Origin: Ianthella basta
Taxonomy: Eukaryota; Porifera; Demospongiae; Verongiida; Ianthellidae
Length of the DNA stretch: 64,000 bases
NCBI GenBank assembly: GCA_964019415.1
Contig: OZ025884.1
Location: 580,001-644,000 of the forward strand
Direction: 5' to 3'
Position numbers and translations under genes: made by a program. The notes beneath the pieces were generated by a model. The model worked only from the letters and a program-made list of their open reading frames with translations. It searched no databases and was not told where the DNA came from. Below are positions 1 through 64,000 of this stretch, piece after piece (position 1 is the stretch's first letter; each line of letters opens with the position of its first letter).

Positions 1-97
1 TTGTAATAGGCCAATTCATGTATGTATATATGTATGTGATGATATGTGGTGGTGGTGGTCTGTGTGGAGGTAAGGCAATGTTACGTTAAGGACGTAC

Positions 98-3000
98 CAG
101 GGTTGGTGGTTTAGACACTTTGACTGTTCTGTCCCTCCATTGGTTCATTATCTTGGCTGCCAATTGGTGATGAGGAAAAGAACAAAACTGAGGATTGCGG
201 CATTCACTAGGTAGGTGAGCTCTAAATTTTGTGGCTGTAGACATTCTGCCAACACTTCTTGGCAGTGGAACTGGCACAATTTCCCTGCTCTCCTCATCAA
301 CATACACTACAGTAACCGGCACATGTTTGCCTGTGTGGCAATGTTGAAAAATTCCATCCGCTGCCTGTAGCTTGCAGTCCAGACATAACTCATACCCTGG
401 CCTGGAATTACCTGGATGAAGCATACGTGCAAAATGCATACAGTAATACATACGTATGTGCATGCCATGCACTATACGTACTTGAATACAACCGTAAACA
501 ATTCAACACACCTCACATTCACATATGCACCTGCCTGCAGCATACACACATGCATGCCCAAACATACTATACAAAAGCTACAGAGACCCCAGAGGCAGGC
601 AATCGGACAAGCACACTTTGAAATCACACATGTGCACAAATACACACTCAGAGGAACAGAGTGCATTTGATCACAGGCAACACTAGCACAGCAGTGTGCA
701 AACGTCAGTGGTACTTGTTGTACTGTCACAGCTCTCATTGATGTTAGCTACTGTGATACACAGGAGAAGCCAGTGTAATGTGTGTGCAACATAAATAGGC
801 TAATCCAAGCATTGTTACTGTTCTCACAGTGTCACCCACAATTCTACAGCTCACTTCTCCAGTACTGCAGCTCTTCCTCTCCATGGGCATGTTCACACAT
901 ATATCCTTTGAAGCAGTTTGGATAATGATTACAAAGGGACATCTTACAATTACGCCCATCAGGTAGTATAGGATTCCTGACAGGCAAACTTCCAGGCCTC
1001 ACAATCATCCTCTAATAAGGGACAGCAAACACAATGTTATATGTACATCACCATACAAACTCGTGATCAATGAACAAATGTCCCGTTCACATACACACAA
1101 CCAGGTCGAACCGAAGCCAACTAACTGCATGGGGTTTCACCCAAGATCCAAGGAGTACGTATGTATATAATTTTACATTGCCTTACCTTAATGTGAGTCT
1201 TGTCAGCACATGTCCCAAGTGGGTGCATTCTTTTCACATCCGACAACTGGTCTGAGCACTGCTCACAGACAAGAGCAAACCCTTCTGCCTTGATCAAAGA
1301 ATGTACTGTCAAAGGACAACAAACAATACATCCTTGAGCTGTACCTTGAAGGAACATAAGTTAATTGCATGATGATTCTGTACCTTTTTTGGTCTTGTCT
1401 TTGTTTTCCATTTCAGGAACATCAGTCTGCAACGGCTCAACTTCATGCTCTTCCTCTACCTCTACCTTTGGGTAGAAATAGTCATCCAAATCAATTTTTT
1501 CTTCCATGTCCTCCTGTGGCAATGTCTCTACAGGAGTCGCACCCATTGTCTGCACAACAGAATGCAACACAGCATCATAAAATAATTATAGCTTGCATGG
1601 GCAGCTGCAAATATACATTTAGTTCTTACTTTGTCCTGTGAAAGCTCTTCAGGAAGAGTTTCAGGTAGTTCTGTAGCTTGATATGTTCTCTCCGACACTT
1701 TATAGACACGCACACAGACAGAAAAAGGAAATACTTCCCTCATTAAAGACCAAGTACTAACATAGGGGTAAAAGTAACACTGTTTTAAGTACGTAGCTAT
1801 ACACTGGACACCTATACAATGCGGACACCCTTCGGAACAAGTAAGGTGTCTTAATTATAGGGGTGTCCATGTTTCAAAGGTTTGGCATATAAATAAACAA
1901 CTCTCATGTACTGTACTGATTACATGAACACTACTACTGAAATTTGCATTGCACTAGTTTGGGCCAGTTTGTTCTTAGTCTGGCTAGCTAGATCGTCCCA
2001 ATTATGCCCAAGGCGCTTAGAAGGGAAGGGACAGTCTAGAGGAGATAGCCATTAGTTCACACCTGTTCAGCCAATCAGCTACGTTTGCCACAAATTTTTG
2101 GTAATAATATTCATGACCTCAACAGTTGTAGCTACTGGTATGAACTGTATGATTGGAGGTGTGCCATAGATAACACCAAGGTGTGAACTAATTGCTATGC
2201 CCGCTAAATTGTCCCTTCCCTTCTACGCATCTGGCTCTTATTGGGACAGTCTAGCTAGCCAGACTAGTTCGTCCTCGTATACTTGCACTTATTAAATGCT
2301 TAGCTAAATTGGAATGCGCCAATGCATAGTAATGGCTTGGAGAAGAAACAAAACTGCTGTGAAGCAGCTAGATTTGATGGACAAGTGGAAGATTAGCCCA
2401 TTAGTACTGTTGTAGGTGATGTTCTGCTTCGATTAGACTCCATTTCCTCACCTCGTGTAGCCCACCACATTCCTGCCTTCATTTTCTAAATGCTGACGTC
2501 ATCGCTCGAATGTGCCATGCAATACGTCAACATAATGGAGGCCAGGATAGCGATTGTCCTCCAAGACTACAATTCCGCAAACAATCTCTGAAATGTACCC
2601 CTCCTCTCTCCAAAGTCAATTATTCGTTCCCTCTGATAAGTATAAAGATGATTCCAAGTAGATGTCTCTATTTCGTTTGATGCGTACACTGAATTCATCC
2701 TTGGAACTTAACGCAACATGACGATTACGTCGACCATTTACACATGCAGCTACAGCTAATCGAGGTGCCTGTACTTCAGTTGTTCACAAGGTAGGGTTCC
2801 ACTGTACATACACATGCACACACATGCCTCGGCATCCAATTACAAGTCGTTGTCACTACAAATCAAGCAACATTCCAGACTAAGTGCTTACTTGCCAGCT
2901 CAACACTGTGGTCAGGTGCGGCTAGCAGCTCAGGTGTGCCTGTATCAGGAACAGCTCTTTCCAAAACTGGAGGTTGCTCCAACAGGGGCAAATCAGGTAC

Positions 3001-6000
3001 ATCTTGCTCAACAGTCCAGGACTTTGGTTTCCTCTTCCTCTTCCTCTTACGCTTACTTCCAGATTCTATGGGTTCGGGCCTTTGTTCAGCTTCTACATCC
3101 TACATACATACGTATGAGTACCACCAAACATGTACATGCAGCAACAGTTTTACATGGACATACATGTACAGTAGCTTATATTTATTCTGAATTTACCAGG
3201 TGCTGCATACCCTGCTTTCATCCACGGTCCTTTGTCCAGGTTGTGAAGCAATCAACACATCAAGCGCAGCTTCCTGGGTAGTGGCCTGATGTTGCTCATC
3301 CCATGCCTGACGTTCAACTTGCAGTGTTTGAGAGACATCTCTGCATGACAGCATTACATAAGCATGACTACACTAGCAGTTGACACTGAATGACCTCTGT
3401 CAAGAGCTACCAGTGCGCACGTAACTCACTCCTCCACAGTAGTGTCTTCAAACCGTGCAATTGGTAGCTCAGGTGCTGAAGGCAACAATAACGACCCATC
3501 TACTTGACTGTGTGGTTGTCCTGTCCGAACAGAAGCTGCAGTACTCTGTGCACTACATTGAAAGCCATTGAATAACATACACCACTGTGTGAAAGTGATA
3601 CTCACGTATACAAGGGTTACATGAAGCCCTACAATGTGAAAGTGAAAGCATAATTATATAAACCCCACATTCTAGAGCATGCAGCCAGTAGTCAGAGTTT
3701 TGACATCTACCACTGTCAGTTCTGCACGTACAACTGACTCCTAACTTTACACACAGTGCCACATGCACTCATAGCATTCATGTGCACCATCGTACAAGTG
3801 GCAATGATACCGTGATGTTTCAAGATGGCAGACCATCACTGAGACTTCATTTCTGCACTTACACTGTACCTTTTCCTGATTTATTTTCAGCCATAAACCA
3901 TAGTCAGTGGCCTAACAGATATGTATGCAGCACACATGGAACTTCCTATTGCGTGCGATAATTATTTTAGTTGACCTTGCATGCTATACCTACAACTCTG
4001 AATGCATGCACTGATGATGCGTGCAGTGTCTTGGCTGAACAGAAGTGTCTATTTAAGATTAACTGTACACGTATCATGGTGAGAGATGACTGATGCCAAG
4101 AGTATATAAGAGATGAGGTATGCAACCGCTTATCCCTGCGTGTATAACAGCATTTTTCTAAAATGATGTAGCAACAAGTCACACGTGGGCATGGTAACGC
4201 TACTTAATATTCTGATGTAATGGATGAATACCATTAACTCGATCCTCCAGTGTACATATTCGGCATCAATTGCGCAGCTCTCAGTTTGTTAGTCGGGAGT
4301 TTCAACAATGTTCAGGATCATGCTGGTTGACGCCGGTCTCTTCACTGGATAGATCGAGCCTAGAACTTACTGCGTAGTGACCGTGAAACTCGGAGGACAG
4401 CGCTGCGGAGCTGTGACCCAAATCCACGCTTGCTGTCCTGGTCCTTCCTTGCGGAAGCTGCAGAGGTGTCCTGGACATTGTTGCAACTCCCGACTAACAA
4501 ACCGAAGGGCTCGCAATCGTTGCCGAGTACATACAGACTGGCAGATCGAGTTAACAGTATTCATCCATTACATCAGAATATTAAGTAGCGTTACCATGCC
4601 CACGTGTGACGTGTTGCTGCATCATTTTAGAAAAATGCTGTTACGGGTGCGTATACGCGGTTGCACACTCTCATCTCTTATCTACTCTTGCTGATGCCAA
4701 TGTGGTACAATCACTTGGCATTAAGTGCTACTACATACATTGCACTCACCTAATACGTCTTTCCTGTAGACAAGGTCTGTCACTTGTCAGAGCTTCCAAC
4801 AGTCCTGAGCACAGCTTTCTGTGCCGTACATCAGTTTCATCCTATTATTTGGACAGATGAAGGGGGGGGGGGTATTACTGCTGAAGTAAGTATGCAAAAT
4901 ACAATTAATCCAAACCTTACCTCCAGTGGCCTGTTTGTCAATCCAACGAGGGCACGAAATTGACGAGAGAATACCTACGTATATGTGTAGGTGGTATTCT
5001 GGCACAGTTATACATAATTACAATATCTACATACATGCATCAGGGCCGTACGCAGACTTCTGAAAAGGGGGGTTACATTCTGGCAAAAAATAGCCCAGAA
5101 AATTCTTCTTGCCAGTGACATCATAACAAAATGGAAGACGATATGAAAAGACATACTTGCTTACTGGAATTGCTGAAAAGGAGTGAGAAAGGTTCAAAAA
5201 CACTGCTTCTGGCCCTAAATAAGGACTAGGACTACTACAAAACGGTTATAGGTACTAAAGTTTATGCACCACAAATCCTGGAGGGGGGTTTGTCCGAACC
5301 CAACAACCCCCCCCCCCCCCCCCCCCAGCGTACGGCCCTACTGCATAATTGTACCATATACAACAATACATGATCCAATATGTATATTCCACATCCATTT
5401 TTAGGGGCTGCCACAGGTCGCCCCTATATTGTTTTCTTTCTGACATTTTGTTGTATGGCTTCGTGTCCTGCTTCCGGTGGTATGTCGGTATGTATGTATG
5501 TATTTCTATGTAATACCTAAACTGCAGTATATAGTATAACTGTGCTTACATATATATAATAATGCATCGACGGAAGTATTGAAGATAGGAAATTTATATT
5601 GTTGGCCATTTTATTTGCCTTTCTCACACCGGAAAGACCGAGGGAAGGACTTTGAAACCGGCTTCCAAACGGTGCTCCGTGGGGTGCATAGGCGTCTTCT
5701 GCCTTCGAAAGTTGTAGAACAGGCAACCACATCACCTCTGGTCTGAAGATGTACAGAATACAGCAAGATAGCATCCAACAGTTTGGTGACTTGGTGTTCA
5801 CACAACGTTTTCAAACAAGGCCACCCCGTTGAAGGACTTCAGTTCTCTGTCTCAGATAAGTGACTGGAGCGACGTAGAACTTGGTGAGTCTCACGAATTC
5901 TGTACGCAAACTTTTGCTAATGGTCTATAGCGTTTAAAGCTTAAGCGCACACAGTTACCCTTCTAAATTTCCTCCAGATGGCATGTGTAGTGCAGTCAGG

Positions 6001-8977
6001 CAAACGGCCTTCTGCCACAACAGAACCACTGCAAAGATTGCAGGTGTGCTGTAAAACACTTGCAGCTATCTGTGTGCCTTCCATCCATGTCCCTCTCCTC
6101 TCATCCATGTCTTCTATAGTGCATATACATACGTTTGCATGTGCATGTGTGTTTAGCTACATGCGTGTTTCTGTGTGTGTGACGTCATCGAAAATGGCGG
6201 CTCGGAGACCACGCGGTCGCGGAGGGGCCAGAAAATCTCGCTTTTTCGCACGGAGTTGGCTCATCAGCTTCTGCTGCACGGTGTCCATGACGCCTAGTGG
6301 AGTGGACGTGTGCGCGTCATGGCTTCTCGTCAGCGGAAAGTGCCTTTCGCGTTGCAAGCAGAGATCGACCATCGTAAGTCCAGCGAACCACGTACCGTGG
6401 TCTTCGGCCGTCAACCATCTTCCACCGCACCCCCTGGGCCTGAGTCGGCTGAGGAACGGGAGGCCATCTACGGCCATCAACGGCCAGACACCCAGCAGCA
6501 CTCAAGTCCAGGGTAAAGTCTGGCGTGAGGCTTGCCATTTCGCCTACGGAAGACTTCGAATGGCTGTAAACAGGTTCCAGGCCTTTGGCCTGGACCTGCC
6601 CTACGTCCGCGAGGACAAGGTGTACAGAAGAATAAGAAAGAATGTGTGTGCATGCGTGCGTGTGTTGGTGACAGTGGTGTGTGTGTGTGTGGGCTGAGGT
6701 CACTGAGGTGTATGACACAATGTCATGTTTATCTATTGAGTGACAGAGCAGCGACCGAAGGGAGCAAGTATTTTGAGTTGGGGCGGCAGCCCCACAAGTT
6801 TTTAACTCGAAATACTTGTTTCAACAGTTAAGCAACATGTTTGCCCAAATATTCACAGATGGCTACCTAAACCGTGAAAACTGCAAAAGTTCAATCAGTG
6901 ATTAGTTTGAGCGCATTTGGTATATTATATTGAATTTGATTTTTGCCTGCCAGAAGATTCTTGAAATGGCTCTTTGTGTGCACAAGGTGTCAACAACTGG
7001 AGGACACAGGCATCACCGAATGATTTGCCTTGTTTCCTAACATGATTTACAATCACTGGTGGTAATTTACGTACGTAGTTATAAGCTGTTCAGTCTATAC
7101 TGCTGCCCTTCCGAGTTTCACATTCTTTCATTGTCCCCAGAGCTTACACATACCTGGCAGTTAGAAAGTTAGTTCCCAGACAAAACTTCTTAACTGACTT
7201 CAATCAGCATTGCCTCTTTTAATGCACCATCTACCAGAACATATACTATGCATGTGGCATGTATGCACATTGCTTTACCTCTGTTTGCTGAATGAGGTCC
7301 TGTCTGCTGAGGAGTGCATCTCTAATGAGGTAGGGAACATGTCGGCCCTTCAAAGACAGTAACAGTACACCCACAATTTCGACAGATTTGACCTGATGTT
7401 CCAGTAATGGCCAAAATATCCAACGGCCATCAAGCATGACTTGTGCTATATGCCTCTTATCAATAAGCCAGTAAATGGCCACACTGTGGCCATCTTCAAC
7501 ACGAAGACAGCTTAGTTGACCAGCAGGGATGTGGAGGAAGCTTTCCAAGCACTCTTTCTCTTTTAGCAACTGTGCAACACTAAATTGCTTATAATCTAAC
7601 TCATGAAGCACAACTAAAACTTGGCTTGACTGAAGAACTTTGCTTGACTGAAGGCTGGTTTTTGCACCTTGGAGCAGCCCTTGTAAAAGCTCATCTGGGG
7701 CTTCTGTCAGCAACACACTACAGCAAAGGTACTGTAGCAGCTGCTTGTACCTGAATAGCCACAAGCGAGCCATTTGAAAACTTGGTGCCAGTGGGTTAGC
7801 CATGTTATGCAAGAACTTTTCCAAATAGCTAACATCGATCCACTGCTCTAAAATGCCTACAATCTGCATTATGCCATCAACTGAATCACAGGATTGAATA
7901 TTTTGCAAATCTTGATGAGAAAGTTTATCATAGGGAGGGTAGTTGTAACGACTGTGTTCATTAACTGAGACTTTGATTTGGGGGAGACGGTCCTGTAGAG
8001 AATCAGCAACACGACTACATACCCAGCGATATAAGCAATGCACTGCAGACCATGTTCTCTGCTTTGCAATATCTTCAATCTGCCATACCAAGTGACTATC
8101 CACCACTTCAACACCACTTAGTGATTCGTTTTGTCGAAGAACACTACAGTCTTTGAACGGCACTGGTACTGGTTGCAACTGAGTTTCCATAGGCTCTTCA
8201 GCAGGTGTAGCAATCTATACAAAACAGTATTGCAAATTTCACGGGATTATTATAGAGCTATCAATTAAGAGATCATGCAGTTGCAAGGACAGTGCCATGC
8301 ACTATTTCGCATGATGTGTACTCTGAATTGTGACCATCAGACACTGGACCAAGAGTCCTTCAGCAAGGTAGTAGTTAAAATAGTTTCCTGAAATTTACCA
8401 AGCAATTCACAATACAGGCCTGCTGGCCCTGCATACACATGCAACATGCAGCCCTACGTATACAGTTAGCTATATAGCACACAGTTCTGCTCTAGCTAGC
8501 TACAAGAGTACTTACTTTGCCAAGTAGTTTCTGTCCAAATTCCTTCATTTTACGATACCCTTTGGCACTGATCATGATTTTGCATAAGTCTTCAAGGCTG
8601 GATTGTGTCGCTTGCTGGAGCAAGTGTGTGAACAGAATCTCATTGGCCGCTTTCACGGATTTGGCTTCCTTGATGCTAGTCTCATGTTCATCTGAAATTA
8701 TTTCACGGTGACAGGCATCACTAGCAATGTGCTTTGCGTCAACGTCTTTCAGAAACTGGTCCCTTACGTCCTTCAGTACCGACTCTATTAAACAGAAAAG
8801 TCAGTGTCACAAAGTCATTGAATTAGCTACGGCTGAGGGTAGCTAGCTAGGCAAGAAGAGGTCTTTTCAGTGATTGGGGCGAACCCAAACGAGCCCCAAT
8901 CTAGCAATGATATGGAAGGATGAACTACAGAATCGTAATGACAGTGCGTGGTTGCGCTTACCAAACGATTCGGCCAT
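98..8977 (-). CDS. HELZ2-like: Gene A: CARD-like / CCCH zinc-finger protein of the HELZ2-like family, 5' half only (partial at left edge)
   Basis: This is a paralogue of gene B read on the minus strand; its helicase part would lie left of base 1. Exons that I can place, all with GT-AG ends and matching phases, are 8977-8962 (start MAESFE), 8784-8516 (CARD-like), 8214-7279 (conserved 312-codon region ending ALLSRQDLIQQTE), 3535-3430, 3340-3211, 3099-2892 (basic KRKRKRKRK linker), 1697-1630, 1549-1384, 1305-1187 (cysteine-rich), 1011-855 (CCCH finger, C-x5-C-x5-C-x3-H in CNHYPNCFKGYMCEHAH) and 411-98 (LCLDC block plus a second C..C..H finger). Exon 2 is 269 nt, the same as in gene C. I did not find the two short exons (60 and 89 nt) present in B and C between 7278 and 3536, so this stretch is unresolved: lost, diverged or missed. 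Family identity is strong. Function as an RNA-binding immune effector is inferred. Confidence 0.8.
1966..2275. mobile_element. Foldback MITE of about 300 bp in an intron of gene A
   Basis: The ends are imperfect inverted repeats built on GTCTGGCTAGCTAGA and TCTAGCTAGCCAGAC, continuing inward through GGGAAGGGACAG and CTGTCCCTTCCC-type sequence and the ATTAGTTCACACCT arm. It has no coding capacity. It lies between the gene A exons at 2892 and 1697. The rest of that intron shows nothing I recognise. Confidence 0.65.
4088..4700. mobile_element. Large foldback element with arms of about 240 bp
   Basis: Bases 4088-4330 reappear reverse-complemented at 4440-4700. Long nearly exact blocks include GTTACCATGCCCACGTGTGA and TGATGTAATGGATGAATAC. 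The central loop is about 100 bp and no ORF explains the symmetry. It lies in the long unresolved interval of gene A (3536-7278). Confidence 0.75.
5307..5326. repeat. Poly-C run of 20 bases
   Basis: This is a pure homopolymer tract. A poly-G run lies nearby at 4862-4871. The segment 5040-5340 has TACGCAG/TGCGTAC-like ends with G- and C-rich interior, which suggests a decayed small repeat. Nothing coding is visible from 4700 to 5900. Confidence 0.7.
6175..6640. other. GC- and CpG-rich segment with a CRE-like site, possible promoter or first exon
   Basis: A perfect TGACGTCA (6180-6187) is followed by ATGGCGGCTCGG, the layout of a housekeeping-type start. Overlapping open frames run on both strands: MAARRPRGRGG from 6194 (+), MASRQRKVPFALQAEI from 6319 (+), and a minus frame ending near 6157. 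None matches a family I know. The segment is clearly more CpG-rich than its surroundings. It lies within the unresolved interval of gene A, so it could be a nested gene start or part of a transposon. I would not assign a product. Confidence 0.3.
6752..6830. repeat. Short hairpin repeat AAGTATTTTGAGTT / AACTCGAAATACTT
   Basis: The two arms flank a GGGGC-rich loop. A related hairpin with the same GTATTTCGAGTTAAAAAACT core occurs at 18917-18980, so this is a dispersed small foldback family. From 6830 to 7278 I see only AT-rich intron-like sequence. Confidence 0.55.
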
Positions 8978-9081
8978 ATTCTCTGACTCACAGACAGGGA
9001 CTGGCATCTGAAAGGAGGAGCTCTAAGAAAACTACGCCCACGCATTGGCGCTGTGGCTAATGAAGAGGGTTAGCCTCTAAT

Positions 9082-9638
9082 AGCCTCGTCCCCAGGCCCT
9101 TACCGTACCGTCGCGCGCTAATTGCGCACGCTAAATTATCGGGGTTCACTTCCGTCACCCCGTTCAAGCCCTATGACGTCATAGATTAACCACGTGCGCC
9201 GGAGAGTCGCTACAGGCAGGTCGTTTGTATATGTCTGTATGGATCCATGGCCTCAATATAGGATGACTAAATGTATGAGACTAAAAATAAAACTAACCCT
9301 AACCCTAACGCTAAAACCCAAGCTCACTAAGCACATTGGCCGAGCGAGCTAACCCCAGTAGCCGAGCGAGCCATGAGCGAGCTAACCCCCAGTGGGGCAA
9401 GCCAGATGAGCAGATTCCGAGCAAGCTAGCTACCAGGACAGTCGGATGGATTTGGTTAGACACAGACATTAAACTCTCTAGAAGCCTAGACCTCATTGCC
9501 CTGAAATGGAGTGCGCTTTCACTGCTATACATAGGGATGACGCCTGCGCAACTTCCGACACGTGGGTAATCTATGACATGAAGCGGGGTGAACGAAGTAA
9601 AATCCTAAATTATCGCGGACGGCCTGGGGACGAGGCTA
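9082..9638. mobile_element. TIR element of about 560 bp just upstream of gene A
   Basis: The left end carries GCCTCGTCCCCAGGCC and the right end GGCCTGGGGACGAGGC, with further inverted blocks (CTAAATTATCG, GGGGTTCACTTC). It is flanked by short TAGCCTCT direct repeats. Inside is a telomere-like (CCCTAA) stretch at 9292-9318. It begins only about 105 bp upstream of the gene A start codon, so it may contribute promoter sequence. Confidence 0.65.
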
Positions 9639-9762
9639 GCCTCTGATCGCATGCAATATGGCTGCTTGCTTGTTATCGTATCTCCTGCCTAGCGCATAGA
9701 AAAACGAACTCATACATCGCTATGAAGAATTGATGAACACCCCAACTGAGAATCGACGCTTA

Positions 9763-12263
9763 AGGTAATTGCGGGTAATTTCGGAAACACTTCGACGTTT
9801 CTTACTCGTGTAAACGACTGCAACGAATTCTTCAAAACCGCTTGCTATCAAGGTGAAGTACTAACTCTTACCTGCACTTTGACAGCAAACCGTTCGCGCC
9901 AAGGTTAACTAGCGGTCTGGAGGGCTCGTCGAACAGAATCACTGATAAACGCCCGGGGCGGATAATTCCGGAAAATGTCCGTTTGGAGTCGTTTCTCTCG
10001 TTGGAAGAATGGTAGGTGCCGTCCCAACAACATTATTATGTTTGCTGTGTATAGATCGTGATATTTACTGTACAGGATTATATTTATTGCTTTTACAGTC
10101 AAGTCAAAGTCGCTTGCTAAGCTTAAAGTGAATTGCAATCAAGTAATGAATGAGCAGTTTGAAGATTGTTGGATCCTGAAAAGTCAAGAGCTGCAGATAT
10201 TACAAATGAATTCTTCTTCACGCTTTGGCCGCCTGGAAAATCCAGCACATTTGTAGTGATACCAACGGTAGCACTCATCGCAGCCAACCCATAGTTTCTC
10301 TTGACCATCTATGCATTCCTCACCGCATGAGAAGCAGTGATCGACATCTTTATCTTCATCAAAGTCATCACTGACGGGTTCCATCACTTTCTTCTTGCTC
10401 TTCTGCTTGCGCTTAGCCTGTTTCTCTGCCTCGGCTTCTTTCAAAAGACGAAGTACACTATCATTGGTCAGGACATCTCCGGTGGCATGAATGTCTACAC
10501 GTCTTCTTTTAGCCTTAGGTGTTTTCGCCTTTGCTTTCAGATGATCTGCAAAAAAGTCTCTCAATTCTTTCCTCAATGGTGTCTCTGGCTTCGATGGATT
10601 AGGCAATGCCTCACTGCTTTCTGTGAAGGGCAAAGCAGTGGCCATCTTGTATGGGAGGACAGCATTGGCATTAAATGGCACCAATCCACATGCACGAAAT
10701 CCTGCCTTTAGGTGTTGGGGTTGGAATGCTTTGTCCCACAATCTGGTAACCATTGATGATAATGCCTCCTTGGTGAGATTACTGGCACGTGTGGCGACTT
10801 TGTAGTCCTTCAGTATTGACTTCCAAGCTGTCTTCAAGGGCCCATATACTGCCACATCCAGTGGTTGCAGGAAATGACTGGTGTGTGATGGCAAGCAGAA
10901 GGGGTGTACATTGGATTCCTTTGCCAGTTCGAGAAAGGCAATACTTAGGTGGGAATGGTGGCCATCCAGAAGTAGAACAATTGGTCCAGTCTTCAGGAGA
11001 TCCTTAACAGCTGGCAGAAAGCACTTCTGAAACCAAAAGAAAAAGTTCTCCTTTTCCATCCACCCGGATTCACTCTTGGAATAGAGTGCTCCTGGTGGGC
11101 CATTGAGAGTCCACGTCGAGTACAAGTGTTTGCCCTTGTACAATACCATTGGCGGTAGCCGCTCCCCTGCTGCAGATCCGCACCCCATTATAGTGATCAC
11201 TTCTCTTCCAGAGCCACCTCCTGTCTCATGCACCCACTTGGACCCGCGCCTAGCAAGGATGACTTTGGATGCCACTGCAGTTGCTATACCAGATTCATCA
11301 CAGTTCCACACCCTTCTGTCCAAGTCTTCGCTATCCTTAATGCCCAGCTCATCCATCAACTTTTCAACCTTCTTGAAGTATTCTTCCACAGTTGCTGGGT
11401 TTGCTGAACTTGCTCTTTGCTTTGAGAGGTGCTGTGGCTTTCGCTCTACTAGCTTTGGCCAACGCTGCAGAAATCCAATCCACCAGTCTTTCCCTGGGAC
11501 TCCACCATGAAATGGGTTTTTACGCCCATTGGTACTGACATAATCTGTGACAATTGCAGTCACATTCTCTTTTGTCATCCCAAATCCCATCTCCTGTAGG
11601 ACTTGGCAGCAGTATACAAGCTCCTCCTCCTCCGCCCGAGTTAAAACAGTGGGCCTTCCTGCACCGCTCTTGGAAACCTTCTTCCTTGCATGATCGTACA
11701 ATGTAGACGATGGAATGCCATACTTCTTAGCTAGTTTATGAATTGACTCCTTCCCCTTGCCAGATTCGATCTCATTCAACGCGGCTTCGAGCTGTTCTTG
11801 CTTCCACTTAGGCATCTTCGCTAGGATACCAACATCCGGTGCGCGCGATTACTTTAATTGATAATTGCATGTGGCGATAACGGATGTAATTCGCTTGCAA
11901 ATGGAGGTCAAGTAAGGTGAAAGTTTCGAGTAGTATACACAGCTAGGAAACTTGGGTTCGCTGCAAGTTACTACCCTACAGTCGACGGTTTCTCCGCGCA
12001 GGAACTGCTAATGGTAGGGTTTTGCATGGAGAAGTTCTAGCGACTTTATGTTGAGGTGAGTGCCGCCATAGGATCTATTTAGAATGATCTAAGGCGAGTC
12101 AACGACATGAGTGTTGTTTAGTTGGCGGAGGTACGAAGCACGTGGGTCATGGTTTGCAGCGATGTTATTTTCATACGATGGATTCGTTCCGTTCAGCTAG
12201 CAGATCGCGAAGTACTTATAATTCCCGAAATTACCCGCTTCCCGAAATTACCCGCCTTTACCT
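9763..12263 (-). mobile_element. pogo/Tigger-like DNA transposon, about 2.5 kb
   Basis: The termini are inverted repeats reading AGGTAA then GCGGGTAATTTCGG at the left (9763-9784) and the reverse complement at the right, where the GCGGGTAATTTCGG block occurs twice (12224-12237, 12242-12255). Both ends abut TA (9761-9762 and 12264-12265), the target duplication of Tc1/mariner/pogo elements. One intact transposase ORF lies inside on the minus strand. Uninterrupted coding sequence and matching ends suggest a fairly recent insertion. Confidence 0.8.
10184..11815 (-). CDS. pogo/Tigger-like DDE transposase with C-terminal PHD finger (543 aa)
   Basis: Residues 1-50 form a pipsqueak/CENP-B type helix-turn-helix (KLAKKYGIPSSTLYDHARKK). 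The DDE_1 catalytic core follows with NCDESG, LLLDGHHSH and LQPLDVAVYG, which carry the acidic residues. A lysine-rich, NLS-like stretch (KAKTPKAKRRR and later KRKQKSKKK) precedes a C4HC3 PHD finger (CFSCGEEC ... CDECYRWYHYKC ... CNIC) at the extreme C terminus. The start MPKWKQEQLEAAL is the natural beginning of the helix-turn-helix. It is a single exon with no stops or frameshifts, within the TIR element above. It should catalyse cut-and-paste transposition; a chromatin-targeting role for the PHD finger is inference. Confidence 0.9.
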   Translation of the reverse strand: MPKWKQEQLEAALNEIESGKGKESIHKLAKKYGIPSSTLYDHARKKVSKSGAGRPTVLTRAEEEELVYCCQVLQEMGFGMTKENVTAIVTDYVSTNGRKNPFHGGVPGKDWWIGFLQRWPKLVERKPQHLSKQRASSANPATVEEYFKKVEKLMDELGIKDSEDLDRRVWNCDESGIATAVASKVILARRGSKWVHETGGGSGREVITIMGCGSAAGERLPPMVLYKGKHLYSTWTLNGPPGALYSKSESGWMEKENFFFWFQKCFLPAVKDLLKTGPIVLLLDGHHSHLSIAFLELAKESNVHPFCLPSHTSHFLQPLDVAVYGPLKTAWKSILKDYKVATRASNLTKEALSSMVTRLWDKAFQPQHLKAGFRACGLVPFNANAVLPYKMATALPFTESSEALPNPSKPETPLRKELRDFFADHLKAKAKTPKAKRRRVDIHATGDVLTNDSVLRLLKEAEAEKQAKRKQKSKKKVMEPVSDDFDEDKDVDHCFSCGEECIDGQEKLWVGCDECYRWYHYKCAGFSRRPKREEEFICNICSS

Positions 12264-12304
12264 TATGCTTTTGAATTCCCCCCCTTTAATAAAAAGGGCA
12301 GGCA

Positions 12305-12600
12305 GAAACACCACACGTCAATGGTCGAGACGCTGCAGGGCGTGGAGCTCGAGTTCAGCGGTTTGGAGATGGCCTTCTTGAAGCACGTCGGCAAGGCCGA
12401 TTACTGCTCCATCAAACTGAACGACAAGACCTATGCCACCCTTCTGTACGCTGTCAAGAACAACTATTGGTATCAAATGTACATCGACGATCTGCCGGTG
12501 TAGGACATAGTGGGGGACGTGGAGGAGGGGGACGACGGGCAGAAGCAGTACTACGTGTGGACACACAAGAAGTTTGACATTGGCTACAATGGAGGAGAAT
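12305..12600 (+). pseudogene. TM9SF3-like: TM9SF3-like (nonaspanin) exon relic with an in-frame stop
   Basis: The reading frame gives ETLQGVELEFSG, then YAVKNNYWYQMYIDDLPV, then after a stop DIVGD ... YYVWTHKKFDIGYNGG. This is the lumenal signature region of TM9SF3, where the family has a tryptophan after DDLP-I/V. Here that codon is TAG (12501-12503), consistent with a single TGG to TAG change. A possible splice acceptor (GGCAGGCAG) precedes it. No other TM9SF exon is visible, so this is a fragment. It was left either by a local rearrangement or by capture next to the pogo element that ends 40 bp upstream. Confidence 0.7.
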
Positions 12601-12639
12601 GCGAACAATACCAAAAATTGCTGTATCTGAATGAAAGAT

Positions 12640-13430
12640 GTAGGATATAAGAGAACATGAATCAAACCTACTCTCGTACATGAGGTTTAAATTATCTTCC
12701 TTATTATATGCACTCATGACCACAGGCATGTGGCATTATATGTATTATACACATACGCAGCTAAGCAGCAGATTAAGTCTCCTGGTAAACAATTGCAAAT
12801 GACCAAAGTCATTGATGGAATTATGTATGTATTATAATATTATGATTATGCACATGCATAAATGACTATACCTGTGCTTGTAATAACGAATGATCACACA
12901 CACTTCTATCTTCAGTTCTGCTGCTGAAGTTCGAACAATCAGTTTTGAAGAAGAGTTATAGCTATATATTGCTGCATGTGCACACAATTTAAACTGATTG
13001 AGGACTTACACATACGTACTGTATTAATGATTGTCACACTCTACAACAAACTTCCTACTACATGTTTAAACTTATATACCTATAAGCTGGTGCAACACAC
13101 CTAATGTAGCTAAAATAATTAATATGTGTGTAAAGATGTCGCAGCTAAACCCTCCAAAAGTTACAAAATATACTCTAATAGTGTGTGTGTACAAACCTGC
13201 TTTACAAATAGCTACAAGTGTGACTCTCAAGTGTGACCCCCTCCTCCACGTCCCCCACTATGTGTGATCACTGGTTGCCATTAATAGGGCGTGATGCCCC
13301 CCAGCCTCCTGAGACACCATTGGTGTAGGAGGCTGGTTGGTGTAATATTCCCAGTGATTAATCTCTATCAACCAAACCTCAGCAGTGGACCAACTGCTAC
13401 AAACTTTCCTCTTTACAAGTGTATTCAGTT
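12640..13430. other. AT-rich intergenic DNA, no gene seen
   Basis: I see no supported exon. A stem-loop (CCAGCCTCC ... GGAGGCTGG) lies at about 13300-13336. The segmental duplication shared with 47.56 kb starts close to 13430. Confidence 0.5.
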
Positions 13431-13711
13431 CTGCTACACTGCTGCAGATTCTGGCAGGCCTGCAGCCCGCAGGCTCTCTCTGAACTGCTGTGATGGGAAG
13501 GTATCACCTTGAACAAGGCAACCCTTGTCACTACAGTGCTGCACGAGGTGACACTATTTGTCATCAAGACTCAGCAGGTGCAGCACCTGCAACAACACAC
13601 AGAATACACAGACGAACAAGAATTTCAGAACAGAATTGTTACTATACACACAAGCCGAAGACTCTAATTTAATATCAACACTCAACTACTGGACCACACA
13701 CATGTACATGT

Positions 13712-13860
<149 letters not shown>

Positions 13861-13874
13861 CTCCTCTCTGCTGC

Positions 13875-14090
13875 AGCTACACTAACTCACCCACAATGAT
13901 CAGTCCATGTTTGCCTGTCGTCAGTGCCAGACAGGTGAGGTGGGGTTGACAGAGGAGTCCAAGGTGGTCCTCCTTCCACTGGTGGTCAAGGAGGGCAGTC
14001 CAGTCCTTTGGGATGGCACCAGCGGGGCAGGAGCAGACAGTATAGTCTCACTTGACCAGCATCTGCTATTAGGTATAAAAATGCAGGTAT
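13875..14090 (+). other. Duplicated exon-like block of unknown identity (left copy)
   Basis: After the acceptor-like CTCTCTGCTGCAG, both copies have an open frame reading FACRQCQT then EVGLTEESKVVLLPLVV then SGAGADS. The copies differ mostly at silent or conservative positions (M/V, D/E), with one G/C change, which suggests past coding constraint. I do not recognise the peptide. After GADS the two copies diverge abruptly, where the left copy has lost the channel membrane exons. Confidence 0.45.
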
Positions 14091-14199
14091 GATCACTTGC
14101 GTACCATGTCCATCTGTAAGAGTACATACATATCTACTGTACATGTATACCAATAGTGTGTGTTCCTCTTCTCTCCTCTCTCCTTTTGTGTGCATATAG

Positions 14200-15204
14200 A
14201 CACGCTGCTTCATCTGTGGTCTGCAGAAGGAGAAACTGGAGGACATACCTCACGGCTTTGACCAGCACACTGGGAAGGAGCACCACATGGCACACTACAT
14301 GTGAGGGGGAGGGGAGGGGAGGAACCAGGGGGAAGGGTGGAGCAAGGCAGTGGAAGGAGTCCATACCTTTGTGAAGAGGTGTTAGATGTGAGCACATCCA
14401 ACTAACAGGCACTCCCCTCCTTGTCTTCCTCAGGTTCTTTCTAATGCATCTCATAAAGAAGCCTGAGACAGAGTTCACTGGACAGGTTTGTAGCTATTGA
14501 AGAAGTAACACTTGATGTGGTGTGAGGACTGGGTGGTACTGCTTCCAGGAGACTTGATGAGAGATTTTTGCAACTATACATCTCATGTGTCTTGCTGGAG
14601 CCTCTCTAAGTGTTTATCATGGCAGAAAATGACATTCTAATGTGTAAGTATGGTGTGTGTGTGTGTGTGCACGCACGCGTGTGGTGGGCGTGTGGTGGGC
14701 GTGTGTGTAGTGTGTATGTGTATGTTTGTGTGTGTGCACACTCAGCTCTCTTAAATGAGTACTAACTATTACCTAACGCCAGTCATATCATGGCAGCCCT
14801 TTAATAGAAAGGGTTGGTTCTCTAATACCAGCTTCACAACAGGGTTGAAAACCTTGCCGACGTTTCGACCAGATGCTCTGGTCTTCTTCAGGGCGAAGAT
14901 GCCCTTCTTCGCCCTGAAGAAGACCAGAGCATCTGGTCGAAACGTCGGCAAGGTTTTCAACCCTGTTGTGAAGCTGGTATTAGAGAACCAACCCTTTCTG
15001 ATGCCTGAGCCAGCTGAGAAGCCCTCACTTCAGCCCTTTAATATTGAGTATCCTTCTCTCTGTGTGCATCCATCACAGGAGTCCCATGTCTGGGATGAGT
15101 ACTGTGGACAGAAGTGGGACTTCTTCCCTGTAGCAGAGTCCTTCAGACTCCGCAAGACTGTCAAACCAGCCACCAGCTGGAGTAGACTCATTGCCTGTAA
15201 CTAA
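14200..15204 (+). pseudogene. RYR-like: Ryanodine-receptor-like C-terminal fragment 1 (zinc-binding tail, no pore)
   Basis: Three exons join in frame: 14200-14300, 14434-14485 and 15079-15204 (stop TAA). They encode TRCFICGLQKEKLEDIPHGF, then HMAHYMFFLMHLIKKPETE, then ESHVWDEYCGQKWDFFP. These match the C-terminal domain of ryanodine receptors (CFICG ... PHGF ... H..H zinc site, MFFLMYLI, WDFFP) better than IP3 receptors, which lack PHGF and WDFFP. The tail frame is intact, but no S1-S6 exons precede it; they survive in the second copy at 48.7 kb. A 225-bp foldback retroelement sits in its last intron. It is a partial gene or pseudogene and probably makes no channel. Confidence 0.75.
14806..15030. 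mobile_element. Foldback retroelement with hammerhead-like motifs, copy 1 (12-bp TSD)
   Basis: The element is palindromic: 14806-14900 pairs with 14905-15000. It is flanked by the direct repeat CAGCCCTTTAAT (14794-14805 and 15031-15042). Each arm carries CTGAAGA, a GACCAG/CTGGTC stem and GAAACGTC, on the plus strand at 14914-14946 and on the minus strand at 14859-14891. The same element, with the same end GAGAAGCCCTCACTT, lies at 28041. Non-palindromic termini with a 12-bp TSD fit target-primed retrotransposition rather than a DNA MITE. Confidence 0.8.
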
Positions 15205-16100
15205 TTGCATCCCTTCAAACTTGTGCATGCTGGGTACAGTAGAAGTAGTAAATGGAAGTATTTGCAGACATTTTGTCGATAGTTACTGTCTGAATACATT
15301 TCTGTGGCTAGCTACTTGAATGTATTCTTTCCCAACTTGTGCATGACCCTGCACGGTCTGTCAAGTCCAAGTGGTTTGTAGTCTGTCACAGCCTGACGCA
15401 TGACCCCTTCCTGCCTCCCGGTGACATTATGGACCAAATGGAGGCAGGAAAGGGGGTCATGGGTATGTTAGACTAAATGGTCTTAAGTACAGTGAACATT
15501 GTCTGCAAAAGTGGTAGAAATACTTGTACATCCTGTGATATGAGGAACATGCACTGGCCCATTTTGACTTCATTCCTAATTAATAATGTTATGCATAGCT
15601 ACTGTACGTCACCGCCAACTATGTTATATAGTCCATTAGTCATGTCAAAAGAGAAATCATGCACTTAAAAGGAAAATTAATATAATTGATTACAAGGTGA
15701 CATCTACCTTACCATATTAATCAGCATGCAATTATCCATGCATGCATGCAACAGTCAATCGTCAATAAGGGGCAGCTGACCCCAACACTGCTGCTGCGTT
15801 CCCTCTCTGTACTGTCACCACCACCGGTACATTAATAGTCCATTCATTTTATTGCATATTTGATAGTGGACTCTTCCTATATAGCTTAGCTATTACAAAT
15901 CTCATGAGAAATTGGGGAGTTGTAATTCTATCATTCCTTAATTATGCTTATTTAATATGTATAGTCCTGCAACTGATTTGCATCAAGTGGTGCTTTAGCA
16001 TATAGCTAGGCAGCTTTATATATGTTATGCGCAAACCTCCAACCTATATATACGTAACAGTACTCAATGGTCACCTTCAAATTCGTATAAATTATACAGT
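15205..16100. other. Intergenic region between channel fragment and gene B
   Basis: It contains a perfect-looking small hairpin at 15399-15461 (CATGACCCC ... GGGGGTCATG, with CTGCCTCC/GGAGGCAG). The remainder is AT-rich with TATATA stretches and no supported exon. Confidence 0.5.
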
Positions 16101-16104
16101 CGAT

Positions 16105-16270
16105 TGTTTTTCATCACGTGACCATCGATTGCCACATCACCACCCCGCGCATGTGTATGTCATCACAGTTGTGATCAACAAGTCCCCGGGGAAGAACTCT
16201 GTTATCGCGGCCGGAGTCCGACCGGTCGGTGTTGTGTGGTACATGAGAGATATACGCTGAAAAGCTACGA
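16105..16270 (+). promoter_or_regulatory. Gene B promoter with conserved palindrome CCGACCGGTCGG
   Basis: The perfect 12-bp palindrome lies at 16218-16229, 41 bases before the start codon. The block from GAAGAACTCTGTTATCGCGG through TGTTGTGTGGTACATGAGAG is nearly identical to the sequence before gene C, although flanking DNA has diverged much more. An E-box (CACGTG, 16115-16120) is also shared. This suggests a core promoter or dimeric-factor site; transcription start is not determined. Confidence 0.6.
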
Positions 16271-19200
16271 ATGGAGGAACCCCCCATTAACCTCAGTGAG
16301 TTGGGTGGCTAGCTATTCGAATTCTATGCTGACGGGTAAAATGGGTAGCTAGCTGCATGGTTATATGGAAGTCGCTCCATATAGCTACGTATCTTTAGCT
16401 TTGGCCAACCACCAAGCACAGAAGAGGGTAGCGAATCTCTCTAAATACCATTGCACTAACTGTTCTAAGTTGTGCTCATTTCCGATTCTTTCTAGCCTCC
16501 TGAGAGTTTAGCTAAACATTCCGTTCATCTACCCCTTGAGACTTGCGGCTTTAGGTGGCGGTAGCGGCATCTTCGTATTATTATAGCATTAGACATACAC
16601 ATATAAGACATGATGGGGGAAGTTAACGAGCTTCGAGCGCAGTACTGACTTCATTCTATTGCCTATCACCCCCTTTACTCCTAATTAGATGCACCCATTA
16701 CATCACCCCCCCGCCAAACTTTTGACACTCAATGACACACACACCCTTATTTAATGTCGCGCTTCCCTAAGTTTTGTATTACAACTGATGAAGATCTACG
16801 GATCGAAACGTCTTGTATCCCACTGAAGTCAGTACTGCGCTCGAAGCTCGTTAACTTCCCCCTGCATCGTGAACACGCAGTAATGAACCTCTACAGTATC
16901 ACATATAAGACATGATGGGACATTCCATACTGTGGCACTCATTAGCACCTGCATTAGCTATGACACTGGCCAGTGATTTTGGGTGATAGTATTACAGCTA
17001 GTGTCAAACAAGGCGATACAGTGAAAACAGTGTCAAACTTGATTAACAACATCAGTGTCATTACATGTATCATGAAATTGTGTTAATTTACATATCTCTG
17101 TTCATGATGTTAAAATGATCAGTATATATGTTATCATGCTAAAAGATTGTGATGATTGTGAACTCACACCAAGCAGTACTAGTGTTCCAACAGCAGTGAT
17201 ACTGTAAAATTTTCTAAGCTATCAGGTTGTAGGGGCTGTGTAATGTTAATGAAGACTAGCTAAAGTAAAACACCTGAGTTACCTTTATTGCCCGAAGATA
17301 AGGTGCATGGAAATTTATTATGCATGTATGGCTAGTTGTGGTCTGTGTGTACTGGATCGATGTTAAGTATTTATGTAGACTACACTTTTCATACTTATCT
17401 TGTATTGTGTAGAGACAATATTGAGCAAAGAAAGAGGCAGCTTTCTTTCCGATGTTAATGCCAAAGAAATTGCCGAGGATGCAAAGTATGAATCAATAAT
17501 CCCAGATGGGGTTAAAGCTAACATCATGAAGGCCAATTCAAGAGAAGCTCAGAATCAGGCCCTTTTTGATCATTTAGTGGAAGATACCACAATTGAGGGT
17601 GTAAGAAAGTTATGCGTCATTATGACTAGAAAGGAGGGCTACACCAAAATGATCGCATTTGGTAACAAGCTTTTGAAGAAGCTGAAGACTTCAGTTGATT
17701 CACATGTGGTAGGAGTGATGCATATGCATGCATAACATAGCAGCCAGGCCATGGTAGGATGATGGGTTAGGCTTTTCCTATATATAGTAGTAGTGACAGA
17801 TCTAGGGGGGGGGGGGGCACAAGAGGGCTATTCCCACCTCCTTTGGTCCCTATCCGAATTTTCTGTTTACTTGCAAGCTTATTTGTAATTTATTTTAGAC
17901 CAGAGAACCTTAAAGAGACATTTATGTATTATACTCTACCATTTGTTGCATTACCAAACCATACATCAAGATCAAAGATGGGGGCTAATTGTTAATTTAC
18001 TTTGTTATTTCCATCCTGTGCTATGGTAACAGGTGGCTAAACACTGCATCTCATCCAATAGAAGTACATCTGGCGTGTAACATGGGTGTCGAAATCCCAT
18101 GCACATGCAGATGCATTAATAGGCACTTCGTAGGGGACAGAAAGGGTTTAGTGAGCTAGGTGAACCATGCATCTAGATCCCTTAGATGCACACTTCATCT
18201 ATAGTTCACTAGACCCTTTTGCACCTGCGAAGTGCCCCAGGTGTATCAAGAATCCTTCACATGTAATACAGTATGGATGCATGCACACGCATGGTTGTCT
18301 GGCTTACTCATTTCATTGTGGAGCTGGGAAGACCACCAATACGGCTATGATTCAACGTAGAGAAGAAACTGACCACATGTTCTCGCCCATAAAACAAGCT
18401 CTGGTACTGGCTCTGACCAGAACACAAGCATAGACTGTCTTGTGGAAAAAGCCTGTATAGCTGCTTACATATATGCATGCATGGTCATAGTATATAAGCT
18501 TATGTCACTATCTACATATATAGTACTAGCAGGGCACCCGCCTTTGGCGGGCTTCTGCTTCGGCAAGTCGGGCCCAGGCTGATTCGAAGAATCTGCGCTG
18601 TTAGTAACGAAGGGTAGCTGCTATAACGATGGCCGAGTTTAAATTCTATTGTTGGACAACAGCGACCGCCCAATAACCAGAAGTCAATGAGCAATAATTA
18701 AGAAAATGGCTGTCAGCCGGGAACGAAAAACTGAAAATTGCGGGCTATCTCATCAGGAACTGCAAGACGGGCGATTTCAGCCGGTGGAGGACACTTCTGG
18801 AGCCCCACTCTATATTCCCTGAGAGTTTGGTGGCGTTCTGTTTCGTAGTTTTTGCGCCAAAAGCGAACAAACAAACAAACGAACTGAATTGTGTATATAT
18901 AGACTGGTGTATAACAGGTATTTCGAGTTAAAAAACTCGTGGGGCGCCCGGGCGCCCCTGAACTCGAACTACTTGCTAACAACTTCCTTGTGTATGTTCA
19001 ATAGTTTAGATAGCTGGGTATGCAGCATTGCTGTTGGTCTGAAAGATACATCACGATGCCATGGATAGACTGTTGGAGTTGCAAGAGTTTCAAGTCTCCA
19101 GACCAGAAAGTCATCCAGTGAAAGCACCCCTACCAAACTGTCAAAATGCTTTGCTGATGCTTTTTGATTTACATAACATTCTGAATGAGGATGTACATGT

Positions 19201-22200
19201 TGCTTTGTGCCTGGAGGAGGAGTGTGCTGGCTAAAACCGCTACCCTAAGTGGTAATGCCATGATTCGATTTGTCTCTCATTAGCCAATGGGTCATTCGAC
19301 CTCTGTTATATTTGAGGCTGTACCTCACAGGAGAATAGTTAGATAAGCTTTCTACTACTATACTATTACTTAAACATATTCTTTGCGTTCTTTGCGACTT
19401 TGCGTTCCTTGGGTACACAAAAAAGATGATTATGAGCCTAGCAAACAGAGAGCATCGAGCGCGGCCATTTTACAATGTCCGTCAGTGATTGGAGCTGTAT
19501 CTCGCAGAAGAGTCCTTCGTTAGGCTTTTTACGAGTATCACTCTATCAACACATCTTCTTGAACACATTTCGTTCGATTGAGATACGGCGAAACGCCATT
19601 GGAGATGATTTTAAGCTTTGTAAAATTGACGTGAGTGCCGCCATTTGCAAAATGACAGAAATATGTAATTATACGAACATGAAGCCATACGAATACCTAA
19701 ATCTGAAAACAAGAAACAAGCAAGAGTAACTCAACATCCTTGCTAGGAGTGTGCAAAAATTCAGTGGGAAGAAGAATATGAAAAGACAAAATGGGGTAAC
19801 ATCGGCATGCGACACTTTCTTCAATTGTTCTTCTTTGCCACGGTTTGGCTAGTTTCGCTGAAGCGCACTAATACATTAAGATAGAAGACGCCATTTTGAA
19901 TCGGGCACATTCCTAAATAGACACCATGAGCGTAACGTCTGATAGTGATTGTGCAATCATAAGAAGTTAACTATTGTGGGGTGGTCTGATATATGTGATA
20001 TCAACCTGCTTCAGGTCTGATATTTGATTTCAGGTCTGATATCAAGGTGAAAGGTCATTATAATCAACTTTGCATAAATATACATTTGAAAGAAGTGTTT
20101 AAAACACAACACAAGGGGATGACAATCATGAAAGTCTGCAGATGACAATAGGTAAGTTAAAAATTATTTAGGGTTTAGGGTTAAAGATTTGTGCATGTAT
20201 ACCACTAGAACCACATGTTGATGGTGACTTTGCATCCACTCAGAGAGAAAACTTCCTTCATCTTTTCTTGCTTTGTGGCCAAATCGGGAATAGCTCTTTG
20301 AGGAGCATTCTGAGCAGACATTTTCAATTCATCAGCTGCTTTGGACCCAAGCTCAGGTTGGGATTGTTTTCTAGCTTAACATCAGTGGCACTCTTTCTGG
20401 CTGCTTTAGCGACTCTACATAATTTCCTGAGGATGTGCTCAGTAGATTGGAGACCTCTGTTTCTTGTCGTGCAGTGGCTCTTTTGTAGCCTCAAACCCCT
20501 TCCTTGCTAAAATGGCTAGATCTGTTCATAATGATTTTCTCAGGAACCCCTGCAGCTAGCATATAGTCGGGTGATCCCAGATTTTCACAGACTGTGATTT
20601 GTCTTTGATTCTATAGCACTCAAGACAGCCAATTGAAAGATCATCTTCAGCTTTTTCTTTCATAACGTTGTGCCCTACAGGCTGGCTGTCATACCAAGGC
20701 TTTTCTGCTGATACAGCATCTGTTGGGCATTTCTTGCACGGGTTTCCAGTAAAAGATGTCTCTCTGAAATGCAACTGCAGGCAGCTTGGAAAGATGCTTC
20801 TTCATCAGCTGAACATGGCAACGATCTCCAAGATGTGGTTTTGCGAACTGAGTAACTATAGATATTTGTTTCCAAGTTGAGTTGTCTGCTGCCACCTGGC
20901 CAATTCTTTGTACCATGCTCGGTGCATGTACACTAAGCACTCGTTCGTTGCAGAAGGATTGTCTGGACCTAGCACACGTCTCAATGCAAGCTGTGACATA
21001 TTCAGAACCCTGTGCTCATCTCCACTTCTGAAATTGAAATTCAATCCATTGTAGACCATGGTGAATAAACCTGGGGGTGTTCAGTGTTCACGGCACTAGT
21101 CTCCCACAGCTTCTGTTTCTCCTTAAAGCTTATAACTGCAGATTCTGAAGATTTCTTGCTAGCTCCCACACTTTCTTGATGTAGCTCTCTGAAACATACA
21201 TCCAGCATACCTGCATGTTACTTTGAAAGGTTCACTTCATCCTTCTCCCACCTTCACTTCACAACTCACATCCTCATAAACTGCCTTTAATAAGGCTGAG
21301 AGGCGACCTCCTAACCCTATTCCCTCTAAACACCTCCACAACTTCCCTCTGTTCACCCTGTCCACTGTCCACTATATAGCTGCTGGACACTTGGGCCCAT
21401 GTAGCTGTACCAAGAAATTAGGAATGCAGAGCCAACTTCACAGAAATGTGGTTTATCTGATGTTGAGTTACTCTTGCTTGTTTCTATGCTTTTTCTGCCA
21501 GCCATTCCTAAATCCCTTTTACTTCTAAAGGAATTTTTATACACTAGTTTGTACACTTTTTGCATATCCAAAGAACTATATTTATATCAGATTATAATAC
21601 TCGCGCTGAGTATCTAGACGTCGCAAACGAGACGTCTGATACAGTCGCACGCAACAAATCGGCGGCATTGGGGTATGTTTAGTACATGGGAGCAACAAAC
21701 TTCGCGCTCGCTCCAACACTGTATGAATTGGATTGCCACCGGCACTCAGATCTTCACCTTTCAGGTACGTATGCAAGTCCTGGTACATGAAGTAAGTCCA
21801 TAGATGTCCTGTGTCTTGCGCTAGGAGTGCGCAAAAATTCAGTGGGAAGAAGAATATGAAAAGACAGAATGGGGTAACAGTGGCATGCGACGCTTTCTTC
21901 TTACATGTACTCCAGGTTGACTTTGAGTACATTGCAGTCCTTAACCCTTTGATAAAAGCTTATCCATGGCCTTCAATTGTTCTTCTTTGCTACGGTTTGG
22001 CTAGTTTCGCTGAAGCGCGCTAATACATTAAGATAGGAGATGCCATTTTGAACCAGGCACATTCCTAAATAGACATCATGAGCGTGACGTCTGATAGTGA
22101 TTATGCATTCATACGAATTTAACTATTATGGGGTGGTCTGATATATGTGATATTGACCTGCTTCAGGTGTGATATTTGATTTCAGGTCTGATATCAAGGA

Positions 22201-25200
22201 GAAAGGTCATTATATTCAATTTTGCATAAATATACATTTGAAAGAAGTGTTTAAAACACAACACAAGGGTATGGCAATCATGAAAGTCTGCAGATGACAG
22301 CAGGTGAGTTAAAAATTAAATTGTTCTCTGGTAAAATCCAAGATTTGTGCATGTATACCACTAGAACTACATGTTAATGGTGACTTTGCATCCACTCAGA
22401 GAGAAAACTTCCTTCATCTTTTCTTGCTTTGTGGCCAAATCGGGAATAGCTCTTTGAGGAGCATTCTGAGCGGACATTTTCAATTCATCAGCCGCTTTGG
22501 ACCCAAGCTCTGGTTGGTTAGGCTTGGGATTGTTTCTGGCTTAACATCTTGCAGTGGCACTCTTTCTGACTCCACATAATTTCCTGAGGATGTGCTCAGT
22601 AGATTGGAGACCACTTTTTCTTGTCGGGCAGTGGTTCTTTTGTAGCCTCAAACTCCTTCCTTGCTAAAATGGCTAGATCTGTCCTTAATGATTTTCTCAG
22701 GAACCCCTGCAGCTAGCATATAGTCGGGTGATCCCAGTTGTTCACAGACTGTGATTTGTCTTTGATTTAGCACTCAAGACAGCCAATTGAAAGATCATCT
22801 TCAACTTTTTCTTTCAAAATGTTGTGCCCTACAGGCTGGCTGTCATACCAAGGCTTTTCTGCTGATACAGCATCTGTTGGGCATTTCTTGCACGGGTTTC
22901 CAGTAAAAGATGTCTCTCTGAAATGCAACTGCAGGCAGCTTGGAAAGATGCTTCTTCATCAGCTGAACATGGCAACGATCACCAAGATGTGGTTTTACGA
23001 ACTGAGTAACTATAGATTATTGTTCTCCAAGTTGAGTTGTCTGCTGCCACCTGGCCAATTCTTTGAACCATGCTCAGTGCATGTACACTAAGCACTCGGT
23101 CATTGCAGAAGGATTGTCTGGACTTGGCACACGTCTCAATGCAAGCTGTGATATTTTCAGATCCCTGTGCTCATCTCCACTTCTCAACATGAAATTCAAT
23201 CCATGGTAGTAAAAGACCACATTGAATAGACGTGGGTGTGTTTCAGTGTTCATGGCACCCCATGTCTCCCACAGCTTCTGTTTCTCCTCAAAGCTCATAA
23301 CTGCAGTAGATTTCTTGCTAGCTCCCACACTTTCACGATGTAGATCTCTGAATTATACATCCAGCATACGATGAAGGGACGAAAACATTTTGCTGTCCAT
23401 GATATTGAGAGCAACATGTCTCTCTTCTCGCATGTGCCTGTGTAGTCCAGACAGAATTTGCATGATTGTACAAAGTGTATAAGTTTCACCATTAACTTTT
23501 GAACTTCCTTGCAGAAAAAGGACAACCAGTGACAAATATTGTCACTGTTTCCATCTATCAGCACGTTCTCAGGGCTGTGGTCATCAGGGTAGCTTCTGTT
23601 TCATTCTGCCTACCACATTCTGAAAATGCTCATAGCCTAAGCTGTTGCCCTGGCCATGTTGTCAGGCACAAAACCTTTCTAGGCATCCTGAACATATTCT
23701 GCTAAAAAATAAAATTCTGCTATAAATTAAATCTAGGTCGCTGTAGCTGCAAAAATTTTTCCTCTTCACCTTTGGTGAGCCCTCCTCTGCCAGCTCCATC
23801 ACTTGGGATGCTGCCTTGATTCGCCACAGCAGATAGATTCAAACAAATCTCACCAAGCCAACTGCATGCATGGACTGCCTTTTTGTTCACCACCCAATGA
23901 TTGATGAATGAGATGATTAAATCGTGAAATTTGTATTTCAAGCTGTTAGTCGGCTGTAGGTCACCTTTGCACTCTTTACACAAGTAGGTAATGAATGATG
24001 TCATACTATATATTATGTATAGTACTATAGGTTGGTCCATAGCCTCAATATAAGTGCCTCGGTCATATATTTTGGCTATGGACCTCCCTACTGTACTTTT
24101 ATATTATACCTATACTTGTCCTGAAGTGTGAATTGTTTTTGCAGGTCAAGCCTAGTAGTCGTGTTTCGTCTGCTGCAACTAGTGACATGGAGGCAGAAGA
24201 CAGGACTGAGCATCAACACACAGTAGGGAATACCAGTAGGAAGAGAAGCCCAAGCAGAAGCAGTCACACATCTAAACGAACAAAGGAGCCAGACCATTCA
24301 AGTGAAGACTTACTACATAATATTATTGAAACGATTGATAAAAGATTTGAGCACTGTATTCAGTTTGTTATTGATCGTTTTACGCTGTCAGTGACAGAAC
24401 AAGCACCAGATGAGGCAATCAGATTTATTTACATCAGGATCTGTCAGTGCATTGCTAATGTCTTGCGTGACCGGTTAGTGTATATTAAGGAAGAGATAAG
24501 GGAATATTGTGAACAAGGCGTTGGGCCTAACACTTTTAAAGATGTTTCAGAAGATCAGATAGCTGCCATTGCAGGCAGTTCTACAGTTTTCTCAGTAATG
24601 CGAACACTTGGCATACTGGCTAAGTGGCTCAATACTACCTACCTAGAAGACTTTATTTTCACATCCACTGAAGATGATTCTCCCGAGAGCAAAAGAGCAA
24701 CCTATTGGCTGCATCACTATAATGCTGTTCTTGGTGGCTTCTGCTGCCATTTCCTGATGAAGAGTCTGCCTGGCAGGTTCTATGAAGAGCTGAATAACAT
24801 GGCTTTTGTTCGTATGAAGCATCATTGTATGCTCAGTGTTGTGTACAGTCATGATTACAACAATTTTACATTGGATGATCTTCGCAAAGAAACTGCTTTC
24901 GTTGGATGGCTTCTTAAGTTACCACCTAAGCATGAAATCATGAGCTTCCTTCAATGTGAAGAGGGAAATAGCACCACAGTTTACTGGGTCTTTGACATGT
25001 CTTATGTGTTGCACATCTTCACTGATGTACGTCAGCTCTTCTGGCCACTACTGGAGCACCGTGTTCTGTCACTGAAGTTGAAGGGTGTCATGAGCATTTC
25101 TTTACGAGGTCGCCATGTGTCTTACCTCATAAGGAATGCACTGCAGACACGCCAGGACCTTATCCAGAAAACAGAGGTTTGTAACGCACACATGCTGTAT

Positions 25201-28200
25201 ATATGTGCATAGTCACTGCCTCTGTGAGCACAGTCTATAGTTTGATTATATTTTTATGTGCATTGATTTGTGTAGGTATTTACTCGTCAGTTTCATGCTC
25301 TGGTTGGCCTGGGAGTATCTAAACACTCATTTGAGGTACAATTACCACAACATACTAATTGCACATGCAATGTAGCAATGTAAAGGCTCATTAATACATT
25401 ATTCAGTAATTGAACAAATATAATCAATGTTGAGCAGAATGAATGAATGCTGGTTGCTGAAACATCCTGCAATCAGTGTTCATTCATTTTGCTATGGAAT
25501 GACTACATGTATGTACATGCATTGCAAATCTTGATATTCTTCTTGGTAGAATGCTGACACTGTGAGGCGCAAAACAGTTTATAGGAAGTTTGTGCAGTCA
25601 TTTGCTACAAAGAGGAGCAAACCAGCAAGAACTAGCCAGTAAGTTTGCTTGTAGTGTATAATGACTGCATAAGTTGGAATTGGAGAGCTTGACTGATCCT
25701 ACTGCATGCCTTCCACTATCAAGAGTTCTACTGGACCAGCAAGAAGTTTCATCTGCACTGTTCAAGGTTGCCTCTGAAGGTAGGACTCTTGTAAAAGCAA
25801 GCCAAGAAGACCTGGTTGACAAGGAGAAAATACATTCAGAAGATGTACAGCAGCTTACCTCTCCCATTAGCCATCACTCATTACCTCCTCTTGAGCTGTC
25901 ACCCCCTTTTCCTGGAGGCGTGAATGTGCCTACTGCTCCTGCAGCACTGCCGAAACAGCAACTCTTGTTCCTTCCAGATCCGCCTAGTAGCAAGGTTTGT
26001 AATTTGCTTGCAATTGTTTGTTCTTATCATTGCTATAGGTCAGCAATATTATTCTATAACGTCCAGTTCATTACTGAGGTGTTGATGTTCATTTCCACTA
26101 AATTGCTGAGCTGGCATATTTCAGCATGTTACATAGTGCATAACCTTTATTTCAGATCACCACTGATGAGTGTATTGTGCCACATTCACATCAGCCACAG
26201 GAGGACAAATGGCAGGAGCCAGAAACGAAGTATGCTCCAAGGAAACAACGTCCAAAGAAAGGCAGAAAAAGAGAATCTGAACGCAAGGAGACCAAAGAGC
26301 AACTTACTGCCTTACCCATCAAACCTGCAGCACGTAAAGGTGTTGCTGAGCCAGCTCCATTTGTTGTTAAATCGGAGCCTAAAACAAGCAGAAAAGGAGA
26401 ACCTAAACTTTCTGCCCTACCTGTCAAACCTGCCACACGTAAAGTTGCTGCTGAGCAAATTCCATTATCACAGGAGACATCTGCAGCTGCACTAAAAAAA
26501 CGGACACTTCTTCCAGCCAGTGTACCATCACAACCTACAGGTACTTTAGGCAGAAGCATGCAGTGCATTATTAGCCTGGTTACATTGTTGACTTTTGTGT
26601 CTATTTACACAGGTGAAGCCTTGCAGCGCCCCACAGTGGCATTCAAGCATGAGGACCCTCATGGACCTGTGATTCCCACAAAGTACTATCAGTCTGCAAT
26701 GGTATGTATGTACGGTGCATGGAAAAGGTAATGTTAACTGAAAACTGCCAATAATTTCACCCTTTCATTGATAACGAGCGGTGAACGGTGAAACGTTAAC
26801 TGTTAACGTGTCACAGTAACCAGTTAATGCGACGGCATTGTAATGTACATACGACAGTATATTCCGGGTGTTCAGTGATAGTGAAAAGATAGGAAGATTG
26901 TCTTGTCACTCTTAACTGCAAACAGCAGATCGGGCAGCTCTATTTCAAGCGGAGGTGTCCAGTAGGAGAATCATCAAAATTCTAGCAGCAGAGGAACTCA
27001 AAGTCCCCAAGAATACTGGACTACTTTTTCCAAGTACAAGGTGTGCGGAGTTCGCGTCTGCCAACCATTATGATGTGACGTCATTTGTTGTCTACTTGAA
27101 AATGGAGGCTAAGAAGCAGTCTGTTTGAGGCTTTTGATTATGGCAGATGCTGCAAGGTCACGCCCAATGTAGCTATTGACCATCGCCAAAGCACAAATGT
27201 GTGGATATGTATGTGTGAGCCGTTAACCATTAAACGGTAACCGCTACCAGTTGACGCGTTGTGACAATCACTGCTTAGCTAGCTAAACCATCAAAACTTC
27301 ATGGATAAATTTGTCAGTACTTCGAAAACCACAAATCGGGAAACAGAATTATTGTTGCCTTTTCCATGCACTGTACCATAGTTGTTAATGGCTGGTTGTA
27401 CTTCATGCAGGCAAAGATATCAAGGCCAACACATTATGAAGCAATGGGCTTAGTGGATCCTTCTCATCCTGGACAAGGAGGAGACTTTGATGACGAAGCT
27501 CCTGTCACTCTGCTTGGGAAAACGGGCAAAGACAAGAGCAAAGGTGGAAAGCACACGTTACATTTGTGCCCACTTATAAACCTGTGTACATATGACTGTG
27601 ACATTATGTATGCCTCTAAAATGTATAGGGCGTTCTGTGGCAATAAAGGCAGAGTGCTTTGCTCTGATATGTGGGCAATGCCTGGAGCAGCTCTCAGACC
27701 AAATGAGAATGAGACCACTTGGTACATGCAAAAACAAAGGACACATTAAGGTACATATTGAGCAATTATATATTTAAAGTGAGATACGCACATCACTGTA
27801 TTCAATGTTTGCATGACTTCTTCCATTATACCACACTTAGAAAATGATTGTCCGGCCAAAGGAAGGTGTCAACGTGCCTGTCAGGAACCGCAGACTACCC
27901 AGTGGGCAAATCTGTAAAATGGAACCTTGTCCTTATTATCCCAACTGCTTCGAAGGGGACATGTGCCAGCTTGCTCATGGAAAGGAAGAGCTGGGCTACT
28001 GGAAAGGTATGACCTGCTAGCAATGTGCAGAATTTACAAAGGGGTTGGTTCTCTAATACCAGCTTCACAACAGGGTTGAAAACCTTGCCGACGTTTCGAC
28101 CAGATGCTCTGGTCTTCTTCAGGGCGAAGATCTCAATAGAATCAGAATCATCTTCGCCCTGAAGAAGACCAGAGCATCTGGTCGAAACGTTGGCAAGGTT

Positions 28201-31200
28201 TTCAACCCTGCTCTGAAGCTGGTATTAGAGAACCAACCCTTTCTGATGCCTGAGCCAGCTGAGAAGCCCTCACTTCAGAATTTACAAAGTCCTACAATTT
28301 AATGAAAGAGCAAATACAGCTTTCCTTATGTATGTATATGTACACGTGTATGGTACTCTGCTTTCCATGCATGCTGCAGCAATTTATACGGAGCAGATAG
28401 AATTGTGCCTGGATTGCAGGTGTCAGGCCGCTGAGCTATTACTGCAGCAATGCCAGTTGAAAGGGCATAAAGGCAGTATTGTTGTTTACAGTGATGCAGA
28501 ATGTAGAGAGCTTGTCCCTGTTCACTGGCCAGTGAATGCCTCCAAATTGCCCCTGAATGAGAGGTCTACAGTGACCGAAGAACATCTCAACATTTGCGAT
28601 GATCGCACAGAATGCTCTTCCCCGCATCACTACCTGGAGGCAAAGATTCTCAACCAATGGAGGGAGAACACTGTTGTGATAAACACAAGACCTTCTCCTG
28701 TGAGAATTCCTAACAGCTTGTATCCAATATATAGAATGCTTATTACATCATCTGTGCCCTCACTCATGCAGACATGGTTCCTAGCAGAGTTGAAGCGGGC
28801 AGCAACCATGTACAAGAGAGTAAGTGTTTCATGACATTCAAGCATTCATAATTATTAGTTGTGTGGCCATTCCTTCAGGCCATTTCCTCTCTCGCCCTTT
28901 GGGCAGCAGCCTATAGACCTGTTATTACTTATTATATAATTATGTCATATTGACCGTTAGCCATCTTGGAAGAGCAAATGATGATACCATTTACTGTTGT
29001 GGGGTATCATTCCAACGCGGTGTTGCTTTGTTTTGAAAGCACAAAGTAGTCTAAGAGGAAATGGCTGTACCAAATGCATTAACCGTTGAGCTCTATACCA
29101 AGGTCAGCGACAGCATCCAGCTCTGATACTTGGTTGCAAACAGCTTTGCTGACCTCCGGTGACAAGGGATTCGAACAAACTCATGCATATGTGTGGTTAG
29201 CTCTAGCAATTTCTGGCTGCACTCAAGTCAGAATCATGCTTGTTTAAGTGAGTGGTGACAGTATATAGGTATACAAAATCAGCCCTTCCAGTCGCCATTC
29301 TTATTCACTAGATTCATGCACCCAACAATATGTGAGGCGAACTTCCCCATTCTTAAGCTGATTTGGTGGTTCTGCAAGATGGCTGATGACTGATTTTGAC
29401 ATCATAACTATGCATACTGCAGCAGGTCTATACATTCGTAGTCAGAGGATTTTATTGTTCAGACCCCATGCATGGTGTTTTGGGGTGTCATGCCGTAAAA
29501 GTTCCCCCCGCCAAAATGGTTCCGCCGGGCCAAAAATGGCAGAAAATGGCTGCCGTAATGGTTCCGTCGTAATGACAAAGTCCCTTTCGTCTCCCGATAT
29601 TCGTTGTTGTGGTGGATCTTGAGCGCGCAGCGAAGACATGTCAGCTGAAATCGTCTATTCATTGAACAAAATCGTCTACTCATCGAACGAAATGGCCTAT
29701 AAATCGAACCAAAGCGCCCATCTAATGAACGAAATCGCCCTTTCATCGAACGAAACATGTTATCCTGGATTGAGAAAGCGTCCCAGCCTAGGGAAAGACG
29801 TCAGGGTACAAGTACACGACGAATCTGCCCGTCAATCCGCGCTGGCGTTGGTAATTTAGCAGAGGGGAACCATTTCGGTTGCCGTTTCAGTTCCGCGGGT
29901 GGGCTAATTATGGGGGGGGGGGGGCAAATTTGGCATGATAGGGCCACAAATTACATAGTGTTTGCTTGTCTTTTGTAGATGGGTCCACTACCCATAGAGG
30001 TACTCTCTGAAAGAGATGGATGTCTGGCACAACCTATCACACGTGCCAATTATTTAGAGAAGCTTCTCCTGCTAACTGAATGGGAGCAGCACACGCACAT
30101 GGAAGCTCTTGAAAAGTAAATATAGTTCATTGATCATGTAATACTACGTACAATTGTGTGGTTTTTCACTATATCACTGCCTTGCATTTGCTTCAGGTAC
30201 AATGGGCTGTACAAATTTGTGGTGAAGAAATTTGCAGATATGGACCAAAGCTCAAGACAGTGCCATCGTGGTCAACCTGGTGGAGAAAGAGAAGATGGCT
30301 TTTGTGTAATTCTCTGTATGCCCGACTTGACGGCTAATCATTTGCGTCAAGCTGCATCTTGGGTATCCATGAAGTTTCAGAACAGTGATATTCTGGAAGG
30401 TACCATACAGAGATTGCCAAAACGTATTGGCTCTGAGTTTTGTCTGGCAGTTAAAATTGATGAAACAAGGGGTAAAGGTACACAATCCCAGAGACAAGGC
30501 ATACCCCAGTTCCTGACACATGCTTCTTCCCAAGGAGTGGATGTCAGTTTCATTCTTAAGCACAGCTACTTTACTTCCCTTCGCAATGCTCTTCGCCTAT
30601 TGCCACCTCACATGGTTGATAAACTAGTTCCTGACGAGAAAACATTGCAGACTAGAAGGAGAAAGGAGACTGCTGCTGATGTTGACTATCCTGTTTTAGA
30701 TCAGTTTGATCTAGATGATGAATATCAAGAACCAGCGTGCCGTAAGGTACTGAATGCATCGACTACTGCCCCATTCCTCATCACCGGACCTTTTGGTGCT
30801 GGCAAGACCCGTCTTATAGCTACCGTTGCACTGAGGATTCTTCTACACAATTCAAAGTGCTTTATTCTGATCGCAACACACCACATTAAAACTGCTGATC
30901 AGTACATTGAAAAGTACTTTGCACCATTTCTGGAAGTTGAAAAGTTTGATATGAAGAATAGATTGAAGGTGGTGCGTGTCATAGGAAATGATGCTTTCTA
31001 CGACTCAAAAAGCAAGTACACTGAGAGGGTCAATAACATGGACTCAGCAACTGTGAACAAGTGTAACCTCATTGTTACAACATTTGGCACCATGCTCAGA
31101 CTTCAGCAAGTTTTAAAGAGTCATCATCTCCCACCTTTTACACACATTTTCATTGATGAGGGAGCTCAAGCTCGTGAACCGGAGACTCTTGGAGCATTCT

Positions 31201-34200
31201 GCCATGCTGGACCTGGCACAAAGATTGTCCTTGCAGGAGATCACAAGCAGGTACTGTGCATGGGAATGCTAGCTACAGTATGTGTGGTCTGTGCAGACCT
31301 ACAATGTACACATGCACTGAACAGCATTACATGTTCATGCTGTTACCCAAGTCCCATCCTCAGGAAGTAATCACAACAGTATTATCTTACTGTAACATTG
31401 CAGACAAGCAGCAGAAACAGTGAAACAGAAAACTAGTGAATGCATTGTGTTTCTGCATGTGTGTGTATGAACAGTGACGTTAATGTGTGCTCTTTGTGTG
31501 TACTCAGGTTGGCCCACAGACCAGTGTATTGGGCTCAAAGGCTCGAGATAATGGCTTCACTGTATCACTGGTTGCTCGACTCCATAAACTGTACAAGCGA
31601 GGGAAAGTCGCTGAACCGTATCAAGCTGTTATGCTTACCAACCACAGGTCCCATCCTTCCATTTTGTGCCTTCCCAATAGCCTTTTCTACAAATGTTGTT
31701 TGCAGGTAGGGTGTGGCATCAATAATCGGAAGTCATCAATAATCGGTAACCAGATCTCGACCGTTACAGCTTCTTTCGCCACGATTCTTGGTGCACATGT
31801 AGAGGAGAAGTATTCAAGAGGATGCAGAACGTTTGGCGTGGATCCGCTTTTCCGAACACAAGATATTGCTTCAAATACGCTATTTCCGAAATAACATAAA
31901 TTCGGTTGGAAGTCATCTAAATTCGGTCGGCGACTTGTGCATCGCGAAGCTAGAAGATTTGTGCACTCTTACCATCTAAGCAGGTGAGTACACTCAAGTC
32001 CTGGCCGCAGCAGAAGATTAGAGCGAATTGGTTTACCGGCGACGACGCACCACTGCCTTGAACAGGAAGCGCTGGGGTCATCAAAAATCGGCAACTTCCT
32101 AAACTATCCCATTGCAGGTTTTTTGAATTTGCGACTTGTCCGTGACTGCAGTTTATAGCAATTGTCTTTCCCTTTCCTCTCTGAGTGCCTGGGAGCGAAC
32201 TGTGTGCCGAAACGTTTCAAACGAGCCTCAAGGTATGCCTTCAGCATGCACGCCAGCCAGCCATTTGCATATTTGTGGTTAAGTCACACTCCATAACAAA
32301 GCTTCACAAAGTATACACTATAAGGCTTCCAAAGTAAACATTCATTAAACAGCTGGCCATGACCAAACACAATAATGTCTACTGAGTGTGAATGTGACTG
32401 TTCCCTTGTAGACATGGCTGGCTGTGCTCCACTTCGTGTTGCTGGTCAGTCTTCCTTGCAATCAAGGATTGCAAGATCCCATGACAAAGTAGCTGTACCC
32501 TTCACTACTACACGCCCTCAGACCTATCGAGGATACAGTATCCTTAGTATGGACAAGGCATGCGAAGCTGTGCTGACAGGCAAGCTAACTGTAGGAGCAG
32601 CTGCTGAAGAATACGGAGTCCCCAAATCTACCTTGTATGACAAGGTAACTGGGAAGGTCCCTGTCAAGGCCAAGAGTGGCAGGAGAGCATATCTTACGGA
32701 TGAAGATGAAGCCAAACTTGTAGAGTTTTTGGTCGATTGTGCTTCGGTAGGGTATGCCAAATCCCGACGAGATGTGCTCGCAATTGCCCAGCAGATGGTC
32801 AATGCCCGCAATCCTGATTGTGATGTTGAACTGACAAAAGGATGGTGGGACAGATTCCGCCAACGGCATCCAGAGATCTCACTCAGACATGCTGAGCCCC
32901 TCTCTTATGCTCGAGCGATCGCCAATAATCCGCAAGTCATTGAAGCTTACTTCAATTTGCTTGAAAAGACCATCACAGAATATGGCTTGGCCCATTGTCC
33001 AGGGCAAATCTTTAATTGTGACGAAACAGGGATGCCCCTAACTCAAAAGCCACCTAGAGTGGTTACAAGTGTAGGCCAGAAGCATCCATACACCATAACA
33101 TCAGGTGACAAATCGCAGATCACTGTGATGGCCTGTGCCAGCGCGAGTGGGTACAGCATACCACCTATGGTCATTTTCGACCGGAAACACCTTCAGGTCG
33201 AAATGACCATGGGAGAAGTTCCGGGAACCTTCTATGGTTTATCTGACAGCGGATGGATGAATGCTGACTTGTTTCATGAGTGGTTCAGTAACCACTTCCT
33301 GGTGCATGCACCATCCAGTCGGCCACTTCTCCTTCTCTTAGATGGCCACTCATCTCATTACAACCTAAATACCATATCTATGGCTGCAGAAGAGGATATC
33401 ATCCTCTTCTGCTTACCTCCACACACCACTCATGTTCTCCAGCCCTTGGACAATGGCATATTCTCCTCATTAAAGGAGCACTGGATGCAAGGGTGCCATC
33501 AGTTTTATACCAGGAACCCTGGAAAGATTGTGACGAGGAGAAGCTTCATGAGCGTATTCCAACCAGCTTGGATACAGGGGATGGCCATGTCTAACGTCAT
33601 TGGATGCTTCCGCGCCGCAGGAGTTTATCCGACTGACCGCAGAGTTGTGCTGTCACAACTTGGGCTGAAGGCTGCTGGAAGTCCTCCATCACCCACACCC
33701 ACACCATTTGTACCTTTCCACACACCATGGAGGGATGGATCTGCACACTACCCACCAGCTGATTCACCTCCAAGTACTCCATTCTCACAGGGTGAGATGG
33801 AGTACTTTCAGGCACGCCTGAAAGAATCTACAGATGCCAGATTTGCGCTGTGGCTACGAACATTCTACCCAGAAGCAACAATCCACGGTACAGCACAAGG
33901 TGTATTGGAAACCATCCTCCGTCGACCAATACCTCCAGCACAGCGCAAGCCTCCTCAGGTGCAGTGCAGTGCTCGTGTCCTCACTAGTCTGCACTGCATG
34001 CAGGAGCTACAAAAGAAAGAGGAAAAGAAGAGAATGAAGGAGGAGGAAAAGGAGCGCAAAAGAATTGAACGTGAAGAACGCAAGAAAGCAAAGGAAGCAG
34101 CAAAGATGATAGGTACAGAAATAACAAAAAAACATTCTTTTATTAGAAATCTGCAAACCTACCTGATTGTGTGCACAGTATGTATGCACTGGTATGCTTG

Positions 34201-37200
34201 TTCTCTGTAGGAAGACAGCCAAATAAGCAAGCCGCAGATCCAGCACCAACTACACAACAATTCAGCACTGAGGAGGTACGCTTGTACACAAGGAGGAAGG
34301 AGGAAGGCTACGACCTACCCGATCCACGATACAGGCAGTGGTTGGCAAGTGGCACTGACACAGCAGGATCAACTTCCGTGGCTGCCTCTAGCAGCCAACC
34401 AGCAGCAAACGACGACTCGCCTTCATCTCCAGAACAGTCCGACTGTCAAACTGGGCAGTGTGGGCATCCGAAGGCAAGGAAATGGGTTCAGTGCGACCAC
34501 TGTCCGCGGTGGTATCACCGTTTGTGCGCAGGGATAGCCTACAAATGCGCCAAGGAGAAGACGTACAAGTGTCCTGCTTGCACCCTGCAGTCTTGACCAT
34601 ATCTCCACAATGTACTGTAGTGACCACACATGCCAGCTTTTCTGACTGTCGCCATTTTGTAGTCTCATTCTGTTCCGATTTTTGATGACCCCAGCGCTTC
34701 CTGTTCAAGGCAGTGGTGCGACGTCGCCGATAAACCAATTCGCCCTGATCTTCTGCTGCGGTCAGGACTTGAGTGTACTCACCTGCTTAGATGGTAAGAG
34801 TGCACAAATCTTCTAGCTTCGCGATGCACAAGTCGCCGACCGAATTTAGATGACTTCCAACCGAATTTATGTTATTTCGGAAATAGCGTATTTGAAGCAA
34901 TATCTTGTGTTCGGAAAAGCGGATCCACGCCAAACGTTCTGCATCCTCTTAAATACTTCTCCTCTACATGTGCACCAAGAATCGCGGCGAAAGAAGCTGT
35001 AACGGTCGAGATCTGGTTACCGATTATTGATGACTTCCGATTATTGATGCCACGCCCTAAGTACATGCACACATGATGCAGGCATGCATTTTCCTGCTTG
35101 GCAATTACTCCAATATTAATGTTGCTGATGTGCAATTCTCACTTAGCGCGATTTTCCACCATCATTCAATTCACTTTTGCAGGCTTCTTCTAAGAGCCAG
35201 TTACATCCTGATTATAAGAACTCACTCCATTTTGTGTGCACCTCCCTGGATGAGTTTAGCCCTGATGCCAATTGGCATAATGGTACAGTCTACGAAGAAC
35301 AGATTATGAATGAGGTAGAAGCTGCTGGGGAGTGGGTGGAAAGGTTCATCGATGACAAGAAATGGCCTGAAGTGGAGTGGGGCCCTAAGGACCTCAGTAC
35401 ATTGTGTGTGGTGGTGCCGAACAAACTTGCAGTGAGTTATTTGTAGTCTACAGCTGTTCATGTAGTGATTGTTAAACTGTAATCAGACACTTGGATGGTA
35501 GCACACCTACATATGTGGATGCTGTGGTGATACGTATTCTGCACAGGAGTTGACAGTTGGGAATATGGCAGATTACTCTCAAATCGCCAACTCATCAGGA
35601 TAATTCGATGCCAAACATTTCCAGCCATGCAATGTTACAATTTTCCTGGCCTAGTGCCTAATGCAATTGCAATTGCAAAATTCTAAAATTATTGCAGTAT
35701 TTCTGAGTAGAGATCTTCTGCTACTTAGAAGGATGCATAACACAGGGACATTTGTAGAGTGTGCACACTTGCTGATACATAGATGCCAGCATAGATTCCA
35801 GTCCAGTATGCATGAATTCAGTAAACATTGGCAAAACCATGTAGTCAACACTTCACAGCTGACAGTTAACATAGTTAATGTGTGCATGCTCAATCATTGA
35901 CGAAAAATGGATATTGATTCTTTTTAGTATACCAGCTATTCAACTGTTTGACGTTGTAGGAGAGAAAGTGGAGAGAATATGCTCGATGGTATGATCGTCG
36001 GCATGGCATTGTGAGGGATGATGAAGGCTTGCGAGCTGTCACCTGCCATGTGGCATACGATATACAAGGTAGATGCTCAAACAGTGCACATGCATGGCAG
36101 CATGCAATTTTGCAAAATAGAGTGCACCATCTGTCTATTCCTCTGTCCATTCCTTTGCCCTCAGGTCGCGAGTTTCGAGCAATATTCATATGTACAAGTG
36201 AGGCTGTGGATGAAAGCTGTGCTACATTAGATCCCGTCAAGAGCCTGTGTGACCAATATGTATTCAACACTGTCATCACACGGGCAGGCTCACTGGTTGT
36301 AGCCATTGGGAACCCATTTCGGCTGATGAAGATTGAGGCAATGGGTGGACGAGGCGATGATACGATTAGTCAACGGTCAGCAGGTAAGATGAAGTGCTGG
36401 CAGACATTCGTCTTTCGTTGTCTGCAGTGTAGGTCTCTGCTCCTGACTGAAGAACTCATTCTTGCACGTCAGTCATCGCCAAAGAAAGCATCTGAGCAGA
36501 GAAAGAGTCTGTCAAACCTTGAGGATATTATGTTCAAGGAAGCACGAAGAGGTCTGTACAAGCTTTCTCAGACCCCAGATGACTTTGGGGACAGTATTGC
36601 AAAGGCGTACAATGATAGCTTTGCAAAAAAGAATCAAAAGCTGACTCTTGCGAGCAACCCCAAAGTGGGCACTTTGGAGTGGACAGCTGGAGCAGCTGGA
36701 GCAGCAGCAGACTCTCAACCTCCAGAACACAGTGAAGGACAAGCTGACAAGGATGCTATCCTTTATCGCTTGTGGCAGAACAAACGTACTTTGTGCACTG
36801 CAGTTCCAGTTGACCCTGCACACAAGAAGTCCTACAACATTGTGGGTGTGCAGAACAGAAGGGGTGCTTTCAATGGTGCCTTGGTTGAAATTGAAGTGAT
36901 CAACGTGGAATCAGGACATGCAAAAGTTGTAAATGTGCTGGAACGTGGTACAGTTCGTCCCATGATCTGTGTGGTTGACAGCTTTGACCCCACTGTGTTC
37001 ATACCTGTGGACAAGAAGAGCCCAAGATTAATGAACCTACCCCATGTTCCCAGAGAGTTGATGAGAAGTGACAGTAGTGACGATGAGTTCTCAAATGAGT
37101 TTAGGAAGAGTCAAGAACAAAAAGCACCTTACGTTGTTTGTTTCGATCCCTTATATCTTGAACCAAGAGAAGTTCCCAAGATCAGTCACATCATTCCAAA

Positions 37201-40200
37201 AGAAGTGGCTCAACATCTCTTATTCGTAGTTTGTCCAGTTCAATGGTCACCTAAGAAGCTCTTTCCATTGGGGGCTGTTGTAGCAGTCCTGCCAAAAGGG
37301 AACTCAGAGCTGTATGCCTGCAAAGTGTTGGCCATTGAGCACCAGGTTCCTGACCTTGATACATCAGAGCCTGAGCAATACAAATTGCGTGGGTTGAAAG
37401 TGCCCTTGAAGGAGGACGACCTCCATGCTGTCTACACTGATGCCATTGGCATCGTGTCTAGAGGAGGCCACTCCAGTTTGGCTCTGTCAGTGGTTGAATT
37501 GGAAGACTGCTACAAAGTTGGTATTCATGTTTGCAATGCGGCTGACTTGGTTTCTACCTCAGATGAGTTTCATGAGTACACGTTTAACCAGTGGACTGCC
37601 ATGTTTGGCCAGTGCCAGGAAGAGATAGTATACTGCGCTGCCCTCCCTCATGGTGTTGAACAGGATTTGGTGGAGGCACTGAAATTCACTTGTGATGCTG
37701 CACAAAGGAGTATTACTTTAAAGGTGAATGTGTCAGCAACTGAACATGTCAAGTTAGTAAATGCAGTTACATCCAGAGAGCTTCTGAGATCACCTCAATG
37801 CATAGAGTTGGATGTATTGGGCCAGGGTTTTGAAGAGTCCACAGTGCAATGCGACACAATGCTAGATTTGCTGAACCTTCAGAAGCAGTTGTCAGATTTG
37901 TTGCAAAGTGGTGTGCAGGAAGGAAGTGAAGACAAAGCCCTGCAGGAAAAGTTAACAGTGTTGTATGCTGTGGCTGATAAGCTATGTTTTGACCGACAGG
38001 GCCACAGAGGCTACCCTGAGCTGCAACAGACACAACAAGCGTTCCTGTACCCAGAAGCCTGGAAGATGGTCCATGAACTAGTCACCTATGCACACATGGA
38101 AGCTGCAGATCATGTTGGAGATATGCCAGTGTTCCGCCATAAGACACTCCTGCAAGCACAGCGTCCACCACTTGATGAAAGCATGAAAGGAATTGCAAAT
38201 ATAAGCTTCTATCCAATATTGAGCCAAATTCCTTTCTTTAAGAAACTTGACTTGCCTGAGCAACATGGCCGCCATGTGCACCAGCCAGTTGTTTGTACCA
38301 TTTCACACTACGAGGACCTGATTAGAGCCTTAGCCTTAAAGAGGGTCAATGTTACAAGTATTCGGCAACTCTTGATGCAGCCTTGTCGATATCCTCAGCT
38401 GGGCATCTTAGAGGCAACAATCAAGGATGCACTTCCAAGAGAGGAATATGTGGTGAAGCGGATTTCTTCAAAGCCAAAAAAAGCCCACATTCCAGTTGCT
38501 GAGCTATTTGAGAAGGCTGGTGGGAAGCATCACAGCTTGCGAGCTGTTGTGGCTCCATACACCTCCCCATTTGATAGCATATTTGATATCTATGTTCAGT
38601 ACATGCTCACCAGAGCTATTCGGGATTCAGACTTGACTTCTGCAGAGACAGTGCAGGATTTTGGCCAAAGTGAAGAAGACAAACTGCAAGAGGGAAAGGA
38701 GGTCCAATGTCTTCATAGAATGACGAGGTTGTGCAACATTGCATTGGCTAATGCCAGACACTATGAATCATCTATGACCTCTGTGGACCTGGCTGTGTAT
38801 GCCCAGCACTCCTCCATCTGTGTAGAAGCCTTTATAAAGGGAATGGAAGATGAGACTATCCAGCTCTGCTATCCTGCTTCTAGTCTTCAAGGTATTGTTT
38901 CCATACAAACGATCAAAACCAAATTTGTCACTAAGTCAGAGAAATCAAGCTGTGCAGTGTACACAGCTAAAGTGACTTGTATTGATGGTTGCTGTGTCAC
39001 AAGAGATCTCAAGTACACACCTGCAGCTCAAGGGAAGGTAGGAGGGGGTGTTTCAATGGTGGTATTTTACCATGAAGAGGACCATTTGGGCAAATATAGC
39101 ATTGTGCCAGAGTATGAGCATCCTATTGTAGATTTATCCGCTCACAGTGTAAAATTGGCAATGCAATTTGTACAGAATTCCACAGGGAAGGCTGCACTTA
39201 AACTGGTACGAGTGCTCAAGGAAGAACAGCGACAGCAGTCTAAAGACACTGCCCCAGAAAAAGATTTACCTGCACTAGAGCAAGGACCTTCCCGTGATCT
39301 CATCCAAGAAGCTCCATTTTACATTCTCAATGTGCCATTCCTTCTCCAGAGTGGCCAAGTGGTGAAGGTCTGGCTGAGAACAGATGTGAATGAGTATGTC
39401 CTTACGCCTAAGCCACAGCTGGTTGAGCTGAACCAAGATGTGCGTATTTGCCTTGAGCACAACTCGGACATTCAAGCATGCTTCACTCAGTGTGCTTTTG
39501 CTGAGTCCTCCACACTTCAGTACTCCTCCTGTGAGATATATTTCAGGATTTGGGAGGAGCTGGTTCGCGCTGAGGCTGCCACAAACAGCGTTGGGGGCAA
39601 AGAACAGTTCCTGTTCAAAGATTTTGAGTTGAAGTTTAGTGGCTTTCGTATCCCAGCAGATAGCACCAGCAGTGACTATTATTGTCCTGTAGGAGACATT
39701 TGGGCCATACTTCCAAGAGAGTTTCTGGCCAACAGGCAAGATATCCTGCCAGTTGAGCAGGGCTGCTTCGCCTGCATCCGGTTTGACGTGGAACTGAAGG
39801 AAAAGGAAGATCGTGCTCTGCTAGAGAAGCACAAGGACCTTCTCCACTCAAGTGCTGCTGACAATCACATCCGAACTGTGATGCACATGGTGGTGAATCA
39901 TGTGAAACAGGTGGAGGAAAGGGAGGAGGAGGGAGAAGAGGTCAGGATGACCTTAGAGGAGAGGGTGATTAATGCCGATCTTAAGGTAATCTTTCTCATG
40001 CACAAGATACTTGCATGAAGTTAGCATGCAGTGCATATGTAATAGCTGTCTTTTTTCTTCTGCTGCCTGTCTTCTGCATATCTCATGCATGTCACATTAT
40101 GTAGAGTATGTATAACATGATGGAATCTATAGTAAATATGCTTATCTATTGCATCAATGATCCTAACATGATTTAAACTAATTGTCAGCATGCATATATT

Positions 40201-43200
40201 ATCCCTGAATGTGTTTTATACCTTACAAGGTTGAATTCAAATTTGTTGGTCGCCACAATGCTCGTGTGTCTCCGCTAATGAAAGATGTACTGGAGAAGAA
40301 GAAGCCACGCTGTGAGATGCAGCTGTTTCCGATGTTTCTGCCAATCAAGTGAGTAGTGCAATGTACAGACAACAATTTTGATGACTTCCTGCTAATGAAA
40401 TTCACCGACATTGCTGCCCATTTTTTTCCATGCAGGAGGGTATACCACAGCCTAAGACATTTGGAGCGTAAACTACCAAGTGGTTCCATTGGAGAGAGCG
40501 TGATGCTAGGAAGTGTTGACCAACTTGTGGGACGCAATGGATACTGTAAGTGTGCAAGTGTACGTGGCTGTTATGCTACCATCAACTGGACAGTGTGTAG
40601 AAGCACTCAATCCACCTAATGCATACAACCATGCATGGGGATTCCCCTAGTTCCTTGACCTCCCCAGTAATTCCTGCATAGCTGCCATGTTTTTCCACCA
40701 CCACCATGAACATTAATTGAATTAAGATGAAACCACTTTGAACTTTTTCACTTATTTATGGTATCACAAAATATAATATACTGCCAAATATAATATAGTT
40801 CATTAAGACAGCAAATTATAAGCTATAATAAACTGGCAATGTCAATAAAATTAAAAGCTAAATAATATAGAAGAAGAGGCTCATTGCTACGTTGTTCAAT
40901 GTAAGCGAATAGTTTGTGGGCAATACGTAGCAGATTATTCAACAACTGAATGCAGGTCATTTCAGCCCGAAGGCCTTCGGCAGCTGCGTACAAAAGAGTT
41001 TTGTATACAGCTGACGAAGGCCTTCGGGCCGAAACGTCCTGCATTCAGTTTTTGAATATTCTGCTACGTATTGCCCACAAACTATTCGCTTACATAAAAG
41101 CAAAATGGTGCACTCATGTATGTGCGCCCACATTGAGCACACGTACCCTCTTGCCTTTTGTCAATGAAACTACACAGCTACAGACTGCATATCTCTTGTT
41201 GTTCATATTGCCCGCCCACTTATTGGATCAATCAATGCTGTGATTGCTGCCATGGCAGTGGGATATAAAATTTATGTGTATTTTGTACAACATGCTCCAC
41301 TTAATGACACTGTTTCTTTGGATCTACAGCACACACTCATGTTGTAGTTGCATAACTAGTGATTCTACTTTGTTGTTATCCTCCAGCCAAGTACAGCAGA
41401 GAATTGAGTGACCATAAGAAGCTCTTGAAGCTCCTGCAGGATCTTAATGTGCTGTATCACCAGGGAGAAGGTGGACGCACACTACTGAATGAAGAGCAAA
41501 TAACAGCACTGGTATTCTCTTTGATGAATAAATTCCAGCTCATTCAAGGGCCCCCAGGTGAAGCGTTTGCCATGATATGACATTGTCATGTATTGTAATT
41601 TCAGTACCCCACTTACATACATAATTGCAGTCTTGAGTTTCAACCTTTGTCTGGTGTGCATGTACGTGCAGGTACTGGGAAGAGCATCACTGGAGCCCAC
41701 ATTGCATATACCTTTGTCCTCCTGAATAAGATGAGTGCTGCTGCAGAAGCTGCAACAGCCGGTGAATTTATTGGTTCAACAATGGCAGACAGTGAAGCCG
41801 ATCTGCCTCATCTGAAGTGTGTCCTCTACTGTGGACCGTCCAATGTCTCTGTGGATGTAGTTTTGAGTAAGTTTCAATTGCTCTGCATATGTGCTGTCTC
41901 ATGCATGATTTCATTCAGCATTCTACTCTGCATTTTGCATAACATTATACGTACATTATACTACAGCTCACCTGCATCAGCTCACCAAAAGCTCTGCAAA
42001 GCGCGTTCGCATTCTCCGCATGTATGGGAAGTCAATTGAGACTCTGTACTACGAGGGCCCATACTACGACCCAGATCTCTTTGTGAAGAAAGACAAGTAT
42101 GACATTGATGAAGAACTTAGACAATATGCACTCCATGAAAAGGTGCACTCTAGAGAAGAAATCAAGAAGCAAAATGATAAGTTTGCTGAATTGCATAAGA
42201 ATGGTTTGATACCTACTGCAGAGGAAAGGTTTCAGTACCGTGAGCTGATTCGCCAAGCTGAGGAAGATGTTATCAAGAAAGGGCAGTTTGACATAGTTCT
42301 CTGCACATGTAACGAGACTGCTGGGTATAGATTTAAGAGTAACATAGCTCCTATTCAATGCATCATTGATGAAGCTGGGATGACTATGGAGCCTGAGGCG
42401 GTGGTAGCTCTTTCACAGGCTGAGCAAGTTGTGCTGATTGGTGACCACATGCAGCTGCAGCCCGTTGTGAAGAACCGCACTGCAGGTGATAATGGACTGA
42501 GGGTATCCCTTTTTGAGCGGTATGCAAATTTGTTAAAGAGGGAGTTTCCAGAAGGCTGTCCCAACTTTCAGCGGCTTATACAGCAGTACCGAATGGTGAG
42601 CAGTTACTGCTTGCATGACATTGTGAATGTGGTAAGAATTGTGCATTCTTAGTCTCAGAACTGTATCCTACTCTTATAGGTCCAGTCCATTTGTGATTTC
42701 CCATCCCATCAATTTTACGATGGACAATTGAAGACTGTTCGTGAGGAGATTAGCATGACACCCGCTGAGTTTTGGCCTCGGTCACCAGGTGCGTGTGGAA
42801 AGATAAGGAACAGGCATACTTATGTATACAAGAGGCATGTGTTCACCTACTTACATGCACGTATGCCTACTTTGAGTTGCTGCCATTGTCTTGTCTGTCA
42901 GATCCTCTAGCATTTGTTAACATTGTTGGCAAAGAGGAGGATGCTGAAAAGGAAGAAGATATGAAAACGTCCAAAATGAATGAGAAAGAAGCCCAGGCAG
43001 TTGTAAGTGTCACAGTCCCCGTCTCCTTCATATCTGTTGAAGATTGAGTATATTAGTCTTCTGCTTTTGTGAGAATTGCTATTTGTGTGTCTGTGGAAAT
43101 CATCTGTCAAAGTGATGTGATGATTATTGTGTATATATGATGCACACGTTTTATATTTAGGCATACTTTATCACTATAGGTGAATGTTGTTGAAGCCCTT

Positions 43201-46200
43201 GATAAACTGACACATTCCAAGTCCAGTATTGCAGTAATTACTCCGTACAAGGCACAGAAGAAGCTCATTGAAGGAAGGCTAAACATGAAAGCTGACTGGC
43301 GTGTCCAGACAATAGCTGATAGTCAAGGTGGGGTATACCTATTGCATACATGAACACAGTATATATAATTGGCTGTTAATGTCATTTATTGTGACTTGCC
43401 TGGGCAGATCAAAGGGATTTGGAGTACATTTTATTGCATAATCCTGCAGCGTGCTTAATGGCTGTTCTATATGGAAGTTAAAGAATGCTAGTGTGCCATA
43501 AAGTACGCTAGCAAGAAATGCAAGCACTCAAACTCCTTACTTACAATTTTAGAGTTATCCTGTCCAGTGCGGTCTACTGAGATCGCGAATTACAAAAGTT
43601 CCTTTTCACTTCTGCCGAAGTGTGACCGCCACTCTGTAAGTGAAAGCCTAGCCTGCTACCCATCCTTCGCTTCTGAAAGGCAGCAACAAGTGCTCTAACG
43701 ACAGAGGGAGGGTGCTTCGCTAGTCCATTTGGTGTCTCTTGAACTGGCAGTCCGAGCGGGCATCTTTGCACTGGCTAGCTAGCTAGCCGAAGGGACAGCA
43801 ACAATGGCAGCAAATCGTTGTTCTTCTGCAATGATAAAAAGAACAACGCGTAGCTCGTACCTGTTCTATTGAGGCTCATTGAGAGTCTTCTTGCCATCAA
43901 AGGAGAGATTTTGCCCACTGCTGCTACAGCTATTCACTTTGCTCTTTCTTCCCTTCTGACCAGAATGTGAGGCAAGTTTGAATGGAGTCAACCAATCAGA
44001 TTAGAGATGATACAATAGAATCAACCAAATAAGGCTTGCAGATGATGTAATCGGAAAATGGAAAACTGAAGGCAGACCGTCCACCCACGCAATTCACAAT
44101 AAACCACTTAAAGTTGGTTAGGAGTCCCTTATGGGATTTATGGCACAAGAGGTGAGGTTGGGTTGCCTGATACAGCACTCGGCTTCACCTCGTGCTGTAT
44201 CAGGAAACCCGAACCCTAAGTAATACTTACTGTATAGCACGCATTTCATGAGTACATCCATGAGTACTAAGTTATTCAGTTGCTGTTTTGCATTGCTTTT
44301 CAGGCAGTGAAGCAGATTTTGTAGTCCTCTCTATGGTGAGGTCCAAGCCCTTGAAGCAGATAAAGGACAAAACAGCAGTGTTTGCTGACAGAAAGTGGAG
44401 GATGGAGAATTTGGGAATTGTTGCTGACAGCCACCATCTTTGTGTGGCATTGACCAGAGCTCGGTTTGGGCTAGTCATCATTGGTGAGTTCTAATGCAGT
44501 ACTCTCTTGACACGAACTTTTCATTTAATCAGTCTTGATATACAGTAATGGCAAAGTCTATGTCTAGTAAAAACAAAGTGACTTGCGAAAGTGGACCAAA
44601 GGAATTTTATATTGCATAATCCTATAGCGTACTTTATTGTTCATAATCCTACAGCGTGCTTTATTGCTGTTCTTTAACTTCCTATAGAGTGACTTGCGTG
44701 GGCAGATCAAAGGAATTTTGAGTACATTATAATGCATAATCTTGCAGCGTGCTTTATGGCTGTTCTTTATGGAAGTTAAAGAACGCTAGGAGTGCCATAA
44801 AGAACTCGAGCAAGAAACGCAAGCACTCAAACTTCCTCCTTACGCTATTAAGCGTGGATTCTGTCCAGTGTGGTCTGACCGAGATCGCGAATTACAAAAG
44901 TTCCTTTTCATTTCTGCCGAAGTGTGACCTCGCCACTCCGTAGGTTCAAGCCTAGCCTGCTACCCATCCTTCACTTCTGAAAGGTGGCAACAAGTGCTCT
45001 AATGGCAGAGAAAGGGTGCTTCGCTAGTCCTTTTTGTGGCTCTTGAACTGGCAGTCCGAGCAGGCATCTGCGCACTAGCTAGCTAGCTAGCTAGCTAGCC
45101 AAAGGGATAGTAACAACGGCAGCAAATAGTTGTTCTTCTGCTATGATAAAAAGAACATAGCGCAGCTCAGACTTGTTCTATTAAGGCGCATTTAGAGTCT
45201 TCTTGCAAGCGAAGGAGCGTTTTCGCCCACTACTGCTACAGCTACTCGCTTCGCTCTATACCTTCCTTCTGACCAGAATGCGAGGCAAGTTTGAATGGAG
45301 TCAGCCAATCGGATTACAGATGACGCAATAGAATCACCCAAATATGGCTTGCAGATGACGCAATTGGAAAATGGAAGACTGAAGGCCAACCGTCCGCCTG
45401 CGCAAGTCACTCTATATTATTTAAAGTGGGCTAGGAGTGCTTTACGCGATTTATGGCACTCGGTGTGGGGGTCTTGTTGCGTCGTCAGCAACTCGACCCC
45501 CACACCTCGGGCCATAAATCGCGTAAAGCACTCCTAGCCCACTTTAAGTAACATTTAAGTAACACTAGGGTGCTAAAAAGGGTGCTAACAGGAAACACAT
45601 GCTCTCTGACGCCTTCCTTACACTTTAAAGTGTAGATCCTGTGGTCTGTATACTAAGATGGCAAATTTTGAAAGTTCATCTTCGTTTCTGCTGAAGTGGA
45701 GCTACCTCGCTGCTCTGTTAAGTTAAAGTCTAGCCTGTTAACCATCCTCCGCTTCAGAAAGGGCTGCAACAAGTGCTCTATAATGGGACTGTAGAGGGAG
45801 GGCACTTTGCTAGTCCCCTTTTGCGTCTCTTGAATTCACCATCCAAGTGGGTGTTTTCACATTAGCTAGCTAGCCAAAGGCACAGCAACCACGGCAGCAA
45901 ATGCTTGTTCTTCCTCGGTGACTAAAAACCAAAGTGCTGCTTTGGTGTTAAGGTTGATTGAAAGACTTCACGCCAGCAGAGGAGCGTTTTTGCCCACTGC
46001 TGCTACAGCTGCTTGCTTTGTCCTTCCTTCCTCCTGATCAGAATGTGTTGTAAGTTTGAAAGAAATCAACCAATTGGATTGCAGATGATGTGATGGAATC
46101 AACCAAATAAGGCTGGCAGATGATGCAATTGGAAAATGGAAGACTAACAGGCCAACCGTCAGTCCACACAAGTCATACCTTACGTGATCTTGGGCAATGG

Positions 46201-46758
46201 GCGTTGGGTATCGTTGTGTGATAAAGCACTCGGCTTTACCCTGTGCTTTATCAACAACTCGACCCCCACACCGCGAACCATAAACTGTGTTAGACACTCC
46301 TAGCCCACTTTAATTAAAGTAACAATAATTTTATATATCAGTGTGTGAGTATATGTGTGTATATACGTACCATAGTGTTCTATATTCATTTGCCTATATA
46401 TGTTTAAATATGGTGCATGTTTGATGTTTGTGTCTCCCCCATCACAGGCAACAAAACCCTGCTCTCATATAATCATGTATGGAATGAGCTGATACGTCAC
46501 TACACAGAGTGCAGGTATGTTGTTGATGAACAGTGGGCCGAAAGAGCGCTGGAAAAAGCTAAACTGGTATCCCGGAAGCCACCACCCCCTCCACCCAGCA
46601 GAAAGGACAAGCCCACTCCCAGGCAGCAAGGTGACAAAGTAGCAGAAATGATTTCAGAGAATCTAAAAGCTCTTGTTAAGTTTGAGGAAGAAGGTACTCG
46701 AAGAAAGCCACAAATGCTGCAAAAGTTGCGGAAACAGAAGGTTTCTGCAGCATCATGA
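16271..46758 (+). CDS. HELZ2-like: Gene B: CARD-like/HELZ2-like giant helicase, complete, 29 exons, about 3,558 aa
   Basis: Exons: 16271-16295, 17413-17708, 24145-25176, 25276-25335, 25550-25638, 25724-25994, 26156-26540, 26613-26701, 27411-27543, 27629-27750, 27841-28006, 28380-28699, 28772-28819, 29979-30115, 30197-31250, 31508-31705, 35183-35431, 35960-36068, 36165-39985, 40230-40348, 40436-40545, 41387-41557, 41672-41866, 41967-42595, 42680-42788, 42902-43002, 43180-43327, 44304-44483, 46448-46758. All are GT-AG and phase-compatible; total 10,677 nt. Domain order: CARD-like (aa 15-105), conserved region X (140-451), linker, zinc block (795-995), SF1 helicase 1 (1058-1650), RNB-like (about 1900-2480), SF1 helicase 2 (2950-3460), basic tail. 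The helicase-RNB-helicase half is HELZ2, an interferon-induced factor in vertebrates. Exon 6 could instead end at 25766 (76 codons shorter, still in frame). Exon 1 is chosen because the phase-1 ATG exon after the conserved promoter fits exon 2, as in paralogues A and C. Confidence 0.87.
16618..16900 (+). mobile_element. Element with one hammerhead-like motif and a 19-bp target duplication
   Basis: The direct repeat ACATATAAGACATGATGGG lies at 16599-16617 and 16901-16919. Inside, inverted arms of about 45 bp (GGGGGAAGTTAACGAGCTTC and its complement) enclose a single plus-strand motif at 16785-16812: CTGATGA, stem GATC/GATC, GAAACGTC. It is in intron 1 of gene B. A long TSD with internal ribozyme-like sequence fits Penelope-like or related retroelements. 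Confidence 0.75.
17413..17708 (+). other. Gene B exon 2: CARD-like death-fold domain
   Basis: The exon encodes about 98 residues: FLSDVNAKEIAEDA, then LFDHLVEDTTIEGVRKLC, then GYTKMIAFGNKLLKKLK. Six predicted amphipathic helices and the hydrophobic spacing (L..V.A..IA..A, I.P..V...I, LF.HL, L..LC.IM, GY..M..FG..LL) fit the death-fold superfamily, nearest to CARD. Gene A (8784-8516) and gene C (58079-58347) have the same exon. Such domains self-associate to assemble signalling complexes. CARD rather than DEATH or DED is my best guess, not certain. Confidence 0.65.
18121..18235. mobile_element. Small foldback element in intron 2 of gene B
   Basis: GGCACTTCG at the left pairs with CGAAGTGCC at the right. 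AGGGTTTAGTGA pairs imperfectly with TTCACTAGACCCT further in. It is non-coding. Intron 2 (17709-24144) also holds a G-run at 17806-17817 and the hairpin family at 18917-18980. Confidence 0.5.
19738..21230 (-). mobile_element. Decayed Crypton-like (DUF3504 tyrosine recombinase) element, copy 1
   Basis: Minus-strand peptides NGLNFNFRSGDEHRVLNMSQ (21060-20960) and, in other frames, GDRCHVQLMKKHLSKLP, IFYWKP, then KPWYDSQPVGHNVM (20770-20660) match the order of conserved blocks in Crypton/KCTD1-type recombinases (RSGDEHR ... CPV.....KLP ... FY..P ... WY.....G.N). Frame changes between blocks show it is broken. It lies in intron 2 of gene B. A second copy of the whole sequence follows in the same orientation. 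Confidence 0.65.
21822..23350 (-). mobile_element. Decayed Crypton-like element, copy 2 (direct repeat of copy 1)
   Basis: From AGGAGTGCGCAAAAATTCAG onward it repeats copy 1 at high identity with small indels. The block FYYHGLNFMLRSGDEHRDLK (23220-23160) is better preserved than in copy 1, but the ORF is still interrupted. The pair sit about 2.1 kb apart as a tandem duplication. Between 23350 and 24144 I see no gene. Confidence 0.65.
24145..25176 (+). other. Gene B exon 3: uncharacterised conserved region X (about 310 aa)
   Basis: A serine/lysine-rich N-terminal segment (NTSRKRSPSRSSHTSKRTK, NLS-like) precedes a helix-rich region. Its most conserved part among A, B and C is TVYW, then FWPLLEHRVLSLKLKGV, then LRGRHVSYLIRNALQTRQDL. 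I recognise no named domain. The following 60- and 89-nt exons (VFTRQFHALVGLGVS; NADTVRRKTVYRKFVQS) extend it and are nearly identical in gene C, so it may be a compact module of about 360 residues. Confidence 0.7.
26711..27374. mobile_element. TIR element in intron 8 of gene B
   Basis: The ends GTGCATGGAAAAGGTAA (left) and TTGCCTTTTCCATGCAC (right) are inverted repeats flanked by GTAC/TGTA-like bases. Internal inverted blocks built on GTTAACCGTT and AACGGTAACC also pair. It is non-coding and accounts for nearly the whole intron. Confidence 0.65.
27629..28699 (+). other. Gene B exons 10-12: cysteine-rich CCCH zinc-finger block
   Basis: Exon 10 has FALICGQCLEQL and PLGTCKNKGH. Exon 11 has a CCCH finger with spacing C-x5-C-x5-C-x3-H (Cys864, Cys870, Cys876, His880) followed by the ELGYW motif typical of ZC3H7/HELZ2 fingers. 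Exon 12 has LCLDCRCQAAE and a second finger, ICDDRTECSSPHH followed by LNQW. Gene A has all three exons at 1305-98. CCCH fingers of this type usually bind RNA. Part of the HHR-like foldback element lies in the intron between exons 11 and 12. Confidence 0.8.
28041..28275. mobile_element. Foldback retroelement with hammerhead-like motifs, copy 2 (13-bp TSD)
   Basis: This is the same element as at 14806 and is flanked by CAGAATTTACAAA at 28028-28040 and 28276-28288. The minus-arm motif lies at 28090-28122. The plus-arm motif at 28159-28191 ends in GTT instead of GTC. It is in intron 11 of gene B. Confidence 0.82.
29488..29938 (+). mobile_element. Repeat element containing a 21-bp tandem array, copy 1
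   Basis: Ends share TCATGCC/GGCATGA. At 29646-29757 a roughly 21-bp unit (AAATCG-C-TCATCGAACG type) repeats five times with variation. A poly-G run (29912-29924) lies near the right end. The inverted second copy lies at 56185-56560. It is in intron 13 of gene B. Confidence 0.6.
31709..35057 (+). mobile_element. pogo/Tigger-like transposon with TIRs of about 380 bp, inside gene B intron 16
   Basis: Left arm 31709-32088 reappears reverse-complemented at 34678-35057 at very high identity, for example GGCATCAATAATCGGAAGTC at the outer end. TA duplications flank it (31707-31708, 35058-35059). It holds one apparently intact two-exon transposase. Near-identical arms and an intact gene suggest a recent insertion. 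It lies exactly in the splice donor after exon 16. Confidence 0.9.
32375..34596 (+). CDS. pogo/Tigger-like DDE transposase with C-terminal PHD finger (about 707 aa, two exons)
   Basis: Exons 32375-34112 and 34211-34596 join in frame (phase 1, donor GTACAG, acceptor TCTCTGTAG). Features in order: pipsqueak-type helix-turn-helix (AAAEEYGVPKSTLYDKVTGK), CENP-B-like DNA-binding region, DDE core (FNCDETGMP, LLLLDGHSSH, LQPLDNGIF), a charged coiled-coil (KKEEKKRMKEEEKERKRIE), and a PHD-like finger (CGHPKARKWVQCDHCPRWYH ... CPAC). The protein has no stops or frameshifts. It is distinct from the transposase at 10184 but shares the added PHD finger. Start: first ATG of the frame; a later start at 32551 is possible. 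Confidence 0.88.
36165..39985 (+). other. Gene B exon 19: RNB-like domain, catalytic residues replaced
   Basis: This 3.8-kb exon follows helicase 1. FIPVDKKSPRLMNLPHVP, LALSVVELEDCYKVGIHVCN and APYTSPFDSIFDIYVQYML align with successive conserved stretches of RNB (RNase II/R) domains, as in HELZ2. In active RNBs the first stretch reads like IDP....D.DDALS. Here the equivalent (aa 2022-2037) is GIVSRGGHSSLALSV, with no aspartates. TSP is kept, but the RRY-type arginines are changed. The fold may be retained for RNA binding without exonuclease activity. Alignment is by eye. Confidence 0.65.
40897..41096 (+). mobile_element. Foldback element with hammerhead-like motif in intron 21 of gene B
   Basis: Arms of about 85 bp pair (GTAAGCGAATAGTTTGTGGG and its complement). 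The plus arm has CTGACGA, a GGCC-TTCG-GGCC stem and GAAACGTC at 41011-41038. The left-arm copy is degenerate (GCCGA, GAAATGAC). I saw no clear target duplication. Confidence 0.65.
41387..46758 (+). other. Gene B SF1 helicase 2 and C-terminal tail (exons 22-29)
   Basis: Walker A GPPGTGKS is split by an intron between exons 22 and 23 (aa 2999-3006). Motif II is IIDEAGM (Asp3201, Glu3202). Motif III is LIGDHMQLQPVV, followed by SLFERY. Motif IV is QQYRM and VQSICDFPSHQFYDG. Motif V is GSEADFVVLSMVRS and motif VI is VALTRARFGLVIIG. The DEAGM variant and SLFERY are typical of the second HELZ2 helicase. The last exon ends in a proline/lysine-rich tail (KPPPPPPSRKDK). Confidence 0.88.
43394..46325. 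repeat. Three diverged direct repeats of about 0.75-0.9 kb in introns 27 and 28 of gene B
   Basis: Copies at about 43394-44215, 44691-45560 and 45590-46325 share blocks such as CTTGC-TGGGCAGATCAAAGG (not found in copy 3), the GCTAGCTAGCTAGCC run, CCCACTGCTGCTACAGCT and the segment before GCAAGTTTGAATGGAGTC. Copy 2 ends in a nearly perfect palindrome (45419-45548) around GACCCCCACAC; copies 1 and 3 end in related loops (GCACTCGGCTT). No coding content. Exon 28 (44304-44483) lies between copies 1 and 2. Confidence 0.7.
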
Positions 46759-47556
46759 ATAGTATGTATACTTTAACTAATTTACGTATATTGTGTTATG
46801 TACATTGCATGCCTGTAGGACGTACTTAAGTTTGGAAAGTAAGTTATCGCAATTGTAGGTATATTTTGTTGGTTTTGTACGTACGTAGCTACATACGCAA
46901 ATATGTATGTCTGCCTGTGTGGCATATACGTAGATGCTTGTAGAAGCAATTCTCACCTTCTAAGACTTAGTGCTAGAGGATTATTGAAGTTCTATTCATG
47001 CATGCCTACACAATAACATTGTGTCAGTGGTACATACATGTGTGCATACATGCATATGCACCACAAGGTTATACCACGTACTTCAATGCAGTACAATATA
47101 CATAGCTATAATATAATAGGGAGCTATACGCTTACATATAATTATACATACGTAACTATTATGCAGTGAGACAGCTAGGCAGTCAACGTACATGCACGGC
47201 TTGCAATGGACTATCTAAACATGGCCGGCCGGTGCATGCATGTATATGTACGTACACAGCATGCATGCAGTGCTATCTTTCATACAAGTCATAAGTGCCC
47301 ATGAAACAAGTCACAGACTTATGTACACGCAGTAATAATAATATTGCTTACCACAACAGTCTTACTGTACACACACTTCATACATACCTATATGACAAAA
47401 TAATAGTGCTTGAAAATGTTAATTGCCTAAAGACTAGAAATGCTAGAAAACTATTCATTTACAACATGCATGCAGTTTGAACGCATGTGCACGTGTGCAT
47501 GTAGCCCTATGTACTATTCAAAATGTTCTACATACATGTATGTACGTGGGTGTGCT
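46759..47556. other. AT-rich intergenic DNA after gene B
   Basis: It is rich in TACGTA/ATGCATGC-type short palindromes and has no supported exon. I did not find a clear polyadenylation signal. The right copy of the segmental duplication starts near 47560. Confidence 0.5.
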
Positions 47557-47827
47557 CTAGTCTGCTACACTGCTGCAGACTGCTGTAGGCTCTCTACAAA
47601 CTGCTGTGATGGGAAGGTGTCACCTTGAACAAGACAGCCCTTGTCACTACAGTGCTTGACGAGGTGACACCATTTGTCATCAAGACACAGCAGGTCCACG
47701 TCACCTATGACAATTAACATCCATAGAACACACACAGCTGTACAACAAAGTTCTGATAAGGATTATTGCTATACACACGAACAAAGAATCTAATTTGATA
47801 TATATGTATCAACACTCAATTACTGAA

Positions 47828-47861
<34 letters not shown>

Positions 47862-49954
47862 TATTTATTTAGATTAGTGGTGTATATTGTTACTTGCACT
47901 GTATCAACACTCAATTACTGAACTACACACACGCGCGCGCGCACACGCACACGCACACTCCTCTCTGCTGCAGCTACACTAACTCACCCACAATGACCAG
48001 TCCGTGTTTGCCTGTCGTCAGTGCCAGACCTGTGAGGTGGGGTTGACAGAGGAGTCCAAGGTGGTCCTCCTTCCACTGGTGGTCAAGGAGGGCAGTCCAG
48101 TCCTTTGGGAGGGCACCAGCGGGGCAGGAGCAGACAGTGGAGAGGATGACAAAGTTTGCTTTGGCCCCTAGTGAAGGGGAGAACAGGCAACAATGCTAGC
48201 CATGCACTCTATACTGCAATACACCCTCACAATGACACACATGCAGGTATACACTGACAATCACTTTCTCACACATACACTTGCATTCCTAATACATAAC
48301 ATATGTAGGCACATTCCAGGGATGCAAACACACTTGATCATGCAATGTGGACAACGACATACCACAGACCATGTTGTTGGAACTACGCACATGATTTAGA
48401 CTATGGTGGGTTTGCAGTGGAACCTATCTAAGATGGTCACTGTGTACGGCAGCCACCTCTCTAAAATTGCCAGCCTCACTGCCCCCAAATAGCACTAAAT
48501 CATTGCAATCTACTTACATATACAGAACACCCTTCAGCATAGACTTGGACTTAGGCTCAGCGTAGTAGCATTCAGCAGTTCTGGAGTGGTTCACAAGATG
48601 GCTGAAGTGTATGTAACGTTATTCATTGACAGTACACAGTTCATCACAGCCACCCTATCTTCAATGCACTAGTGTGTCATTCACTCATCACCATCACATG
48701 TCATGTGACCTACCTCCACAGGCACTGCTGTTCCGTGTCCTCTGCTTCGTGGCCAGTGTACTGGGGCCGCTGTTCAACCCATTCTTCTTCTCCCTCCACC
48801 TCCTGGACCTCGTCTGGAGCTCCACTTCACTGCAGAATGTGCTCAAGTCGGTCATACTCAACTACAAACAGGTGAGACCAGAGGGAAACTCCTCGCTACT
48901 ATATTTAGTGGCATTACAACATGCATGCAACAATTGTGCTGTATGTATGCATTTGAATCTGTTAGTTTGAATTGCATTGGCAGTGGGAATCCCCCTGCTA
49001 CTGTATATGCCCAATGCATTACATCACTGCCCTTGTGTTACATGTGGCACAGAATTAATTGCTTCTTCCATAAATGATGGTTACCATAGGGATGACCTAT
49101 ATTGTGGTGTACCTATACACTGTGATTGCATTCAACATGTTCCAGAAGTACTACATTCAAGTGGCAGACAACCCAGTGCCTCACTGTGACAGCATGCTGA
49201 AGGTGGGACAGGTCATGTGACTGTCATGTGACCAGGTACAGAGTGACTGTGCCAACCCACGTATAATCTGTGTTTCCTTATTTAAGTGTTTCTTTTATCA
49301 CCTGAATCATGGACTGAGGTCTGGAGGGGGCATTGGTGAATGAAACCATGTTATTGTATGCAAGGCTTTCATTGCATGTTTACTATAACAGCATTTTCTG
49401 GGCTTTCACAAACTTACTATTTGTTGTTGTTGTTGCTGTTGTTGTTGCTGTTTGTTTGTGTAAACGAATGCCTTGTTTTGTCCTTCCTCTTCTGCCATGC
49501 AGCTGATGTCATCTGCTCTGCTGCTGGTGATGATCAGGAGGGAATGAGGTTGATATTTGACATGACATTCTTCTTCTTTGTCATTGCTATCTTGTTGGCC
49601 ATTGTGGAAGGTGAGCGGGTGACATGTGTATGACAGTACATGAGTGTGACGCAGTGTGTACAAGTGCAACACAACTAGTTAGGTGACAATGTAACACAGC
49701 TTTTGGCGTGTGTCGTTCAACCAGTTGATACATTAAAGAGTGTGAGATGTGTGATTTGAGACTAAACTGCCTGACAGGCATTGAAGCACATGTGTAAGTT
49801 TTGACCCAGATTCCAATACAAGCAGAAACACTCATTGCAATCTTATACAGTACCTCCCACTGTGTTGGTATAGGGTAGCAGATGTACCAGTATAGGGTAA
49901 TGGACTCAGTGCACCAGCTGCAGGTTCACTGTCAAGATCAGTCCCAATCACTTA

Positions 49955-50362
49955 TACCACATTCACACAACAGAAACCATTCTGAAGCAAGCCATTCCCA
50001 ATCATATCATACCGCGCTGGGAACCGTCCACACCGTTGTTCACACGTACGAACAGTAGCCAAGCCGACCCGGTTCTGTAGCACATAAGTAAAGCAGCTGT
50101 CTCGCGGAGAGTGAGGCTACTTCTTGAGTGTCTGCGTTCTTCAGAGACATGCAACATGCATGCACGCGTCGCACGGGTCATTCTCAAGTTTCCAGGTAAT
50201 TGAGCCAGTTGAAACCGTGCCAGCACGGCAAGGTGAGGTGGCCCGAGCACAGTTTGTCTGGCGTGGTTTGGCACGATTCGCTTATTGTACACACGAAGAC
50301 TAGAATTGAAGCGATCCGAACCAAACTGTGCTAGCATGGTTTTTAATGCCTGTGTGAACACG
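49955..50362. mobile_element. MITE in the channel-fragment intron
   Basis: The ends CACATTCACACAACAGAAAC and the GTGTGAACACG side form imperfect inverted repeats. Internal CGTGCCAGCACGG and TGTGCTAGCATGG blocks also pair. No ORF of interest. Confidence 0.45.
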
Positions 50363-50885
50363 TTATTAGCAGACACGTCCACCACATTGTAGGTGTAATG
50401 TAACAAATGGTGCTATGCATACTGTACATACATACAAAGAGGAAGCCCTTGGTAGTACGTAGGAGTTGTGTACATGTCTATGTGTAAAACTGAAGGTGGT
50501 TTGTGTCAGGAGTACACGTCTGTTGTCTTGTTCATAAAGTGAAGTTTACTAGCTGTGATTGGCACAATGCACAGTGTTGTGTGTGCTTGTGTGTTCCCAC
50601 TCCCCACTCCCTCTCCCCACTCCCCGCTCCTCACTCCCCGCTCTTCACTCCCCACTCTTCACTCCCCCTCCCCACTCCCCCTCCCCACTCCTCACTCCCC
50701 TTCCCACTCCTTACTCCCTACTCTCTTCCCATGAAGGTTTAGTCACTGACTCATTTGGTAAACTGAGAAACAAAGAGGAAGCCTTGTTGAGAGATTTGTG
50801 CATTGACATAGTGCATGTGATGTGTCATACCATGGGTCTTATTCTGGCCTCACTAAGCATTTAGCATAGCGAGAAATTACTGTCT

Positions 50886-51060
<175 letters not shown>

Positions 51061-52140
51061 ATGTATACATGTATATGGGTGTGTGTGTATGTGCGTGTGT
51101 ATGCACACACATGCGTGGTGTGTGCGTGTGCATTCATCTGTAATGTGTATTGTGTGTATGCACTTACACGTTTGTGTACATGTTTGGAGTGTATGTGTGT
51201 ATGTATGTGTGTGTGGTGTGTACTCAGCTCTCTTAATAATCAGCAAGGTTGCTATTCCCCAGCTCCAATCACTTCTAGCAATTAGTGTCAGCCACATGCG
51301 TCATCTCAAGCCTCCTCCTCCTCCTCCCCATGTGCACACACTTCCATCACAGGAGTCCCATGTCTGGGACCAGTACTGTGGACAGAAGTGGGACTTCTTC
51401 CCTGTAGCAGTCCTTCAGACTCCGCAAGACTGTCAAACCAGCCACTAGCTAGAGTAGACTCATTGCCTGTAACTAATTGCATCCCTTTAAACATGTGCAT
51501 GCTGGGTACAGTAGAAGTAGTTGTATTTTCTGTCATTTTTCGATAGTATACGTAGCTACGTAGCTGTTTGAATTCGTTCTGTGTTTCCACATTGTGACCC
51601 TGGTCTGCCAAGTCCAAGTGATTTGTGGCACAGCAAACATTATGCGCAAAAATAGTAGCAATCCTTCTACACACTGAGTAACAGGAAACATGCATGTGTC
51701 CATTTTGATTTTATTCCTAATAGTGTTCTACGTATGAGTTATATTGCACATCACCACTGGCTAGTCCATTATAATTGCAAACAGTATGGTGGTGCCTTTT
51801 CCTAGCTTAGTTATAGATGTAGAGCTTATGAGAATTGGATAGTTAGCACACTGCTATGCTTATTAATTACTTATGTCTCCTGATGTATATTGCACATAGC
51901 TATGTATATACAATAGTTTTCCAATTGCATTGAACTTCATGATCACTTAATGTACTATTACTATTTAGCTATGTTACTAGCTGCTCACAATGTACTAACT
52001 GCCATTCATGATCACCTAGGCCTTCTCCATGGTTGTCCTTTATAGTCTTGTGGTGTGTCATGAAAGATGTTTGGTAGCTAGCTAGCTATGCTGAATTCAG
52101 TTGGACAATCGAGCACACCAATTAAGTCACTTATAAGCAG

Positions 52141-52172
52141 CAACATTTTGTCCATATCATTGGCTTCATCAG
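52141..52172 (-). repeat. Degenerate hammerhead-like motif
   Basis: On the minus strand it reads CTGATGA, then GCCA ... TGGAC, then AAAATGTT. This resembles the CTGANGA / stem / GAAACGT pattern of the intact copies but with changed core bases. Probably a relic of the same element family. Confidence 0.35.
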
Positions 52173-52624
52173 GTTTTGCCAGGCATACAAATCTATTTTT
52201 ATGCATGACAAAGTAAAAGGTTACTGGCTAGCTAGCTACTTAGCTGCAGACTTAATTGGTGCGCTCAACCACCCAAAGAAATGTAACAGTCCACTATCTT
52301 GTAGTGTTATCAATGCTTGCATACAACATATGTGCACGTGTGCACGTAAGTGTCACACTGTGTGCATGTATTTTCTATGCTTAATTATGACTACGAAGCT
52401 ATGTGAGCACATTCTACCCAATGTAGCTAGCTACCTGGCATGTCCACACTACCAACCCTCCTCAATCCATCTTCAAACTGTCACGCCTTCATTATGTGTT
52501 TTTCAGACACACCTGCTGACATATAGCTATGCAACTCTTATATACTCAAGTTCGCCCCAAGACACCATGCATTCGCCTGTTTAGATGGCTGTACTTGGTC
52601 GCCCTCAGCACGTGCATTTCAGTG

Positions 52625-52789
52625 ATCATTTTCCATCACGTGACCACGTGGTGCCACTCCCATCACCGCGCCCTTTCCGTGTGTGTATGTGATCAACAAG
52701 TCCCAGTGGGAAAGAACTCTGTTATCGCGGCCAGAGACCGACCGGTCGGTGTTGTGTGGTACATGAGAGGTATATGCTGAAGCCTACAA
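52625..52789 (+). promoter_or_regulatory. Gene C promoter, same palindrome as gene B
   Basis: CCGACCGGTCGG at 52738-52749, 40 bases before the start codon. AAGAACTCTGTTATCGCGGC and TGTTGTGTGGTACATGAGAG are conserved with the gene B promoter. Two CACGTG sites (52637-52642, 52645-52650) lie upstream. Confidence 0.6.
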
Positions 52790-55700
52790 ATGGCGAAGGA
52801 ACCGCCCCTAGACCTCGGTGAGTTGGGGTAGCTATACCTATTCGATGTTGACGGGCCCATAGCTCTTTAGCTTTGAGTTTGCCCAGCTAGCTATAGCTAA
52901 CAGGTACAGACGATTGTAGCGAATCTTTACAGCTACCACTGCACAGACTACTCTAGGCTGTGGCCACTATGGCATATTCGGCGATTCTTTTTAGCCTCCA
53001 GTCCTGACAATTTAATTGCTTACGTATGTTCCGTTAACTACCTCTATTAGCTAATACTTGAGGCTTTAGGTGACCACGGGCGGCTGTAGCCATTCTTACG
53101 CACGACCCTTTCATCTGCGAAAGGCTAGCGCGCGAGGCTGTGCGTAATGCTAGATAGATCGATAGATAGATAGATAATTATTTCAACAGGAGGCCCCATC
53201 ATTCTGAGACTGGTATTAATTGACCCTCGGCGCAATGCGATCACGATAACTGTGGAGACCTCACCCCCTTAACCACCCCCCTCCAGGGATGGTGTCAATG
53301 CGGGACCCAGCAGGCTGGTTGTCACGTGAACCACAGAAACTCCACCCCCCCCCCCAGTCACATGAACAGGGTCACCCTGGCCAACCATCACGTGGGCCAG
53401 GAGACTCCGCCCACTGGTCACGTGGGTCCTGGAGGCTCCGCCCACCCTGTCACGTGCATGCGTTCATGCTTGGGTGAGCAACGGGAGGTACCTGCTGGGC
53501 CCCAACACAGGATCACAGTATATATCTTACTGGAGAGAACCTATAACCTCTTGTCCCTCAACTGAACTAGGAGGGAGGGAAAGGGCGGGACACACTTCGA
53601 GTCTCTGCCCACCGTGGCACTGACGTCCTTCCTGTCGTGAACAACAAGCGTCGGTAGCGGTTGCCGCGCAACGCTCTAGCGGGGTGATTCATTACCCGTT
53701 CAAATCTTAGCCATTTGGACTATCAGACCGTCCCATTGGTTTGACGGAGTATGACCCGGCGATCCCCTCATCACGCACCCCCGTACCACGTGCTCTCTGC
53801 AACACGTGCTGTATGGCACGTGCTTACCTGTCCCTGGCCAATTAACCTGGGTTAATACCTACCCCAATAACCCACACTTAATGGGGGTCCTGCATAACAT
53901 GTAACATACATACACAGCAGCATGCAATAAACTTGTGATGGAAAGTAAAATCTAAGTGGTGATGTCTAAAGTGAAATGTGATACAGTAAATGTAATAAGA
54001 AAAAGGAGAAAAAACATTGCACAAGCAAATGAATGTTTAATTAACAATGAATAAGGCAATAAGTAGAGTGGAATTAAAAATTGAAATTACAGATCCATTG
54101 CAACAAAAATTTGAGATACATGCATTACAAGGCAACTGAGAAATAGTTGCACACACAGGTCAAAAGGTCATGTAACTGAGGACTCATGCATGCGTACGTG
54201 GATCAGGTCAGGTACAATTGATGGAGAAGCCTTTTAAAGACCCGTGAGGACTGGGTCTGTCTGGTCGCTCTAGGCAGGAGATTCCACTCCCATGCCCGTC
54301 TGGCTGCAAGTGACCTCCGACCCCATTCAGTCTAGTTTGTGAAGATATGGAGCTTCTCAGCCCCTCGTGTGTTGTTGTACCCCATCTCCTTGTTCCTCAC
54401 AAACAGGCCCAGCAAAGCCTTCGGGCTGGGTCCATACAGACATCGATGTACCATCACCAGCCTGAACCTCTTTTGTCTCGCAACCAGTGTTGTGAATTTC
54501 AGGGACTTTCGCATTTCCTCACTGGGCGTCCTATACGGCTTTGACAAGATGAATCTCATTCCATGATTTTGTATCTGTTCAACTTTCAGTTGCAGGGACT
54601 TTGTACATTCCTGCCATACCACACTGCAGTAATCAAGGTGAGGCAGAACCAGGGCATTATAGATCCTTTTCTTGAGAGAAGCAGGGAGAACGTCCCTGAG
54701 CTTCCTCAGTCTGGCTAACTGTCCTTCCTTCTCACTGACCTAATGTGTTCTTTCCATGTGAGCCCATCATCGATAATTACCCCCAGACACTTAACACTTG
54801 CACATCTCTGAATGCTGTGTCCTTGGAGGGCCACTTTGACTTTTTCCAGTTCATTGGCTTTACCCTTTCTGCTCAGCAACAACAGCTGGGTCTTGTTCTC
54901 GTTCAGCTTCAATCCATTGTCACTAACCCAGTCTGCCAGTCCGTTTAGGTCGCCCTCCAGTGCAGCACCCAGCTCTTCTGGGGTGTCAGCACCGTGGTAC
55001 ATGGTGGTGTCATCTGCATATTGCTTCACTTGGCACAGATTGGCGACGGTAGGTAGATTGTTCACATAGATGATGAACAACAGTGGACCTAAGATAGATC
55101 CCTGAGGTACGCCTCGCTGGATTACAGCCCAATCGAACTTCTCTTCCCCCAGGCAAACCCTTTGGTGGCGATCGTTCAGGTAGCTGCTGAACCATAGTAG
55201 CTCATCACCCTTTATTCCATACTTACTCAGTTTCCTCAGCAGGATGCCGTGGTGTACCAAGCCGAAAGCTTTGCTGAAGTCAACCATGGTGGCACCAACT
55301 AGCTTCCCGTTGTCAATAGCCCTTCTCCAGTCATTCGTCATGGAGACTAGAACATCCTGGATGGTATGGCTGGGTCTGAATCCAAATTGACTTTGGTTCA
55401 GGATGGAGTTCTCCTGGAGGTAGTTATACAACTGCCGATGAATGATATTCTCAAAAACTTTCACAACCACCGGCAGAACAGAAATGGGCCAAAAATTACC
55501 TACGTCAAGGTTGACACCGCCTTTGTGCACCGGAGTTACAAGGGCCCTTTTCCAGGCTTGGGGTACTTCACTCCCATTCAGTGACAGATTGAATAAGTAG
55601 GCCAGGCTAGAACTGATCCCACTCAGCACTTAGGCCATCCACTCCTGGCGCCTTGTGCACATCTAGCCACTCAACATCTCCAGCACATACTCTTCAGAGA

Positions 55701-58700
55701 TCTCACCGAAGCTAAAGACACTGTCAACTTGAGTAATCTGGTCCGCAGATGTACATAACTGGTTGTGAGTCATACCAATTGTTATCGAGAAGTGGGTGTT
55801 AAAAGCCTCTACCATGCTTCTGGGGTCAGTTAGAGTGCTACTCCTATACCGCACCTCAGTGATCTGCCGCTTAGTGCCACCAACCTCCCTAGCAACCTGC
55901 TTCCACATCTTCTTACTGCTCTTGGCCTCTCCTAACATTTTCTGAAAATAAGCAAGTTTGGCTGTTCTCATGGCATTAGTGACAGCATTCCTCAACGCTC
56001 TGTATTCACTCCAATCAGCATCATTTCCTGACTTCTTTGCCTTCCGCCGATAGTGGTCCCTGTTCTTCATTAGTTTTCTAATGGATGGACTAATCCAGGG
56101 TAGTGTTTTACCATGTATCCGTAGCTGTCTGCACGGAGCATGCTTGTTGAGAATGCCAGTGAACAAGAGTGTCCAGTGTTCCTGTCATGCCAAATTTGGC
56201 CCCCCCATAATTAGGCCCCCCGTGGAACTGAAACGGCAACCGAAATGGTTCCCCCTCTGCTAAATTACCAACGCCAGCGCGGATTGACGGGCAGATTCGT
56301 CGTGTACTTGTACCCTGACGTCTTTCCCTAGGCTGGGACGCTTTCTCAATCCAGGATAACATGTTTTGTTCAATGAAAGGACGATTTCGTTCATTAGATG
56401 GGCGCTTTGGTTCGATTTATAGGCGATTTCGTTCGATGAGTAGACGATTTTGTTCAATGAATAGACGATTTCAGCTGACATGTCTTCGCTGCGCGCTCAA
56501 GATCCACCACAACAACAAATATCGGGAGACGAAAGGGACTTTGTCACTACGGCGCAGGGGGGGTCGGACAAGGTCCTGGGATTGCGCAATACCAGCACCT
56601 CAATAATTGCATTCCTGACATTTCAATCGCGTCTCCATATGTTAGCTGACTGTGCTCCAAGGCCGAATGTGCATACCCTGAGCCATGGCAGGGCCTTGTA
56701 CTGCATTTGCGCCCCTGGTATGACCCGTACGTGCGTAGCCAAGGAGCCACACGGTGGATTGGGCTTAATTGTCTGATCGCTTTCACCATTTAGTTTTGCA
56801 AGTTATCGCAGCGTTTCTTGAGGATTGCCAGCACGCTTAAGCCATTTCTATCATCCCTGCTATCGAATGTGACAAATCGTGTACAGAACCAAGACGATTG
56901 CATGGACATGGCCGCCGATTGCACTCCCATTGCAGAAGCAGTCAACCTATCAGTCTTGCAGTCCTGAAGTGATCAATGAGGACTCGCTACCAGCTTCTAA
57001 GGAGTAACTTCCACAGGAGAACTTGCTCAGTAGTCCAGATTAGGCTCCATCTGCCTCGTAGCCAGCATCAGCGAACACTCATACACCGGTGTTGGAAAAT
57101 GCTCGCAAAACCTACCTAGATGCTGGGGAAGGGCGGGAAAGGGTCCGTTTACTGATAGCCCTTGTCCAACTGTGTGCTCAGAAGCAAAGAAACAAGCGAT
57201 GCGACGTGTTTCTCGAAATATGTCTGCTCTTAGCTAGTATAGGTAAAATACACAGTAAAGAGCAGCCGCGTCGGCCATTGTACTTAATAGCTATGCATTC
57301 TAGCTCTACTGCATGAAGTAATAGACAGTACTGATTTCATTGAACAGCATAGTCACAGTTAAGTCAGTGCGCTTGTGTGTGCTGCAGTGACACTGTGGGA
57401 GTCATGAGCAGATGGTAGTATTATGGTGACCACAGTGCCTATACTGCGTAGCAGGATGTACCATGTTACTAGCGCTCATAACACAAAATCCGTGATGTGC
57501 CATAGAACAGGCCCTTCACTGTCATGTTATAGACACAACGGGCTTTCCTTCAAGGTATAGCATGATAGTGTCAAAACTGGCAGCAGAGTGCTAGTAGAAG
57601 ATTAGCTAAAAGATGCAAGCTCTGGCTGCAATTTCGCCATTGCAAAAGTATATCATATGCTTTAAAAGCTAAACATCACTTGCCAGCTGTCATTTTTGTT
57701 GCACTACGGTGTTAATTCTGCATTGATCCAATATCCACAGAGAAATAGCCCATGCTTCTGCCCATGTATGCACTAAATGGCTTGAGAATAAGCCTCACTG
57801 AATGTTCCTGGTTCCCAAACCAAACTAAGTTGCCCCAATTTATGTGGCGTGAACAGCCGTGTATGGCATCTGTCAATTCCACTCCATACCTATAAGAATG
57901 GCCAAATCACTTGGCAAGCGCAAGCACGCACAGTTATTACAATTCTATAGTTCGTACTTCCATACCATAACTAAATTGGGGCTCGCTCAGGCTTGCCCTA
58001 ATCAATGAACATACCTGTTTTTGCCTACCCTCAGCTGTGGTTCATTAACTTTGTGACACTGACTTTTCTGTTTAATAGAGTCACTACTGATGGAAGCAAG
58101 GAGCCAGTTTCTGACAGACGTTGATGCTGAGCATATTGCCAGTGAAGCCCGTCACAAAGGCATAGTTCCAGAGAAACATGAGACCAGGATTAAGAAGGCC
58201 GAATCCGTAACTGAGGCCAATGAGATTCTGTTCACACACTTGCTCCAGCAAGCAACACTATCCAACCTTGAAGACTTATGCCAAATCATGATCAGTGCCA
58301 ATGGGTATGCTAAAATGATGGAATTTGGACAGAAACTACTCATCAAAGTAAGTGTTGTAGCTAGCTATTGTGTAGAGCCATGGATAGTAGAGCAAGTGAA
58401 TGGAATTGGAAGTGGAGTCATGTGTGCCGAAGGCACTGTATATACACACACTGAAACACTTCGCATCACGCCCACGAGGGCGGTGCCCTTTTTCTGATCA
58501 TCTTTTCTTCATGGTTCTGAGGAAGAACTTTGGTTGAGAGTCAAGAAGTGAAAGGCTGATACATGATACGTATATAGTTTATTAACTAATTTTTAAACTA
58601 TGTGCAGTACAGTTGGCGTATGAATTTACGTATGCGCTGCACAAACCACAGTGTTGCTCCGTCTGGGCAGTGTCAAGTTTTGTCTCCTAGAATCAAGTGC

Positions 58701-61209
58701 AAGCTGCTGTTAGGGCACCCGACACATGAAAAGGTCGGCTGATGTTACAGCTTTGCATGACCTAGAACAGTCCTGTTCCCGTGCTCTACTATCCATGCAT
58801 GGTTGAACTGTGCGCTATAGCTAGCTACCTGTAGGGTTGCATGCATTCTTCTGAATACTTTGTTACAAGTCCAACATTCTCTTTTATTCTACTTAATATG
58901 TACGTACATTTGTATACACACCTAGTGGTAGATTGAATGAGCATATCTAATTAGCTTCCAACAATCTTCTTTAGTCAAAGTGTAGCCAATGTACAGTGGC
59001 TCGGGTGCATTGTTGTGTGTGAGGTTTACAGAGACTAAGATTGATGCACATGTATGTAACAATGCACAGTGCCATGAGCATGCATGTATATTTGCCGAGC
59101 CAAAAGGCGAGGCAAGTAATCGTGATGCGTTGTCAGCCCGTTTGTATATATGTATGTATATTTAGATATTTGTCCTAGTCAACCCAAGACACCTAGATTG
59201 CACAATAGCCCGGTGTTCTCTGCAGACGCTCACGACAACAAAATGCTCTACTTGGCCACCATCAGCCACGAAACTGCAAAACACTCCACTTCATCACTGC
59301 ACGCTGTGTTCAGATTGTTAACATTGCCCATTGCTCCAGCGAGGGCTACACACCTGTTGGTGATTCTGCCATATTGGCTGACGTCATTTGCCCCGTGTGG
59401 CCGGGAACACTTTCACTGTTCCCTTGGGTGAAGCGCACAACACGCACTGTGTTAGCACAGCATGGACGGGCTTCCCTGCGCAGCTCCAAATATGTAAGTG
59501 TCGATTGGCAAGCTGCCATCCAGTGCTTTGTCTGGCTTGCTATCCCTTTTTTCTGTCAGCCAGTGAAAGCAGATTACAGTTCTATTGCCCAAAATGTACT
59601 TGCCCTGGCGAAGTACACTCATGCACTGTACTTTACTAAAATAGCTAGCTATAAACATTCAAGCGAGGCTGGTTGCATTTTAATGTACGCCCTAGTTACA
59701 TGTTACAATTGCTATGTTATGTATTTGCAGGTCAAACCTGGTAGTAGTCAGGTTTCATCTGCTACACCCAGTGATGTGGAGGCAGGAGACAAACCCAAGC
59801 TTCAACATCCAACAAGTATGGTCAGTAGGAAGAGGGCTCCTAGCCAAGTTGGCCGTGACCCTCAGCGATCTAAGGACTCCAATGCAAGTCATTACCTGCT
59901 TGATACAGATGTAATTGATGGAGAATTAAGGCAGTGCCTTAAAGTTAACATTGGTTTGCTGAAGTCCAAGGCTATTAAGCCAGAGGAAGTAATACAACTC
60001 CTTTACAACAGTATGTGCCGATGCATAGCTGATGCTTTGGATGAACAGCTAGATAGCATTAAAGATCAGGTTGTAGTACATTGTAAACGAAAGCTTGGGC
60101 CATTTAGAAGTGTTTCAGAGATTGATGCAATTGAATCCAGCCCTTCTGCGTTTGCCATAATGGATGAACTTGGAATACTGGATAGGTGGCTGAACACAAC
60201 TCTTTTACGTTTTTTCATCACCCTATCAAGGCCAGGTTCTGCTCAGCAAAGAATTGCTGACTACTGGTTGCAGCAATACACTGAAGTCCTTCAAGACTTC
60301 TGTAGTGAGTTTTTGGTGAGAAATTTGTCAGATCTTCCAGATGAGCATCAAGATCAGCTACGAAGAGGAGACTTAGATAATCAGGGGCACCAGCGTATGC
60401 TCTGTGTGGTGTATGAACATGAGTTTACCACATTCACTTTAGCAGATCTTCTCAAGAAGATTGATTTCCTAGAGGAAATTCTTCAGATTCCACCTGATGT
60501 CATTACGAACCTTCAAACTCTTCCAGGCAACAGTGTTGCAGTATACTGGCTCTTTGATATGTCGTATGCAGCACTAATCTTCTTCAATGTTCACCAGCTC
60601 TTCTGGGCACTACTGGAGCACCGTGTGCTGTCACTGAAACTGAAAGACGTCATGACTGTTTCTCTGCGAGGTAGCCATGTCCCATATCTCATTAGGAATG
60701 CTCTGCAGTCAGGCCAGAATCTTATCCGACAAACAGAGGTGTGCAGCACACAGCTATGCTATATATGCATGACATATAGTCACTACCCTTGGAGCCATGG
60801 ACTTAAGCAGTTTGTACTCACATGTGCTATATACTTTGTGTAGGTATTTACTCGTCAGTTTCATGCTCTGGTTGGATTGGGAGTATCTGAGCACTCATTT
60901 GAGGTACAAAGGCATAGTTTCTATAATTATAGTGCATGTCTGTGTGTATATGTATATGCATGACCCAAACCATGATGTTCCTATTGGTAGAATGCTGACA
61001 CGGTGAGGCGCAGAACAGTCTGTAGAAAGTTTGTGCAGTCAGTCACTACAAAGACGAGCATAACAGCACAAACAAGACGGTAAGTGTGCTTGCTATGCAT
61101 GTATGATGACTGTGTGTACTTTAATAGAGAGCTTGACTGATCATGTTGCATGCCTTTCACCCTCAGAGTTCTACTGGACCAGCAAGAAGTTTCAGTAGCG
61201 TTGCTCAAG
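52790..61209 (+). CDS. HELZ2-like: Gene C: third CARD-like/HELZ2-like paralogue, 5' part (continues past window or truncated)
   Basis: Exons: 52790-52817 (MAKEPPLDL), 58079-58347 (CARD-like), 59731-60738 (region X, 336 codons), 60844-60903, 60991-61079 and 61167-61209. Phases (1,0,0,0,2,0) equal those of gene B, and exons 2, 4 and 5 have the same sizes as in A or B. Protein segments such as FTHLLQQATLSNLEDLC, FWALLEHRVLSLKLKDV and FTRQFHALVGLGVSEHSFE are close to B. After 61209 I find no recognisable zinc-finger or helicase exon in the remaining 2.8 kb. These may lie further right, or the gene may be a short form carrying only the death-fold and region X. The 5.3-kb first intron contains a LINE, a repeat element and an E-box cluster. 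Exon 1 is inferred from phase and promoter conservation. Confidence 0.75.
53321..53822. promoter_or_regulatory. Cluster of seven CACGTG sites with CTCCGCCCA repeats in gene C intron 1
   Basis: CACGTG occurs at 53323, 53389, 53419, 53451, 53787, 53803 and 53817. The first four belong to degenerate repeats of about 30 bp of the form TCACGTGGG..CC..GGAG..CTCCGCCCAC. The region is GC-rich, unlike its surroundings. It looks like a bHLH/GC-box enhancer or a minisatellite; sequence alone cannot separate these. Confidence 0.45.
54200..56180 (-). mobile_element. 5'-truncated, frameshifted non-LTR retrotransposon (LINE)
   Basis: Minus-strand blocks in order: linker after the endonuclease (LPWISPSIRKLMKNRDHYRR, 56120-56040), LDVHKAPGVDG (about 55660), reverse transcriptase (VHKGGVNLDVGNFWPISVLP; FGFRPSHTIQDVL; GVPQGSILGPLLFIIYVNNL; catalytic QYADDTTMY; LKLNENKTQ) in 55629-54715, and the C-terminal HLDYCSVVWQECTK region to about 54330. 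Frameshifts near 55665, 55625 and 54715 and an internal stop near 54331 show it is dead. It sits in intron 1 of gene C. Confidence 0.88.
56185..56560 (-). mobile_element. Repeat element with 21-bp tandem array, copy 2 (inverted relative to 29488)
   Basis: It carries the same GTCATGCC end, the AACTGAAACGGCAACCGAAA block and the 21-bp repeats as copy 1, in opposite orientation, and abuts the 5' truncation of the LINE. The ORFs over it are identical shadow peptides in both places. From 56570 to 58078 I see no further gene. Confidence 0.6.
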
Positions 61210-64000
61210 GTACACCATGTCCATGAGGGACTAATGTGATGCAATATGCAAATTTGGTGGCTAGATGTGGTGGTGGGACAAGCATCATGCAAGAAAGCCC
61301 GCCTACAGTGGGCTTTCTTGGTCCAGTGTATCTCAAGCTAGTGACTACAATACATGTATCTAAGTGGTAATGCTGATATTCAGTAGTGTGAAATATGCAG
61401 TGGAATGCGGCTAAGTGAAGGTCCAGGGTAGCACAATATCTTGAAAGCCCACCTACGTTTCTTGCTGCATGGCAGCACCAAGTCCGCCAAAGAATGCTGT
61501 TCTCGCTCCTTAACTGTGGAATGGAGGAGAGTATGTAGCTGCTATACATTCAGATTCTGTGAAACCTTTCTAAGACATTCACCTTTGGGCCTGTTATAGC
61601 TGCCGTTTATAGAGAGGTGGCTGCTATACAGAGTTAGATTGTAATGCTTTAGTACTGTTGGGGTCAGGGAGGCTAGCTCTTTAGAGAGGTGCATGTGTCT
61701 GCCTAACACAGTGACCATCTCTCAGCACATACATGTCTCTCACTATATACTGCCCAACCACGCAAATTGTTATAACTATTGAATGGCAGAGCAGTTGGGT
61801 GCGATCTAAGCCTACGTCTGTCCTGCTTGCCACAATAGATATAGTTCCACATGGATGGCAATGATGCACGGCCCACCAGTGGCTAGGAAGACGCGGTTGC
61901 TACCTCCTCAAGGTTCCTCGTCCGTAGAAGCTGTGACAAGCGTCTATGTTGCAATACACACTACAGAAAGCTGTACTGGCACAAACACAATGAAATGGGA
62001 GATATTATTCACTGAATCAGGCAAGCACAGCACAGCATCATTCCAGAAGAGCCTTCAACCAGTCAAGCACATTAATTTGAGCGTGGCACAGCAGCCAATT
62101 TTTGCACGAGTGCTCTTCCATCATATACACATATGGGTGGCAACAGCCCACGTTTGACTAATGTTGTAAGAGTACACCGCTAGCACTACTAGAAGTGTTT
62201 CTTGGAGCACTGCTTCAAGGTTCCACATCCGCAAAGGCTGTGAGTCTTTCCAGTACCCGTTGATTCGCTGTCTTCAGACATGCAGTAGACACTTAAAATC
62301 ATCTGGAAACCATCTCAAGCTCGCAAAACCACCAAATCCTGAGGCGCCCTTGGCACTTGCATAAATGTTCCTGGCAATGGGTGCCAAAGAGTAGCGTGCG
62401 CAGGGGCCCTTTCTCCATGCCAGCAGTCTCAAGGTCTTTGGGTGCAAATAGCGATGTCACGAAGCGCACCATATATTTATTCTCAATAAGATGTGATTTC
62501 ACATTGAAACGTCACCGATATGTAATGTCATGCTCACTGTTCAGCTTTCTAATAGAACAGCAGAGCCTTTAACTACTAATCCCTGCTGAGTTCACAGCCT
62601 CATTGACCACCTCCACTCATCTACAAAGTTTCGTGAGCATTTGCTGGATTTGCATTTCATTATAAACCCACTATCAGTATAAATGTGCTGTAGCAATGAT
62701 ATGAGGCTGTGGCGGTTTTTATTTACAATCTGGCGCCACCTCACACATGAACAATGGCCTAATTAAAGATTTTTGCCTTACTTAAATCTCTAACTGTCTC
62801 TTATGATTGCCATCTTGCCAATAGTCTGTGCCACAGGGTGCCCAAACACTCCAAACATTATATTATACGTATTATGTTATATTTAATGACCTTCACTCGG
62901 TCAACCTTATACCAGACCACACTACAGAGGCATGCTTACCTGCTTGTACCTCAAGGGGTTCCGCTGCCCAGTGGCTTAGTGTACCATAACCTTTAACCTT
63001 TGCATCGAAGATACAATGAGTTGGCTGAAGGCTCAGGTATGCAGTATCAGGAAGGTAATGGGTTGTGAGGGCTGTAAGTTACGCAACCCTCGCAACCACA
63101 TATAATCCATAAGTTAACCGGACTGAAAGTCCTGTGTCATTACATCCCAATAATAGCCTACCGACTTGTAACTTGCTAATGACACCTTGCCGTCTAGCTA
63201 CTGTATGTGCAGTATCTGTGAACTGCCTAACCAAAAATGGGAATCGAAGTTCCTACTGCAAGTGCCACTTCAAATCTGCGCACATGGTTTTTGGGAATGG
63301 GGATTTTAAGCCACATACTGCCACAAGGGCTAATGAGCAGCAATCAGCAAGGAAAGAGCACTCTCCCCCGAAAGAAAACACAAACTGGAGAAGGGTAACA
63401 GTATGCTGGGTGATACCAGGAGAAACAATGATAATTACTATCCCCTGGACACACCGTACCAATGTGGGTTTGCAACTGTTACCATGAAAGAAATGAACAG
63501 CTTTTGGACAATCCCAAAATGTTAACCGTGAACTTTCACATCAGAGTCACAGAACAAATTGGTGATTGGTGGCGCCAAAGTGCCTGCCAATACAAGGTAA
63601 GACAAAAATGTGGCAACATTTAGACAAACTCCTAAGTATGGAGCAAACCCACTGCAACTCAGCCATGCGGATGTTAGTAAAGATTGTCATGTTTTGGCTA
63701 CGATGTTAGCAATTGAGGCCAGTTCTTGACAAGGAGTGTGCAGGTAGAGCTGGTAAGCTGAGCTTTACCATCTTCCCAGCATTTTAATCTTGGCGTCTGA
63801 AAGCCCTGCATGAAGAGCTGCAGTCGCAGCCTCGGTGCAGAAGCTGTGGCCTGTGTAGTTTGAGTCGTCAATACTGGCCTGAGCAAGGGCTTTTCTCAGA
63901 CTGGCTAAGAAATAGCTTCGAGTGGAGGGGTTGGCTGTGGCTGGTGAGGAATAGTGTGGGCCTTCCTTTGACCCTCACAGTTTGATATATTCCGGCATGG
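61210..64000. other. No recognisable gene; one small hairpin
   Basis: A hairpin AAGAAAGCCC / GGGCTTTCTT lies at 61289-61317. The open frames at 61855-62157 and 63134-63487 match nothing I know and lack convincing splice context. This stretch may be intron of gene C or intergenic. Confidence 0.45.

Follow-up and report, generated by a model that had tools for sequence, protein, structure and literature searches.

A putative CARD-HELZ2 helicase gene and its tandem relatives in the sponge Ianthella basta

RIG-I-like receptors join a CARD to an RNA helicase. The locus described here raises the question of whether the same layout was built in a sponge from an unrelated, HELZ2-type helicase, within one gene, and what such a protein might do. 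The window is the 64,000-nt stretch C17:580001-644000 (contig OZ025884.1, here C17) of the Ianthella basta assembly (209 Mb, 96 contigs). Its gene of interest, W, was compared with the paralogs on the same contig and with other loci of the genome.

Exon model and domains of the window gene

Gene W was rebuilt as 28 exons on the forward strand, from the ATG at nt 16271 to the TGA at nt 46758, giving 10,857 nt and 3,618 aa (Table 1). Coding blocks were marked by translated comparison with neighbouring stretches, and splice sites were picked to fit the block ends of the paralogs. This curated chain has no internal stops, GT-AG borders at 27 of 27 introns and continuous phases. It agrees closely with the preliminary description of the locus, which had given 29 exons and 10,677 nt; the ATG-to-TGA span and the phase consistency are retained. 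A homology-driven dynamic programme returned 32 exons (10,635 nt) under a strict donor filter and 56 exons (13,059 nt), ending at a different stop, under relaxed filters. Because its output shifts with the filters, the splice choices were taken from paralog comparison and inspection, and unconstrained homology-scored prediction, which over-predicts exons at relaxed splice thresholds, was dropped. The acceptor of exon 6 is weak, and the basis for linker exons 6-8 is almost wholly open frame and splice sites, with little or no support from paralogs.

Several other features were seen in or near the gene. A DDE_1 transposase with HTH_psq (E 3.3e-25, window 32363-34210, + strand), presumably Tigger/pogo-like, lies in the intron between exons 15 and 16, and 3' of it, in a different frame, is a PHD finger (PF00628, 24.1 bits against a cut-off of 24, window 34147-34593, + strand). 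Upstream of W there is a perfect inverted repeat of 94 nt around a 6-nt loop (window 14806-14999), and its first intron contains one of 44 nt (95%, window 16610-16867).

Table 1. Features of gene W and of neighbouring copies (window positions unless marked C17)
Feature	Position	Strand	Basis
Exon-3-domain exon, inverted copy D	7279..8214	-	paralog match
CARD exon, inverted copy D	8516..8784	-	paralog match
W exon 1, start codon, MEEPPINL, donor GTGAGT, phase 1 out	16271..16295	+	curated model; two other CARD exons preceded by a comparable start exon
W exon 2, CARD	17413..17708	+	predicted fold, paralog exons
W exon 3, Ser/Arg-rich stretch and ~270-aa domain (possible TRADD-N-like C-terminal half)	24145..25176	+	paralog exons
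W exon 4, conserved 20-aa exon 3' of the exon-3 domain	25276..25335	+	paralog comparison
W exons 5-8, disordered linker (span 25550..26701)	25550-25638, 25688-25994, 26156-26540, 26613-26701	+	curated model
W exons 9-12, Cys/His clusters, zinc-finger-like by eye (span 27411..28819)	27411-27543, 27629-27750, 27841-28006, 28380-28819	+	
W exons 13-17, SF1 helicase 1 (span 29979..36068)	29979-30115, 30197-31250, 31508-31705, 35147-35431, 35960-36068	+	
W exon 18, end of helicase 1 (GREF...TRA) and OB/RNB region without catalytic aspartates	36165..39985	+	
W exons 19-23, part of SF1 helicase 2 and C-terminus (exons 19-28, span 40230..46758)	40230-40348, 40436-40545, 41387-41557, 41672-41866, 41967-42631	+	
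W exons 24-28, part of SF1 helicase 2 and C-terminus	42680-42788, 42902-43002, 43180-43327, 44304-44483, 46448-46758	+	
Candidate start exon MAKEPPLDL, next copy N	52790..52817	+	upstream-stretch comparison
CARD exon, next copy N	58079..58347	+	paralog match
Exon-3-domain exon, next copy N	59731..60738	+	paralog match
CARD exons of copies E-H	C17:697680-697985, 716039-716344, 735314-735586; C17:694294-694566	+ (first three); - (last)	5'-flank comparison, PF16739

A CARD fold is predicted for exon 2. Its AlphaFold2 model (mean pLDDT 76.2, from an alignment of three window-derived rows) consists of six helices, and a Foldseek comparison with the PDB placed CARDs at nine of the best 10 matches, the tenth being a designed protein. 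CARD8, NLRP1 and APAF1 ranked first, and caspase-1/ASC and NLRC4 were also among the top CARD matches (probability 0.99-1.00 and TM up to 0.77, but weak E values, the best 0.054 and none at or below 0.001). The exon had already been called CARD-like from its sequence, and the model bears this out. Pfam returned no CARD match for W exon 2 alone. PF00619 matched five of 22 exons of this CARD family (best E 0.011), and a profile of the 22 exons found no CARD among PDB sequences, its best match (E 0.051) being an unrelated protein. At least 150 related CARD exons are present in the genome (150 of 715 candidates were scored and all matched). At least nine of these 150 sit less than 6 kb (1.4-3 kb) upstream of a NACHT domain, among the 102 NACHT matches listed, which suggests that this CARD type is part of the immune CARD repertoire of the animal. 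The CARD-NACHT receptors of the genome share related CARD exons with W, which carries helicase and RNB regions in place of NACHT and repeats.

The domain encoded by exon 3 (~270-340 aa) has 57 matches in the genome at E values up to 1. Neither Pfam nor PDB sequences returned a notable match for it, and Pfam detected no TRADD domain over eight copies. The models PF20694 and PF13820 (TRADD-like_N, NCOA6_TRADD-N) had no match in the whole genome, a weak result for PF13820 since it was silent in control genomes too. AlphaFold2 modelled it poorly overall (pLDDT 61): the helical part at about residues 91-190 is confident, and a weaker C-terminal part shows a beta-alpha-beta-beta-alpha-beta order at residues 227-319 (pLDDT mostly 61-74). 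PDB matches of the model are weak (best E 0.036) and include several ferredoxin-like proteins. TRADD-N is the leading guess for this domain, because units of a death fold and TRADD-N are described from sponges in the text of PMC8195603, but the family models do not confirm it. Of the 57 matches, 10 have an SF1 helicase match on their strand no more than 30 kb downstream, which exceeds chance. The corresponding mean was 0.63 and the maximum four in 2000 random placements, made with all 89 helicase matches and with contigs other than C5 and C17 taken as 8 Mb; the count was also 10 when 60 of the 89 helicase matches were used.

Two SF1 (Upf1-like) helicase cores follow in W (Pfam AAA_11, E 9e-18 and 2.6e-19), and their motifs GPFGAGKT, DEGA, GPPGTGKS, DEAG and ALTRA appear intact by eye. 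Helicase 1 alone had no match to PDB sequences at 0.001. The region between the helicases is RNB-like: a five-copy profile matched DIS3L2 (E 3.7e-12), and PF00773 (RNB; best 2.5e-8) and PF25049 (OB_HELZ2; best 3.9e-4) were each found in three of the five copies scanned, while the RNB/OB region of W alone matches weakly (OB_Dis3, 0.038). Where DIS3L2 has its catalytic site, IDPSTARDLDDAL (8e29 row) or DLNDAL (8e27 row), W reads IVSRGGHSSLAL. The catalytic DxDD is absent from the RNB region of all nine copies aligned (of the 14 in the array described below); a single Asp remains near the first catalytic position in copies E, F and G. Judged from these alignments, the RNB region is probably catalytically dead, and the W protein is probably a sensor or scaffold and not a nuclease. 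The locus had been described as a complete HELZ2-type dual helicase and as a possible antiviral effector. The layout is indeed complete, with two AAA_11 cores and an RNB-like region, but the missing aspartates weaken the nuclease-effector half of that proposal. Cys/His clusters in exons 10-11 were seen by eye as zinc fingers; Pfam found no zinc finger in exons 9-12. The RNB exon of copy B (C17:510194-513877) contains one in-frame stop and may represent a pseudogene or an assembly error.

A tandem array, and one gene or two

Fourteen HELZ2-like copies, defined by AAA_11 matches that were paired by position, occupy C17:0.30-0.77 Mb. A CARD exon is found upstream on the same strand in 12 of them, and is of the window type in eight (C17: 356231, 386678, 433350, 482826, 526171, 588516, 597394 and 638063) and of a different type in four. 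The exon-3 domain occurs in nine copies, namely the eight with a window-type CARD and copy C, for which no CARD was found; neither CARD nor exon-3 domain was found for the copy at C17:309-319 kb. CARD, exon-3 domain and HELZ2 are collinear on one strand in eight copies, W included, and in copies B and D the whole unit is inverted. A stop falls inside two of the nine array exon-3-domain matches (443399 and copy C), that of copy C being past the donor.

Copies E-H carry the different CARD exon (CARD_2/CARD class) upstream, without the exon-3 domain. These exons have an ATG at their start, as read by eye. The CARD of copy E exceeds both Pfam cut-offs (PF00619, 32.2 bits against 23.9, E 1.1e-7; PF16739, 28.8 against 28.2), and those of G, F and H score below the CARD_2 (PF16739) cut-off, at 25.4, 23.6 and 22.9 bits. 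We take CARD_2 to be the CARD class of RIG-I and MDA5. The exit phase of the exon is 1 in E and 0 in F, G and H.

All measured dN/dS values are below 1. They were 0.16 (F-G), 0.43 (B-D), 0.64 (D-N) and 0.90 (B-N) for the CARD, where two pairs with W were saturated; 0.29 (W-N), 0.33 (B-D) and 0.67 (A-C) for the exon-3 domain; and 0.25 and 0.29 for RNB. The values for F-G and B-D (CARD), W-N (exon-3 domain) and RNB point to constraint on the codons and favour the reading proposed below, whereas three values within 0.6-0.9 place some pairs near neutral and speak against it.

The splice phases recur between copies. The CARD exon is entered in phase 1 in W, A, B, D and N (read by eye) and left in phase 0 in W, B, D and N; phase 0 is possible in A but not certain. 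For the exon-3-domain exon, all six array copies read (W, A, B, C, D and N) show a phase-0 entry and, following CAG or GAG, a donor at its end. Exon 4 comes next in W, A, C and N, as it does at C5:1.506 Mb, where its phases are the same; in B and D the matches to exon 4 are weaker (E 0.03 and 0.007) and further downstream. Start exons resembling the MEEPPINL exon of W in phase and donor (GTGAGT) were found in two of 11 distinct other upstream stretches, MAKEPPLDL and MAKESPLDL, located before the CARDs of copy N and of C17:433350. Copies B and D have other short phase-1 start candidates, MADSL and MAESF.

These data bear on whether the locus might instead hold two adjacent genes that were duplicated together, one for the CARD and exon-3 domain and a separate HELZ2-like gene. 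Such a pair would find a precedent at C5:1505779-1507500, where CARD, exon-3 domain and exon 4 occur with the same splice phases far from SF1 helicase matches; on C5 the nearest listed helicase match is at 10.2 Mb, though the sequence beyond the unit reads N. Against it, the exon-3-domain exon closes in a donor and not a stop in each of the six array copies and also at C5, and continues, in W, A, C and N as well as at C5, into exon 4, from where the W model reaches the finger exons without a break in phase. Copies A and C share conserved small linker exons, with phases judged by eye, that span the ~1 kb (in A; C is similar) from the exon-3 domain to the zinc-finger exon and leave little room for a gene boundary. 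In copy G the 303-nt CARD exon (phase 0 out) joins a linker exon in phase over an intron of only 88 bp. Given the recurring phases, exon 4, the small exons of A and C and the start exons, two separate genes seem improbable, and this reading was set aside. The single-gene reading, a CARD-HELZ2 fusion as proposed in the preliminary description, is well supported within the genome, by the phase-continuous W model and the collinear order that recurs in its paralogs.

Relation to known proteins

To our knowledge, vertebrate HELZ2 has no death fold. W shares with it the order of zinc-finger-like region, SF1 helicase 1, OB/RNB and SF1 helicase 2, and adds an N-terminal CARD and the exon-3 domain. The two also differ in the RNB region, which lacks the catalytic aspartates in W, in contrast to the D1346/D1354/D1355 of the RNA-degrading human HELZ2 described in PMC9839780. 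According to the same text, the human protein is interferon-stimulated and reduces LINE-1 RNA, an effect for which helicase mutations matter more than RNase mutations. In a sponge transcriptome study, the expression of two HELZ2 genes is reported as lower following exposure to symbionts (PMC11229196).

An N-terminal CARD joined to an RNA helicase is also the layout of RIG-I and MDA5. W differs from these in having an SF1 dual helicase with RNB and not one SF2 helicase with a C-terminal RD, and in having one CARD exon found and not two. Identification of W as an RLR was rejected on the grounds that its helicases are SF1 (AAA_11 being an SF1 model) and that it has no RD. The genome has three RIG-I_C-RD matches, only at C14:5215366-5227961, representing its RLR-type genes. 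Their position on another contig argues that CARD-HELZ2 is not a modified RLR, and the animal may have both systems. The comparison within the genome supports well the earlier suggestion of an RLR-like layout on an unrelated, HELZ2-type SF1 helicase.

A third point of comparison is provided by the death-fold and TRADD-N proteins treated in PMC8195603. As described there, cnidarians and brachiopods have death-fold/TRADD-N fusions to Mov10, DDX60 and RLR-like helicases, and the sponge partners are ankyrin, SH3-LRR, kinase, caspase, PNPase and HD. With death-fold fusions to RNA helicases in print, the idea of a CARD-HELZ2 protein is not wholly new; HELZ, SF1 and Upf1 are absent from the main text of that paper. 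W resembles these proteins in its series of death fold, alpha/beta domain, flexible linker and variable C-terminus, and differs in that its exon-3 domain does not match the Pfam TRADD-N families. No CARD-HELZ2 fusion was found among the literature matches listed for the topics HELZ2, sponge NLR/RLR and CARD-helicase, a search of texts without their supplements.

Proposed function and rival explanations

The reading that we hold, with somewhat better than even confidence, is that W encodes one protein made up of CARD, exon-3 domain, flexible linker, zinc-finger-like region, SF1 helicase 1, pseudo-RNB and SF1 helicase 2, that it belongs to a tandem family, and that it couples RNA binding through CARD assembly to defence. 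The sequence itself gives the layout, its repetition among the paralogs, the helicase motifs and the missing RNB catalytic residues; an RNA ligand, signalling by the CARD and an immune role are suggested by analogy with the families of its domains. The helicases, together with an RNB region that probably lacks catalysis, would bind RNA; the CARD would then nucleate homotypic assembly with other CARD proteins of the animal (NLRs, adaptors or caspases), and this assembly would start a defence or cell-death response. The wider proposal is held more tentatively, at slightly less than an even chance: that 12 or more HELZ2-like genes with a CARD form a family of RNA sensors of RIG-I-independent origin, in which the HELZ2 nuclease lost catalysis and became an RNA-binding module and CARD signalling has been placed on an SF1 helicase in two architectures, with expansion in the lineage.

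Two other explanations accept the fusion and differ on its role, and each is considered unlikely, to about the same degree. The protein could act as an effector, a HELZ2-like restriction factor whose helicases displace invading RNA or help to destroy it directly, with the CARD serving only to localise or cluster it. CARDs are typically signalling domains, which argues against so small a part for this one, and with the RNB catalytic residues missing from every aligned copy, RNA degradation would need a partner nuclease. In favour, motifs are kept in both W helicases, and the LINE-1 RNA-lowering effect of human HELZ2 needs helicase activity more than RNase (PMC9839780). Alternatively, CARD and exon-3 domain could be a rapidly shuffled constant unit, with HELZ2 as one of many variable C-termini and no special role in sensing. 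This would fit the 357 TRADD-N proteins that PMC8195603 describes from Amphimedon, most types of which have one to three death-fold domains before TRADD-N and variable C-termini. It would also fit the many related CARD exons, some of them close upstream of listed NACHT matches, and the 47 of 57 exon-3-domain matches for which the next 30 kb downstream contain no helicase match. The Pfam TRADD-N models, however, do not match the exon-3 domain, and the four HELZ2 copies E-H carry a CARD without it, so that the link between CARD and HELZ2 is not solely a product of such a unit.

If the CARD-HELZ2 protein does sense RNA, then CARD-coupled RNA sensing arose on a helicase scaffold unrelated to that of RIG-I, and HELZ2, an interferon-induced RNA factor of vertebrates, would be linked to a signalling role. 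The tandem array has the appearance of a fast-evolving immune family. Lost RNB catalysis together with retained helicase motifs makes a clear prediction, and poses the question of whether RNA engagement of the HELZ2 type drives CARD assembly.

SF1 helicases also occur elsewhere in the genome. Those at C14:3084441-3142707 form a cluster in long open frames; L002 ends in Cys-rich repeats and is presumably ZNFX1-like. One member of the C14 cluster has an exon-3-domain match ~9 kb upstream (3101650).
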